Shown: piece by piece, positions 1 through 64,000 of the stretch | Numbering within the stretch: the first letter of the stretch is position 1 | Layout of the letters: every line of letters begins with the position of its first letter | Program-made: the position numbers and the translations under genes | Assembly (NCBI RefSeq): GCF_016097555.1 | Contig: NC_054701.1 | Span: 1,774,091 to 1,838,090, forward strand | Direction: 5' to 3' | Length of the DNA stretch: 64,000 nucleotides | From: Gigantopelta aegis | Taxonomy: Eukaryota > Mollusca > Gastropoda > Neomphalida > Peltospiridae | The notes under the pieces: generated by a model | Databases searched by the model: none | The model's input: the letters and a program-made list of their open reading frames with translations, nothing else | What the model was told of the DNA's origin: nothing

Positions 1-1227
1 TCTGTGGTGCTGTCGTATTAGTTCCCTACCGGTCACAAGACACGAAGGGGGTATTCTTTTTATCATCCATTATCATTCTTTTCATTTGCGACAGTTGTAA
101 ACAGTGTCAGTAATAACTCTGCATTTTACTGGCTGCTGACTTTTCAAAGTTGAAATATCACAAAACTTAGCTAAGAACAGAAGTGTTTTGTAATGTCATG
201 AGTATTATTTTTAAAAGGTCAAGATGAAGATTTTTTTAAATTAGGCTTTATCACTACACTAGTTTCATAAACATCTTAAATTACACACCTATGCTAGAAT
301 TACTAACAATTCAGCCACCCGGCTCGTGTTATTGAAATATTTAACAGGCTTTCTGCCAGTGTACGTAATAAAAACAGAAAACCTCGGTTCTTTACTCAAG
401 TGGATTCATTGATTAGGTGCAAACATCATCTGCATCAACATACATTTGTAAAGTTCCGTTGTATTTTTAGTGGAATCATTTATAAACCAACCTGAAGCTG
501 ACCTGATTTTACAACAGTTTTCAAATAAAACTTTGTGTAATACCTTTTTTCCTTTTTTTGCAGAGGGTTGTATTTCTGAAACAGTTGAAAACAGGACTTT
601 TGCTTGTCACAGGTATATCAGTAAAATGGGAACATCTAAATTAAAACGCACCACTCACCCGTCAGAATGTACCAGTGTTGAACGTTTTTACCACTTTAGT
701 TGATCTTATAGTGTATTTTGCACATAACCACTGAAACAATATAAAAAAATATAGAAAAACACTAAAAGATCATTTTAATCAACGTGTAATACTGTGACTT
801 TTTAATGTTGAGTATAAGCATGCTACATGTTGGACTGGTCATTATGGTTGTTTTACGAGTCGTGGGATGGTGTTGACAATATAGATCTTAGGACAGTGTG
901 CATCACTTTCAACATCCCATCATCCTCCGCTGGGTTTACATCTCCGTGGTTATTTTGTGACATCAACTAGGAATAAACATTTTAAGAGGTTGGATTTCCT
1001 TTGGGCTCTACTAAATGGATCACATGTCCAACTCTTTATCGCTTGCTTTTGTTCCAGAATACGAGTTTGGAACCTGTTATTAAATTGAAATATTTCCAGA
1101 GTCATTCTTTCTGTTTTGTATTTAAACAATAACCACCAAATTGTTTAAATATTAAGTCTTTTCTTTGACTTGATATATATTTAGAATAATTTTTCCAACT
1201 ATTTAATCTGAGTGTTTGTTCTTGCAG
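1..1227 (+). other. RPL6 intron sequence, no exon found
   Basis: This is AT-rich sequence ending in a good acceptor (ttcttgcag) for the RPL6 exon at 1228. I looked for the preceding, well conserved RPL6 coding segment and did not see it, so the upstream exons lie left of the window. The small open frame at 470-703 has no recognisable protein features. Confidence 0.6.
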
Positions 1228-1412
1228 GACCATTCCACTTGAATGGCTGTCCTCTGCGGAGAATAAACCAGCGCTATGTGATAGCTACCCGCACTCGTCT
1301 CGACATCAAGGGCCTCAAACTGCCAGAGAGACTGAATGACGATTATTTCCGCAGAAAGAAGCTTCGCAGACCAAAACACACAGAAGGTGAAATCTTCGAT
1401 ACAAAGAAAGAG
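1228..1412 (+). CDS. RPL6: 60S ribosomal protein L6 (eL6), penultimate coding exon
   Basis: This exon encodes 61 residues plus a split glycine codon at its 5' end. It begins GPFHLNGCPLRRINQRYVIA and ends near EGEIFDTKKE, which aligns position by position with the C-terminal half of animal RPL6. RPL6 is a structural protein of the large ribosomal subunit. The exon is bounded by acceptor ttgcag and donor GAG|gtacgg. It starts in phase 2 and ends in phase 0, which fits the exon at 3109. Upstream exons are outside the window. The family call rests on recognised similarity; the splice boundaries are read directly. Confidence 0.95.
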
Positions 1413-2181
1413 GTACGGCTTGTGTTTTCTTTTTTGTGGCCTAATATATTCATATTTATTTCAAAAACTGATTTATTCTATAGTTAGTATTTTATTTCAG
1501 GAACTGAATTTGTTTTGTAACTTTAAAAAAACAAAAATCTGCAGAATATTTGTTCTTTCAAGGGCATAATTATTAACATGCCCATCCCTCACCCGTCTTT
1601 GTATTTGTCTGAGAACCCCACCCCATGAGACCTGTAGCCCAAGGTGGATCATTTAGCCGTTTACCATTCATCGAGTCCTTTATGGAGTAGCAAAGCCTGT
1701 TGTACATGCTATGGAAAGTACATATAAAGTCCCAGTTTGCTTTTAGTAGTGGGGGTTACATTGCATCCCTCTGATTCAAGTTACGAGGATGACAAATATT
1801 GAAGTGTGCAAACTGAGCAACGTCTATCACTATAGTCATTTAATTAACAGGAATGGTTCAGTGAACTGTACAGAAGGTCGTTTTATTTACTTGGTTAAAC
1901 AATATTCTGTATTTTACATGGCGGCTACAGGTGGGGATTGGTTTGACAGGCATAAACCTATATTAGGACCTTTAAACCTATATTAGGACCTTTATTAAAT
2001 AGGAATGGTCCGGGGTCCACGCAGAACGGTCTTTCAGATTTCTTTCCTTAGTTGTTTTCAGTGGCATGTTTGTCAGACCTTCTGATCAGTGTTTTATTAA
2101 ACATCTAGAGCAAATAGTTAATGCGTGATTACAAATGTAAATTGCTTTGTGTAAAATTAATAAACATAATGTATGTTTTTC
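1413..2181 (+). other. RPL6 last intron, unique part
   Basis: This is the 5' part of the last RPL6 intron. It holds a short direct duplication (ataaacctatattaggacct and a second copy, about 1951-1993). I see nothing else in it. Confidence 0.6.
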
Positions 2182-3108
2182 AGGTCTATACAGTGTCCGA
2201 TGAATGTATTTCAGGTCTATACAGTGTCCGATGAATGTTTTTCAGGTCTGTACAGTGTCCGATGAATGTTTTTCAGGTCTATAACAGTGTGGGATGAATG
2301 TTTTTCAGGTCTATAACAGTGTGGGATGAATGTTTTTCAGGTCTCTATACAGTGTCCGATGAATGTTTTCCAGGTCTGTACAGTGTCCGATGAATGTTTT
2401 TCAGGTCTATAACAAGTGTCCGATGAATGTTTTCCAGGTCTATATATGTCCAATGAATGTTTTCCAGGTCTATACAGTGTCCAGTGAATGTTTTTGAGGT
2501 CTACAACTGTCCGATGAATGTTTTCCAGGTCTATACAGTGTCCAGTGAATGTTTTTCAGGTCTATAACTGTCTGATGATTGTTTTTCAGGTCTACAACTG
2601 TCCAGTGAATGTTTTCCAGGTCTATACAGTGTCCAGTGAATGTTTTTCAGGTCTATAACTGTCTGATGATTGTTTTTCAGGTCTATAACTGTCCAGGGAA
2701 TGTTTTCCAAGTCTATACAGTGTCCAGTGAATGTTTTTCAGGTCTATACAGTGTCCAATGAATGTTTTTCAGGTCTATACAGTGTGCAGTGAATGTTTTT
2801 CAGGTCTATAACTGTCTGATGATTGTTTTTCAGGTCTATAACTGTCCAGGGAATGTTTTCCAAGTCTATACAGTGTCCAGTGAATGTTTTTCAGGTCTAT
2901 AACTGTCTGATGATTGTTTTTCAGGTCTATAACTGTCCAGGGAATGTTTTTCAGGTCTATACAGTGTCCAGTGAATGTTTTTCAGGTCTATAACTGTCCA
3001 GTGAATGTTTTCCAGGTCTATACAGTGTCCAGTGAATGTTTTTCAGGTCTATACAGTGTCCAGTGAATGTTTTTCAGGTCTATACAGTGTCCAGTGAATG
3101 TTTTTCAG
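2182..3108 (+). repeat. Acceptor-derived minisatellite in RPL6 last intron
   Basis: Thirty imperfect tandem copies of a unit of about 30-33 bp run directly into the true last exon. Each unit contains the acceptor tract tttttcag followed by gtctatacagtgtc, which are the first 14 bases of the exon at 3109. A few copies are mutated (tttccaag, ttttgag). Only the 31st occurrence continues into the RPL6 reading frame. The array therefore presents about 28 acceptor-like AG sites before the authentic one. Confidence 0.92.
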
Positions 3109-3270
3109 GTCTATACAGTGTCAGATGAGCGGAAGGAGGATCAGGTGGAGGTAGATAAACAAATTCTCGACGTCGTGCGCAAACACAAAGACAAGAAATT
3201 GATTTTCGGATACCTCGGAGCAATGTTCTCGTTGAAGAACCGAGAATATCCTCACAAAATGCTCTTCTAA
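3109..3270 (+). CDS. RPL6: 60S ribosomal protein L6 (eL6), last exon
   Basis: This exon encodes 53 residues and a TAA stop. It begins VYTVSDERKEDQVEVDKQIL and ends in REYPHKMLF, matching the conserved RPL6 C-terminus (human ends YPHKLVF). It is in phase 0 with the exon ending at 1412. The start is placed at the last of 31 tttttcag|gtct junctions, because only that one continues in frame. The 3' UTR is very short, with AATAAA 21 bases after the stop. Confidence 0.95.
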   Translation, partial: VYTVSDERKEDQVEVDKQILDVVRKHKDKKLIFGYLGAMFSLKNREYPHKMLF

Positions 3271-3290
3271 ATGTCAAATCTGAACTGTAA

Positions 3291-3296
3291 AATAAA
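3291..3296 (+). terminator. Poly(A) signal of RPL6
   Basis: A canonical AATAAA lies about 20 bases downstream of the RPL6 stop, as is typical for compact ribosomal protein 3' UTRs. Confidence 0.75.
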
Positions 3297-4621
3297 ACAA
3301 AAAAACGTGGAGTCGTGAATGTGTTCCTTTTTCACGTTAATACTGTTTTAGATTTTAAAAAACCATTAACATCCCTTGTAATTAACAACATTGTCAAAGC
3401 AAAATGAAATGCCTCGGCATTGTATTTTAAAATACTTTTGCCATGGCTTCATTACATTGCATCATACAAGATGAACCATCGGAATCTCCACATTGAATGG
3501 GACAAACCCAATAGCATGGGATACTGGAGACTAGATGAACATAGTTGATCAAATTTGTTCAACCATATTTTTTGACCAGGTAATCCGGGCCGACTAGGTA
3601 AGGCCTGCTTTCCATCAACAGGATTTGATTGTGTGTTTCTGCGTGTGTAATTGTGGTTTTGGTAGCGGATTGCTAGTAAAATGGGACGTCTAACTGTGCT
3701 TTAACTGCTGTGACTCGAGTTGCCAGATTCTCCTGTTTGTTTCTATTTGTCAAGACGGGGGGGGGGGAATCTAGGTGCAGTGAATGACTTTACATGGAAT
3801 GCAAACGTTACTTTGAACATTCCAGATATTTATGCAGCGATTGTGTTGTATAAATAACTTCACATACTAGTATGTTTCATTCTGGCTGGTTTATTTTGCG
3901 CAAGAATGTGTAGCAGTTGAGTGGTATGTGCAATATCCAGCAAAAACGTACAGTTATTTTTTAACTTCGACATCAAAAGATGTGACAACTACTTTCTTAG
4001 TACTCCTTCCAGCAGTCGGAAGTTTTAAATGAAATGTGAAGTAAATCATATATGGCTCAAGGAACAAAGGGGTTAAATAGAAAAATAAAGTTCCGATCCA
4101 GATCGCAGAAGATAATTATCTGAGAGTTCGAAAAATAGTAACGTTGAATCGGGGTTGGGAATTCTCGGGTCCATGGTTTTCCTCTCCTGGAACATTGCAT
4201 TTCCTCGCATTTTAATCGTCCTTGTCCCTGGATCCCTCTAGATTTACTCCTTTTTTTTTTTTTTTAACAGTTCACCACCCCAGACCCCACTAGATTTGCT
4301 CTTTTACAGTTCACCAATTCTCTCTGTTCAATAGGTATGTAATAAATTAATATGTCCTCCAACCTTTAAGAATTCCTCTTGGTGGGTGGATCTACCGATT
4401 GGTTTGCTGTTCTAACCAGGTCTACAACAGACGTATCCAAGGTTGGAGTACATGCTGTTCTTGCTGTGCTCAAATGGGTTGTCTTGTATCATGACCAGTA
4501 ATGACATACATTACAAAAAAACAAAAAAGGGGTGTACTAATGGGAACTACTTTAATAGTTTTCTCTTGTTAATATTTAGCCTGACCTGCAACAAAAGGCA
4601 TTTTCCCTCGTGTTAATTGGG
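3297..4621. other. Intergenic region between convergent RPL6 and eIF3c
   Basis: No coding exon was seen. A G-run lies at about 3758-3767. At about 3850-3935 there is a diverged half of the palindromic MITE family described at 12849 and 21586 (shared gcgcaagaat core). Confidence 0.5.
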
Positions 4622-4918
4622 GCGGCTTTAGCCCAGTGGTAAGGCTAGATGTGTGGGATCAATCCCTGTCGTCTGTCCATTTGGCTATTTCTCATTCCAG
4701 CCAGTGCACCACGACTTGTATATTAAAAGCCGTGGTATGTACTACCTGGTCTGTGGGATGGTGTACAGATCCCTTGCTGCTAATCGAAAAGAGTAGCCCA
4801 TGAAGTGGCGACAGTGGGTTTCCTCTCTTAGTATCTGTATGGTTCTTAGCCATGTCCGACACCGTAAATAAAATGTGTAGAGGGTGTCGTTGAAATAAAA
4901 CATTTCTTTCATTCTTAT
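4622..4918 (+). mobile_element. tRNA-derived SINE, full length
   Basis: The left end looks like a tRNA-type pol III promoter: A-box-like tagcccagtggtaaggct, then B-box-like gggatcaatccc. It is followed by a SINE body (ggatggtgtacagatccctt, then gaagtggcgacagtgggttt) and a tail ending gtcgttgaaataaaacattt. The body and tail match the opposite-strand SINEs at 20911, 35451 and 46961, but the head is of a different type. Confidence 0.8.
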
Positions 4919-4929
4919 GTTAAGTCTCA

Positions 4930-5660
4930 ATATCTCTAAATTGAAAAAAGGAACACATAAGTAGTATCCCTCATCTCATCTCATCTCATCTTGTGGCCAT
5001 AGGAAGCTAACAATCTCATCTCGTGATCCTAGGAACCATGTCATCTCGTGGGCCTAGGAAGCTAAGCATGTCATCACGTGGTCCTAGGAAGCTAAGCATG
5101 TCATCACGTTGTCCTAGGAAGCTAACCATGTCATCACGTGGTCCTAGGAAGCTAAGCATGTCTCTAAAAATATCTCTGAAATGAAAAAAAATAAAATGGA
5201 ACACACAAGTAGTATCCCTCATCTCATCTCATCTTGTGGTCCTAGGAAGCTAACCATGTCATCACGTGGTCCTAGGAAGCTAACCATGTCATCTCGTGGT
5301 CCTAGGAAGCTAACCATGTCATCTCGTGGTCATAGGAAGCTAACCATGTCATCACGTGGTCCTAGGAAGCTAAGCATGTCATCACGTGGTCCTAGGAAGA
5401 TAACCATGTAATCACGTGGTCCTAGGAAGATAACCATGTCATCTCGTGGTCATAGGAAGCTAACCATGTCATCACGTGGTCCTAGGAAGCTAAGCATGTC
5501 ATCACGTGGTCCTAGGAAGCTAACCATATAATCACGTGGTCCTAGGAAGCTAACCATGTCATCTCGTGGTCCTTGGAAGCTAACCACGTCATCTCTGGGT
5601 CCTAGGAAGCTAACCACGTCATCTCTGGGTCCTAGGAAGCTAACCATGTCATCGACATTC
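4930..5660. repeat. 30-bp minisatellite, intergenic
   Basis: About 20 copies of a 30-bp unit containing cctaggaagctaaccatgtc. Two flanking-sequence segments (about 4932-4995 and 5164-5235, agtagtatccctcatctcat) are also duplicated, so the array grew in at least two blocks. Because 30 is a multiple of 3, both strands stay open. These frames are not genes. Confidence 0.9.
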
Positions 5661-5675
5661 TACATTTTGTGTGTA

Positions 5676-6632
5676 CCGTATATCTTCGCCTGTAAGTCGA
5701 TCTCGGCTATAAGTCGAGTCCCTAATTTCAAGCCCTGAAAACGTATTTTTTTATTGACCCGTTTATAAGTCGACCCATGAAAAACTACTTAGAAATATTG
5801 AAATATTTCTTATTTTCAGCACATGAGAACAATAATATTTGAACAAAAGAAAATTATTTTACAAACTTTGGTTTTCACGTTTTGTACATCGCAATATAAT
5901 CAGACTATTCCAATCAAACTATCATTATTACATAGCATCAAAACGAAATATTCCCTTAGTAGAGAGTGAAAGCTGTTTGACTGTTACTGTATAGTACTGT
6001 ACAGATGGTTTTGTGCACAGACAACAACTTTATTTATAAACACTGACAACAGATCACTACGATAAAACTGAAAGTATCACGTTTTGCCGCCATATTAATA
6101 CATGTAAGGAGGATAACTCTGGAAAGTACACTGGTTTTTGTACAAATGATGTGTGTCCCTATTGCTCTAGATAGTGAACTGCAGAGATCAGTCTATTTTA
6201 AGGGAAAGCTCGGTAATATTCATGAAGTTAATCACCGCCAAAACATTGTTTGAACAACCATTAATGCCAGTGACCAGATTTCAAAATAAACTCAGGCAAC
6301 AGGTAGTTAGTATTGTTTACATTTTTACTATTAGTGATGACTGTTAATTTAACTAAGTGGACTTGTCTTGGCATGTGAGTGAGATCGTACGCCTTTTCGC
6401 ATAACCAAAACCGTTCTAATGCCAAAAAAAATAGGTTATAAAAAATAAATGTGTCAAATTAACATATTTGAGTATAAATACATGGCATACTTCAACAATA
6501 AAACTTGTAAAATAATCCACAAAACAGTAATATTTTTTGTTGAATTTTTTTTACCCTCTTATAAGTCGACCCCCCAAGTTATAAAATAATTTTTGGGTGA
6601 AAAAAATTCGACTTATAGGCGAAGATATACGG
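5676..6632. mobile_element. Non-autonomous Tc1/mariner-type element with TA duplication
   Basis: This 957-bp element is bounded by inverted termini: ccgtatatcttcgcctgtaa on the left and the complement, ttataggcgaagatatacgg, on the right. Each end abuts a TA dinucleotide (5674-5675 and 6633-6634), the Tc1/mariner target duplication. Subterminal ataagtcgac motifs are repeated inward. No transposase frame is present. Confidence 0.7.
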
Positions 6633-6656
6633 TATTTTATACAGACATAACTACAT

Positions 6657-6775
6657 TAAAAAATTTGTTTAACGACACCACTAAAGCACATTGATTTATT
6701 AATCATCTGCTATTGGATGTAAAATATTTGGTGATTTTGCTACATTTTTCCATTAGCAAATTTCTTTTTTTTCAA
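6657..6775 (-). mobile_element. SINE fragment
   Basis: The tail of the common SINE family (tttgtttaacgacaccacta, attgatttattaatcatctg) is present, but the tRNA-like head is missing. The body stops after tttttccattagcaaa. Confidence 0.65.
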
Positions 6776-7030
6776 ATATATTTTCCAGAGTAACACCACA
6801 CGACAGCCCATAAAACTTCACTCGCTACAGAACACAAAAGCTGTGCACGTGCGCCAGTGTCTCTAACAACTACATTCTGAAATGATCATGTTGGACACCA
6901 AACAGCCAGTGTCTTCAATGACCAAGTTAAATTCACTGACGATGTTCATCACCAATGGGAGCCGTGATGAACGCTCCGACTAAAACTTATAAAAATAATA
7001 CATGAAAACAACTGAGACCAAGAAGTTATT

Positions 7031-7036
7031 TTATTA
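7031..7036 (-). terminator. Candidate poly(A) signal of eIF3c
   Basis: AATAAA on the - strand, about 465 bases after the eIF3c stop codon at 7502. The intervening 3' UTR (7037-7501) contains no other clear feature. Confidence 0.5.
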
Positions 7037-7501
7037 CCATTTGACTGAATCCAGATATAATAAATCACAAAAACCACCATGACATATTTTAATACTTTTA
7101 GACATACACATTGGTCATGTAGAAATGTGAAAACATTTTTTCTAAGGTTGATCTTAAACTAACTGCTGTAACCATGGGGGTGGGGATAGACGTAAATTAA
7201 ACAAATAAATAGTATCCACATGTTGTTAAAATAGTATGGCTACAGAAATTCAAAGATTTCACGATTTGTTTTCTCAAGTGTAATCAAGCAAAATATTATT
7301 GATTATTGGAAATATGTACATTACTGACGAATAACAACTGAGAGTCCAAATTGTTTAAGTTGAGTTTCACAAAGTACAACACACTGATAGTACAACTGTA
7401 TCCAAGTCTGAGAGAGAAAATCAATATTACAGCTGTGTAGCCTTTGTCTGCACGATCCATTGACAGAGTCTTTATACACTTCTACAACACCGTCGGCGAG
7501 A

Positions 7502-7542
7502 TCAGTAATTCCTCTGTCGATTGTCTCGGTTCCCTCGGCGTC
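7502..7542 (-). CDS. EIF3C: eIF3c exon 25 (C-terminal exon with stop)
   Basis: The acceptor atttgtag is followed by a frame that completes a glycine codon with the previous exon, then reads [12 protein letters not shown] and TGA. A basic Gly/Arg/Tyr-rich end is what the eIF3c family shows. Residues 924-936. The overlapping longer open frames on both strands here are out of phase with the gene. Confidence 0.85.
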
Positions 7543-10500
7543 CTACAAATAACAATAAATATTTTAACATCATCACTAAGTGAGCTGTTAAGTTCGTTAG
7601 TCACTGACAAATTATTAGTTTTGCCCAATTTTGATTCATTAACACTGAAAGCACACAGTTCGTGTATCATATATTTGTACGGGTTGATGCCAAGGCATTT
7701 TGTGAATATCTTTGTGATAAAACTAGGATCATGCAAGAAGACAATGTTTGAAACTTCAAGCAATATAAGATACATCTCTGAGCAATGGACAGCATTTGTA
7801 TACTTTCCCATTTTTGTTGATTTTTTTAATTTTAACTCCATTTTTTCCAGAATTATAACATTATTATTTAACTTAAAAAACACCTTGACATTACTGTTAT
7901 TCAGATAAAAAAACATGGTTTAACAACTGTTGATCGGGTAAAAACATTCGAGTTTAACATTACTGTTGACAGAAAACATTATTTAACATTACTGTTGATC
8001 GGATAACTAGGATAAAAACATACCCCAACCTTGAGTTTAACATTACTGTTGATCGGGTAGAAAACATGCCCCAACCTCGAGTTTAAATTACTGCTGATCG
8101 GGTAAACAACATACCCCAAATTACTGTTGATCGGGTACTCGAGTTTAACATTACTGTTGATATCGGATAGAAAACATACCCCAACCTCGAGTTTAACATT
8201 ACTGTTGATCGGGTAGACAACATGCCCCAACCTCGAGTTTAACATTACTGTTGATCGGGTAGACAACATACCCCAACCTCGAGTTTAACATTACTGTTGA
8301 TCGGGTAGACAACATACCCCAACCTCGAGTTTAACATTACTGTTGATCGGGTAGAAAACATACCCCAACCTCGAGTTTAACATTACTGTTGATCGGGTAG
8401 AAAACATACCCCAACCTCGAGTTTAACATTACTGTTGTCAGGTAGAAAACATACCCCAACCTCGAGTTTAACATTACTGTTGATCGGGTAGACAACATAC
8501 CCCAACCTCGAGTTTAACATTACTGTTGATCGGATAACATTACTGTTGATCGGGTAAACAACATGAACCTCGGTTTAACATTACTGTTATCGGGTAGAAA
8601 ACAAACATACCCCAAACATTACTGTTGATATCGGATAGAAAACTCGAGTTTAACATTACTGTTGATCGGGTAGACAACATGCCCCAACCTCGAGTTTAAC
8701 ATTACTGAGACAACATACCCCAACCTCGAGTTTAACATTACTGTTGATCGGGTAGACAACATACCCCAACCTCGAGTTTAACATTACTGTTGAAAACATA
8801 CCCCAACCTCGAGTAAACAACATACCCCAACCTCGAGTTTAACATTACTGTTGATCGGGTAGAAAACATACCCCAACCTCGAGTTTAACATTACTGTTGA
8901 TGATCGGGTAGAAAAAACATACCCCAACCTCGAGTTTAACATTACTGTTGATCGGGTAGAAAACATACCCCAACCTCGAGTTTAACATTACTGTTGATCG
9001 GGTAGAAAACATACCCCGGGTAACCTCGAGTTTAACATTACTGTTGATTGGGTAGAAAACCTACCCCAACCTCGAGTTTAACATTACTGTTGATCGGGTA
9101 GAAAGCCTACCCCAACCTCGAGTTTAACATTACTGTTGATCGGGTAAACAACCTACCCCAACCTCGAGTTTAACATTACTGTTGATCGGGTAGAAAACAT
9201 ACCCCAACCTCGAGTTTAACATTACTGTTGATCGGGTAGAAAACATGCCCCAACCTCGAGTTTAACATTACTGTTGACCGGGTAGAAAACATACCCCAAC
9301 CTAGAGTTTAACATTACTGTTGATCGGATAACATTACTGTTGATCGGGTAAACAACATACCCCAACCTCGAGTTTAACATTACTGTTGATCGGGTAGAAA
9401 ACATGCCCCAACCTCGAGTTTAACATTACTGCTGATCGGGTAAACAACATACCCCAAACTCGAGTTTAACATTACTGTTGATATCGGATAGAAAACATAC
9501 CCCAACCTCGAGTTTAACATTACTGTTGATCGGGTAAACAACATGCCCCAACCTCGAGTTTAACATTACTGTTGATCGGGTAGACAACATGCCCCAACCT
9601 CGAGTTTAACATTACTGTTGATCGGGTAGAAAACATTCCCCAACCTCGAGTTTAACATTACTGTTGATCGGGTAGAAAACCTACCCCAACCTCGAGTTTA
9701 ACATTACTGTTGATCGGGTAAACAACCTACCCCAACCTTGAGTTTAACATTACTGTTGATCGGGTAGAAAACATGCCCCAACCTCGAGTTTAACATTACT
9801 GCTGATCGGGTAAACAACATACCCCAAACTCGAGTTTAACATTACTGTTGATCAGATAGAAAACATACCCCAACCTCGAGTTTAACATTACTGTTGATCG
9901 GGTAGAAAACATGCCCCAACCTCGAGTTTAACATTACTGTTGACCGGGTAGAAAACATACCCCAACCTCGAGTTTAACATTACTGTTGACCGGGTAAACA
10001 ACATGCCCCAACCTAGAGTTTAACATTACTGTTGATCGGGTAGACAACATACCCCAACCTCGAGTTTAACATTACTGTTGATCGGGTAGAAAACATACCC
10101 CAACCTCGAGTTTAACATTACTGTTGATCGGGTAGAAAACATACCCCAACCTCAAGTTTAACATTACTGTTGATCGGGTAGAAAACATACCCGAACCTCG
10201 AGTTTAACGTTACTGTTGATCGGGTAGAAAACCTACCCCAACCTCGAGTTTAACATTACTGTTGATCGGGTAGAAAGCCTACCCCAACCTCGAGTTTAAC
10301 ATTACTGTTGATCGGGTAAACAACCTACCCCAACCTCGAGTTTAACATTACTGTTGATCGGGTAGAAAACATACCCCAACCTCGAGTTTAACATTACTGT
10401 TGATCGGGTAGAAAACATGCCCCAACCTCGAGTTTAACATTACTGTTGACCGGGTAGAAAACATACCCCAACCTAGAGTTTAACATTACTGTTGATCGGA

Positions 10501-13500
10501 TAACATTACTGTTGATCGGGTAAACAACATACCCCAACCTCGAGTTTAACATTACTGTTGATCGGGTAGAAAACATGCCCCAACCTCGAGTTTAACATTA
10601 CTGCTGATCGGGTAAACAACATACCCCAAACTCGAGTTTAACATTACCCCAAACCTCGAGTTTAACATTACTGTTGATCGGGTAAACAACATACCCCAAC
10701 CTCGAGTTTAACATTACTGTTGATCGGGTAGACAACATGCCCCAACCTCGAGTTTAACATTACTGTTGATCGGGTAGACAACATACCCCAACCTCGAGTT
10801 TAACATTACTGTTGATCGGGTAGAAAACATACCCAAACCTCGAGTTTAACATTACTGTTGATCAGGTAGAAAACATACCCCAACCTCGAGTTTAACATTA
10901 CTGTTGTCAGGTAGAAAACATACCCCAACCTCGAGTTTAACATTACTGTTGATCGGGTAGAAAACATGCCCCAACCTCGAGTTTAACATTACTGTTGACC
11001 GGGTAGAAAACATACCCCAACCTCGAGTTTAACATTACTGTTGACCGGGTAAACAACATGCCCCAACCTAGAGTTTAACATTACTGTTGATCGGGTAGAC
11101 AACATACCCCAACCTCGAGTTTAACATTACTGTTGATCGGGTAGAAAACATACCCCAACCTCGAGTTTAACATTACTGTTGATCGGGTAGAAAACATACC
11201 CCAACCTCGAGTTTAACATTACTGTTGATCGGGTAGAAAACCTACCCGAACCTCGAGTTTAACATTACTGTTGATCGGGTAGAAAACCTACCCCAACCTC
11301 GAGTTTAACATTACTGTTGATCGGGTAGAAAGCCTACCCCAACCTCGAGTTTAACATTACTGTTGATCGGGTAAACAACCTACCCCAACCTCGAGTTTAA
11401 CATTACTGTTGATCGGGTAGAAAACATACCCCAACCTCGAGTTTAACATTACTGTTGATCGGGTAGAAAACATACCCCAACCTCGAGTTTAACATTACTG
11501 TTGATCGGGTAGAAAACATGCCCCAACCTCGAGTTTAACATTACTGTTGATCGGGTAAACAACATACCCCAACCTCGAGTTTAACATTACTGTTAATCAC
11601 GTAAAAAACATACCCCATCCTTGATTTTGATTCCACCTGTCTTGGTCTCTATCTCGATCTAAAAAGAGTGAGCAATAATTAATATTTTTAAATAACATTA
11701 AACAAAGCTGAAGATGAATTCAAATTCATTACTGATACAAAAATAGACATCTCTGCCCCTTCCCCCCCCACCCCCACCCCCCCAAAACAAAAACAACAAA
11801 TCCACAAAAAGTCTTAGCTAGGCTAGAATATGTTTTTAAAAAATGGTGAAAACCTAACTTGCTAAGAAGATGCACCACATCAAAGGTTAAATCAATCCAA
11901 CAATCATAACGGAAAGTTGTTCAGATTTTACAGATGTAAATGACCGTGGACAAAAAACAATCCTGAAAACTTTAGTGAGTTTAAAATTGTAGGAAGAAGT
12001 TCCCGAGGAGAGAACGATTTTTTAAATTACACTAAAATCCAACATTATGGAAAAATGTAATTTGAGGTTTTCATCTCTGATGACGGAGTAGAAAGCCAAG
12101 ATCAAAATGCCCCAACCTCACCAGAATGTGAATAAAAAACACATTATGAAGATTCAACATAGCAAATGAATACAATACAAATAACAGTAACAACACCATG
12201 GCTATTTGTCACCATACAATTACATGAACAGTGAAGCCAGGATCTACAGGCCTATGTACCAAACTAACTTTCTCAGATATAAACATATGCCTAGTTAGAC
12301 GACAAGTTTGTCATACTGCACCAAATACAGAGGTTTCAAAACAGACTTCACTTTGGTATACTCACTCCATCCCCCTTGCCTCCCTTCTCCGCGATCTAAA
12401 AGAAATGGTGTAAAATTAGGACCCAACGGGCCAGACATGACCAAATAGGAATATGGAGGCACAACACACAATGATTTGCAGATGTTTACAATCCACGATA
12501 CCAGTGATAAATACAGAAACAATAGCAGCTGTCACACGATAAGAGAAAGTTGAAGCATAAAGCCAATAAAACAGAGAGATGAAAACATCAAGGAAATATA
12601 ATCACCATCAAATGACAGTTCAACATAACAAATATCAAATGGATCAGAATAAAGAATGTGACACTAATTGCTTTTTCAAGATGGTAACCAGAGATGTGAA
12701 ACAAATGGTCCTCCCAAAACAAAATGGAAATAAAATATACAAGTACAATACTATAATAACTAAACTACGTTTACAAGAACACCCCACTTATTATACAACT
12801 ACCTCAACAGATAGTTAGAGAACATGGAAATATACAAACACACATTAATAATAAATATATAAAACTTCATATATGTTATTTTCACTTCCTATTTATTGCA
12901 CTCGTTTATTGTGCGCAAGAATATATATGCATGTTATTGTGCAATATAAACGAGTGGAATTAAATAGGAAGTGAAAACAATGTATGTGAAGTTCTGTATT
13001 TATTACATGCCTTCTTTTATTTTTTACAAAAACGTTTTTTAATTTAACATCATAACTATACTTTCTTAAATATATTGCTCAATCTTCCTTTCATGGATTT
13101 ACTTAACATTAAGAATCACACTCTGTGGCAATGTTGTGTCATGTTTAAATACGATGTGACATAATTTGTAAACCAGACAAGACATCAGTAATAAAAAGGC
13201 GCAAACGCCAGTAAAATAAAAAAGGGATTTCCTCATTTACCAGTTGACATGTTTTATCATATTAAGATTGAATAGGTATGTAATAATAACAAAGCTGACA
13301 TTGACATCCCATCTACAACAGATTTCAGGTTTTATATACTTACTCCATCCCCCTTGCCTCCCTTCACCGCGATCTAAACAAAGAAATGGTCATAATTAAT
13401 AGTTATGGATGTGGTGACATGGAAATAAAATACAAAACTAAAATTAGCATTCAATATTGTCAATATAAAACCAGTGTAACAAAAGATTACAACTACTGAA

Positions 13501-16500
13501 CTAGTTGTAGTCATGGAAACCAGACAAAATAGAATGATTTACACTCATCCCTATGGGGAGACATCCAACCCACTTAAAAGAAAATAATTAAATATTAAAA
13601 GCTGTAGTTAAAGTTAACTCTTCCCCTATTAACACAGAGCAGATAGGAACGTATGTATACCAAAATTCATATATATATATGTAGATGTAATGAAACTGGA
13701 CATGAAATCATGTCAACACAAAGAAGATAGGAACGTATGTATACCAAGATTTATATATATATATATTTAGATGTAATGAAACTGGACATGAAATCATGTC
13801 ACAAGTGAACACATTGAAATAAAATTTCATGTCCGTTTTAACTCAAATGTGTTTTGGTTTTGGGATTATTTTTTAAGTCAATGTAATGTGATTTTTGTTT
13901 TCTTGATACAAGCCAAAACCTTTTTTTTTTTTGGATATGTTATTTTTAAAACCTGTCAAATATTTTATTTCTAATCATATCAATATATTTGTGATTTACG
14001 TTTTTTGTCAATATATTAAATGGTGATCAGAATGTATTACAATTTACTAGGGGATGGGATCTGTTACTAGGGGGTGGGATCTGTTACTAGAGGGTGGGAT
14101 CTGTTACTAGGGGGTGGGATCTGTTACTAGGGGGTGGGATCTGTTACTAGGGGGTGGGATCTAGCTCAGTCAGTAGAGTGCTCATCTCAAGTGCTTGGGT
14201 TGTATGATCAAACACCTTAGTGGACCCATTGGGTTTTCCCCATCCCAACCAGTATATCAAAGATCCCAACCAGTATATCAAAGATCCCAACCAGTATATC
14301 AAAGGCTGTCCTATCTGTGGGAAAGAGCATATATAAAAGATCCCATTTTTTTTTTTTTAAATGTGTCAGAATTATCGAATGTGTATTGATTGATTAATCA
14401 ATGTGCTCTAGTGGTGTTGTTAAACCAAACAATCTTCAACTGTTACAGTGCTAATGACTGTATGTCAAAATTACCAACTGTTTGACATCCAACAGCCGAT
14501 GATTAATAAATCAATGTGCTCTAGTGGTGTTGTTAAATTAAACAAACTTTTACTTTTCAACTGAGTAGAATTAATTCATTATTTAAAATGTGGCTGTTTT
14601 AGTGAAGTTAGTTTAGGTTGTGCAAACAGAAATGTTTCGGGACACACTCGACTCAACCACACATAAAGAGATTTAGAGTACTTACTCCATCCCCCTTGCC
14701 TCCCTTGATCTCCACGATCTAAACCAGAAAAGGGAAAAATGAGCACATAACCAAAACATACAAACAATGAGTAAACACATTTAACCTTTCTAAATCAGGG
14801 CACAATATTTCACGCGAACCGCCATTCTGTTCGCGTGTCGGTTACGCAAAATTAAATTTACGCGAACCGCAAATTGGTTACGTCATGACCTGTAAACGTT
14901 CAGAAATTAAAACTTGCAAACTTCACGATTACAGGATGTTTATTCACGCAGACATACTCCTAGTATTACGACAAATGTTTTAGACTGATTTTTAAATACT
15001 TGATGCGCAGCAAACCAGTAACAACGTTATATTGCAACAGTTGTAACTTGCGACCAGTCTAAACTTTTAAAAAAGTTCTAAAGAAATGTGCTCGGACTGC
15101 TTGGGACGGCTAAATTATCTGCAGCTATTTTATCGCTAAAGGAATATATGTAGATATAATATTGGATTGGCTATAATTTTGCATATGTTAAAAACAGTTT
15201 TAACTTAAACAGGAATCCAAAAGCATCACATCGCATAATGAGCTTTAAAAAACAAACATTTAGAACGTCACTGTAGTATAGAAGTACCATCGATAAAGTG
15301 AAAGTAGCACATTACACAGAGTACGCATGTGCGTAATGCAAAAACATAATCCGGGAATAGGTGGAGGCTGTCTGTAATTGTTCTATAAAATATCCTCTTA
15401 AAATTGACTCGAAAAAGCTCAGAATGCATCTACAGCGAGTTTCAAAATTTTCACAGGGGGAGGCCTTCAGAATCCCCCGGCTCGAGCACGCCTTTGGTGT
15501 GCGTAATCCTAAACAAAAATGTCTGGTTACGCCCCTGTATTTTGTTTCAATACTGGGGCTGATATTCAGTTCTTTTATAATATTGTTAACTTTAGCAAGC
15601 ATTAAAGAATTTTTTTGTTGGTAAAAATGTTTTATTTTGTATTTGTTTTTACTTTATGTTTGAGCTAAAAACAATGTATTTAAAATATAATTTCAACGTA
15701 AATTTGGAGTAACCAATCAGGTAACCCACGGGTTAAGCAAATATAATTCACGTAACCGAACAATTGGTTACCTAGGTAAAAACCACGTGAACCGACTTCC
15801 GGTTACCTCAGATTTCGAAATATTGTCCCCTGTAAATCAACGATGGTCATATAAAAAAACTAACACACTTGACTCCAACACACAAAGAGAGATTAGAGTA
15901 CTTACTCCATCCCCCTTGCCTCCCTTGATCTCCACGATCTAAACCAGAAATGGGAAAAATTAGCACATAACCAAAACATACAAACAATGAGTAAACACAT
16001 TTAACCTTTTTAAATCAACGATGATCATACAAAAAAACTAACATTTTAAATTATTCATTTTTGTAATTCTGATATAATATATGAAGAATATTTTAATGCA
16101 AATAAAACTTATAACTTGGATAATTTTATGATCTTAAACTTACTTGGTGACAATCTTCATGGGCATGTAATCATGTATATTTTCAGCTTTTTACTGCTAA
16201 ATCTTAAAGTTTGTACTAAAACAGAATTTTTAACAATGCACCTCCTGAGTGTGGAATCACAAATGACAACAATCAGGGGATCTCGATTTCTCGTTTTAAA
16301 AGTTATTACTTAGGATAGAAACCTACAAATCATGACATTAATCTAACACAAATACATATATAAATAAATTAGTGGAAGCTGGAACAAAGTACTACATGTT
16401 GTACAACACAGAGCAATCAACAGAGGCAACAACATTAAAGAAATGAGTACACGTTGGTTAAAAGTATTAAACGTACTAAAATTTACTGTTAATTTCCCTC

Positions 16501-19500
16501 AAAGTTGTTTTTTATTAATTTGTGTAAACACTATATGACAATTACAAAATAAAAACAAACTCTGTTAGAACCTAGAAAAATATATTAATTTAAAAATCGC
16601 ATTTCACATTACTGTGTAGTTAATACAAATGAAATATATGCTGTGTAGAAATTACTGTAGCTAACAAATTAGAATGATACAACCAAATGAAAAAATAAAA
16701 TTGCATAGTACACTTTATCAATGTACAATTACTACATGGTTTTAGGGGTATTTACAATATTAGAAAAAAAAAAAAAAAATTGTTAAACTGAAAACTATGT
16801 ATGAACTGGATTTGTTGGGTTTATAAAGCCAGAATATTTATGAAATAGAAAATAAGAAATAAGACATTTTATTTCAGTCTATTAACTTGTGACATCATTT
16901 TCAGCCATATATAAAGATCTGTTGTGACACATGCACCAAGCTATTCAACAAGAGACTGGTACTATGAGGACTGGCACGCATATAAAACCGTTCATGTTTA
17001 CGTGGGGGCCACACTTACTCCAGTTTTGACCTTGATTTTGCTGATAGTACTGTGGCTGATCTGAAAAACAGAAAGCAATAATATTAAAACATGTTAAAAG
17101 TAAAAACAAAGAATGCCATAATTACACTTCATCTTAAAAATGCATTGCTGTAAGTTCATCTCAAGAACAATGGGTTATTCTAAGCACCAGTTTATCGTCA
17201 GCAATGCATTGCTGTAAGTTCATCTCAAGAACAATGGGTTATTCTAAGCACCAGTTTATCGTCAGCAATTTTTCACTTAGTTCTTTTTCACTAATGACTA
17301 TGCATTATTTTTGTGTTAAAAGCCAAGAACTAGTTTAAAAAAAATTTTAATTCTATATAAATGCATACTTTAAAAATGACAGAAATCAACTATTTTTCTT
17401 TGTTAATTCAAGAAAGAAAAAAAGAAAACAAATTGTAGTATTTATACACATAAATATGAACAAAATTGTTATCCAATGCAAACCTAGAGATATGGTTGTG
17501 AAACCTAGAGATATGGTTGTGAAAACTGTTGGTTCAAGTAAATAAAGTTTGTGTTTTAGCAAACTGTTTCAAGAGAAAGCTCGTGTATACTGACTTTGTT
17601 TGTGGAATCACTCAATGTGGAGAGGTTCTCCAGTAAATAAAGTTTGTGTTTTAGCGAACTGTTTCAAGAGAAAGCTCGTGTATACCCACTTTGTTTGTGG
17701 AATCACTCAATGTGGAGAGGTTCTCAAGTAAATAAAGTTTGTGTTTTAGTGTCAGACATATGGTTAAGGACCACACAGATTTTGAGAGGAAACCCGCTGT
17801 CGCCACTACATGGGCTACTCTTTCCAATTAGCAGCAATGGATCTTTTATTTGTGCTTCCCACAGGCAGGATAGCACAAACCATGGCCTTTGTTGAACCAG
17901 TTACGGATCACTGGTCGGTGCAAGTGGTTTACACCTACCCATTGAGCCTTGCGGAGCACTCACTCAGGGTTTGGAGTCGGTATCTGGATTAAAAATCCCA
18001 TGCCTCGACTGGGATCCGAACCCATTACCTACCAGCCTCTAGACCGATGGCCTAACCACGATGCCACCGAGGCCAGTGCCCAAAGCAACAAATGCTTATT
18101 AAGAAAATGACTCTGCAGTTGTCAACTATGTAGTGTTGTATACTGTAAAATCATGAAATTAATGTGAAAAATGCGGCGAACACATCGAAGCAATAATAAC
18201 TTGACGCATTTTGTTTAGTCTCATTCCCAATACAAAAAATGTGCAGGATTTTACTATATTACTTCTAAATAAAATAAAACGTTTATAATATAAAGATGAA
18301 ACAAAATACAAAAACAATTTTTGTTAAACGTCTTTTTGTGAATACTTCAAGAATCTTTCTTTCGTTTCGATGTTGCCATTCTATTTTCACTTTCCTGGAA
18401 TATCATAGCGGTTATATAATACAGTGATGTTCCAAATGTTTTGTTTTTAGAAAGCTAATTTTGCGATGTGAGTATTTTTCAAATTTTCTTACACTTCTGG
18501 ATTACTGTATACATTTAAACTGTTTTGAACATTTGTAAAATTATAATCAACAAATTTTATTACTAATATATTCCTTTAAAAATGAAACAGTAGAAAATTA
18601 TATAACTGTAACCAACAATCCATGCGTATTTCTTCAAACCATTTGGCTCGACTCTATACATGGCATTTAATTTAGACTGGTCGCAAGTTGTCACTGTTGC
18701 AATATATCGCATTTGTTAATGTCTATTCCTGTGCTGCGCATCAAGTGTATAAAATCAGTCTAAAACATTTGTTAGAATAATAAGTATGCGTTTGCTTGAA
18801 ATATTGTGCCCTGTAATAGCGACCCGTTTACCTTTTATTCCTACTGGTGGATTAATTAGAAGCAATCACCACACAAAAGTGCGAGGTATACCCTTAACAA
18901 TAAGGTGTAGTTATACTAATTACACTACTTTAAGTAATTAGGGCTTCCTGGTCGACCCACCATGCGATTAGCTTCAGGTTATGTAGTAGCTGTGAAAACA
19001 ACTACTGACTTCTTTTAACATGAAAGATGAAGCCCAAACAATATAATAACAACACAACTGTGGTTTTTATGTGATGTGGACTTTTGCCCAACGCATTAAT
19101 AAAAATACGCATTTTTGTTCACTCATGTACGAACGCAATAATATCATGACGTATTAATTACATGATTTACAGTTTAAATTTATTACATACCTATTAATCT
19201 TACTATAGTAATAAAGATAATTCTGACTGTTCAATAAAAAAAATCTTTTATTGAACATATGTGTGATACCAAATCTCACATGCCTTGTACGTGTTCATTC
19301 GAATGACACCATGTTCCTTGCTAGGAATGATGTCATGTTCCTAGCCAGGAATGACGCCATGTTCCTAGCCAGGAATGACATCATGTTCCTAGCCAGGAAT
19401 GACGCCATGTTCCTAGCCAGGAATGATGTCATGTTCCCATCCAGGAATGACACCATGTTCCCAGCCAGGAATGATGCCATGTTCCTAGCCAGGAATAATG

Positions 19501-22500
19501 TCATGTTCCTAGCCAGGTATAATGTCATGTTCCTAGCCAGGAATGACACCATCTTCCTAGCCAGGAATGACATGTTCCTAGCCAGGAATAACATGTTCCT
19601 AGCCAGGAATGACACCATGTTCCTAGCCAGGAATGACGCCATGTTCCTAGCCAGGAATGACACCATGTTCCTAGCCAGGAATGACACCATGTATCTAGCC
19701 AGGAATGATGTCATGTTCCTAGCCAGGAATGACACCATGTTCCTAGCCAGGAATGATGTCATGTTCCTAGCCAGGAATGACACCATGTATCTAGCCAGGA
19801 ATGATGTCATGTTCCTAGCCAGGAATGATGACATGTTCCTAGCCAAGAATGACACCATGTTCCTAGTCAGGAATGATGTCATGTTCCTAGTCAGGAATGA
19901 TGTCATGTTCCTAGCCAGGAATGATGTCATGTTCCTAGCCAGGAATGATGTCATGTTCCCAGCCAGGAATGACACCATGTTCCCAGCCAGGAATGATGCC
20001 ATGTTCCTAGCCAGGAATAATGTCATGTTCCTAGCCAGGTATAATGTCATGTTCCTAGCCAGGAATGACACCATGTTCCTAGCCAGGAATGACATGTTCC
20101 TAGCCAGGAATGACACCATGTTCCTAGCCAGGAATGACACCATGTTCCTAGCCAGGAATGACATGTTCCTAGCCAGGAATGACACCATGTTCCCAGCCAG
20201 GAATGATGCCATGTTCCTAGCCAGGAATAATGTCATGTTCCTAGCCAGGAATGACACCATGTTCCTAGCCAGGAATGACACCATGTTCCTAGCCAGGAAT
20301 GACATGTTCCTAGCCAGGAATAACATGTTCCTAGCCAGGAATGACACCATGTTCCTAGCCAGGAATGACGCCATGTTCCTAGCCAGGAATGACACCATGT
20401 TCCTAGCCAGGAATGACACCATGTTCCTAGCCAGGAATGATGTCATGTTCCTAGCCAGGAATGACACCATGTATCTAGCCAGGAATGATGTCATGTTCCT
20501 AGCCAGGAATGACATGTTCCTAGCCAAGAATGACACCATGTTCCTAGTCAGGAATGATGTCATGTTCCTAGTCAGGAATGATGTCATGTTCCTAGCCAGG
20601 AATGATGTCATGTTCCTAGCCAGGAATGATGTCATGTTCCCAGCCAGGAATGACACCATGTTCCCAGCCAGGAATGATGCCATGTTCCTAGCCAGGAATA
20701 ATGTCATGTTCCTAGCCAGGTATAATGTCATGTTCCTAGCCAGGAATGACACCATGTTCCTAGCCAGGAATGACATGTTCCTAGCCAGGAATGACACCAT
20801 GTTCCTAGCCAGGAATGACACCATGTTCCTAGCCAGGAATGACATGTTCCTAGCCAGGAATGACACCATGTTCCTAGCCAGGAATGACACCATGTTCCTA
20901 GCCAGGAATGAAAGAAAGAAAGAAATGTTTTATTTAACGACACACTCAACACATTTTATTTACGGTTATATGGCGTCAGACATATGGTTAAGGACCACAC
21001 AGATTTTGAGAGGAAACCCGCTGTCGCCATTACATGGGCTACTCTTCCGATTGGCAGCAAGGGATCTTTTATTTGCACTTCCCACAGGCAGGATGGCACA
21101 AACCAAGGCCTTTGTTGAACCAGTTATGGATCACTGGTCGGTGCAAGTGGTTTACACCTACCCATTGAGCCTTGCGGAGCACTCACTCAGGGTTTGGAGT
21201 CGGTATCTGGATTAAAAATCCCATGCCTCGACTGGGATCCGAACCCAGTACCTACCAGCCTGTAGACCGATGGCCTGCCACGACGCCACTGAGGCCGGTA
21301 GCCAGGAATGATGTCATGTTCCTAGCCAGGAATGACACCATGTTCCTAGCCAGGAATGATGTCATGTTCCTAGCCAGGAATGATGTCATGTTCCTAGCCA
21401 GGAATGACATCATGTCCCTAGCCAGGAATGACATCATGTTCCTAGCCAGGAATGACATCATGTTCCTAGCCAGGATGCTCAGCGTTCCATCAATTCCATA
21501 AAATTCAACCAACTTTCCAGATGAAGTAAGTTATGTTATTTAATTAAACTTTTATTAATCATAATAGAGAAAGGTGGTATGTAATAAATACAGAACCACA
21601 TACTAGTTGTTTTATTTATTGCACTCGTTTATCATGCGCAAATTTTATACCACTCGACTGCTACGCGATCTCGTGGTATAATATTCTTGCACACTATAAA
21701 CTCATGGAATAAATAATATAGCAAAACAACAACTGGTATGTGGTTCAGTCTATTTATGACACCGTGGAACAAGACATGCCTTTCAGATAACATTACATCA
21801 ATGTTGCCAAGAGATTATCAGCAGCTTCTTGAAGAAATATTGTTGTGTTGTTATATTATAAGTGTTAGTTGTGACCTGTATATATGGAACAAAGGTTTCT
21901 TAAACGTCATCCATGTAGAGTTTAATTAGCAGATATTATGTGTATAAGAGCTGGTAAAGAAAAGTTTAGAATATGATGCAAGAAACTAATATCAATTCAA
22001 AAAGCTAATCTTTATTATTTGTCTTTTATATGAACTTCAGTACAGACAAGACAGCACAAACCATAACCTTAAATATAGAAAATGTGAAACCTTGATTGAA
22101 ATGGACAAATGAATTACTCAGGTGGTCAAGAAAACCATTTGTTAAACACCAAACAAAGAAAGACACCCCTAACACTGATGACAAGTGTCTCATTATAAAA
22201 CTCTCATCCAATACCGAGAGGACGCCACCACCCAAAGATTCCAATCACCAAGCCAACATCTGTGTCAGCCTTACCAGTCACAACACAGCTTCTGTGAACA
22301 GAGTGGCATCATGCAGTTAGTAGTGGAATACTAATACTAAACACTAATCATCTACTACTACTACTTAGTTATAAGTAGGTTAAAATGACCTAAACGTTAA
22401 GGATACAAAAGAAATTGACAACAATCAGTTGACAGGTTGCTAGTCATTTCGTACTATGGTCATTTTGTACCATAGTCATTTCGTACCTAATTTGGTCGTT

Positions 22501-25500
22501 TCGTATCCTGGTCATTTCGTACCATTGCAAAAAGTCATTTCGTACCCTGGTCATTTCATACCACTGCAAAAAGTCATTTCGTACCCTAGTCATTTCGTAC
22601 CCTGGTCATTTCGTACCATAACTGAAAGTCATATCATACCATGGCATAACAATTTATAAAAATCACCCCGGTAGTGTCTTTTACAAAATAACATTAAATT
22701 ACACATTTGTGGTTCATTTAAAGAATATTTTATCAGCAAAAGACTAAAAATTATTGCCACTTTGTATAATTTTTGGTTATGCTATTGTCCAAAGTTTGAA
22801 AAGACCTAATAAATAAATAATATTTTGTTGGCCCATTATGTTGTTTTGTTGTTTTTGACTAATCATCTGGAGCCATTTCACACAAAATCAAAGTTGGCAG
22901 TTAGTAGTAAATACTATATACAGCTCTTGTCAGGTAAAATGGAAATAACACATGATAGGTATTATCGTTATCAATAACGATATGCTGCACAATAACGTGT
23001 TCTGATTTTCAAACTGTCCAAATAAAGTTTAAAAAAAATCCACTGCTTTTATGCTAGAGTCGATTTGTTTTCTATATACTGGTATGAAATGACTAGGGTA
23101 CGAAATGACTTGGGTACGAAATAACTTTTCACAATGGTACGAAATGATTAGGGTACGAAACAACTAGGGTACGAAATGACCAGGCAGCATGGTACGAAAT
23201 GGATGGTACAATATGACTTGGGTACGAAGTGACTATGATTCAGTTGACAGACACCCTCCATTCCACACTACCCCCACCCTAACACACCACATCCCCCCTC
23301 CCCCCAAAAAACCCCAATACCTAAAACAAACCAAAAAACCTGCAATGAGTGTTTTGTGAAGAAGTAAATAATTGTATTAATATATATAGCAGTACACAGT
23401 GTATGAAATAATGAGCCAGACATCAGTGAACACACGTGACAGTGGGAGTCAAAGAATTACCGTTAGCTTATTCTCACAGGTGTTCACCATTTAGTTGGCT
23501 AATTTAGGTTATTCTCACAGGTGTTCACCATTTAGTTGGCTAATTTAGGTTATTCTCACAGGTGTTCACCATTTAGTTGGCTTATTTAGGTTATTCTCAC
23601 AGGTGTTCACCATTTAGTTGGCTTATTTAGGTTATTCTCACAGGTGTTCACCATTTAGTTGGCTAATTTAAGTTATTCTCACAGGTGTTCACCATTTAGT
23701 TGGCTTATTTAGGTTATTCTCACAGGTGTTCACCATTTAGTTGGCTTATTTAGGTTATTCTCACATGTGTTCACCATTTAGTTTATTTAGGTTATTCTCA
23801 CATGTGTTCACCATTTAGTTGGCTTATTTAGGTTATTCTCACAGGTGTTCACCATTTAGTTGGCTTATTTAGGTTATTCTCACAGGTGTTCACCATTTAG
23901 TTGGCTTATTTAGGTTATTCTCACAGGTGTTCACCATTTAGTTGGCTTATTTAGGTTATTCTCACATGTGTTCACCATTTAGTTGGCTTATTTAGGTTAT
24001 TCTCACATGTGTTCACCATTTAGTTGGCTAATTTAGGTTATTCTCACAGGTGTTCACCATTTAGTTGGCTTATTTAGGTTATTCTCACAGGTGTTCACTA
24101 TTTAGTTGGCTAATTTAGGTTATTCTCACAGGTGTTCACTATTTAGTTGGCTAATTTAAGTTATTCTCACAGGTGTTCACCATTTAGTTGGCTTATTTAG
24201 GTTATTCTCACAGGTGTTCACCATTTAGTTGGCTAATTTAGGTTATTCTCACAGGTGTTCACCATTTAGTTGGCTTATTTAGGTTATTCTCACAGGTGTT
24301 CACCATTTAGTTGGCTTATTTAGGTTATTCTCACAGGTGTTCACCATTTAGTTGGCTTATTTAGGTTATTCTCACAGGTGTTCACCATTTAGTTGGCTTA
24401 TTTAGGTTATTCTCACAGGTGTTCACCATTTAGTTGGCTTATTTAGGTTATTCTCACAGGTGTTCACCATTTAGTTGGCTTATTTAGGTTATTCTCACAG
24501 GTGTTCACTATTTAGTTGGCTAATTTAGGTTATTCTCACAGGTGTTCACTATTTAGTTGGCTAATTTAGGTTATTCTCACAGGTGTTCACTATTTAGTTG
24601 GCTTATTTAGGTTATTCTCACAGGTGTTCACTATTTAGTTGGCTTATTTAGGTTATTCTCACAGGTGTTCACTATTTAGTTGGCTTATTTAGGTTATTCT
24701 CACAGGTGTTCACCATTTAGTTGGCTTATTTAGGTTATTCTCACAGGTGTTCACTATTTAGTTGGCTAATTTATTCAGCGTTCTAGTATTTTCATCTTGA
24801 GCTAACTTTAAAAAACTATTAGCACATGCTACTGTTATAATCTTTTCTTTTTTTAAACTTGTGTATGTTAGTTGTTGGAAACATATCACTACATGTTACA
24901 CCTTTGTTGTTACAGTTGCAGTGTTATAAAGAAAATAAAGTAAGGGACTCTACAAACATTCTACCCCAAAAAGCCATCAAGATTAGTCAAATCAATAAAA
25001 GTGAAATTAATCTAGTAACCAGACAAAACATGCAAGGTTTTGGAAACAAAACACTTTAAAAAAAATAAAGTATACAACATAGTAGACTTATTCCAACAGA
25101 AAAGTAGTTATAAATGATTAACAAATGCTCACTAGTTTTAGGGAAGTAGTAGTTATAAATGATGAACAAATGCTCACTAGCTTTAGGGAAGTAGTAGTTA
25201 TAAACGATGAACAAACGCTCACTAGTTTTAGGGAAGTAGTAGTTATAAATGATTAACAAACACTCACTAGTTTTAGGGAAGTAGTAGTTATAAATGATGA
25301 ACAAACGCTCACTAGTTTTAGGGAAGTAGTAGTTATAAATGATTAACAAACACTCACTAGTTTTGGGGAAGTAGTAGTTGCCCTGTTTGATCTCCATGAT
25401 GCGCTCGTTGTTCTCCACGAGGGTGGACACTTTCTCCGAGAGTTGCAGCGCCAATGACTGCAGTCGGCTCGGCTCCGTGCGGTGCATGTTAACCGTCTGA

Positions 25501-28500
25501 GTCGGCTGGTCCAGCGACGCCTGAAACATACAATAAAAATGTTTATTTTGTTTGACAACACAACTAGAGCACATTGATGTATTAATCATCAGTTATTGGA
25601 TGTCAAACAGTTGGTCATTTTCACATCTAGTCCTAGAGAGGAAACCCCTACATTTTTCCATTTTTGGGATCTTTTAGATTTACCATCCCACAGACAGGAT
25701 AGCACATACCACAGTCATGGTGCACTGGCTGGAACGAGAAATAACCCAGTAGGCCAACGATGGGGATCGATCTGAGACTGACTACTCATCAAGCGAGCAC
25801 TCTACCACTGGGCTACATCCCACCCCTCGCTTGAAACATGAACAAATTGTCAGGTCGTCCCACCTCAATCGTTATTCACAGGTGTCACAAGATGCTAGCA
25901 AGTGAGGAGATGAGTTATGTTAACTTGTCTGTCGGAGTTAGACTGGCCATTGTCTTCTGCCCCTAAACCTCTCCTGAAACCTCTTACTTTAATCAGTCTC
26001 ACTTTCAATCACTCTTTTTAATATCTCACATCATGTAAGATGTTTTTATTTGCCGTAAACTGAAATGATAAATTCTTAATCAGAATGTTAACATTTTTAA
26101 CTGAAAAATAATGACTATGTTATTTGTGTTTCTCAAAGTTTAAATATTAGGGCCTATTTGATAAAATTTCCACTTACTAAATATTTCAGAAAGTAATTTC
26201 AACAATATGTACATTACAAAAGTGTATATTGCCATTTCATATTTCCAGATGTTTGTTATGTTTCACAAATGAATGAATGAATGACTGAATGAATGAATGC
26301 ATGTTTAACGACACCCCAGCACAATAAATACATCCGCTATTGGGTGTCAAATCATGGTAAATCCAAACATGAAGTGACATGTTTCCTGAAATACGGCACA
26401 CACAAGGCAGCCCCCCCCCCCCCCCCCCCCGCAGCCCTACCATGAGTTCCTCGTTGATGATCATCTTGCTGATGATGGAGTGCACCACGGGCTTCTTCAG
26501 CTCGAACATCTCGGCCAGGTGGTCCATGATGAGTGAGTCGTAGACGCTGCTGTATGTGAAGAGGTAGGTGCGCAGACTCTCCTCCTGGATCTTGGTGACG
26601 ATCATGTCGCGCACCTTGTCCTTCTGGTAAAACAGGTCCCACACCTGCAACACAGTCAACATACAGGTCAAATACTAACACAGTCAACGTACAGGTAAAA
26701 TACTAACACAGTCAACGTACAGGTAAAATACTAACACAGTCAACGTACAGGTAAAATACTAACACAGTCAACGTACAGGTAAAATACTAACAGTGTCAAC
26801 ATACAGGTAAAATACTAACACAGTCAACGTACAGGTAAAATACTAACACAGTCAACGTACAGGTAAAATACTAACACAGTCAATGTACAGGTAAAATACT
26901 AACACAGTCTATGTACAGGTAAATACTAACACAGTCAACATACAGGTAAAATACTAACACAGTCAACGTACAGGTAAAATACTAACAGTCAACGTACAGG
27001 TAAAATACTAACACAGTCAATGTACAGGTAAAATACTAACAGAGTCAACGTACAGGTAAAATACTAACACAGTCAACGTACTGGTAAAATACTAACACAG
27101 TCAATGTACAGGTAAAATACTAACAGAGTCAACGTACAGGTAAAATACTAAGACAGTCAACGTACAGGTAAATACTAACACAGGGTCATTCCGTGTCAAA
27201 TCACCCAAAAAAACTGATATTTTAAACCCGACTGTCTCAGATTTTTATGAAACTTGGTATACTTATTGATTGGGATCCCACAGCACTAAATTCCAAATTT
27301 TAGGCCAATCGGACCAGTGGTGTGGGAGATATGGCCCCCCAAATTTTGAGATTTTCGGCCAAAATGGGCGTGGCCGCCAACCTTTGAACCCTCATATCTC
27401 AGGAACTACTGGGCCAATCTTCATAAAATTGGTATTGTTGGAAAGGCAATTTGACATGGATTCCAAATCTGCCATTATTGTTCAGATTGGAGAATGTTGG
27501 GGTACACTGACCGTTTGACCTTTGTTATGACCTTGAAATTGACCGTGTGGATCACGTGACCTTGAAATTACCTTTCTTGTAATTTAATCTCTCACATGTT
27601 AACTAAAACATATAAAAGTTTCAGAGGTGTAATATTCTTTGTTTAGCAGCAATACACATTCAAAAATTGCATGTCCATGAAAATAACACCTTTTCTGCCA
27701 TTAACGTCTGATTAGCTATACTGAAGTAAACCCGAATGACCAATTCCTGATGCTAGGAATCACCATTTCTCTTGAACACCGAGTAATACATTGTAGGCCT
27801 ACATGCTATGATCATATGATATCAAACTACTTCCTTCATTGCCTTCTCACCAGTTCAGCAGTCACAGAATCATTCGGTCACCCACTTCCCCCATAGTCTT
27901 GTAATTCTAGTATCATCCTTTTTACTCAGAGAGTGCATCCGTCGAGAAGGTGCAATAGAAGGTGTATCATCTCCATGCTCTTCTGAAATGTCCTCAACTA
28001 GCCCAACCCATGCCTCATTGTCATACAGACAACAAACATAGCTTTGCTTCTTGGCTTCAATGGGAGGCTCCTCTGGTAACTGACATATCATCCTCAGAAT
28101 CCTGGACAGATACTAGTTCTGGTGGGTCACTCTGCAGGCTCAGCTTGTAGGCATGCATCTTTGACTTAGACACATTGGGTCTGTGTAGGGACGCTGCAAA
28201 CTGGCCTTTGTCAGCAACCTCTTCACTGTCCCCCCAATTCCATCACAGGCACTTTTGCCGTGGCTTGTCGCAAAAAAGTTCCATTCACCTTCCAACCCAA
28301 AGTCCTCTTCATGATGGCACAGCTTAACAAAATTGTTCTTATTTTTATACTGTCCAGCACAGCCGTCAGTGAAATAATGGATCTTTTTCACATGAGGAAA
28401 CTCAGTCTGAAGGTATGGAATAACAACACTCAAGAAAGTATACACAGTTACAGTTGAGTGCTCCCTAGTGTCACTCACTACACAAATGTTACGGTGTTCG

Positions 28501-31500
28501 AGGGTTCCATCAGCCAACCTGCAGTATGCCACAAAAGGATGCAAGGTAGCTTGTTTATTTTCCCAGTGGAAACTCTGAATCTCATCCTGAACAACGTACA
28601 AAATCACCTTGCAGGACAAAGTCAATGATTTCCTAAATATTAAATCTAGCCCTGAAACCCTTTCAGTAAAGTTAAGCAGGTCAGAAAACTAAAATGGCAG
28701 CAGAGTACATGTATCATTGCCAAAGGCCCACAAGCCTTGGGTATTTGGGTCAAACTTTTCAAGTATAAATCAGTTAATCAATGTCAAGGTAGACCTTGTT
28801 CACACTCTGTGCCGAAGACTGGGTGTACAAATACATTATGTAGTACATCACTGGATGAAGTCTTGTTCAAAACCATTGGCAAGGCCATATGACATGACAA
28901 AATGACGTAATGGGTTTTATGAAGAAAACATAATACTTACATATCAACATCTGACATAGTGTCCAACTTGAAAGCTTCAGATTGTCAAAGAAATGCAGAT
29001 CAAGAAACTTCTTTGTCTTAAACTTCTAATTGCCATGTGCTCAATGGGGATTTCCCCAGGGAATTTCAAAGAGTACCTGACATGCCTGAAGCCACACTTC
29101 CTGTTAACCCTTTGGGCCTGATTGTGTAGAATCTCTCATGCCATTTGGCATCTTTTCATATCCTTCAGGCATTCCTTCAGACATGTCAGGTGGATTTTGA
29201 CTCCAAAGATGAGTTTTTGGTCTCAGAGAAGTCTATACATGTAGAAAATGTACATTGTAATGCATTGTATCAATCATCCGTGCAGGTATGCATTTTAAAA
29301 ATCTATATTGTGGCTAAACAAAAAAGATTACACCTCTGAAACTTTTATATGTTTTAGTTAACATGTGGGAGATTAAATTACAAGAAAGGTAATTTCAAGG
29401 TCACGTGATCCACACGGTCAATTTCAAGGTCATAACAAAGGTCAAACGGTCAGTGTACCCCAACATTCTCCAATCTGAACAATAATGGCAGATTTGGAAT
29501 CCTTGTCAAATTGCCTTTCCAACAATACCAATTTTATGAAGATTGGCCCAGTAGTTCCTGAGATATGAGGGTTCAAAGGTTGGAGGCCACGCCCATTTTG
29601 GCCGAAAATCTGAAACTTTGGGGGGGGCTGTATGTCGGATTTGGTCCTGTGGGATCCCAATCAACAAGTATACAAAGTTTCATAAAAATCTGAGACGGTT
29701 GGGTTTAACACATAGTGTGATTTGACACAGAATTACCCCACAGTCAACGTACAGGTAAAATACTAACAGAGTCAACGTACAGGTAAAATACTAACACAGT
29801 CAACGTATAGGTAAATACTAACACAGTCAATGTACAGGTAAAATACTAACAGTCAACGTACGGGTAAATACTAACACAGTGTGATATACAGGTACAATAC
29901 GATCATGTTGCGCACCACGTCCTTCTGGTAAAACAGGTCCCACACCTGCAACAGTCAACATACAGGTAAAATACTAACACAGTCAATGTACAGGTAAATA
30001 CTAACAGAGTTAACATACAGGTAAAATACTAACACAGTCAACGTACAGGTAAAATATTAACAGTCAACGTACAGGTAAAATACTAACAGTCAACGTACAG
30101 GTAAAATACTAACACAGTCAAAGTACAGGTAAAATACTAACAGAGTCAACGTACAGGTCAAATACTAAAACAGTCAATGTACAGGTAAAATACTAACAGA
30201 GTCAACGTACAGGTCAAATACTAAAACAGTCAATGTACAGGTAAAATACTAACAGAGTCAACGTACAGGTCAAATACTAAAACAGTCAATGTACAGGTAA
30301 AATACTAACAGAGTCAACGTACAGGTCAAATACTAAAACAGTCAATGTACAGGTAAAATACTAACAGAGTCAATGTACAGGTCAAATACTAACACAGTCA
30401 ATGTACAGGTCAAATACTAACACAGTCAACGTACAGGTCAAATACTAACACAGTGTGACATACAGGTATAATACGATCATGTCGCACACCTTGTCCTGGT
30501 AAAACAGGTACCACACCTGCAACACAGTCAATGTATTGGTAAAATATTAACACAATCAACATACAGGTAAATTACTAACACAGTGTGACGTACAAGTAAA
30601 ATACTAATACTCAATCTAATTAAAATTAGCTCCACTATTACATGTGGATCTAACACCAGCCAGTTGGAGCTCATGTCCACCAATCAAAACCTTACTTGCA
30701 GAATCCTGCCAGTGATTTAAAAATAATTTGAAAACATTCCGAATTATCCTGAGGGTATACAATATGTTTCATGTGAATTACGAATGCCTTATTTAGACCA
30801 GTAGAACTAATTTTAATCGGATTGTTAACAACACTGTGTAGTCCCCAATGTCCAGGTAACATTTCGTCTGTAAATAATAATTTAAATATTGACCAATCAC
30901 TCTTCGACCTTTTATAATGTTATTTGGGAGCATACAAATTCTAAAAATATCGGGCGAGTCTATTTTAGTGGCCGCAGTACAGCGAACCATACCAATACGT
31001 ATGGTGTGGGTTATCAGTCTTCAATTTTACATTAAAAATTATTTATTTATTTATAAAAAAAACCCTAACTAAATCAGTCTTCAGTTTTACATTACAAATT
31101 ATTTATTTTATAAAATAAAACATGTTTTAAGGCATTCGTAATTCACACGAAACATGTGGTATACCCTCAGAATAATTCAGAATGTTTTCAAATTATTTTT
31201 AAATCACTGGCAGGATTCTGCAAGTAAGGTTTTGATTGGTGGACATGAGCTCCAACTGGCTAGTGTTAGATCCACATGTAATAGTGGAGCTAATTTTATT
31301 TAGATTGACTAATACTTTATTAAAATATTCAACAATATAACACTGCTGTGGAATAATCTGCTCAGACGTAAATAATACAGGCACTCAAATGACCTGTTAC
31401 TTACCGTGGCATTCATCTGGTGTAGTCTCACACTCAAGTGACCCGTTACTTAACGTGGCATTCATCTGGTATAGTCTCACACTCAAGTGACCCGTTACTT

Positions 31501-34500
31501 ACCTTGGCATTCATCTGGTGTAGTCTCACACTCAAGTGACCCGTTACTTACCTTGGCATTCATCTGGTGTAGTCTCACACTCAAGTGACCCGTTACTTAC
31601 CTTGGCATTCATCTGGTGTAGTCTCACACTCAAGTGACCCGTTACTTACCTTGGCATTCATCTTGTCGTTGATGATGAAATTCTTGCCTTCCAGTCTCAC
31701 ACACAAGTGACCCGTTACTTACCTTGGCATTCATCTTGTCGTTGATGATGAATTTCTTGCCTTTTAGTCTCACACACAAGTGACCCGTTACTTACCTTGG
31801 CATTCATCTTGTGTAGTCTCACACTCAAGTGACCCGTTACTTACCTTGGCATTCATCTTGTCGTTGATGATGAAATTCTTGCCTTCCAGTCTCACACACA
31901 AGTGACTTGTTACTTACCTTGGCATTCATCTTGTGTAGTCTCACACTCAAGTGACCCGTTACTTAACGCGGCATTCATCTTGTCGTTGATGATGAAGTTC
32001 TTGCCTTCCAGTCTCACACTCAAGTGACCTGTTACTTACCTTGGCATTCATCTTGTCGTTGATGATGAAGTTCTTGAAGGCCTTCCAGTCTCACACACAA
32101 GTGACCCATTACTTACCTTGGCATTCATCTTGTCGTTGATGATGAAGTTCTTGCAGGCCTTCCAGTCTCCCACACAAGTGACCCGTTACTTACCTTGGCA
32201 TTCATCTTGTCGTTGATGATGAATTTCTTGCCTTTTAGTCTCACACACAAGTGACCCGTTACTTACCTTGGCATTCATCTTGTGTAGTCTCACACTCAAG
32301 TGACCCGTTACTTACCTTGGCATTCATCTGGTGGTCTCACACTCAAGTGACCCGTTACTTACCTTGGCATTCATCTTGTCGTTGATGATGAAATTCTTGC
32401 CTTCCAGTCTCACACACAAGTGACCCGTTACTTACCTTGGCATTCATCTTGTCGTTGATGATGAATTTCTTGCCTTTTAGTCTCACACACAAGTGACCCG
32501 TTACTTACCTTGGCATTCATCTTGTGTAGTCTCACACTCAAGTGACCCGTTACTTACCTTGGCATTCATCTTGTGTAGTCTCACACTCAAGTGACCCGTT
32601 ACTTACCTTGGCATTCATCTTGTCGTTGATGATGAAATTCTTGCCTTCCAGTCTCACACACAAGTGACTTGTTACTTACCTTGGCATTCATCTTGTGTAG
32701 TCTCACACTCAAGTGACCCGTTACTTACCGCGGCATTCATCTTGTCGTTGATGATGAAGTTGTTGCCTTCCAGTCTCACACTCAAGTGACCTGTTACTTA
32801 CCTTGGCATTCATCTTGTCGTTGATGATGAAGTTCTTGAAGGCCTTCCAGTCTCACACACAAGTGACCCATTACTTACCTTGGCATTCATCTTGTCGTTG
32901 ATGATGAAGTTCTTGCAGGCCTTCCAGTCTCCCACACAAGTGACCCGTTACTTACCTTGGCATTCATCTTGTCGTTGATGATGAATTTCTTGCCTTTTAG
33001 TCTCACACACAAGTGACCCGTTACTTACCTTGGCATTCATCTTGTGTAGTCTCACACTCAAGTGACCCGTTACTTACCTTGGCATTCATCTTGTCGTTGA
33101 TGATGAAGTTCTTGCCTTCCAGTCTCACACACAAGTGACTTGTTACTTACCTTGGCATTCATCTTGTGTAGTCTCACACACAAGTGACTTGTTACTTACC
33201 GTGGCATTCATCTTGTGTAGTCTCACACACAAGTGACCCGTTACTTACCTTGGCATTCATCTTGTGTAGTCTCACACTCAAGTGACCCGTTACTTACCTT
33301 GGCATTCATCTTGTCGTTGATGATGAATTTCTTGCCTTTTAGTCTCACACACAAGTGACCCGTTACTTACCTTGGCATTCATCTTGTGTAGTCTCACACT
33401 CAAGTGACCCGTTACTTACCGTGGCATTCATCTTGTTGTTGATGATGAAGTTCTTGCCTTCCAGTCTCACACACAAGTGACCCGTTATTTACCTTGGCAT
33501 TCATCTTGTCGTTGATGATGAAGTTCTTGCCTTCCAGTCTCACACACAAGTGACCCGTTACTTACCTTGGCATTGATCTTGTCGTTGATGATGAATTTCT
33601 TGCCTTCCAGTCTCTTACATTCATCTTGTGTAAGTGACCCGTTACTTACCTTGGCATTCATCTTGTCGTTGATGCATTCATCTCTGGTGTAGTCTCACAC
33701 TCAAGTGACCCGTTACTTACCTTGGCATTCATCTTGTGTTGTTGATGATGAGTTCTTGCCTTCCAGTCTCACACACAGTGACCTGTTACTTGGCCTTGTC
33801 GTTGATGGCATTCATCTCACACACAAGTGTTACCTTGTTGATGATGAAGTTCTTGGCCCAGTCTCCACACAAGTGACCCGTTACTTACCTTGGCATTCAT
33901 CTTGTGTAGTCTCACACTCAAGTGACCTGTTACTTACCGTGGCATTCATCTTGTCGTTGATGATGAAGTTCTTGCCTTCCAGTCTCACACACAAGTGACT
34001 TGTTACTTACCTTGGCATTCATCTTGTCGTTGATGATGAAGTTCTTGAAGGCCTTTCAGTCTCACACACAAGTGACCCGTTACTTACCTTGGCATTCATC
34101 TTGTCATTGATGATGAAGTTCTTGCCTTCCAGTCTCACACACAAGTGACCCGTTACTTACCTTGGCATTCATCTTGTCGTTGATGATGAAGTTCTTGCAG
34201 ACTTTCCAGTCTCCCATCTTCATGGCCTTGGAGGCGGCCACCACGTGTTCCCGCATGCTCTCGGGCGGCCCGGTCAGCGTCTGCCGGTCACTCATCTTCA
34301 TCACGTGATGAAAGTTCTTACTGATCATACGGCGCCGGATGTCCAGCTCGTGGGCTGAAAACACACACAGAGTTAATATCACGTGGTGGAAGGTTTACCA
34401 ATCATACAGAAACACATATCAAGTTTAAGAGCTGAAAAAATATACAACATTCTTAATTATAAAAAACCAACCATCAATGGGAAAATAATAAGAATTAACA

Positions 34501-37500
34501 TCTTATGTAATTTAAAGGTATTAAATATTTTAAATGTTTTTGTTAAAATTAATTAACAAAAAGGACTGTTCACAATGAACCAGTGTATCAGTCGTAAGGT
34601 CGACAGTTACTAACCAGATCCAACTGCGTATTTCTATGGCATACACTTTCCCCCCAAACCTGGTAGTGAACCAAACTGTGTCTACTGGTATGCAAATACA
34701 TACAAAAAGAAATAAATAAAAAATACTAACACCTGTGAAATGATCGGCATTGCAACAAATTTGTATTCATATAAAAATCATAATAATTATTATACATCTG
34801 TTAGCAGAGAACCAACGTACCAGCCAAACAGGTTGGCAGTTACAAACGAGATTCGACTACATATTTATGTGGCATACACTTTCCCCCCAAATCTGGTAGT
34901 GAACCAAACTGGGTCTACTGGTATGCAAGTACATACAAAAAGAAATACAAATGAACAGCATAATCCATTTCTTCAACAGGGACATGTAGTATAGAAATAC
35001 TTTTTACATCATAACAATCTGGGAACGCTTTTGCATGAATCCGTTATAAATGTTGAGACTGAATATCTGCCAGAATGTGTGTAAATATGCAAAAATATTG
35101 CAAAAACTATTTTAATACAGATAATTAATAATACTCAAAACAGATGTTTAATGTGCATATGAAATGTTTGCTTGTAGACTTTTGGTATAATTAGCTAATT
35201 CAATTCTTACTGACTGAAATCACTAGTGCATCAAACACACAGTGCAATTGTTTGACATGCTTTGTTTCAGACAGTGGTCCAGTATTTTGAAACAGTTGAA
35301 CCCAACATTCCTATCAAGATGTAACAGAAGTGATCTACTCACACATGCTCAACTGTTGAAGGTTTCACAATACAGAGACAGTTAACGACATTTTAACACA
35401 TGCAATAATGTAACATCAGTGACTTTGATGATGATTTCTTGAAGAGCAAGAGAAAGAAAGAAAGAAATGTTTTATTTAACGACGCACTCAACACATTTCA
35501 TTTACGGTTATATGGCGTCAGACATATGGTTAACGACCACACAGATTTTGAGAGGAAACCCGCTGTCGCCACTACATGAGCTACTCTTTCCGATTAGCAG
35601 CAAGGGATATTTTATTTGCGCTTCCCACAGGCAGGATAGCACAAACCATGGCCTTTGTTCAACCAGTTATGGATCACTGGTCGGTTAAGTGGTTTACACC
35701 TACCCAATGAGCCTTGCGGAGCACTCACTCAGGGTTTGGAGTCTGTATCTGGATTAAAAATCTCATGACTCGACTGGGATCCAACCCAGTACCTACCAGC
35801 CTGTAGACTGATGGCCTAACCACAATGTCACCGAGGCCGGTGAAGAAGAGCAAGAAAATAAGTAAAACTACACTGATGTGAAGATTTAAACCATGGACCA
35901 GGCACACACGGTGAAGTAACAGGGTTTGACTTTCTGGTCTGTGAAGATTTAAACCATGGTCCAGGCACACACAATGAAGTAACAGGGTTTGACTTTCTGG
36001 TCTGTGAAGATTTAAACCATGGACCAGGCACACACAATGAAGTAACAGGGTTGGACTTTCTGGTCTGTGAAGATTTAAACCATGGACCAGGCACACACAA
36101 TGAAGTAACAGGGTTTGACTTTCTGGTCTGTGAAGATTTAAACCACGGACCAGACACACAAGATGAAGTAACAGAGTTTGACTTTCTGGTCTGTGAAGAT
36201 TTAAACCACGGACCAGGCACACAAGATGAAGTAACAGGGTTTGACTTTCTGGTCTGTGAAGATTTAAACCATGGACCAGGCACACACGATGAAGTAACAG
36301 GGTTTGACTTTCTGGTCTGTGAAGATTTAAACCATGGACCAGGCACACAAGATGAAGTAACAGGGTTTGACTTTCTGGTCTGTGAAGATTTAAACCACGG
36401 ACCAGGCACACACAATGAAGTAACAGGGTTTGATTTTCTGGTCTGTGAAGATTTAAACCATGGACCAGGCACACAAGATGAAGTAACAGGGTTTGACTTT
36501 CTGGTCTGTGAAGATTTAAACCATGGACCAGACACACAAGATGAAGTAACAGGGTTTGATTTTCTGGTCTGTGAAGATTTATACCATGGACCAGGCACAC
36601 ACGATGAAGTAACAGGGTTTGACTTTCTGGTCCGTGAAGATTTAAACCATGGACCAGGCACACAAGATGAAGTAACAGGGTTTGACTTTCTGGTCCGTGA
36701 AGATTTAAACCATGGACCAGGCACACAAGATGAAGTAACAGGGTTTGACTTTCTGGTCCGTGAAGATTCCCAGTTCTAGAATAATCTTCACTTGTGGAAT
36801 GAGTTTCAGGTGCATTTTAGGACAGTTTAAATAATCTCCTCCTATCACCGTAAAAGTTTGTTTCGTTTAACAACTTTTCCAGAAAACACTGATTAATTAA
36901 TTATTGGCTGCTGGATATCAACATATGGTAATTCTAACATGTAGTCTTCAGTGGAAACTACATTTATTTACTGCAGCAAAGTGTTTTCAAGATGCACTTT
37001 CTCATAGACAGAAAAAGAAGGGGAGTAAAACATTAATTTTATCTGTTAGTAGTAAACCAACGTATCGGCTAAACAGGTTGGCAGTTACAAAAAAGATTCA
37101 ACTACACGTTTCTGTGGCATACACTTTCCCCCCAAATCTGGTAGTGAACGAAACTGGGTCTACTGGTATGCAAGTAAAACTGCTAAATATAATATATTTC
37201 TGTTTCATATTCAATAAAAGATTTAACACCATGTACCTGAGGATTCAAAAAACTTTTCTCTTTTTTTTTCCATCTGCTCTAATAGTGTCTCGAGGACTCA
37301 AAAGTTTTTTGGTAGAAGACCAATTTGGTATTTTGGTCCAATTTTGTCCTCATCCTGTTGATATTTTGCTTTGGGTTTTTTAAAAAGGGTGGTTGTGTCC
37401 TTAATGTCATTTGATGAGAAATCAGGTTACGTATGAAAACAACATTATCAAATGTCTTTTGAGCAATTAAGTTGAAAATATAAATATTTTAGTATAATAC

Positions 37501-40500
37501 GCATGTTCATATAATAATCTGTAAAACAGAATCTATTGTTGGACATAAATACTGCAGAAAAACGTAATGTAAATGGGATACCTGGCACCTGTCTGACCTG
37601 TGATACCTGGCACCTGTCTGACCTGTGATACATGGCACACGTCTGGCCTGTGATACATGGTACACGTCTGGCCTGTGATACATGGCACACGTCTGGCCTG
37701 TGATACATGGCACCTGTCTGACCTGTGATACATGGCACCTCTGTGACCTGGGGTACATGGCACCTCTGTGACCTGGGGTACATGGCACCTGTCTGACCTG
37801 TCATAAATGGCATAAAGCACTAACCTGCCATGTAGGGAATCTCAAGCAGCATGGCCGACACGAGATACACACACTCCAGCAACTCGAGGTTGATGTGTTT
37901 GTGGAACGGGAACAATCGCCGCTTCTCTATCTTCTCCTGTTCGGGAGTCCTTTCATGTTGTCGTTGCGGCAACAGGCCCTGCATTTAAAATGTATTGTTC
38001 AAGTTTTACAAAACACAATCACTAAATTTAAAGGATTTAATTATAAATTACTGTTTATACACTTGAACCTGGCATCATCCTGTGTAGCTTACAGAATATC
38101 TGCTTATTTGTTTGTTTTCATCGTTTTACCAGTCTAGGTGTTCACTGTTTAACCTAGGTGTTCACTGTTTAACTTGTGTTCACTATTTAACCTAGGTGTT
38201 CACTGTTTAACCTAGATGTTCACTGTTTAACTTGTGTTCACTGTTTAACCTGTATTCACTATTTAACATGTGTTACTGTGTTCAGTTTAATCTGTGTTAT
38301 TGTATTCTGTTTAACCTGTGTTACCATGTTCACTGTTTAACCTGCATTAGTGTATTCACTGTTTAACCTGTTACCGTGTTCACTGTTTAATCTGCGTTAC
38401 TGTATTCAGTTTAACCTGTGTTACTATGTTCACTGTTTAACCTGCGTTACTGTGTTCAGTGTTTAACCTGCATTACTGTTCAGTTTAACCTGCATTACTG
38501 TGTTCACTGTTTAACCTGCATTACTGTGTTCACTGTTTAACCTGTGTTACTGTGTTCACTGTTTAACATGCATTACTGTTTACTGTTTAACCTGTTACGG
38601 TGTTCACTGTTTAACCTGTTACGGTGTTCACTGTTTAACCTGTGTTCACTGTTTAACCTGCATTACTGTGTTCATTGTTTAACCTGCGTTCACTGTTTAA
38701 CCTGTGTTACTGTGCTCACCTGTGTTCACTGTTTAACCTGCATTCACTGTTTAACCTGTGTTACTGTGTTCACTGTTTAACATGCATTACTGTTTACTGT
38801 TTAACCTGTTACGGTGTTCACTGTTTAACCTGTTACGGTGTTCACTGTTTAACCTGCATTACTGTGTTCATTGTTTAACCTGCGTTCACTGTTTAACCTG
38901 TGTTCACTGTTTAACCAGTGTTACTGTGTTCACTGTTTAACCTGTGTTCACTGTTTAACCTGTGTTACTGTGTTCACTGTTTAACCTGTGTTCACTGTTT
39001 AACCTGTGTTCACTGTTTAACCTGCATTATTGTGTTCATTGTTTAACCTGTGTTCACTGTTTAACCTGTTACTGTGCTCACCTGTGTTCACTGTTTAACC
39101 TGCATTCAGTTTAACTTATGTTACTGTGTTCACCGTTTAACTTGTTACTGTGTTCACTGTTTAACCTGTGTTCTCTGTTTAACCTGTGTTCACTGTTTAA
39201 CTTGTTACTGTGTTCACTTGTGTTACCGTGTTCACCGTTTGACCTGTGTTATGGTGATCTGTTTAACCTGTGTTCACTGTTTAACCTGCGTTACTGTGTT
39301 CACTTTCAACCTGTTACCGTGTTCACTGTTTAACCAGTGTTACCGTGTTCATTGTTTAACCAGTGTTACCGTGTTCAGTTTAAACAGTGTTACCGTGTTC
39401 AGTTTAAACAGTGTTACCGTGTTCAGTTTAAACAGTGTTACCGTGTTCAGTTTAAACAGTGTACCGTGTTCACTGTTTAAACAGTGTTACCGTGTTCACT
39501 GTTTAAACAGTGTTACCGTGTTCACTGTTTAAACAGTGTTACTGTGTAACCTGTGTTGCTGTGTTCACTGTTTAACCTGTGTTGCTGTGTTCACTGTTTA
39601 ACCTGTGTTACTGTGTTCACTGTTTAATCAGTGTTACTGTATTCACAGTTATACCTGGGCAAGCAGTTCCTTGGCTCGGTTGCTGCTCTGAATGTCAACG
39701 AGCGCGTTGTGTGCGTCGCGGATCATCCCCTGACGGAACGCACACAAACCGAGCTGCACCAGCGTTCTGTTGTACATGATCTGAAAACACAACCACTTCC
39801 ATCAGAATAATTGTCATGAGAAAATAAATTACAGCATTACCAATGAATCTAATCATATTAGTACTTGCTGTTAAAACAAAGTTATGCTGTATGATCAATA
39901 CATGTCTTCATATCACGTTCACCACCAATGACTTACTGATTTTCCTAAAACACATACATTTTTAACTGAAAGTAAAATACCAGTTTTAGTACAAGTTTAT
40001 TCCATAAAGGTACTGCCACATACACCAATCCAATCACACAAGGTGTCACTTTCATAAAATATTGGCTCAATCTGGAAACATGTACCAAGTTAAAAACAAC
40101 TTTCTCTGGTGTTTACACAAACCTGGGTGGGTACGTCTAAATGCTGTATGGAATGTTACAGGTCAAACACAAACCTGGGTGGGTATGTCAGAATGCTGTA
40201 TGGAATGTTACAGGTCAAAGAACACAAACCTGGGTGGGTACGTCGGAATGCTGTATGGAATGTTACAGGTCAAAGAACACAAACCTGGGTGGGTACGTCT
40301 GAATGCTATATAGAATGTTACAGGTCAAACAACACAAACCTGGGTGGGTATGTCTGAATGCTATATGGAATGTTACAGGTCAAACAACACAAACCTGGGT
40401 GGGTACGTCAGAATGCTGTATAGTGTTACAGGTCAAACAACACAAACCTGGGTGGGTACGTCAGAATGCTGTATGGAATGTCACAGATCAAACAACACAA

Positions 40501-43500
40501 ACCTGGGTGGGTACGTCAGAATGCTGTATGGAATGTTACAGATCACAACACAAACCTGGTTGGGTATGTCTGAATGCTGTATGGAATGATACAGATCAAA
40601 CACGAACCTGGGTGGGTACGTCTGAATGTTGTATGGAATGTTACAGGTCAAACAATACAAACCTGGGTGGGTACGTCAGAATGCTGTATGGAATGTCACA
40701 GATCAAACAACACAAACCTGGGTGGGTACGTCAGAATGCTGTATGGAATGTTACAGATCACAACACAAACCTGGTTGGGTATGTCTGAATGCTGTATGGA
40801 ATGATACAGATCAAACACGAACCTGGGTGGGTACGTCTGAATGTTGTATGGAATGTTACAGGTCAAACAATACAAACCTGGGTGGGTACGTCAGAATGCT
40901 GTATGGAATGTTACAGGTCAAACAACACAAACCTGGGTGGGTATGTCTGAATGCTATATGGAATGTTACAGGTCAAACAACACAAACTTGGGTGGGTACG
41001 TCAGAATGCTGTATGGAATGTTACAGGTCAAACAACACAAACCTGGGTGGGTACGTCAGAATGTTGTATGGAATGTTACAGATCACAACACAAACCTGGG
41101 TGGGTATGTCTGAATGCTATATGGAATGTTACATGTCAAACAACACAAACCTGGGTGGGTACATCAGAATGCTGTATAGTGTTACAGGTCAAACAACACA
41201 AACCTGGGTGGGTACGTCTGAATGCTCTATGGAATGTTACAGATCACAACACAAACCTGGGTGGGTACGTCTGAATGCTGAATGGAATGTTACAGATCAC
41301 AACACAAACCTGGGTGGGTACGTCTGAATGCTGAATGGAATGTTACAGGTCAAACAACACAAACCTGGGTTGGTACGTCTGAATGCTGTATGGAATGTTA
41401 CAGATCACAACACAAACCTGGGTGGGTACGTCTGAATGCTGTATGGAATGTTACAGATCACAACACAAACCTGGGTGGGTACGTCTGAATGCTGAATGGA
41501 ATGTTACAGATCACAACACAAACCTGGGTGGGTACGTCTGAATGCTGTATGGAGTGTTACAGGTCAAACAACACAAACTTGGGTGGGTACGTCAGAATGC
41601 TGTATGGAGTGTTACAGGTCAAACAACACAAAAATGGGTGGGTGCGTCTGAATGCTGTATGGAGTGTTACAGGTCAAACAACACAAATCTGGGTGGGTAC
41701 GTCACAATGCTGTATGGGGTGTTACACATCACAACACAAACCTAGGTGGGTATGTCTGAATGCTGTATAGTGTTACAGATCACAACACAAACCTGGGTGG
41801 GAACGTCTGAATGCTGTATGGAGTCCTGGAGGTGCGACATGAGCATGAGGTCGCGAGCCTGGAACCAGCGGTCATGCAGGGCGTGGTGGTAGATGTGGCA
41901 CAGCATGGCGCGGGTCCGCAGGCGATCTGTGCTGTCTTTAGCGTAGATGTATTTACAGAGTCGGTCCATGTCATCCTCCGACGATGTCTCCTCGGCATCG
42001 CCCGCTCCCTGTAACACACGTTACAAATAATACCACGTTTCACCCTGGTAACACACGTTACAAATAATACCATGTTTCACCCTGGCAACATGTTACAAAT
42101 AATACCATGTTTCACCCTGATAACACGTTACAAATAATACCATGTTCCACTGTTAACACGTTACAAATAATATCATGTTTCACCTTATTAATACACATTA
42201 CAAATAATATCTTGTTCCACCCTACAATTTACAAATGCTATTGTTTTCAACATAAAGAAAACACTTATTTCCAAATACTAATATTGTGCTTCACCCTAGA
42301 CAAAATAATTTACAAATTCACCATTTCACACCAAACGAACAATTTAAAAATACTATTGTGTTTCATTCTAAATAAAACCACATACCAATCCTATGGTTTT
42401 ACTCTGAATAAAACAATAGGAATACAACAAAATCCAATTATTATATAATTTCACCCGGTTAAAACAATTTACAAATACTATTATTTTTCATCATGAATAA
42501 CACAATTTGTAAATATGTATACTCTTTCTCATCTTATTTTAACAAAATCATAAAAAAACAATACCTCTTTCTCTGGTTCAAAGCAACTGTGATCAAACTG
42601 AAAAACAAAGATTTAATTGCATGATGATAAATCAAAATAAAGTACTTAAAGTCTGTTTGATTGAAAAGGGAACCTATGAATTGGCATATGATTCTATAAT
42701 GAATAATGTTAAATCTTATAATAAAACATATTACTCAGTTTTAAACCCATACCAACACCAAAAAACACAACAATTTCTGTGTAAATAAAAAGTTTCTTTA
42801 CAAACTGCCAACAAATTATATTTAAAAAATATCATAAAAGAAGCGACTTTTAGAGTATTTTCTTATTTCAGTAATACTTAGCATAACCTCCCACTATAAT
42901 GCAATGAGTTCAGAGGTCAGGTTAACTGACATAAGAAATAGATGCTATGTACAACCAACACTGATGTACCAATACAAAATATGTACGTACATTTTTTAAT
43001 TTTGGTGTACATTGTCAATTAAAAATCATATTTTAAAGAAAAAGTCTTACTAAAAATAATAATGTTCATAACAGACTACCTTGTAGTAGATGTGTTCAAT
43101 TCTCCTCAGGTAGATGCGACAGAGTTCTTCTGATGTGCCCCTCTGTTCCAGATATTTCTGAAGACGTTTTGTCATGTCATTGATTTCATATTCATCTTGT
43201 AACCTATGAAAAACAAAGAGAGTCCCGTTTCTTTATCTCACATCTTGGACAAATATTCTACCAAGTTCAATGCTGCTTCAAATCTGATGACAACTTTTAA
43301 ACTTAAACAAACACAAATTGATGAAACAAGTGTGTTTTCTCTTTTAGTACGAATTAGTGATGACAGTAATAGACAAAAAAGTTGTGAAAAACTAGGCATG
43401 TTCTTGAAAAGAAGGCAGTTCATGTGTGTTGCTACCTACAGAACAAGAACAAGAACACTTTTCAGATAAAGCTAAAATATGGAATTCTGGAGCATTTTCA

Positions 43501-46500
43501 TGTCAAACAAATACTTCTATTGATTCTATGGAGTCCAGTTAACTGTTATTTTTCATTAACAGACAGCTAGTTATATCTATTTATACAGAAACATCAGTGT
43601 TCTCGCTGCTCCATTTAAGCGGGGCGCCCCGCCCCACTATTCCATTTTGCCGCCCTACTTTCACGTTCCCCGCCCTCCTTTATTTTCCAGCACCTATCTC
43701 CGCTATTTCCAAATGCACTTTTTTTCCACACAAAAAACAACGATCAGTCTGCACACTGAACATCAAAGGAAAAAAGCTGCGTTGTGTACGAAAAAGCAAT
43801 TGACGAAACATTTACGACAGTTACCGTAACGTAATTTAACAGTATTTTGAACAGCCTCTATTTTGTCCAATATCTGTATCCATTTGTATGTTTGATAGAC
43901 ACAATAAAAGTTATATTTTATGTAAGCAATGAAAACATTTGATTTTTTACGGATTCGGCAATCTCCGATTGAAAAAACCCCGTCTTATTTGGCGCCAAAT
44001 TTGTCACGTGATCAGAACGGTCATTCTGTCTTTTGTTTCCACTAACTATCGTTTGATATTTTGTCCTCTGTTGCAGATATAATTGGTTGAAACTGATGAT
44101 TTTTACTTTCTGTTATTCTGTTTATTAAGCAGATCTTTATAAAATATTGTAAACTTTTGATTTTGAGGGGATATGAACTCTTATAAAAACAACGGAAGTG
44201 GTAGTGTTTATCATTAAAATCATTCATCTTGAGTGCCAAATAATATATACATATATCAGCTGGCGATATTTTATCACAGCGATCGATTCATTCGATGAAG
44301 ATGGAAATAACAAAAATGTATCTGACATTAAGAGATCACTTTACAAACATCTTTATTGTTTTTCGTATATCTTGAAATCTTTATTAAAAATAATAATATT
44401 AAAACTTTGATCGGTCCAGCAAAACCGGAACTGCCTGTGAATGTCAGACCGACATCATCTTCGGTTCAATTAAACGACGAGTCTTTTTATAAACCCTTTT
44501 GCACTTTTTTGTAGGCAAAATAAGGAGTATGTCTTTTCTCAAAGTCTACCAACACACAACAATATGGTAACCAAACTACTCCCCCCCCCAACCCCCCTTT
44601 TTTTTTTTTTTTTTTTTTTTGCTTTTCGTTTATTGGTGGTTTTGTTTTTGTTTTGTTTTTTTGAAGGGTGTGGTGCAGACCGGCCGCCCTCCTTTAATTT
44701 TCACCCAGCGAGAACACTGAACATTCACTTTTGTACTAGTTAATAGTATTAGTTCTACCAATATTACTAGGCAACATGTTGGTTCTAGTTTTGTACCAGT
44801 TCAATGTGTTAGTTCTAGGTGTGTTACCTGTCAATATATGATTATAGGTCAAAATATCGTTACAGGTGTTACCCGAGAACAAATTATAGTTGTGTTACCT
44901 GTCAACGTATTCTGTACTGTGAGCATCGCATCCCTGTAACATCTTGGTAAACTCCTCATCCATTCTTTCCAGCGTTGTTAAAACACAGCCACGCACTTGG
45001 TACGGCGACGTCTGAAATACATTAACAAACATCCCTACATGAAAACAACTCCAGTGTTAAAACACAGCCACACACTTGATATGGTGATGTCTAAAATACA
45101 TTAACAAACATCCCTACATGAAAACAACTCCAGTGTTAAAACACAGCCACGCACTCGATATGATGACGTCTGAAATACATTAACAAACATCCCTACATGA
45201 AAACAACTCCAGTGTTAAAACACAGCCACGCACTCGATATGATGATGTCTGAAATACATTAACAAACATCCCTACATGAAAACAACTCCAGTGTTAAAAC
45301 ACAGCCACACACTTGGTACGGCGACGTCTAAAATACATTAACAAACATCCCTACATGAAAACAACTCCAGTGTTAAAACACAGCCACGCACTCGATATGA
45401 TGATGTCTAAAATACATTAACAAACATCCCTACATGAAAACAACTCCAGTGTTAAAACACAGCCACGCACTTGGTACGGCGACGTCTGAAATACATTAAC
45501 AAACATCCCTTCATGAAAACAACTCCAGTGTTAAAACACAGCCACACACTTGATATGGCGATGTCTAAAATACATTAACAAACATCCCTACATGAAAACA
45601 ACTCCAGTGTTAAAACACAGCCACACACTCGATATGATGACGTCTGAAATACATTAACAAACATCCCTACATGAAAACAACTCCAGTGTTAAAACACAGC
45701 CACACACTCGATATGATGACGTCTGAAATACATTAACAAACATCCCTACATGAAAACAACTCCAGTGTTAAAACACAGCCACACACTCGATATGATGATG
45801 TCTGAAATACATTAACAAACATCCCTTCATGAAAACAACTCGTGTTAAAACACAGCCACACACTTGATATGGCGATGTCTAAAATACATTAACAAACATC
45901 CCTTCATGAAAACAACTCCAATGTTAAAACACAACCATGCACTCAGTACGGTGATGTCTGAAATACATTAACAAACATCCCTACATGAACTCCTGACATA
46001 AGGAGTTGTTTTCATGTAGGAATGTTTGTTAATGTATTTCAGACATCACCGTACCGAGTGCGTGGTTGTGTCTGTTAACTAAAAGTAAATATTATACAGT
46101 ATAATACAGGTATATGTGTAACAATAAAATTGGTTTGTCCAAATATTTTCTTGAAAAGTTATGTTTTGGATACAAAAATTTGTGGCTCCCATCACCCATC
46201 AGAAATTTACCTGCAATTTCACTAAATAATATCAAAACAATCATGAACATAATTTCCTACCTTTTGGAATGGGAAACAAAGAGTACCGGTGAGGTACATG
46301 ATATGCCTGTCAGGAGTTTGATGGAAAACCACACATATTAATGAATATGTTACGGGGATGATTCATTTCTAATTATGTGAAATGTTTGCAATGGTAAACA
46401 ATCCTAACTTCTTCAAAGGCTCAACAAGATTTTCTCTATGATGTTCAGAATATACACAAATTATTTTATTTATTGTATCACAGTGACTTAGTGACCATCC

Positions 46501-49500
46501 CAAGTTGTTCCTACATGTGAGGTTTGATGGTCCTGTATACATCTGTATGTAAGATATGGGCTGCATAAGAAAAAGTTAACAGACGGACAATGCCATACCA
46601 TAATACGACCCATCATAGACAGGTGTATAATAACTGGGGGTGGGGGGAGGGTGCTACATGGATAAAGTATAAAGTAATCCACCACATCCCAGGTGAAATC
46701 TCTAGCACGAGATACATCGTACCAAATGAATCAAGTTAGGGCTCTGACTTGTTGAGGTCAAGATTGAGCCTCGGGAGCGGTACAGTTTTACAACCCTGGA
46801 AGAAGAGTTTTGTGATTGAGGAAGAAGAGTTTTGTGATTGAGGAAGAAGAGTTTTGTGATTGAGGAAGAAGAGTTTTGTGACCGAGGAAGAAAAGTTTTA
46901 CGACCGTGGAAGAAGAGTTTTGTGACTGAGGAAGAAGAGTTTTGTGACCGTGGAAGAAGAAAAAAAGAAATGTTTTATTTAATGATGCACTCAACACATT
47001 TTATTTACAGTTATATGGCGTCAGACATATGGTTAAGGACCACACAGATTTTGAGAGGAAACCCGCTGTCGCCACTACATGGGCTACTCTTTCTGATTAG
47101 CAGCAAGGGATCTTTTATTTGCACTTCCCACTGGCAGGATAGCACAGACCATAGCCTTTGTTGAACCAGTTATGGATCACTGGTCAGTGCAAGTGGTTTA
47201 CACCTACCCATTGAGGCTTGCAGAGCACTCACTCAGGGTTTGGAGTCGGTATCTGGATTAAAAATACCATGCCTCGACTGGGATGTGAACCCAGTACCTA
47301 TCAGCCTGTAGACCGATGGCCTAACCACGACGCCGGTACCGTGGAAGAAGAGTTTTGTGACCGAGGAAGAAGAGTTTTATGACCGTGGAAGAAGAGTTTT
47401 GTGACCGAGGAAGAAGAGTTTTGTGACCGTGGAAGAAGAGTTTTTGACCATTGAAGAAGACTTTTACGACCGTGAAAGAAGAAAAAAAGAAATGTTTTAT
47501 TTAACAATGCACTCAACACATTTTATTTAATTATATGGCGTCAGACATATGGTTAAGGACCACACAGATTTTGAGAGGAAACCCGCTGTCGCCACTACAT
47601 GGACTACTCTTTCTGATTAGCAGCAAGGGATCTTTTATTTGCACTTCCCACAGGCAGGATAGCACAAACCATAGCCTTTGTTGAACCAGTTATGGATCAC
47701 TGGTCAGTGCAAGTGGTTTACACCTACCCATTGAGGCTTGCAGAGCACTCACTCAGGGTTTGGAGTCGGTATCTGGATTAAAAATACCATGCCTCGACTG
47801 GGATCTGAACCCAGTACATATCAGCCTGTAGACCGATGGCCTAACCACGACGCCGGTACCGTGGAAGAAGAGTTTTGTGACCGAGGAAGAAGAGTTTTAC
47901 GACCGTGGAAGAAGAGTTTTGTGACCGAGGAAGAAGAGTTTTGTGACTGAGGAAGAAGAGTTTGACTATAACCATACCTCGACATTCTCATTGTCTTCTG
48001 CGATGTTTTCCCCGACAGTGATGTCCTCGTTAGTAATCAACAAGTCCAGCAGCTCCTTCATCGCGCTCATACAGCTGAAAACACAAACACGACGCTCAGT
48101 AAATACTGTGGCAATACCATCTACAATAGTCACTTCAAATATATAACCTAACACTTTCTTGTACCAAAATATCAATTATCTTCAAAACATAAACCCACCC
48201 ACCCCAAAGCCAAGGAATTCTGTAATTTAATAAAACCTAAAGTATGCAGTTTAAAACCACATAACATATTTAGTCCTAAAATTTTAAGTAATTGCAAAAA
48301 ACAGTTTGAAAAATGCATAAATTTTAAACAAACCAAGGGGAAGGTATTAGTTTATTTGTAAGTAAAATCAACAAAAGTTTAACATTTTCCAGTGCAATAA
48401 CAATAAATACTTGTACAACTTACTATGTCCACATTTGGTTTCTCATGTACGTTGCGATGTTTGGGTTGTAATAACAATAGATACTTGTACAACTTACTAT
48501 GTCCACATTTGGTTTCTCTTGCACGTTGCAATGTTTGGGTTGTAATAACAATAGATACTTGTACAACTTACTGTCCACATTTGGTTTCTCATGCACGTTG
48601 CGATGTTTGGGTTGTAATAACAATAGATACTTGTACAACTTACTGTCCACATTTGGTTTCTCATGCACGTTGCGATGTTTGCGTTGTAATAACAATAGAT
48701 ACTTGTACAACTTACTATGTCCACATTTGGTTTCTCATGCACGTTGCAATGTTTGGGTTGTAATAACAATAAATACTTGTACAACTTACTATGTCCACAT
48801 TTCGTTTCTCATGCACGTTGCGATGTTTGGGTTGTAATCAAAGATGGCCGCCATGATGTTGAACATGATCTTGACAGCCACCGCAGGGCCGAGGTTTGCC
48901 GTCTCGGCCACCAATTTCAACTCCTTCAACAGCTCAATCTGTTCCGATCGATCCGTGCCCTTCTTGCCACGGGCAGAAATAATTTCAAACAATTTCTTCA
49001 TCACAGCTTCGTGATTTATTTCCTGATCTTTGCTGAACATTTTTGGTTTCTCCTGATTAAAAAAATAAAACTTGGATCAGTTTCTCTTTTGACGAATACT
49101 TAACTTGATCTCTGGGGATACAGCATTTTTACTCCAGTCCCACAGAAAGCCCATACCTGACCTCTGGGGATACGGCATTTTCATTCCAGTCCCACGGACA
49201 GCCCATACCTGACCTCTGGGGATACGGCAGTTCATTCCAGTCCCACGGACAGCCCATACCTGACCTCTGGGGATACGGCATTTTCATTCCAGTCCCACGG
49301 ACAGCCCATACCTGACCTCTGGGGATACGGCATTTTCATTCCAGTCCCACGGACAGCCCATACCTGACCTCTGGGGATACGGCAGTTCATTCCAGTCCCA
49401 CGGACAGCCCATACCTGACCTCTGGGGATACGGCATTTTCATTCCAGTCCCACGGACAGCCCATACCTGACCTCTGGGGATACGGCATTTCATTTCAGTC

Positions 49501-52500
49501 CCACGGACAGCCCATACCTGACCTCTGGGGATACGGCATTTCATTCAGTCCCACGGACAGCCCATACCTGACCTCTGGGGATACGGCAGTTCATTCCAGT
49601 CCCACGGACAGCCCATACCTGACCTCTGGGGATACGGCAGTTCATTCCAGTCCCACGGACAGCCCATACCTGACCTCTGGGGATACGGCATTTCATTTCA
49701 GTCCCACGGACAGCCCATACCTGACCTCTGGGGATACGGCAGTTTCATTCCAGTCCCACGGACAGCCCATACCTGACCTCTGGGGATACGGCAGTTCATT
49801 CCAGTCCCACGGACAGCCCATACCTGACCTCTGGGGATACGGCAGTTCATATGTTCTGACATTATGAGCGTAACAAATGACTGGAAATATTATTAGAACA
49901 ATAGGATCATAATTTTAAATTAAAAAGGCCAACATGAATATTCAGTTTATTTGTGTGAGAAAACAATAAATGTATTTGAGTTAAAAGACAGCAGTTTAGT
50001 TTGACAACCACTAATTAATTTAGACATAAATTTGACTGTTTCACCCACAACAAATACCATCAAATATCTGGGATATGATATATATTGGGCCGAACTAACA
50101 AAGAGTATTTTTCTCTTACTTGTATGTAAACAGTACTAAATACATATATAAACTTACAGTGCAGAGTATTTTTCTCTTACTTGTATGTAAACAGTACTAA
50201 ATACATATATAAACTTACAGTGCAGAGTATTTTTCTCTTACTTGTATGTAAACAGTACTAAATACATATATAAACTTACAGTGCAGAGTATTTTTCTCTT
50301 ACTTGTATGTAAACAGTACTAAATACATATATAAACTTACAGTGCAGAGTATTTTTCTCTTACTTGTATGTAAATAGTACTAAATACATACATAAACTTA
50401 CATTGCTTAATAAAATAAATATAAACACCTGTAGTTAAGAAAAAAAGGCGTAATCATTTGTCCTACCATTGATCTGCAAAAATACTGATCAATAAGACAA
50501 TGATTAAGAATAAATGGATTAAATGAAGGTCATCTGACGAAGAATGTGTCGTGTTTTGCAAATATCAGTTGGTATGTTTTGTTGACCACCACCACTAGAA
50601 TACATTGATTTGTTAATCATTGGCTACTGGATGTCAAAAAATTGGTAATTCCAATATAGTCTTTGACAGGAAACCTGCTACTTTTTCATTAGTAGCAAGG
50701 GATCTTTTATATGCACCATCCCACAGACAAGATAGCACATACCACGGCCTTTGATATACCAGTCATGGCACACTGGCTGGAACTAGAAATAGTCCAGTGG
50801 GATCACCGACAGGGATTGATCCTGAACCGACCATGCATGGCGAGTGCTTTACCACTGGGCTACATCCCGGCCCCTGCTCTATCAGTTAGTCTAACGGTTA
50901 GCTCGCTCTCACCACTACGAGAGGAGCTCCTCCTTTAACCTCCTCCCACTCCCCCTCCTCCTCCTCCTTCGCCTTCTTCTTCAGCTCCTTCTCACGTTTC
51001 CTCTCTCTCTTACGCTCCTCTCGGCGCTGACTCTCAGCCTCTGTCGTTCTAAAGTAATAGCAATATTTTAACAAGTGGTGCTTGTAACAGTTTAAACAAA
51101 CTGGTTACCGACTCAAAATGTCGGATCTATACTGTATACTGCCAGTGTTAAATCTGATATCTGAAGACAGTAACCGGTTATTATATTTATCCTGTATTCC
51201 AACAATAATTGTCAACAATTAATAATTATTCCAGTTTTGCTGTACAGATGGTATACTATCAACCTACCAGATTCATCATACAAGATACACATCGTTATAT
51301 ACAAGATACACATCGTTATTTTCAAGATAGTAACTACATTTGTCACAACAAAATCTAATTGATAAATAAATTTGTATGCAAGTTTGGTTTAATTGTTATT
51401 TTTTATAACACAAAATTTAATTTTAAGCTACTGTACTAAAACATGATATGTTAATATAATCTGAAGCAAACAAATCGAGTCAGGCTTATGTCAAGTGACC
51501 TATAAACTATTTTGTCAGTGACCGAAAATACAGAAATTTATCAAGTCATCATACCTGACAAATGTATATAGTGAATACAGAATACATTCTTTTCTTGACA
51601 AACTTTAAAATAACACTGTGGAACAACAGTATTGACACTTCAGTGAAAATAAGAACATGATTTCTTCTCAGTGTTAATTTTAATGACATCAGCTAGTTTT
51701 CATGTGTCGTAAAAAATAAAACAATGGCTCTCAAGTCATATACAAGGTGTTAACGAAACTATGAATGAACAAATAAATGGATGGATGGAAAGATGGATGA
51801 GTGAGGGGTGTGTGTGCTTGAGTGTGCCGGTGCGTGGATGAACTAATGATACCCCAGAATACCCAATAACGGATTCTGTGAAAGCCATCACGTGACACTG
51901 ACACGCGACAAACGTGTTACTCACTTCTTCAAGAAATACTCGGCAGTCAGCCGCCCGCCTTCTGGACGTTCATCTTCCGACTCGGATTCTGAGTCTGACG
52001 ATGACGACCCCCAGAACTCGCTTTCATCACTCTCGTCGCCTTCATCGCCCGACATCTGTCACACACACAAAACCAGTCAATAACTATCACCTATCTGGGT
52101 TTACAATATCACAGGATACACTGAATAAACATTTAGACAAGAAACTTTGGAATTCTGTTAGACAATAACATATCAAAATGCAAAATGTTCACATTTGATA
52201 ATCCATAAGCAATTCTCTAATTATAAATAAACATGATACCAACCAATCTGTGTTTTCTCTTTTTGTGAATACTTAAACTCTACATGTAAGCTCGTTTTAT
52301 ATGAAAAGCCGAACGCTATCACCATGAAAGAATGCCCATACCGTAGGTTCTTTGGCTATTCTCGCTTCCTTCTTGCTGGGGATGTCGGCCTTGGTGGGTT
52401 CCAACTTGTCGTCAACACCTTCATCCTCCACCACAGCCTCTTTTTCACCAACCTCCTCTTCATCAGGGTTCTCGCGGTAACTACCGAGCTCCGTTTCAAA

Positions 52501-55500
52501 CTCGCGGATATACTTCTTCAGTTTCTGCCGGAGGGAAGTCAAGCTTTTCGAATTGTTCTTGCTGATCTGTTTCCTCCATTCTCGGTCCTCCCAGCACTGA
52601 AATTATAGAACATCTTTAACATGGTTTCCTCTGTGCTCATAATATAATTTCATAACAGCATGGCAGATTATTTGGAATTATTATTTTTGATTCAGAAACC
52701 TGATCTAACTATTATTAACACTGTTAGATAAGTTCAAAAATTCATTATTTGTATCAGGTTTCGGCTGTGAAAAAACAAAAACATTGTTTACAATGTTACT
52801 TAAAGGAATTTTATTGATGAGTGTTTCAAGTACACAGAAATAAAAGTGGCATGTACAGCACACTGAGTGAGTGCGTAAACACGTACATCATTGACGAAGT
52901 CATCCAGTTCACACAGACACTGGAGAAAGAAGCGTGGGATGCCTTCTTTGTCAACAACCTTTCTAGCTTTTTCATAGGCTTTTCCAAGAGATTCAAAATC
53001 TGAAATAAACACAGACACATGCATTGATCATATCAGAGATGAAAGTGGATTACGAAAAAACAAACCAGAAATGTTAATATTTCTGGACGGGTACGGAGAC
53101 TGGCTCTAGGGTTCGAGGTGAACCATGGTCTAAAATGGCCGCCACCAATTCAGAATATATGCAAAGCATCAGTTGAAATGATATCATACGTTTTGGACGG
53201 AGAAGAGGAATTGTGGAGAAACAGCTCATAACCCGGAAACACTGTATGGCCAACTAAAAAGCAATCAGATGTATTCCACCAACAGATAAATTGATATTAG
53301 GTGGACTGGATGGCACGCTTTGTGTTTTATGGTGGTCTACTATCTGTGACCACCATAGCCCATGTAAAGTGCTGACCAGGTAACCTACAAACCACCCACC
53401 TAAGGTCCTACACCAAAATCATTGTCAGCCTACAGATCCCTACAGTTTTAAGATGAACATCATATTGTGGTGTGGTGTTTAAGCTACTTATAAAACATGT
53501 GAAAACCAACATTTGTTACATTTTTAAAGTTGACAGTCTGTTCACAAATCCCAACTGTTAACTATTAACAGAACTAAATATTGTTTACATCACAACGTTG
53601 AATCAAAGTATTGGTGTTCGGTTTAATTCTTAACCTACCGTTAATAAGAGGCTCTCTGGTCTTAACAACCTCCAGCATTTATGAAGTTATCCTGCAACCA
53701 TTGTTTCTATTCACAGATTACGATGACTGATTAAAGCAAAGTCATAAAGGTATACTAGCAGATTATCACTTTTGACGTCACTCATGACATCATACACATA
53801 GCTATATTACAAAATTGCTCATTTGACGTCTAGGTCATCGTATAATGTGGCTGAAATAACAGAAATAATAGCTAATCCCCTTAATTTTTTATGGTCTGCA
53901 GGATAAAGATAATAACTAGTTAATGATGTCGGATATCTGCTTTATCCTGTTCAGGCCGAATGAGAAATTCCACTCAGCAGAGCCTCGTGGAATTTCCCAT
54001 TCTTACCATCACGGATAAAGCAGATATCCGAAGCCATTAACTAGTTATTCTCTATTTATCTAGTACTCACTGGAGTAACTTTTTTAGTAAGTGTAATTTC
54101 AGCATGGAGAAAAAGACATATTATAAAATGGGGAATGTTAAATGAATACTTTCAAAATACAGATAATATTTAGGGATGCCCGGGATGGCACAAAATCTCA
54201 CCTGTAAGAACATTGGGCATATCCTTTATGTTCTTATGGTTCTTCATCTGTTTGATGATCGTACGAATCTCATCATACCTACAAAACAAAAACAATGTTA
54301 AATATTTTCATTTGGGTCAAAGATTACTAATTTAATAATAATAAAATTTTATATTCTAAAATAAACATGCAGAGACAACTGTAAATATTTACAAACCAAT
54401 AAAAAAAAACACCCATAGGGCTTAAATTTCACCACGGCACCAACAGCAATTGCCGTTGTTGCCATCCCTACTTACTGTTATGCGCTGAAAATCTTACATC
54501 GACGGCACGAAAACTGCTGCAGCGCCCTACTGGTTTGACACTGTGCCCTACCTGGTCCGACACTGTGCCCTACCTGGTCCGACGCTGTGCCCTACCTGGT
54601 CCGACGCTGTGCCCTTCCTGGTCCGACGCTGTGCCCTACCTGGTCCGACGCTGTGCCCTACCTGGTCTGACACTGTGCCCTTCCCATACATTCCATGCTG
54701 TATATATGTATCCGTCCTGATCATGTCAAATAAAAACTGCTGCAGTGGCCTACCTGGTCTGACACTGTGCCCTACCTGGTCTGACACTGTGGCCTACCTG
54801 GTCTGACACTGTGCCCTACCTGGTCTGACACTGTGCCCTTCCCATACATTTCATGCTGTATATATGTATCCGTCCTGACCATGTCAAATAAAAAGAGTAA
54901 AAAAACCCATATTTCTTGGAAGTTTTCTTTTAAAATTTATTTGCATTACAACTTCCGTCAACAACAACCACCCAAGAGGCTGCAGTACACTGCAGGAGAC
55001 CGCATCATGGATGCAGCAGTATGTGTGATCACGTGATTGTGAAACAAGGTTAGCCAGCAAATGTTTCGCTAACATTCGTGAACTATTTGATTTACCAACT
55101 TGACCATTTGATTCACCGTGAAGCACATCAACCAGTCTAGCAACCAGTCTAGCGGATGATTGTCTGGTCTGTCTGGCTGATCTTGGATAGTATAATATAA
55201 CTTTATGCATGTATAGTCGTCTTGTATTAACTTGACTGAAATAGTCCGATATACTACTCAAACTCTGAAAGAAAGAAACTCCAACTCGGATAAAAGGGTA
55301 ATAACCACACAACAAAATTTAACATCAGATTATACCAAAATTAAAATTAAATTATACTCCCGATACATTGAAACGTCTACCGAATCCCACATGCACGCAC
55401 ACTTGCCATTCAGTTACGTATTTTGTTGTTGAACATCGAAATGCCCCGGCAAGGGAAAATTAAAAAAAAGATAAAACAAGAGATTAGCTTGGCAGCAGAC

Positions 55501-56812
55501 AAATGTGCGACACTATCCAACTTTTTAAGGTACAAGTGTTTCAACTAAATTTAGTTTTATCAGTTATTAGATGTTGAATTGCAGAGCACATGTTGGCTGT
55601 GACCACGGGCTAGGACAAAGGACATGCGAATTACTGTCCAGTCAGTACAAATGCTGACAACCATAAACATATCAACACTCACATGATCCCTTATAGAATT
55701 AGAAACCCATTTCATGTGGTGGGTGGGGGAAGGTTCCAGTAGGTGGAAGCCCACTTCCCTGCTCAAAGTGAATTTTGTTTCAATATATTTCCCTGGAGTG
55801 CACGACTCAACCCCACTCCACCCCCTCACAAACAAATTGCATAGGCTAGAGTCCAAGGCCATAGGGTAAAATCAGTTTTGTCTGAAAAACTTGATAGAAA
55901 GTAAGTTGCCTTTGTGCCCCTCTTTCGAAGGAAAAGTTTGCCTTGGTGCCATAATTTTTGTTATTAAACTGAAGGCAACACTTGACATGCACCCCCCCCC
56001 CCCCCCCCCCCCCAAATTTAAATTAAAATTTGACCTCTGCAAACACTATTACATACCAGGTATTCTTAATCCAAACTGAACTTAATTTTATTAGCTCATA
56101 AAATTATGATTCTTGCATAATATATAACTGATAAGTTAAGAAATGAAAAAAATGATGACCACATGGCTAACTTCCACAGACACATTCCTATCCTCACCAT
56201 GACCAAACAAATACTTGTAGCCTACCTCTTGTCTTTTTCACTTCTCACCACTCTCTTAGTGTCCTCTTCATCATCACTGAAAGTATACGCTCTGAAAACA
56301 GAACAGAAAAACTTTAGAGAGACACTTAAATTAATTTTGTCTTGTGTGTGAAGCAATCTCTGCTGCTCATATTTTAAGCTGGAAATTGCGAAGCAATTCG
56401 AGACAAGTCTCGAAATGCAGAACTTTGTAAAGAACATTTTGTGCTGTATTGCGTCGTATTTCACTATGCAAGTTTCAAAGATTGCAATTCAGTAACACTA
56501 AATACTAGTTACTAAACAAGTTTCAAAGATCACTATGCAATTCAGTAACACTAAATACTAGTTACTAAACAAGTTTCAAAGATCGCTATGCAATTCATTA
56601 ACACTAAATACTAGTTACTAAACAAGTTTCAAACTGATAGCAAATGTTGCTGATGAAAACTTTGAAAACAAAATGTTCCCTGTTGTGGGGTATATATTTG
56701 TGTAAGTTTGAGGTACATACCGTCCTGGAACTGGTCGTTGAGGCTGCAACTCTTCAACACTGGAATCACTATCGCTCTCAGAGTCCGAGCCGGCATGGAA
56801 AAACCGCGACAT
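7502..56812 (-). CDS. EIF3C: Eukaryotic translation initiation factor 3 subunit C, whole gene (25 coding exons)
   Basis: eIF3c is a core PCI-domain subunit of the cytoplasmic eIF3 complex. Its N-terminus contacts eIF1 and eIF5, and it helps load the 43S pre-initiation complex. I joined 25 exons on the - strand by similarity and by splice phase. They sum to 2811 nt and 936 residues with no stop (human is about 913). The order is: MSRFF start and acidic Ser-rich N-terminus (1-52); eIF1/eIF5-binding region (about 53-200); acidic [13 protein letters not shown] tract (202-245); Lys/Arg/Glu-rich helix (245-290); helical repeats (291-665); PCI/winged-helix (about 666-820); low-complexity R/G/Q/N tail (about 845-936). 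Introns make up about 94% of the span and are filled with repeats. The boundaries are read from the sequence; the function is known family biology. Confidence 0.95.
7917..11613. repeat. 46-bp minisatellite at the exon 24 donor (about 80 copies)
   Basis: A 3.7-kb array fills intron 24. Read on the - strand, each unit contains gaggttggg|gtatgttttc. This matches the true exon 24 end and donor (aaggatggg|gtatgttttt), followed by gatcaacagtaatgtt. The unit thus spans the splice junction with about 7 exon bases. A block near 9220-9404 recurs exactly at 10394-10576, 1172 bp apart, showing higher-order duplication. Deletion variants cluster at 8080-8830. Confidence 0.92.
11614..11658 (-). CDS. EIF3C: eIF3c mini-exon 24
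   Basis: This 45-nt phase-1 symmetric exon has acceptor ctttttag and donor GGATGGG|gtatgt. It encodes N (split codon) plus [14 protein letters not shown], residues 909-923. It resembles mini-exon 19 in its QNQG motif and final Trp. Its loss or gain keeps the frame. Confidence 0.82.
11659..12365 (-). other. eIF3c intron 23
   Basis: AT-rich intron sequence with a C-run at about 11763-11783. No repeat family, RNA gene or further mini-exon was recognised. Confidence 0.5.
12366..12395 (-). CDS. EIF3C: eIF3c mini-exon 23
   Basis: This 30-nt phase-1 symmetric exon encodes N (split codon) plus RGEGRQGGW. The acceptor is ttcttttag and the donor TGGA|gtgagt. It is nearly identical to exon 22, including the flanking intron bases, and so is a duplicated exon. 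Residues 899-908. Confidence 0.82.
12849..13005. mobile_element. Palindromic MITE-like element
   Basis: Two arms of about 60 bp are inverted copies: acttcatatatgttattttc on the left, gaaaacaatgtatgtgaagt on the right. The left arm also carries atttattgcactcgtttatt, around a gcgcaagaat core. The same core and arm design recur at 21586-21756. It lies in eIF3c intron 22. Confidence 0.7.
13006..13343 (-). other. eIF3c intron 22, remainder
   Basis: Unremarkable AT-rich intron sequence up to exon 22. Confidence 0.45.
13344..13373 (-). CDS. EIF3C: eIF3c mini-exon 22
   Basis: This 30-nt phase-1 symmetric exon encodes N (split codon) plus RGEGRQGGW, residues 889-898. The acceptor is tttgtttag and the donor TGGA|gtaagt. 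It pairs with exon 23 at the protein level. Confidence 0.82.
13615..13803. repeat. Tandem duplication of about 88 bp
   Basis: Two copies of a unit containing gataggaacgtatgtatacc and ggacatgaaatcatgtca, each with a short (AT)n run. It lies in eIF3c intron 21. Confidence 0.85.
14048..14165. repeat. 20-bp tandem repeat, six copies
   Basis: The unit is ggatctgttactagggggtg. The last copy runs into the head of the adjoining SINE, so the array may have grown from the SINE junction. Confidence 0.85.
14158..14443 (+). mobile_element. tRNA-derived SINE (second head type)
   Basis: It opens with the tRNA-like ctagctcagtcagtagagtg (A box) and a degenerate B-box region. An internal 22-bp piece (atcccaaccagtatatcaaa) is triplicated, and the shared tail gtgctctagtggtgttgtta follows. 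Confidence 0.7.
14444..14565 (+). mobile_element. SINE tail fragment
   Basis: A second, head-less copy of the SINE tail (tgacatccaacagccgatga, gtgctctagtggtgttgtta) directly follows the one at 14158. Confidence 0.65.
14686..14718 (-). CDS. EIF3C: eIF3c mini-exon 21
   Basis: This 33-nt phase-1 symmetric exon encodes N (split codon) plus [10 protein letters not shown], residues 878-888. The acceptor is ctggtttag and the donor TGGA|gtaagt. It is identical in coding sequence to exon 20 at 15906. The surrounding intron bases are also near-identical, marking a recent tandem duplication of about 178 bp. Confidence 0.85.
14796..15832. mobile_element. hAT5-like non-autonomous transposon splitting a duplicated unit
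   Basis: This 1037-bp element has termini cagggcacaatatttc and gaaatattgtcccctg. It is flanked by a 5-bp direct repeat, taaat (14791-14795 and 15833-15837). The matching segment of the neighbouring duplicate (about 16005-16050) reads straight through tttttaaatcaacgatgatc, which is the empty site. hAT elements usually make 8-bp duplications; the hAT5 group makes 5-bp ones, so the superfamily call is tentative. The small open frames inside are not genes. Confidence 0.75.
15906..15938 (-). CDS. EIF3C: eIF3c mini-exon 20
   Basis: This 33-nt phase-1 symmetric exon encodes N (split codon) plus [10 protein letters not shown], residues 867-877. The acceptor is ctggtttag and the donor TGGA|gtaagt. 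It is the 5' member of the duplicated pair with exon 21. Confidence 0.85.
15939..17018 (-). other. eIF3c intron 19
   Basis: AT-rich intron with the empty site noted above at its left edge and an A-run at 16768-16782. I see no other element. Confidence 0.5.
17019..17060 (-). CDS. EIF3C: eIF3c mini-exon 19
   Basis: This 42-nt phase-1 symmetric exon encodes N (split codon) plus [13 protein letters not shown], residues 853-866. The acceptor is tgtttttcag and the donor TGGA|gtaagt. It is Gln/Asn/Tyr-rich and joins in frame to exon 18 (FPKT) on one side and exon 20 on the other. Confidence 0.83.
17142..17750. repeat. Direct duplications in intron 18
   Basis: Two copies of a block of about 73 bp (aatgcattgctgtaagttca) lie at about 17145-17270. 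Two to three copies of a block of about 120 bp (taaataaagtttgtgtttta) lie at about 17535-17750. Confidence 0.75.
17751..18077 (-). mobile_element. tRNA-derived SINE, tail missing
   Basis: Read on -, the head contains gtggttaggccatcgg (A-box-like) and gggttcggatccc (B-box-like). The body follows to ccatatgtctgac. The outer tail seen in the 20911 copy is absent. Confidence 0.8.
18078..19250. other. Intron 18 segment with an inverted hAT5-like fragment
   Basis: At about 18600-18813 there is an inverted relative of the 14796 element. It shares ttgatgcgcagca-type and gaccagtct motifs and ends with the terminus tgaaatattgtgccctg. The rest is AT-rich with no exon. Confidence 0.5.
19300..20910. repeat. 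24-bp minisatellite in intron 18
   Basis: About 67 copies of a 24-bp unit (core atgttcctagccaggaatga), with scattered 21-bp variants. The order of variants repeats with a period of about 732 bp (the ggaataacatgttcc variant at 19585 and 20317). Both strands stay open over the array because unit lengths are multiples of 3. The resulting 654- and 532-residue frames are artefacts. Confidence 0.93.
20911..21299 (-). mobile_element. tRNA-derived SINE inside the 24-bp minisatellite
   Basis: A full-length SINE: (GAAA)n tail side, gaaatgttttatttaacgac, body, and tRNA-like head with gggttcggatccc on -. Minisatellite units resume immediately after it at 21300. Confidence 0.85.
21300..21475. repeat. 24-bp minisatellite, distal part
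   Basis: Seven further units of the array at 19300, beyond the SINE. Confidence 0.9.
21586..21756. mobile_element. Palindromic MITE-like element, second copy
   Basis: Inverted arms start gaaccacatactagttgttt and end aacaactggtatgtggttc, with the tttattgcactcgtttat core seen at 12849. It lies in intron 18. Confidence 0.7.
21757..22425. other. Intron 18 segment without recognised features
   Basis: AT-rich sequence with small open frames on both strands and no similarity that I recognise. Confidence 0.4.
22436..23240. mobile_element. Foldback element with repeated TCATTTCGTACC termini and 10-bp duplication
   Basis: The left end holds about nine copies of a motif like gtcatttcgtacc. The right end holds about eight copies of the complement, ggtacgaaatgac, around a unique core of about 450 bp. 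A perfect 10-bp direct repeat, cagttgacag, flanks it (22426-22435 and 23241-23250). There is no coding frame. The duplication length suggests a Mutator-like mechanism, but the superfamily is not established. Confidence 0.7.
23455..24775. repeat. 41-bp minisatellite in intron 18 (about 32 copies)
   Basis: The unit contains ttattctcacaggtgttcac, with three main variants (ggcttatt/ggctaatt; caccat/cactat; acaggt/acatgt). It does not contain recognisable exon sequence. Confidence 0.93.
25105..25357. repeat. 45-bp minisatellite copied from the exon 18 donor
   Basis: Five tandem copies of exactly 45 bp directly follow exon 18. Each repeats the exon end (TACTACTTCCC[C/T]AAAACTA) and its gtgagtgt or gtgagc donor. 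The unit is 15 codons with no stop. If intron 18 is not spliced, the eIF3c frame therefore runs through [14 protein letters not shown] repeats to a stop at 25056-25058. Confidence 0.92.
25358..25520 (-). CDS. EIF3C: eIF3c exon 18 (end of PCI region)
   Basis: It encodes residues 799-852, from [20 protein letters not shown] through [21 protein letters not shown]. This corresponds closely to the human segment [16 protein letters not shown]. The acceptor is atgtttcag (phase 0) and the donor AAAACTA|gtgagt (phase 1). It is the last conserved exon before the low-complexity tail. Confidence 0.93.
25530..25830 (-). mobile_element. tRNA-derived SINE next to the exon 18 acceptor
   Basis: On -, the head reads tagcccagtggtagagtgct and gatcgatccc, with the body and tail ending tgctctagttgtgttgtcaa. 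The flanks cgcctgaaacata (25519-25531) and cgcttgaaacatg (about 25828-25840) look like a target duplication that covers the exon 18 splice acceptor. Confidence 0.75.
25841..26440 (-). other. Intron 17 remainder, with a short SINE-like tail and a C-run
   Basis: At about 26262-26375, gaatgaatgaatg precedes gtttaacgacaccccagcac, a tail of another short interspersed family (also at 62750). A run of about 20 C at 26411-26430 lies 11 bases from the exon 17 donor. Confidence 0.55.
26441..26644 (-). CDS. EIF3C: eIF3c exon 17 (PCI/winged-helix)
   Basis: It encodes residues 731-798, starting [20 protein letters not shown] and containing [18 protein letters not shown] and [15 protein letters not shown]. 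These are the best conserved stretches of the eIF3c PCI domain, which mediates contacts within the eIF3 octamer. It is phase 0 at both ends. The acceptor is gtgttgcag and the donor CTCATG|gtaggg, next to a polyC run. The 5' part of this exon is duplicated twice in the intron upstream (29902 and 30473). Confidence 0.95.
26660..27182. repeat. About 28-bp minisatellite at the exon 17 acceptor
   Basis: About 19 copies of a unit reading acagtcaacgtacaggtaaa. It abuts the acceptor; the - strand of the unit, ctgtacgttgactgtgtt, matches the polypyrimidine side of the true site. The array continues beyond the transposon at 29739. Confidence 0.9.
27183..29738. mobile_element. 2.56-kb DNA transposon with about 450-bp terminal inverted repeats
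   Basis: The left arm (27183 to about 27672) starts gggtcattccgtgtcaaatc. The right arm (about 29288-29738) is its inverted copy, ending gatttgacacagaattaccc. It sits inside the minisatellite, with a possible 4-bp CACA duplication that is ambiguous in repeat context. The interior holds transposase-like remnants. The superfamily is uncertain. Confidence 0.85.
27870..28625 (-). pseudogene. Degenerate transposase-like gene of the 2.56-kb element
   Basis: The frame 28140-28625 contains [18 protein letters not shown] and [19 protein letters not shown]. These motifs are known to me from long, uncharacterised transposon-associated proteins of invertebrates. They look like an RNase-H-type core with DG..GQYKN and HGK..DG.GG..K signatures. 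A second frame, 27870-28091, carries [20 protein letters not shown], a typical downstream part of the same proteins. The frames are interrupted between these parts and no full N-terminus was found, so it is presumably inactive. Confidence 0.65.
29739..30602. repeat. About 28-bp minisatellite, distal part, with two exon 17 fragments
   Basis: Continuation of the array at 26660. Two units include the first 40-50 bases of exon 17 with its gcag acceptor: 29902-29948 (acgatcatgttgcgcaccac side) and 30473-30519 (with a small deletion). On - they read [13 protein letters not shown] and would be decoy exon starts upstream of the real one. Confidence 0.88.
30612..31307. mobile_element. Foldback element with perfect 9-bp target duplication (Mutator-like)
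   Basis: Inverted arms of about 190 bp start caatctaattaaaattagct and end agctaattttatttagattg. The element is flanked by actaatact on both sides (30603-30611 and 31308-31316). A 9-bp duplication with long inverted repeats is the Mutator signature. It lies in eIF3c intron 16. No transposase. Confidence 0.82.
31385..34160. repeat. Exon 16 donor-derived array (about 43 copies)
   Basis: A 2.8-kb array directly downstream of exon 16. Copies of about 48-95 bp contain, on -, the exon end (up to AACTTCATCATCAACGACAA), GATGAATGCCAAG, the donor gtaagtaacgggtcac, and gtgtgagactg. Shorter copies keep only the last 12-16 exon bases, while longer ones carry 35-50. Almost every copy keeps an intact GTAAGT or GTAAGTA donor. 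Confidence 0.93.
34161..34354 (-). CDS. EIF3C: eIF3c exon 16
   Basis: It encodes residues 666-730: [19 protein letters not shown], then [20 protein letters not shown] and [17 protein letters not shown]. This is near-identical to the human block [20 protein letters not shown]. The acceptor is tgttttcag (phase 1) and the donor GCCAAG|gtaagt (phase 0). It is the first of about 44 equivalent donors in transcript order. Beginning of the PCI region. Confidence 0.95.
34573..34950. repeat. Two copies of a ~140-bp interspersed repeat
   Basis: Copies at about 34573-34710 and 34803-34950 share ggcatacactttccccccaa and tggtagtgaaccaaactg. A third copy is at 37045-37180. Family unknown to me. Confidence 0.7.
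34951..35440 (-). other. Intron 15 segment without recognised features
   Basis: AT-rich intron sequence; nothing recognised. Confidence 0.4.
35451..35844 (-). mobile_element. tRNA-derived SINE with 10-bp target duplication
   Basis: Full SINE (gaaatgttttatttaacgac to ccgaggccggt) flanked by gaagagcaag at 35441-35450 and 35845-35854. The duplication shows it inserted by target-primed reverse transcription. Confidence 0.87.
35875..36772. repeat. 63-bp minisatellite (about 14 copies)
   Basis: The unit contains gaagatttaaaccatggacc and gtaacagggtttgactttct. At 63 bp it stays open in one + frame and two - frames, producing frames of up to 333 residues. They have no start context, splice links or family similarity. 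It lies in eIF3c intron 15, next to a SINE. Confidence 0.92.
36855..37180. mobile_element. Degraded SINE fragment and third copy of the ~140-bp repeat
   Basis: About 36855-36965 resembles a diverged SINE tail (gtttaacaact, ttattggctgctggatatca). 37045-37180 repeats the family seen at 34573. Confidence 0.55.
37181..37560 (-). other. Intron 15 segment without recognised features
   Basis: Nothing recognised in this AT-rich stretch. Confidence 0.4.
37575..37808. repeat. 24-25-bp repeat next to the exon 15 donor
   Basis: About ten copies of a unit like cctgtgatacatggcacctg, starting 17 bases from the donor. On - the unit contains caggtcagacaggtgccatg, with donor-like CAGGT. It does not clearly contain exon bases. 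Confidence 0.85.
37825..37978 (-). CDS. EIF3C: eIF3c exon 15
   Basis: It encodes residues 615-665: [20 protein letters not shown], then [20 protein letters not shown] and MLLEIPYMA. It matches the human [20 protein letters not shown] block. The acceptor is ttaaatgcag (phase 0) and the donor ATGGCAG|gttagt (phase 1). Confidence 0.95.
38135..39650. repeat. Donor-derived repeat of exon 14 (variable 20-36-bp units)
   Basis: About 60 short units of the type ttcactgtttaacctgtgtt with ttactgtg spacers. On -, units read CAGGTTAAACAGTGAACACA, which tracks the true exon 14 donor CAG|GTATAACTGTGAATACAG. The Cys/Leu-rich + strand frames are artefacts. Confidence 0.85.
39655..39780 (-). CDS. EIF3C: eIF3c exon 14
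   Basis: It encodes residues 573-614: [20 protein letters not shown], then [20 protein letters not shown] and AQ. It is phase 0 at both ends, with acceptor gtgttttcag and donor GCCCAG|gtataa. It matches human YNRTMVQLGICAFRQGL. Confidence 0.95.
39781..40100 (-). other. Intron 13 segment without recognised features
   Basis: AT-rich; nothing recognised before the array at 40115. Confidence 0.4.
40115..41790. repeat. Exon 13 donor-derived array (about 31 copies)
   Basis: Units of about 47-60 bp carry, on -, tccatacagcattcagacgt, then acccacccag|gtttgtgtt. This copies the last 30 or so bases of exon 13 (ATACAGCATTCAGACGTTCC, CACCCAG) and its donor. The array runs directly into the real exon end at 41793. 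Confidence 0.93.
41793..42008 (-). CDS. EIF3C: eIF3c exon 13
   Basis: It encodes residues 501-572: an acidic [20 protein letters not shown], then [20 protein letters not shown] and [20 protein letters not shown], ending [12 protein letters not shown]. This is among the best conserved parts of eIF3c (human [20 protein letters not shown]). It is phase 0 at both ends. The acceptor is gtgttacag and the donor CCCAG|gtttgt. Confidence 0.96.
42012..42215. repeat. About 35-bp repeat at the exon 13 acceptor
   Basis: Five diverging copies of a unit like gttacaaataataccatgtt with ttcaccctg. The unit includes the acceptor region (- strand: aacgtgtgttac, c/ag, gg). The similarity decays away from the exon. 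Confidence 0.8.
42216..42564 (-). other. Intron 12
   Basis: It contains further very diverged echoes of the 42012 repeat (tacaaatactatt, ttcaccc). Nothing else was recognised. Confidence 0.45.
42565..42597 (-). CDS. EIF3C: eIF3c exon 12 (33-nt exon)
   Basis: It encodes [11 protein letters not shown], residues 490-500. It corresponds to the start of the human FDYKAHQ linker between two helical blocks. Phase 0 at both ends; acceptor gtttttcag, donor AAAGAG|gtattg. Confidence 0.85.
42598..43079 (-). other. Intron 11
   Basis: AT-rich; no repeat or exon recognised. Confidence 0.45.
43080..43203 (-). CDS. EIF3C: eIF3c exon 11
   Basis: It encodes residues 448-489: [20 protein letters not shown], then [20 protein letters not shown] and YK. 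It matches the human RYLEEKGTTEEVCRIYLLRI region. The acceptor is tttcatag (completes an Arg codon) and the donor TACAAG|gtagtc (phase 0). Confidence 0.94.
43595..44719. mobile_element. hAT5-like non-autonomous transposon, complete copy
   Basis: This 1125-bp element has inverted ends cagtgttctcgctg and cagcgagaacactg and a 5-bp flanking duplication, aacat (43590-43594 and 44720-44724). Subterminal gccctcctttaatttt motifs are present. It is closely similar to the copy at 63162 and to a diverged copy at 57637. No transposase. It lies in eIF3c intron 10. Confidence 0.8.
44725..44898 (-). other. Intron 10, part next to exon 10
   Basis: Short intron stretch with diverged echoes of exon 10 donor sequence (gttacctgtcaa at 44824 and 44894). 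Confidence 0.5.
44899..45011 (-). CDS. EIF3C: eIF3c exon 10
   Basis: It encodes residues 411-447: [20 protein letters not shown], then [17 protein letters not shown]. It matches human [20 protein letters not shown]. The acceptor is gtatttcag (phase 0) and the donor GACAG|gtaaca (phase 2). It lies next to an array that copies its 5' edge. Confidence 0.95.
45012..46000. repeat. 79-bp array copied from the exon 10 acceptor (12 copies)
   Basis: Each 79-bp unit carries, on -, the acceptor gtatttcag, then acgtc(g/a)ccgtaccaagtg-like exon sequence through gtgttttaac, covering about 40 exon bases. Then comes a 39-bp spacer (ggagttgttttcatgtaggg). Copies keep the acceptor AG but differ at exon positions, and some are changed from CAGACGTC to TAGACATC. 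Confidence 0.93.
45929..46075. repeat. Inverted terminal unit forming a long hairpin
   Basis: The last 79-bp unit (45929-45994) is followed after a few bases by an inverted copy (46001-46072: aggagttgttttcatgtagg, then tttcagacatcaccgtaccg). The two arms of about 65 bp are nearly perfect complements. Confidence 0.88.
46076..46790 (-). other. Intron 9 segment without recognised features
   Basis: No repeat family or exon was recognised. A short G-rich run lies at about 46637-46650. Confidence 0.4.
46795..46960. repeat. 21-bp minisatellite (part 1)
   Basis: Units of the type gaagaagagttttgtgaccg. The array continues at 47336-47475 and 47860-47962, separated by two SINEs. Confidence 0.9.
46961..47337 (-). 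mobile_element. tRNA-derived SINE inserted in the 21-bp minisatellite
   Basis: Full-length copy of the 20911 family, flanked by accgtggaagaaga on both sides. It is almost identical to the copy at 47475. Confidence 0.85.
47338..47474. repeat. 21-bp minisatellite (part 2)
   Basis: Six to seven units between the two SINEs. Confidence 0.9.
47475..47858 (-). mobile_element. tRNA-derived SINE, second copy in the minisatellite
   Basis: It shares private variants with the copy at 46961 (ttgaggcttgcagagcactc; catgcctcgactgggat). The pair therefore probably arose by duplication of SINE plus minisatellite, and not by two insertions. Confidence 0.85.
47859..47962. repeat. 21-bp minisatellite (part 3)
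   Basis: Five units, ending 15 bases from the exon 9 donor. Confidence 0.9.
47978..48074 (-). CDS. EIF3C: eIF3c exon 9
   Basis: It encodes residues 378-410: (Y)[18 protein letters not shown], then [14 protein letters not shown]. It matches human CINELMDILFANPNIFVGEN. The acceptor is tgttttcag (phase 2) and the donor GTCGAG|gtatgg (phase 0). Confidence 0.94.
48415..48789. repeat. 73-74-bp array copied from the exon 8 donor (5 copies)
   Basis: Each unit, on -, holds about 55-60 bases of the exon 8 end (TACAACCCAAACATCGCAAC, then ATGAGAAACCAAATGTGGAC) and the donor gtaagttgtacaagtatc. Two copies have lost the AT before the donor (GGACAGTAAG). Confidence 0.93.
48790..49052 (-). CDS. EIF3C: eIF3c exon 8
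   Basis: It encodes residues 291-377: [57 protein letters not shown]. The ARGKKGTDR and DYNPN motifs are eIF3c hallmarks. The acceptor is ttaatcag (phase 0) and the donor ACATA|gtaagt (phase 2). Confidence 0.96.
49105..49855. repeat. About 50-bp minisatellite in intron 7 (about 15 copies)
   Basis: The unit contains cccatacctgacctctgggg and cattccagtcccacggacag. On - it contains CAGAGGTCAGGTATGGG, a donor-like string, but no exon bases were recognised. Confidence 0.92.
49856..50105 (-). other. Intron 7 segment without recognised features
   Basis: AT-rich; nothing recognised. Confidence 0.4.
50106..50404. repeat. 61-bp tandem repeat (5 copies)
   Basis: Unit containing agtatttttctcttacttgt and aaatacatatataaacttac. 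Four copies are nearly identical, and the last is slightly diverged. Confidence 0.92.
50572..50876 (-). mobile_element. tRNA-derived SINE near the exon 7 donor
   Basis: Full copy of the tagcccagtggtaaagcact-headed family (on -), with the tail tctagtggtggtggtcaac. It ends about 37 bases from the exon 7 donor. Confidence 0.82.
50913..51048 (-). CDS. EIF3C: eIF3c exon 7
   Basis: It encodes residues 245-290: [20 protein letters not shown], then [20 protein letters not shown] and GAPLVV. It matches the human basic helix ending GEWERVRGGVPLV. The acceptor is ttactttag and the donor GTAGTG|gtgaga (phase 0). Confidence 0.92.
51049..51924 (-). other. Intron 6
   Basis: It contains a short direct duplication (acaagatacacatcgttat, about 51280-51316) and a (GGAT)-type microsatellite at 51778-51800. 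No exon. Confidence 0.5.
51925..52055 (-). CDS. EIF3C: eIF3c exon 6 (acidic linker)
   Basis: It encodes residues 202-244: [20 protein letters not shown], then [20 protein letters not shown] and FLKK. It corresponds to human EDWDTGSTSSDSDSEEEE through SRFLKK. The acceptor is gtgtgacag (phase 0) and the donor TTGAAGAA|gtgagt (phase 2). Confidence 0.92.
52056..52341 (-). other. Intron 5
   Basis: Short AT-rich intron; nothing further recognised. Confidence 0.5.
52342..52596 (-). CDS. EIF3C: eIF3c exon 5
   Basis: It encodes residues 117-201: [20 protein letters not shown], then [20 protein letters not shown] and an acidic stretch ending [11 protein letters not shown]. It matches human [20 protein letters not shown] and LRQKIRKYNRDFE. 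It is phase 0 at both ends, with acceptor aatttcag and donor CCTACG|gtatgg. Confidence 0.94.
52597..52886 (-). other. Intron 4
   Basis: AT-rich intron; nothing recognised. Confidence 0.5.
52887..52999 (-). CDS. EIF3C: eIF3c exon 4
   Basis: It encodes residues 79-116: [20 protein letters not shown], then [18 protein letters not shown]. It matches human [20 protein letters not shown]. The acceptor is tttatttcag (phase 1) and the donor AATGAT|gtacgt (phase 0). Confidence 0.95.
53000..53904 (-). other. Intron 3, proximal part
   Basis: No recognised exon, RNA gene or repeat family. Confidence 0.4.
53905..54055. mobile_element. Palindromic MITE-like element
   Basis: The arms aataactagttaatgatgtc and gccattaactagttatt enclose ggatatctgctttatcc and its complement. 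Together they form a nearly perfect hairpin of about 65-bp arms in intron 3. Confidence 0.7.
54202..54278 (-). CDS. EIF3C: eIF3c exon 3
   Basis: It encodes residues 53-78: (R)[18 protein letters not shown], then DMPNVLT. It corresponds to human [20 protein letters not shown]. The acceptor is gttttgtag (phase 2) and the donor CTTACAG|gtgaga (phase 1). Confidence 0.92.
54279..54530 (-). other. Intron 2, part next to exon 3
   Basis: No feature recognised. Confidence 0.4.
54535..54900. repeat. 22-bp repeat and duplicated flank in intron 2
   Basis: About 12 units of the type ccctacctggtccgacgctg. The segment cttcccatacattccatgct with its ~55 following bases is also duplicated (about 54668 and 54837). 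All small frames are repeat artefacts. Confidence 0.9.
54901..56225 (-). other. Intron 2, remainder
   Basis: No exon recognised. A C-run lies at 55990-56013. The sequence at 55560-55860 has small frames but no repeat partner in the window. Confidence 0.4.
56226..56291 (-). CDS. EIF3C: eIF3c exon 2
   Basis: It encodes residues 31-52: (R)[21 protein letters not shown]. It matches the human signature [18 protein letters not shown] exactly at its core. The acceptor is ctgttttcag and the donor AAGAG|gtaggc, both phase 2. Confidence 0.95.
56470..56640. repeat. About 54-bp tandem repeat (3 copies) in intron 1
   Basis: Three copies of aattcagtaacactaaatac followed by tagttactaaacaagtttca. Confidence 0.88.
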
Positions 56813-56819
56813 CTTCTAG
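56721..56819 (-). CDS. EIF3C: eIF3c exon 1 of the coding region (start codon at 56812)
   Basis: It encodes residues 1-30 plus two bases: [20 protein letters not shown], then [15 protein letters not shown] followed by an acidic Ser-rich stretch is the conserved eIF3c N-terminus. The ATG at 56812 is preceded by ctagaag and a good acceptor (cccttccag), so 56813-56819 is 5' UTR. A further non-coding first exon must therefore lie upstream. The donor is CCAGGACG|gtatgt (phase 2). Confidence 0.94.
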
Positions 56820-57280
56820 CTGGAAGGGAAAGGAGATGTCTGTTATAGGAACTGCAGGTATCAGCTGTTATTTTAAAATAGGGGCCTGTCCTGGTTTTAA
56901 GGTTCTACATTACCAACTCTTTTCACAACTGGTGATTACAGTTGAGTTATCAGAACTGGTGATTTCTAATGAGTGAAGCCGTCTCTTTGTAAGGGAGATC
57001 ACAAAGTTAGATGATTATTAAATATCCCCAACGACCTGCTAGTGAAAAAAACAACACCACCCATCCCAGAGCCAAAATCTGATTGTTTTTATTTACCAAA
57101 TCCATGTTAAAGCAAAATCTAATCATCAATAACATATTATCTCTGTAAGGGCAGGACTCGAAATTAAGAACTAAGAATTTGAAACAATGAAACAAAAGGA
57201 AACTGCTAATTTAGAACCCACATTTAAAAAAATCATAAAGTGACTTTTGTGGCAAATAAAGATGACTGAAATGTTATGAA
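56820..57280 (-). other. eIF3c 5' UTR intron, unique part
   Basis: No exon recognised. The non-coding first exon and promoter should lie between here and FTSJ3. One possible donor on - is TTTGTCAG|gtatgt at about 60059, but I cannot confirm it. Confidence 0.4.
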
Positions 57281-57490
57281 AGTTTGTTTTGTTTAATAAC
57301 ACCACTAGAGCACATTAATCATCAGCTATTGGATGTTAAACATTTGTTAATTTTTACATAGTCTTAGAGAGAAAACCCACTACATTTTTCCATTAGTAGC
57401 AAGAGATCTTATGCATCATCCCACAGATAGGATAACACATATCACGGCTTTTGATATACCAGTTGTGGTGCACTGGCTGAAACAAGAAAG
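57281..57490 (-). mobile_element. SINE, head truncated
   Basis: Tail and body of the common family (gttttgtttaataacaccac, tttttccattagtagcaaga, atataccagttgtggtgcac) ending before the tRNA-like head. Confidence 0.75.
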
Positions 57491-57636
57491 GTTATGAATA
57501 CTGGTCAACTCGCCCAAACAGCTGGTTAACTCGCCACAATTTCAACTTTACTGTCCGAAAATAAATTGGACTAAATCATTAAAAATCATAATAGTCAGCG
57601 ATAGAAAAAAGCTGAATTTTTTATTTGTCAACCGGA

Positions 57637-58684
57637 CAGTGTTCTTGCTGCACCATTTGCATTTTGCTGACCTTCTTTCACGTTCTCCCCCCTCCTTTAT
57701 TTTTCTGCGCAACTCTTTATTTTCCAGCACCCTACTATATATTTTACAGCACCTATCTCCACTATTTCCAAATGCACACTTTTTCCACACATAAAAACCC
57801 CCACAATGATCTGTCTGCACATCAAAGGAAACAAGCTGCGTTGTGTACGAAAAAGCAATTGAAACATTTACGACAGTTACCGTAACATAATTTAACAGCC
57901 TCTAATTTGTCCCATACCTGTATCAATTTGTATGTTTAATGCACACAATAAAAGTTATATTTTATTTGAGCAATGGAAACATTTTTATTTTTATGGATTC
58001 GGCAATCTCTGATTGAAAACCCCCCACTTATTTGGCGTCAAATTTGTCACGTGATCAGAACGGTCACTCTATCTTTTGTTTCCACAAACTGTCTGGTATT
58101 TACTGTCTGGTATTTTGTCTTCAATTATAATTGATATTAACTGATGATTTTTACTATATGTCATTTCTGTCATTCTGTTTATTCAGCAGTTAATTTTGGG
58201 GGGATATCACCGCTTATAAAAACAACGGAAATGGTAGTGTTTAGCATTAAAACCATTTATCTTGGGTGCCAAATAATATATACACCGCCTTCACAAAAAC
58301 AAAACTTTATCAGTTGGCGATAATATTTTATCACAGCGATCAATTCATTCGATGAAGATGGAAATAGCAAAAAATATATTCGACATTAGGGGATCACACA
58401 AACATCTTTTTTGTTTTTCATATATCTTGAAATCTTTATTAAAATAATAATATTGAAACTTTGATCGGTTCAGCAAAACCGGAACTGCCCGTGAATAACA
58501 TCTTTGCTTCAATTAAAAGACGAGTCTGCTTGTATTTCATATAAACTTTTTTGTAGGCAAAATAAGGAATATGTTTTCCCACAAAGTCTATCAACACAAC
58601 ATGGTAAGCACCAAGTTCTCTCTCCCCCACCCCACCCCCCCTTTTTTTTGAAGAGTGTGGTGCCGAGCGGCCGCCCTCCTTTGG
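57637..58684. mobile_element. hAT5-like transposon, diverged copy with damaged right end
   Basis: It starts cagtgttcttgctgcaccat and is collinear with the 43595 copy through cgtgatcagaacggtcactc to gagcggccgccctccttt. The right inverted terminus is missing. It lies in the presumed eIF3c 5' UTR intron or upstream region. Confidence 0.75.
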
Positions 58685-59720
58685 CCTACTGCGCTAAGGC
58701 TGAAAAGAAAGAGCTTTCGCTGAACATATTTTTTAAGCAGTAAGTTTAAAATTTGAGATGTACCTTAAATAGGATATCAAATCAGTTTGAACAAAATTAT
58801 AATTATGTATACCGATTTAATCGGTTTTATTAGGATTCTCGTCTGATGACGGTTAATAATAACTGGAAACGAAATAACGCCCAACAACTACAAAATCACG
58901 GTAACGCGATTCAAGACGCTTCTTACAAATAGACCGAATTTTCTACGTGGCTCCATTTGCAAGTCGACTTTTAAATACGTTCACGATTTTAAAGACCTTT
59001 AGTTTAAAAGCAAGTGTAACACAATGCACGTGGCATTGTTACATTTACTTTAATTGTAACGCAAAACATGAATTGTAATGTCTACATACGATCTGATCAT
59101 CATGTCAATGTCTGGAAAGTTCTGACCCAGATACGTGTACTTTTCATCGATTGGCGACTGATGATTGGCCAATATTTATAATTTGGCATCATGTGACCGT
59201 CGTAGAAGGAGAGAACTGTTACAGTTACCGTCATTCTGATGGTCGTGGAAGCTTTGTTGTTAATAAACTTGTATTTACTCTATTGTTTCAATTGTGATGT
59301 TTTATATCACTATTAACTACTATAGTATTCATTGATCATGATCTGGGGAGTCGGAGTTGGGAGCCTGATGGGGTACATTTTGCATGTCCGAGCAGATTTC
59401 TTCCTTTCAGGAAAAACGGACAAGTGTTTATATTTCGAACACAATAGTGGGTAAACAATAATCTTATTATTTAATAATGATGATGTACAGTTTCATTGTG
59501 TATTACAATTATTTCTACAGTTTGTCTTGACTATTGACAAAAACAAATCTATGTTAATTTGGCAAAATAATTTCATGAAATAAATGATGTTTTGTTGGAA
59601 AATAAATGGGTTTCTGCAGTTTTTGAAGTATGATTGATAATTTGGCAAAATGTTCTGCTGACCCAGAGCTAGCCTGGAGTTTTATTTAAGTCTGAGGAAA
59701 GGAGGGTAATTTAACATATA
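58685..59720. other. Upstream region between eIF3c and FTSJ3, part 1
   Basis: No exon recognised. 59074-59290 has CCAAT, TATA-like and AATAAA elements that could be a promoter or a solo-LTR relic, but the ends do not give a matching target duplication. Confidence 0.35.
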
Positions 59721-59725
59721 TATAG

Positions 59726-59845
59726 AGGCTATTTCATGGTTTTTTCCGAATACGATTTTTATGTCAACGAGTGATATGTGGAAACCATATTTTCACGAAT
59801 TGACATAAAAATCGTATTCGGAAAAAACACCATGAAATGGTCTAT
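59726..59845. mobile_element. Palindromic MITE-like element
   Basis: The arms tttcatggttttttccgaat and attcggaaaaaacaccatga are inverted copies of about 45 bp around a 30-bp loop. Confidence 0.65.
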
Positions 59846-60750
59846 TTATTATATACATATTTCCTAATTTTTGACAATATCTTTCGCTCTTTGGTAATAT
59901 CTTTCACTTATCCTATCGAAAACACATAACGTCATGATATATTTCTTCCTATGGAACTTTGCCAGAAAATTTACGTTACCATAGACTTTTAAAAAGAAAT
60001 TTGATTAAAATTTATCTTTATTAACATTTATTTAACAATACTGCGGTGCGAACATACCTGACAAAGCGATCCTCTAAAAACAAAACAAGTCGAACGGCGT
60101 GAAATTCTTACACTTACACTCAATGACACTACATTGTGTCATCATTATTTAGTTTCGTATTCAATTTGTTTTATATATTTTATCGTAATTGCACTTCGTA
60201 TCCCGTTTTTATAGGTACAGTTGTTTAAATTACATTTTTTAGTTTTCAAATACAATCAGATGCATTGGTAATCATCAAATTTAAATACGAAGAACAGAGA
60301 CAAAGGGAGATTATATATATATATATTTATCATATCATCTTACATTTTCAGTGTAATCAAAGTATGTGATATTTTTCAGATCACATACTTTAAGAATTTG
60401 ATAACTTTGCAAATTAGATGTAAATTAGTCGAGGTCTCGGCACTAGGTGTATTGACATTTAAGCAAACGTACTTGGGTGACACTCCATGATTGACGTATG
60501 CATTCATAGTCATCAAATAAAAACATTTCAGTGGCAATTTGACACTGAAAGCTGTCCAGCGTTCAGAAAACAAAAAACGTTAGGCATATCTTTATTTTGA
60601 TGTAATGACGTCATTCGAGTTTGATATTTCCATTCAAAAATACACCGCGCCACATATTCTTACGTCATTTAAATCTAGTAATGGCGGAATGGAATTAAAG
60701 TTGCGTGCACAGTCTACAAAAACACGTTGTATTAAGCCTGAGCTTATATG
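59846..60750. other. Upstream region, part 2
   Basis: No exon recognised. A short (TA)n run lies at 60313-60327. Confidence 0.35.
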
Positions 60751-60757
60751 ATAAAGA

Positions 60758-60892
60758 GATTATTACCCTCGTGTATTTCAGTATCGTCAATATCATATAT
60801 TAGGAATAAAAATAACGTATTATGCTCGCATAATACAATTTTTATTCCTAATATATGATATTGACGATACCGAAAAACACTCTGGTAATAAC

Positions 60893-60893
<1 letters not shown>
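60758..60893. mobile_element. Near-perfect hairpin element
   Basis: The arms tcaatatcatatattaggaa and ttcctaatatatgatattga, with flanking ggtaat pieces, form about 65-bp complementary arms. A (TA)n run follows at 60896-60922. Confidence 0.75.
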
Positions 60894-60927
<34 letters not shown>

Positions 60928-60984
60928 TTAACTGTGGTTCAGAGTTTAGCGATGAGCATTGGGCTATAGTGTCTAGAAGCTTGC

Positions 60985-61325
60985 TCTGTTGTAGCCCGAG
61001 TACTCTGACTGTAAGAGACCTAGACAGACATTTGGACGTAAATACGCTGTCGGATTTCTTTCTGTAGTATGCGTATTAGTGATTAATATGTGGATTTTTT
61101 TTATCAGTTAACTCGAAAATGATCGATGTAAAGGTATTTGACGGCAAACATAGGATTGGTGTGGTATTTGATCGGGAATCTTTGCCAACTTTTTGGTTGT
61201 CAGGAATTTCCAAAAAAATACATAGGTTGGTCTACGACTGTAATGAGAGCGCATTTATGTCCAAATGTCCGTCTAGCTCTCTTACAGTCAGAGTACTCGG
61301 GCTATCTTACAGTCGTCGGGCTAGC
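60985..61325. mobile_element. Inverted-repeat element upstream of FTSJ3
   Basis: tagcccgagtactctgactg (60991) and the complement cagtcagagtactcgggcta (about 61286), with the adjoining agacatttggacgtaaatac pieces, form arms of about 60 bp around a 200-bp centre. Confidence 0.7.
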
Positions 61326-61850
61326 TGTTGATGCTTCTCCCCTACCCCCCCCCCCCCCCCCCCACCCCAACACCTCTGGTACCTTCCTGCACCATTGGTA
61401 ACAATAGAGACTAGGCTGTGCTGGGGATAGCAGCCGACTACTATTGATTATGGTTACGGACCTTTGACGTTAATCCAACTATTCAGTCCATTCACCATTC
61501 AATGCCTTGGTCAACAATATGGAATAAAAATAAATGACTTAATAAAGCAAATAATTTAACAATTTTTTCATAGAAAAGACTAAATCAACTTACAATATGT
61601 TTAAAATATTTGGAAAATTCAAACAATCTTCTTAAATTTTAAGTGAAAAGATGTGAAATGAAACAAATGCGCCTTCTTCCATGTGGACAAGCAAAACCAA
61701 CATGCTCTGTGTTCTACGTCATCAGTTTATGTTAACTTGACCGGAAATTCAGAATTGGTGACGTTTTACACAAAGGGAAGCAATTAGGCACAACACGTGT
61801 GTATGTTCTAACCGTGTTTTGGCAATACACATTACAGTCAGCTGTTTAAT
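61326..61850 (+). promoter_or_regulatory. Presumed FTSJ3 promoter and 5' UTR region
   Basis: This is the sequence directly upstream of the FTSJ3 start. It has a C-run at 61347-61364, an ETS-like ccggaa at 61741-61746, and CRE-like tacgtcat and gtgacgt motifs near 61716 and 61758. There is no TATA box close to the start. The assignment is inferred from position. Confidence 0.4.
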
Positions 61851-61917
61851 ATGGGGAAAAAGTCAAAAGTTGGAAAAGCTCGAAAGGACAAATTTTATCA
61901 GCTTGCAAAGGAAACAG
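61851..61917 (+). CDS. FTSJ3: FTSJ3/SPB1 pre-rRNA 2'-O-methyltransferase, exon 1
   Basis: It encodes MGKKSKVGKARKDKFYQLAK plus ET and one base of a glycine codon. This is the conserved N-terminus of FTSJ3/Spb1 (human [20 protein letters not shown]). The product is a nucleolar SAM-dependent RNA 2'-O-methyltransferase acting on pre-60S particles. The ATG is the first in frame, with an upstream context lacking other ATGs nearby. The donor is GAAACAG|gtatta (phase 1). Confidence 0.93.
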
Positions 61918-62339
61918 GTATTAAAATAACATTAACTAAGTAAAACCTTAAACTGTAAAAATAATGTGATAGATATTAGATATAAACAAGAATTGCCTAA
62001 CTAAGGTTTTATAATAATTGTTTTAGATAAATAAAATATAGTTTATTATATATGAATATAAGGTGACTGGATAAAATTTAGAACTCTTGCTGCAAATTAT
62101 AAATATCTGGTACAGGTGTGTGTTATGGATATAAGACAATGTGGCGTGGGAAAAGGACTGGAATGTGGAGGTGGACAGCAAAAGAAGTTGAAACACAGAA
62201 GGTTCCATATTTAAGTTGAAAGTTACAGGTTGTAGAAACTTGCACATTTATTACTGACGTCACAGCCATATCAAATCAGAAAGTGGTTTTCCTGCATAAA
62301 CAGATGTCATCATATATGACATGATCTATGAGTATGAAC
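61918..62339 (+). other. FTSJ3 intron 1, proximal part
   Basis: AT-rich; nothing recognised. Confidence 0.4.
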
Positions 62340-62580
62340 CAGTCTTGGTGGTGTGGTGGTTAACCATCAGACTGAACACTGAGAGGTAATCGGTTCACAT
62401 CCTGGTACCAGCTCATTAGGGGACATTAAAGCCATCACACCGACTTGTCTCTCACAAACAACTGACCACTAATTTACGGTCTTGGACAGACAGACAATAT
62501 AGTTGATATGTGTTCCCAGGAGAGTATGCCTAAACTTTCATTGGATAGCTGGATGGAAATAAGTTAAAAAGAAATGGCAC
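62340..62580 (+). mobile_element. tRNA-derived SINE of another family
   Basis: The head ttggtggtgtggtggttaac (A box) and taatcggttcacatcctggt (B box) is followed by a body containing ccaggagagtatgcctaaac and a tail tggatagctggatggaaata. Confidence 0.65.
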
Positions 62581-62749
62581 CAATCACACATAATCAGTAG
62601 AGGCCTAAATAATAATAACAGCTGACAGATTGCAGCAAACACTATCTGCTTCTTTATTTACAATGGGTGGCCAAAAACTGAAAAAAATTATTTCATTTTA
62701 ATATTGTTTATATTAAAATGATTTTTTTTTTTAAAGTATAAAAGATGTC

Positions 62750-62830
62750 AATGAATGAATGAATGTTTAACGACACCCCAGCACAAAAATACACATCGGC
62801 TAATGGGTGTCTTAAAAGTTGTGTGTCAAA
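62750..62830. mobile_element. Short interspersed tail fragment
   Basis: gaatgaatgaatg followed by gtttaacgacaccccagcac and cggctaatgggtgtc, as at 26262. Confidence 0.6.
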
Positions 62831-62887
62831 AACTAATAAAAATATTACATGGCCTTGTATTTCATAGTTCTACTTAATTGTGTTTAG

Positions 62888-63040
62888 GTTACCGATCCCG
62901 AGCTGCCTTTAAGCTGATCCAGCTGAACCGAAAGTTTGAGTTTCTCCAGAAGTCACGAGTGGTCGTTGACCTGTGTGCTGCCCCGGGAGGTTGGCTACAG
63001 GTTGCCGCAGAAAACACGCCTGTGTCCAGTCTTATCATTG
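62888..63040 (+). CDS. FTSJ3: FTSJ3/SPB1 pre-rRNA 2'-O-methyltransferase, exon 2
   Basis: It encodes [40 protein letters not shown] and [11 protein letters not shown] plus a split codon. DLCAAPGGW is SAM-binding motif I of the RrmJ/FtsJ fold, and the Lys in AFKLIQL is the first of the K-D-K-E catalytic residues. The acceptor is gtgtttag (phase 1) and the donor ATCATTG|gtgagt (phase 1). The rest of the gene lies right of the window. Confidence 0.95.
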
Positions 63041-63161
63041 GTGAGTAGTGAAACATGCCAATGTCCAGTCTTGTCATTGGTGAGTAGTGAAAACACCAGT
63101 GTCCATTCTTATCATTGGTCAGTTGTGAAAACACACCAGTGTCCAGTCTTATCATTGGTCA
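63041..63161 (+). repeat. Donor-derived repeat of FTSJ3 exon 2 (3 copies)
   Basis: Three tandem copies of about 38 bp contain agtgtccagtcttatcattg|gt, copying the exon end (TGTGTCCAGTCTTATCATTG) and donor. The first two copies keep gtgagt or its equivalent; later ones have gtcagt or gtcaca. Confidence 0.88.
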
Positions 63162-64000
63162 CAGTGTTCTCGCTGCTCCATTTAAGCGGGGCGTCCCGCC
63201 CCGCTATTCCATTTTACCGCCCTCCTTTATTTTTGTGCGCCCTCCTTTATTTTTTAGCGCCCCTCTTTATTTTCCAGCACCTATCTCTGCTCTTTCCAAA
63301 TACACTTTTTTCCACACAAAAAACAACGATCAGTCTGCACACTGGACATCAAAGGAAACAAGCCGCGTTGTGTACGAAAAAGCAATTGACGAAACATTTA
63401 CGACAGTTACCGTAACATAATTTAACAGTATTTTCAACAGCCTCTATTTTGTCCAATATCTGTATCCATTTGTATGTTTGATAGACACAATAAAAGTTAT
63501 ATTTTATGTAAGCAATGAAAATTTTTGTTTTTGTTTTACGGATTCGGCAATCTCCAATTGAAAAAACCCCTCTTATTTGGCGCCAAATTTGTCACGTGAT
63601 CAGAACGGTCATTCTGTCTTTTGTTTCCACTAATTATCGTTTGATATTTTGTCCTCAGTTGCAGATATAATTGGTTGAAACTGATGATTTTTACTTTCTG
63701 TTATTCTGTTTATTCAGCAGTTCTTTATAAAATATTGTAAACTTTTAATTTTGAGGGGATATGAATGCTTATAAACACAATGGAAGTGGTAGTGTTTATC
63801 ATTAAAATAATTTATCTTGAGTGCCAAATAATATATACACCGTCTTTACAAAAACGAAACTACTTTTTATTAGCTGGCGATAATATTTTATCACAGCGAT
63901 CGATTCATTCGATGAAGATGGAAATAACAAAAATGTATCTGACATTAGGAGATCACTTTACAAACATCTTTATTGTTTTTCGTATATCTTGAAATCTTTA
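63162..64000. mobile_element. hAT5-like transposon, copy cut by the window end
   Basis: It starts cagtgttctcgctgctccat and is closely similar to the 43595 copy throughout. It lies directly after the exon 2 repeats in FTSJ3 intron 2, and the right end is outside the window. Confidence 0.8.

Follow-up and report, generated by a model that had tools for sequence, protein, structure and literature searches.

Splice-junction minisatellites of the mirage type in three housekeeping genes of the vent snail Gigantopelta aegis

The window analysed is a stretch of 64,000 bp from Gigantopelta aegis, a deep-sea hydrothermal-vent snail, and contains exons of RPL6, eIF3c and FTSJ3. The eIF3c model spans 56812 to 7502 on the minus strand, with 25 coding exons. 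Without exon 23 it is identical in 926 of 926 residues to P0001, the Gigantopelta aegis eIF3c-like isoform X3. Exons 22 and 23 are twin exons encoding the same peptide, so either of them fits equally well as the exon omitted by isoform X3. The three exons of RPL6 identified in the window are fully contained in the G. aegis RPL6 protein P0121. Exons 1 and 2 of FTSJ3 were called by homology to a human sequence. Tandem repeats cover 22,255 bp of the window, and no tRNA or Rfam matches were identified in its 64 kb.

Eight arrays overlap a splice junction and include 15-53 exon bp in their TRF extent. On the plus strand, the acceptor of the last RPL6 exon is spanned by an array with a 31-bp unit (2168..3128), in which the last copy serves as the functional acceptor (exon start 3109) and the other 30 are decoys. 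The largest copy number was identified at the donor of eIF3c exon 24 (8014..11628, minus strand; exon 11658-11614), with about 75 copies of a 46-bp unit recovered by TRF as two arrays, 8014-8119 and 8138-11628; in the exon part of the unit, its functional copy agrees with the decoy consensus at just 9 of 12 bases. Four more eIF3c donors, all on the minus strand, are spanned by arrays: exon 18 (25103..25379, 45-bp unit; exon 25520-25358), exon 16 (31382..34213, a compound 49/73-bp array with 36 decoy donors by pattern; exon 34354-34161), exon 13 (40115..41822, about 32 copies of a 55-bp unit; exon 42008-41793) and exon 8 (48396..48838, 74-bp unit with 49 exon bp; exon 49052-48790). The remaining two are the acceptor of eIF3c exon 10 (44976..45989, minus strand, 79-bp unit; exon 45011-44899), where the functional copy is again the last, and the donor of FTSJ3 exon 2 (63012..63159, plus strand, four copies of a 39-bp unit; exon 62888-63040). 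The introns at these eight junctions measure between 715 bp and about 8.3 kb, with that of FTSJ3 truncated at the edge of the window.

Another five arrays stop 5-15 bp into an intron beside a junction, all of them in eIF3c on the minus strand. The array at the exon 17 acceptor (26649..27183, 28-bp unit) stops 5 bp before the exon (26644-26441). A second 28-bp array with exon 17 copies (29739..30516, minus strand) forms a higher-order junction repeat, in which the initial 47 bp of exon 17 occur twice together with the acceptor, at 29899-29945 and 30473-30516. At the exon 14 donor (38134..39650, mixed periods of 18-44 bp, 5 bp away from the donor) and at the exon 13 acceptor (42016..42223, 37-bp unit, 8 bp from the acceptor) the terminal unit is the real splice site, diverged in the former, and at most about three exon bases are included. 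By eye, the array at the exon 13 acceptor seems to extend upstream in degenerate copies, and its divergence looks graded. The exon 15 donor array (37577..37812, 25-bp unit, 13 bp from the donor), at a junction absent from the list in the earlier note, has a weak unit match (edit distance 9/30, with 1 of 1000 shuffles as good). The array that stops 15 bp into the intron at the exon 9 donor (47858..47963, 22-bp unit) was rejected as a junction unit, the real site being unlike the unit and 207 of 1000 shuffles matching as well; the exon 8 acceptor array was likewise rejected, with 997 of 1000. All eleven junctions named in the earlier note were recovered, with the restrictions given above for the exon 13 acceptor, the exon 14 donor and the exon 17 acceptor, and the arrays at 49105, 23455 and 19300, which it had described as lacking exon bases, indeed overlap no exon. 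Outside their own positions, 93 exon fragments were identified in the window once microexons 20-23 had been excluded; 83 of them come no more than 3 nt short of an exon end, and the other 10 are partial matches that fall within the exon 10, 13 and 16 arrays.

It is extremely improbable that the assembler added or mis-joined these copies. Tandem arrays are hard to assemble, and an earlier G. aegis assembly is described as using short-read shotgun libraries (PMC7736800), but the copies differ mutually, variant blocks recur in order (by eye), the same design is present in about 12 separate arrays, and both proteins lie on one database contig of 96.8 Mb.

Judging from sequence and annotation, the copy adjoining the exon is the coding copy in the annotated eIF3c and RPL6 proteins. 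Models built with the terminal copies alone equal the database proteins (926/926 residues in eIF3c, all window residues in RPL6), and GT or AG is kept in 132 of 158 decoys in seven arrays. The picture of one terminal functional copy beside many intact decoys held up. Between functional copy and decoy consensus, 10 of 15 exon differences fall at third codon positions (binomial p 0.0085; seven arrays, that of exon 16 left out), a signal coming partly from the exon 10 array, with 4 of the 10. Variants among the decoys of seven arrays number 14, 17 and 21 at codon positions 1, 2 and 3, and their variation per site is 0.23-0.33 in the exon part against 0.31 in the intron part. Divergence rises away from the functional copy only weakly, the rank correlation being positive in five of the six arrays tested, with uncorrected p values of 0.041 for RPL6 and at least 0.09 for the others.

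For 130 of 135 decoys tested, use is predicted to abolish the normal reading frame; at RPL6 none of 21 decoys keeps the ORF. Thirty-seven of the 130 are exon 24 decoys, which place the new stop at codon 918 of 926; the damage there would therefore be small. Decoys with a function, for example as extra U1 binding sites protecting long introns or in regulated unproductive splicing, would agree with the 132 intact copies and with the exon 18 array, in which the frame stays open with 5 of 5 tested decoys. This explanation is nevertheless very unlikely, the intact sites overall being no more frequent than the neutral expectation of 140.2, and no selection for or against decoys was detected overall by GT/AG retention in the seven arrays. 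By array, GT is kept in 55 of 74 decoys at exon 24, below the neutral 67.4, and AG in 28 of 30 at RPL6, somewhat above the neutral 24.7.

Placement was analysed for 31 intronic arrays with a TRF score of at least 150 and for the 56 junctions of the full model, arrays being treated as independent; the window was chosen post hoc, a reader having noticed the pattern, and the values hold for this window only. Thirteen of the 31 arrays overlap a splice junction or end at most 15 bp from one, where random placement within the same introns gives 0.97 (0 of 300,000 simulations reach 13); with both pieces of the exon 24 array merged, the figures are 13 of 30 and 0.98. The eight straddling arrays compare with 2.50 expected when the first unit is placed at random and straddling is cost-free, a null that depends on an estimated ancestral intron length (543 of 400,000 simulations are as high as 8). 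The strong tendency of arrays to hold junctions, as stated in the earlier note, is supported by both counts. Rotation of the whole map gave no excess of arrays overlapping any junction, either with the full model (8 observed, mean 8.94) or with two larger array sets on an earlier model of 43 junctions (7 against 7.03-7.19), because rotated long arrays swallow whole exons; for this reason it was not used as the main test. When the count was restricted to arrays that contain a single junction without enclosing an entire exon, rotation gave 2.34 against the 8 observed (20 of 4000).

One reading of these counts is a pure survival filter in a repeat-rich genome, where duplication is even along the gene, exon-internal duplications are purged and junction-spanning ones survive with a functional terminal copy. 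It agrees with the absence of arrays lying wholly within an exon (0 of 41), the repeat coverage of the window, the coding constraint on the terminal copy and the whole-map rotation. However, even the cost-free form predicts too few straddling arrays, 2.50 against 8, with the reservation that the null leans on the estimated intron length and a post hoc window, and we regard this filter, one of two readings offered in the earlier note, as quite unlikely.

The other of those readings was a process starting at the junction. The arrays had been described as beginning exactly at splice junctions, but the junction sits within the unit, at positions that vary widely (15-53 bp of exon depth, 10-43 bp of intron depth), and array edges fall within 10 bp of a junction in 3 of 32 arrays against a rotation mean of 1.14 (430 of 4000 rotations as high), which is no clear excess. 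The exon share of the unit is compatible with a uniform distribution (KS p 0.28, eight arrays), and scattered end points speak against a breakpoint fixed at the junction. Duplication could still be commoner at exon-intron borders through pausing, R-loops or composition change, seeding junction arrays more often. The eight straddling arrays and the five ending just inside introns would both follow, and junction arrays are not clearly older than the others, with medians of internal divergence of 10 and 8 percent (p 0.28). Their median length is marginally greater, 535 against 200 bp (p 0.068). Both comparisons comprise 13 and 19 arrays, the 19 including the intergenic array 4982 as well as 8014, a piece of the exon 24 array. 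On the other side, border duplication is rendered rather unlikely by the lack of a fixed breakpoint offset and by shared breakpoint bases that, by eye, are clear at exon 18 alone (about 7 bp) and weak at exon 8.

The explanation we consider probable is that a short junction-spanning duplication was amplified, with the terminal copy remaining functional, the decoys being neutral passengers and the junction unit persisting and regrowing. The founding event would be a short tandem duplication with a unit of about 31-79 bp including the exon-intron junction by chance, and the array would then grow by slippage or unequal exchange. The spliceosome would pair the two sites closest across the exon (exon definition), presumably because the introns are long; the terminal copy would win and the rest would ride along as intron. 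A preference for the sites closest across the exon where introns are large is described in PMC9225289. In the least certain step, a unit holding a required junction would never be fully lost, shrinking to one copy and regrowing, while other intron arrays can vanish, and the excess of arrays at junctions may be due to this persistence. Regrowth predicts older junction arrays, and the divergence medians are not clearly different. The whole-map rotation, with its lack of excess, also counts against this explanation.

These arrays are natural test cases for splice-site choice: housekeeping genes, for which correct splicing is essential, here carry between 4 and about 75 repeats of one site next to the real one. 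Were junction arrays common genome-wide, they would show how introns can grow longer out of their own splice sites, and the exon-definition rule would become directly testable. It can be proposed only tentatively that, throughout the genome in this snail lineage, minisatellites originate from exon-intron junctions, the selected junction copy continually regenerating arrays; if true, the introns of conserved genes would hold many intact decoys that exon definition must ignore.

Several known systems share features with these arrays. In IFI6 (6-16), a minisatellite in exon 2 contains multiple donors, two downstream units of which are used (PMC4526556, citing Turri 1995). There too the tandem units bear splice donors, but alternative copies are in use, whereas the snail genes are not known to use internal copies. 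In human duplicated genes, internal tandem repeats (minisatellites) at exon-intron boundaries are reported to change splicing (PMC2812944); those genes are recently duplicated and often polymorphic, whereas the snail arrays sit in conserved housekeeping genes, and it is the terminal copies that the annotated proteins use. An intron gained through tandem duplication across an intron-exon boundary is described for potato RdRp, with the AGGT model (PMC4974935). In that case one duplication created a new intron, whereas in the snail existing introns hold many copies; the model does not fit the eight straddling units, each of which covers a junction already in place together with part of its intron.

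The closest system, although the earlier note knew of none, is that of the lancelet mirages, described as minisatellite-like tandem duplications across exon-intron boundaries in globin (BflGb6, BflGb9) and Adh3 genes (PMC3087553), with troponin C and PGBD5 as further examples (PMC3902484). They are reported at 5' and 3' boundaries, with many copies retaining intact AG/GT and with regular splicing (PMC3087553, PMC3902484). Instability of length, germline or somatic, counts among the traits of mirages, and the two haplotypes of BflGb6 carry 3 and 6 copies. By their sequence features the snail arrays are mirage-type minisatellites, a kind already known. Their units span the boundary in the eight straddling arrays and, at a higher order, at exon 17; they occur at donors (eIF3c exons 8, 13, 16, 18 and 24; FTSJ3 exon 2) and at acceptors (RPL6 last exon; eIF3c exons 10 and 17); and many copies, not all, keep AG/GT. 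The present analysis adds to mirages a statistical excess and a codon-position test. No earlier mollusc case was found in the literature searched, most subscription papers being outside its reach. The snail case stands out by its density (about 12 such arrays in a single 64-kb window), its copy number (up to about 75), its mollusc host and an excess beyond a simple selection filter, and it suggests that mirages are not confined to lancelets.

The window contains 41 tandem arrays (merged TRF rows of period at least 10) comprising 22,255 of its 64,000 bp; 32 of them have a score of at least 150 and 31 of these are intronic, counting the open FTSJ3 intron. Eight arrays overlap an exon-intron junction with 15-53 bp of exon (straddlers), at the last acceptor of RPL6, the exon 8, 13, 16, 18 and 24 donors and exon 10 acceptor of eIF3c and the exon 2 donor of FTSJ3. 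Five further arrays stop 5-15 bp inside the intron, and in four of them the unit is matched by the real splice site, making that site the terminal copy. For the eIF3c exon 13 acceptor, exon 14 donor and exon 17 acceptor none of 1000 shuffles was as good in each case; the exon 15 donor matched more weakly (1 of 1000). The array next to the exon 9 donor was rejected as a junction unit, its splice site being unlike the unit (207 of 1000 shuffles as good). The first 47 bp of exon 17 plus its acceptor were identified as a higher-order repeat, with two copies about 3.3 and 3.9 kb upstream, both amid the same 28-bp units as the exon 17 acceptor array. In intron 9 (46798-47963), three arrays of one 22-bp unit start 540 and 520 bp apart, a spacing that suggests a higher-order duplication without a splice site.

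The animal genes in the window are three: RPL6 (last three exons, + strand, ending at 3267), eIF3c (25 coding exons, - strand, 56812 to 7502) and FTSJ3 (start of the gene with exons 1-2, + strand, 61851-61917 and 62888-63040). Exons were found by tblastn, using human proteins as queries, and GT-AG borders and phases were set afterwards. The best eIF3c match in the protein search was eIF3c-like isoform X3 of the peltospirid gastropod Gigantopelta aegis, with 100 percent identity over the query. The 25-exon model minus exon 23 equals X3 in 926 of 926 residues; exons 22 and 23 are identical in peptide, which leaves either of them as the omitted exon. The RPL6 residues of the window are contained exactly in the G. 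aegis RPL6 protein, and the eIF3c exon numbering 1-25 coincides with that of the earlier note. Exons 20-23 are near-identical microexons (33, 33, 30 and 30 bp; 15938-12366, - strand) encoding NRG(D/E)..GRQGGW-type repeats of the eIF3c C-terminus. Exons 20 and 21 also share similar flanking intron, X3 contains only one of the twins 22/23, and the Haliotis protein P0002 presents more such repeats. RPL6 and eIF3c lie tail to tail with 3267-7502 between them, an adjacency that may be old since the Batillaria proteins have consecutive gene numbers (BaRGS_00020558 and 00020559). Other elements were two clusters of the GTCATTTCGTACC motif (22441-23228), in opposite orientations and about 440 bp apart, reminiscent of foldback or MITE-like element termini, and a 182-residue open frame in intron 16 (28140-28688, - strand), which by eye could be part of a mobile-element protein.

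With related arrays taken as independent, as in all these statistics, 13 of the 31 arrays overlapped a junction or ended within 15 bp of one, against 0.97 expected from random placement in their own introns (0 of 300,000 simulations reached 13). Straddlers were 8 against 2.50 expected from a random seed unit with cost-free straddling (543 of 400,000 simulations); at higher score cut-offs there were 7 among 23 arrays (2.19 expected) and 6 among 15 (1.50 expected). The measure proposed in the earlier note, array edges within 10 bp of a junction, did not reach significance (3 of 32, rotation mean 1.14, 430 of 4000 as high), whereas edges within 30 bp did (10 of 32, mean 2.99, 3 of 4000). Whole-map rotation gave no excess of arrays overlapping some junction (mean 8.94, 8 observed), an outcome that counts against our reading. 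The mean is this high because rotated long arrays cover whole exons; when only arrays holding a single junction and no complete exon were counted, the figures were 8 against 2.34 (20 of 4000). These figures apply to the window only and give no genome-wide rate, because the window was selected for showing the pattern.

The functional copy is the terminal one, first for donors and last for acceptors. In seven arrays its exon bases differ from the consensus of the decoys (the extra splice-site copies) at 15 positions, and 10 of these are third codon positions (p 0.0085). Decoy variants, by contrast, number 14, 17 and 21 at positions 1, 2 and 3; therefore the terminal copy is evolving as coding sequence, whereas the remaining copies behave like intron. 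Variant rates in the exon part of decoys (0.23-0.33 per site) are similar to the intron part (0.31). Copies probably exchange sequence, since a 36-bp stretch of one decoy of exon 10 (45450-45485) is the same as in the functional exon. GT/AG is intact in 132 of 158 decoys of these seven arrays, against 140.2 expected from general divergence. The exon 16 array, which lies outside this count, has 36 decoy donors by pattern, and among those listed 25 of 27 equal the real site over the surrounding 24 bp.

Strict patterns gave 135 decoys for an ORF test: donors of exons 8, 13, 16, 18 and 24 (5, 24, 36, 5 and 37) and acceptors of exon 10 (7) and RPL6 (21). Their use is predicted to abolish the normal ORF in 130. 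For the 37 exon 24 decoys among these the effect would be minor, since the stop would fall at codon 918 of 926. In the exon 18 array (25103-25379, 45-bp units) all five decoy donors preserve an open reading frame; splicing at them would extend eIF3c by 15-residue repeats, and this array is a good place to seek real alternative use.

The earlier note had arrays beginning at the junction itself, but the unit end points are scattered, which argues against a breakpoint there. The most economical account is that an ordinary micro-duplication would span a junction by chance, the array would expand neutrally and selection would fix the terminal copy. Use of this copy fits exon definition, because according to PMC9225289 an exon flanked by large introns is preferentially spliced at the sites nearest to each other across it, and the introns concerned are at least 715 bp. 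The over-representation of junctions may, in the reading we favour, reflect arrays regrowing from a copy that selection would never let go; junction arrays should then be older, which was not clearly seen, and more frequent seeding at exon-intron borders is the main rival.

PMC3087553 describes lancelet mirages as duplications that resemble minisatellites and affect intron-exon boundaries at either end; they are unstable in length, with AG/GT in many copies and regular splicing suggested by RT-PCR. PMC3902484 adds troponin C and PGBD5 as mirage genes. The snail arrays share all three structural features tested, and on this basis we file them as putative members of the mirage kind. To judge by the literature searches, the snail arrays are new in their density, their copy number and their occurrence in a mollusc.
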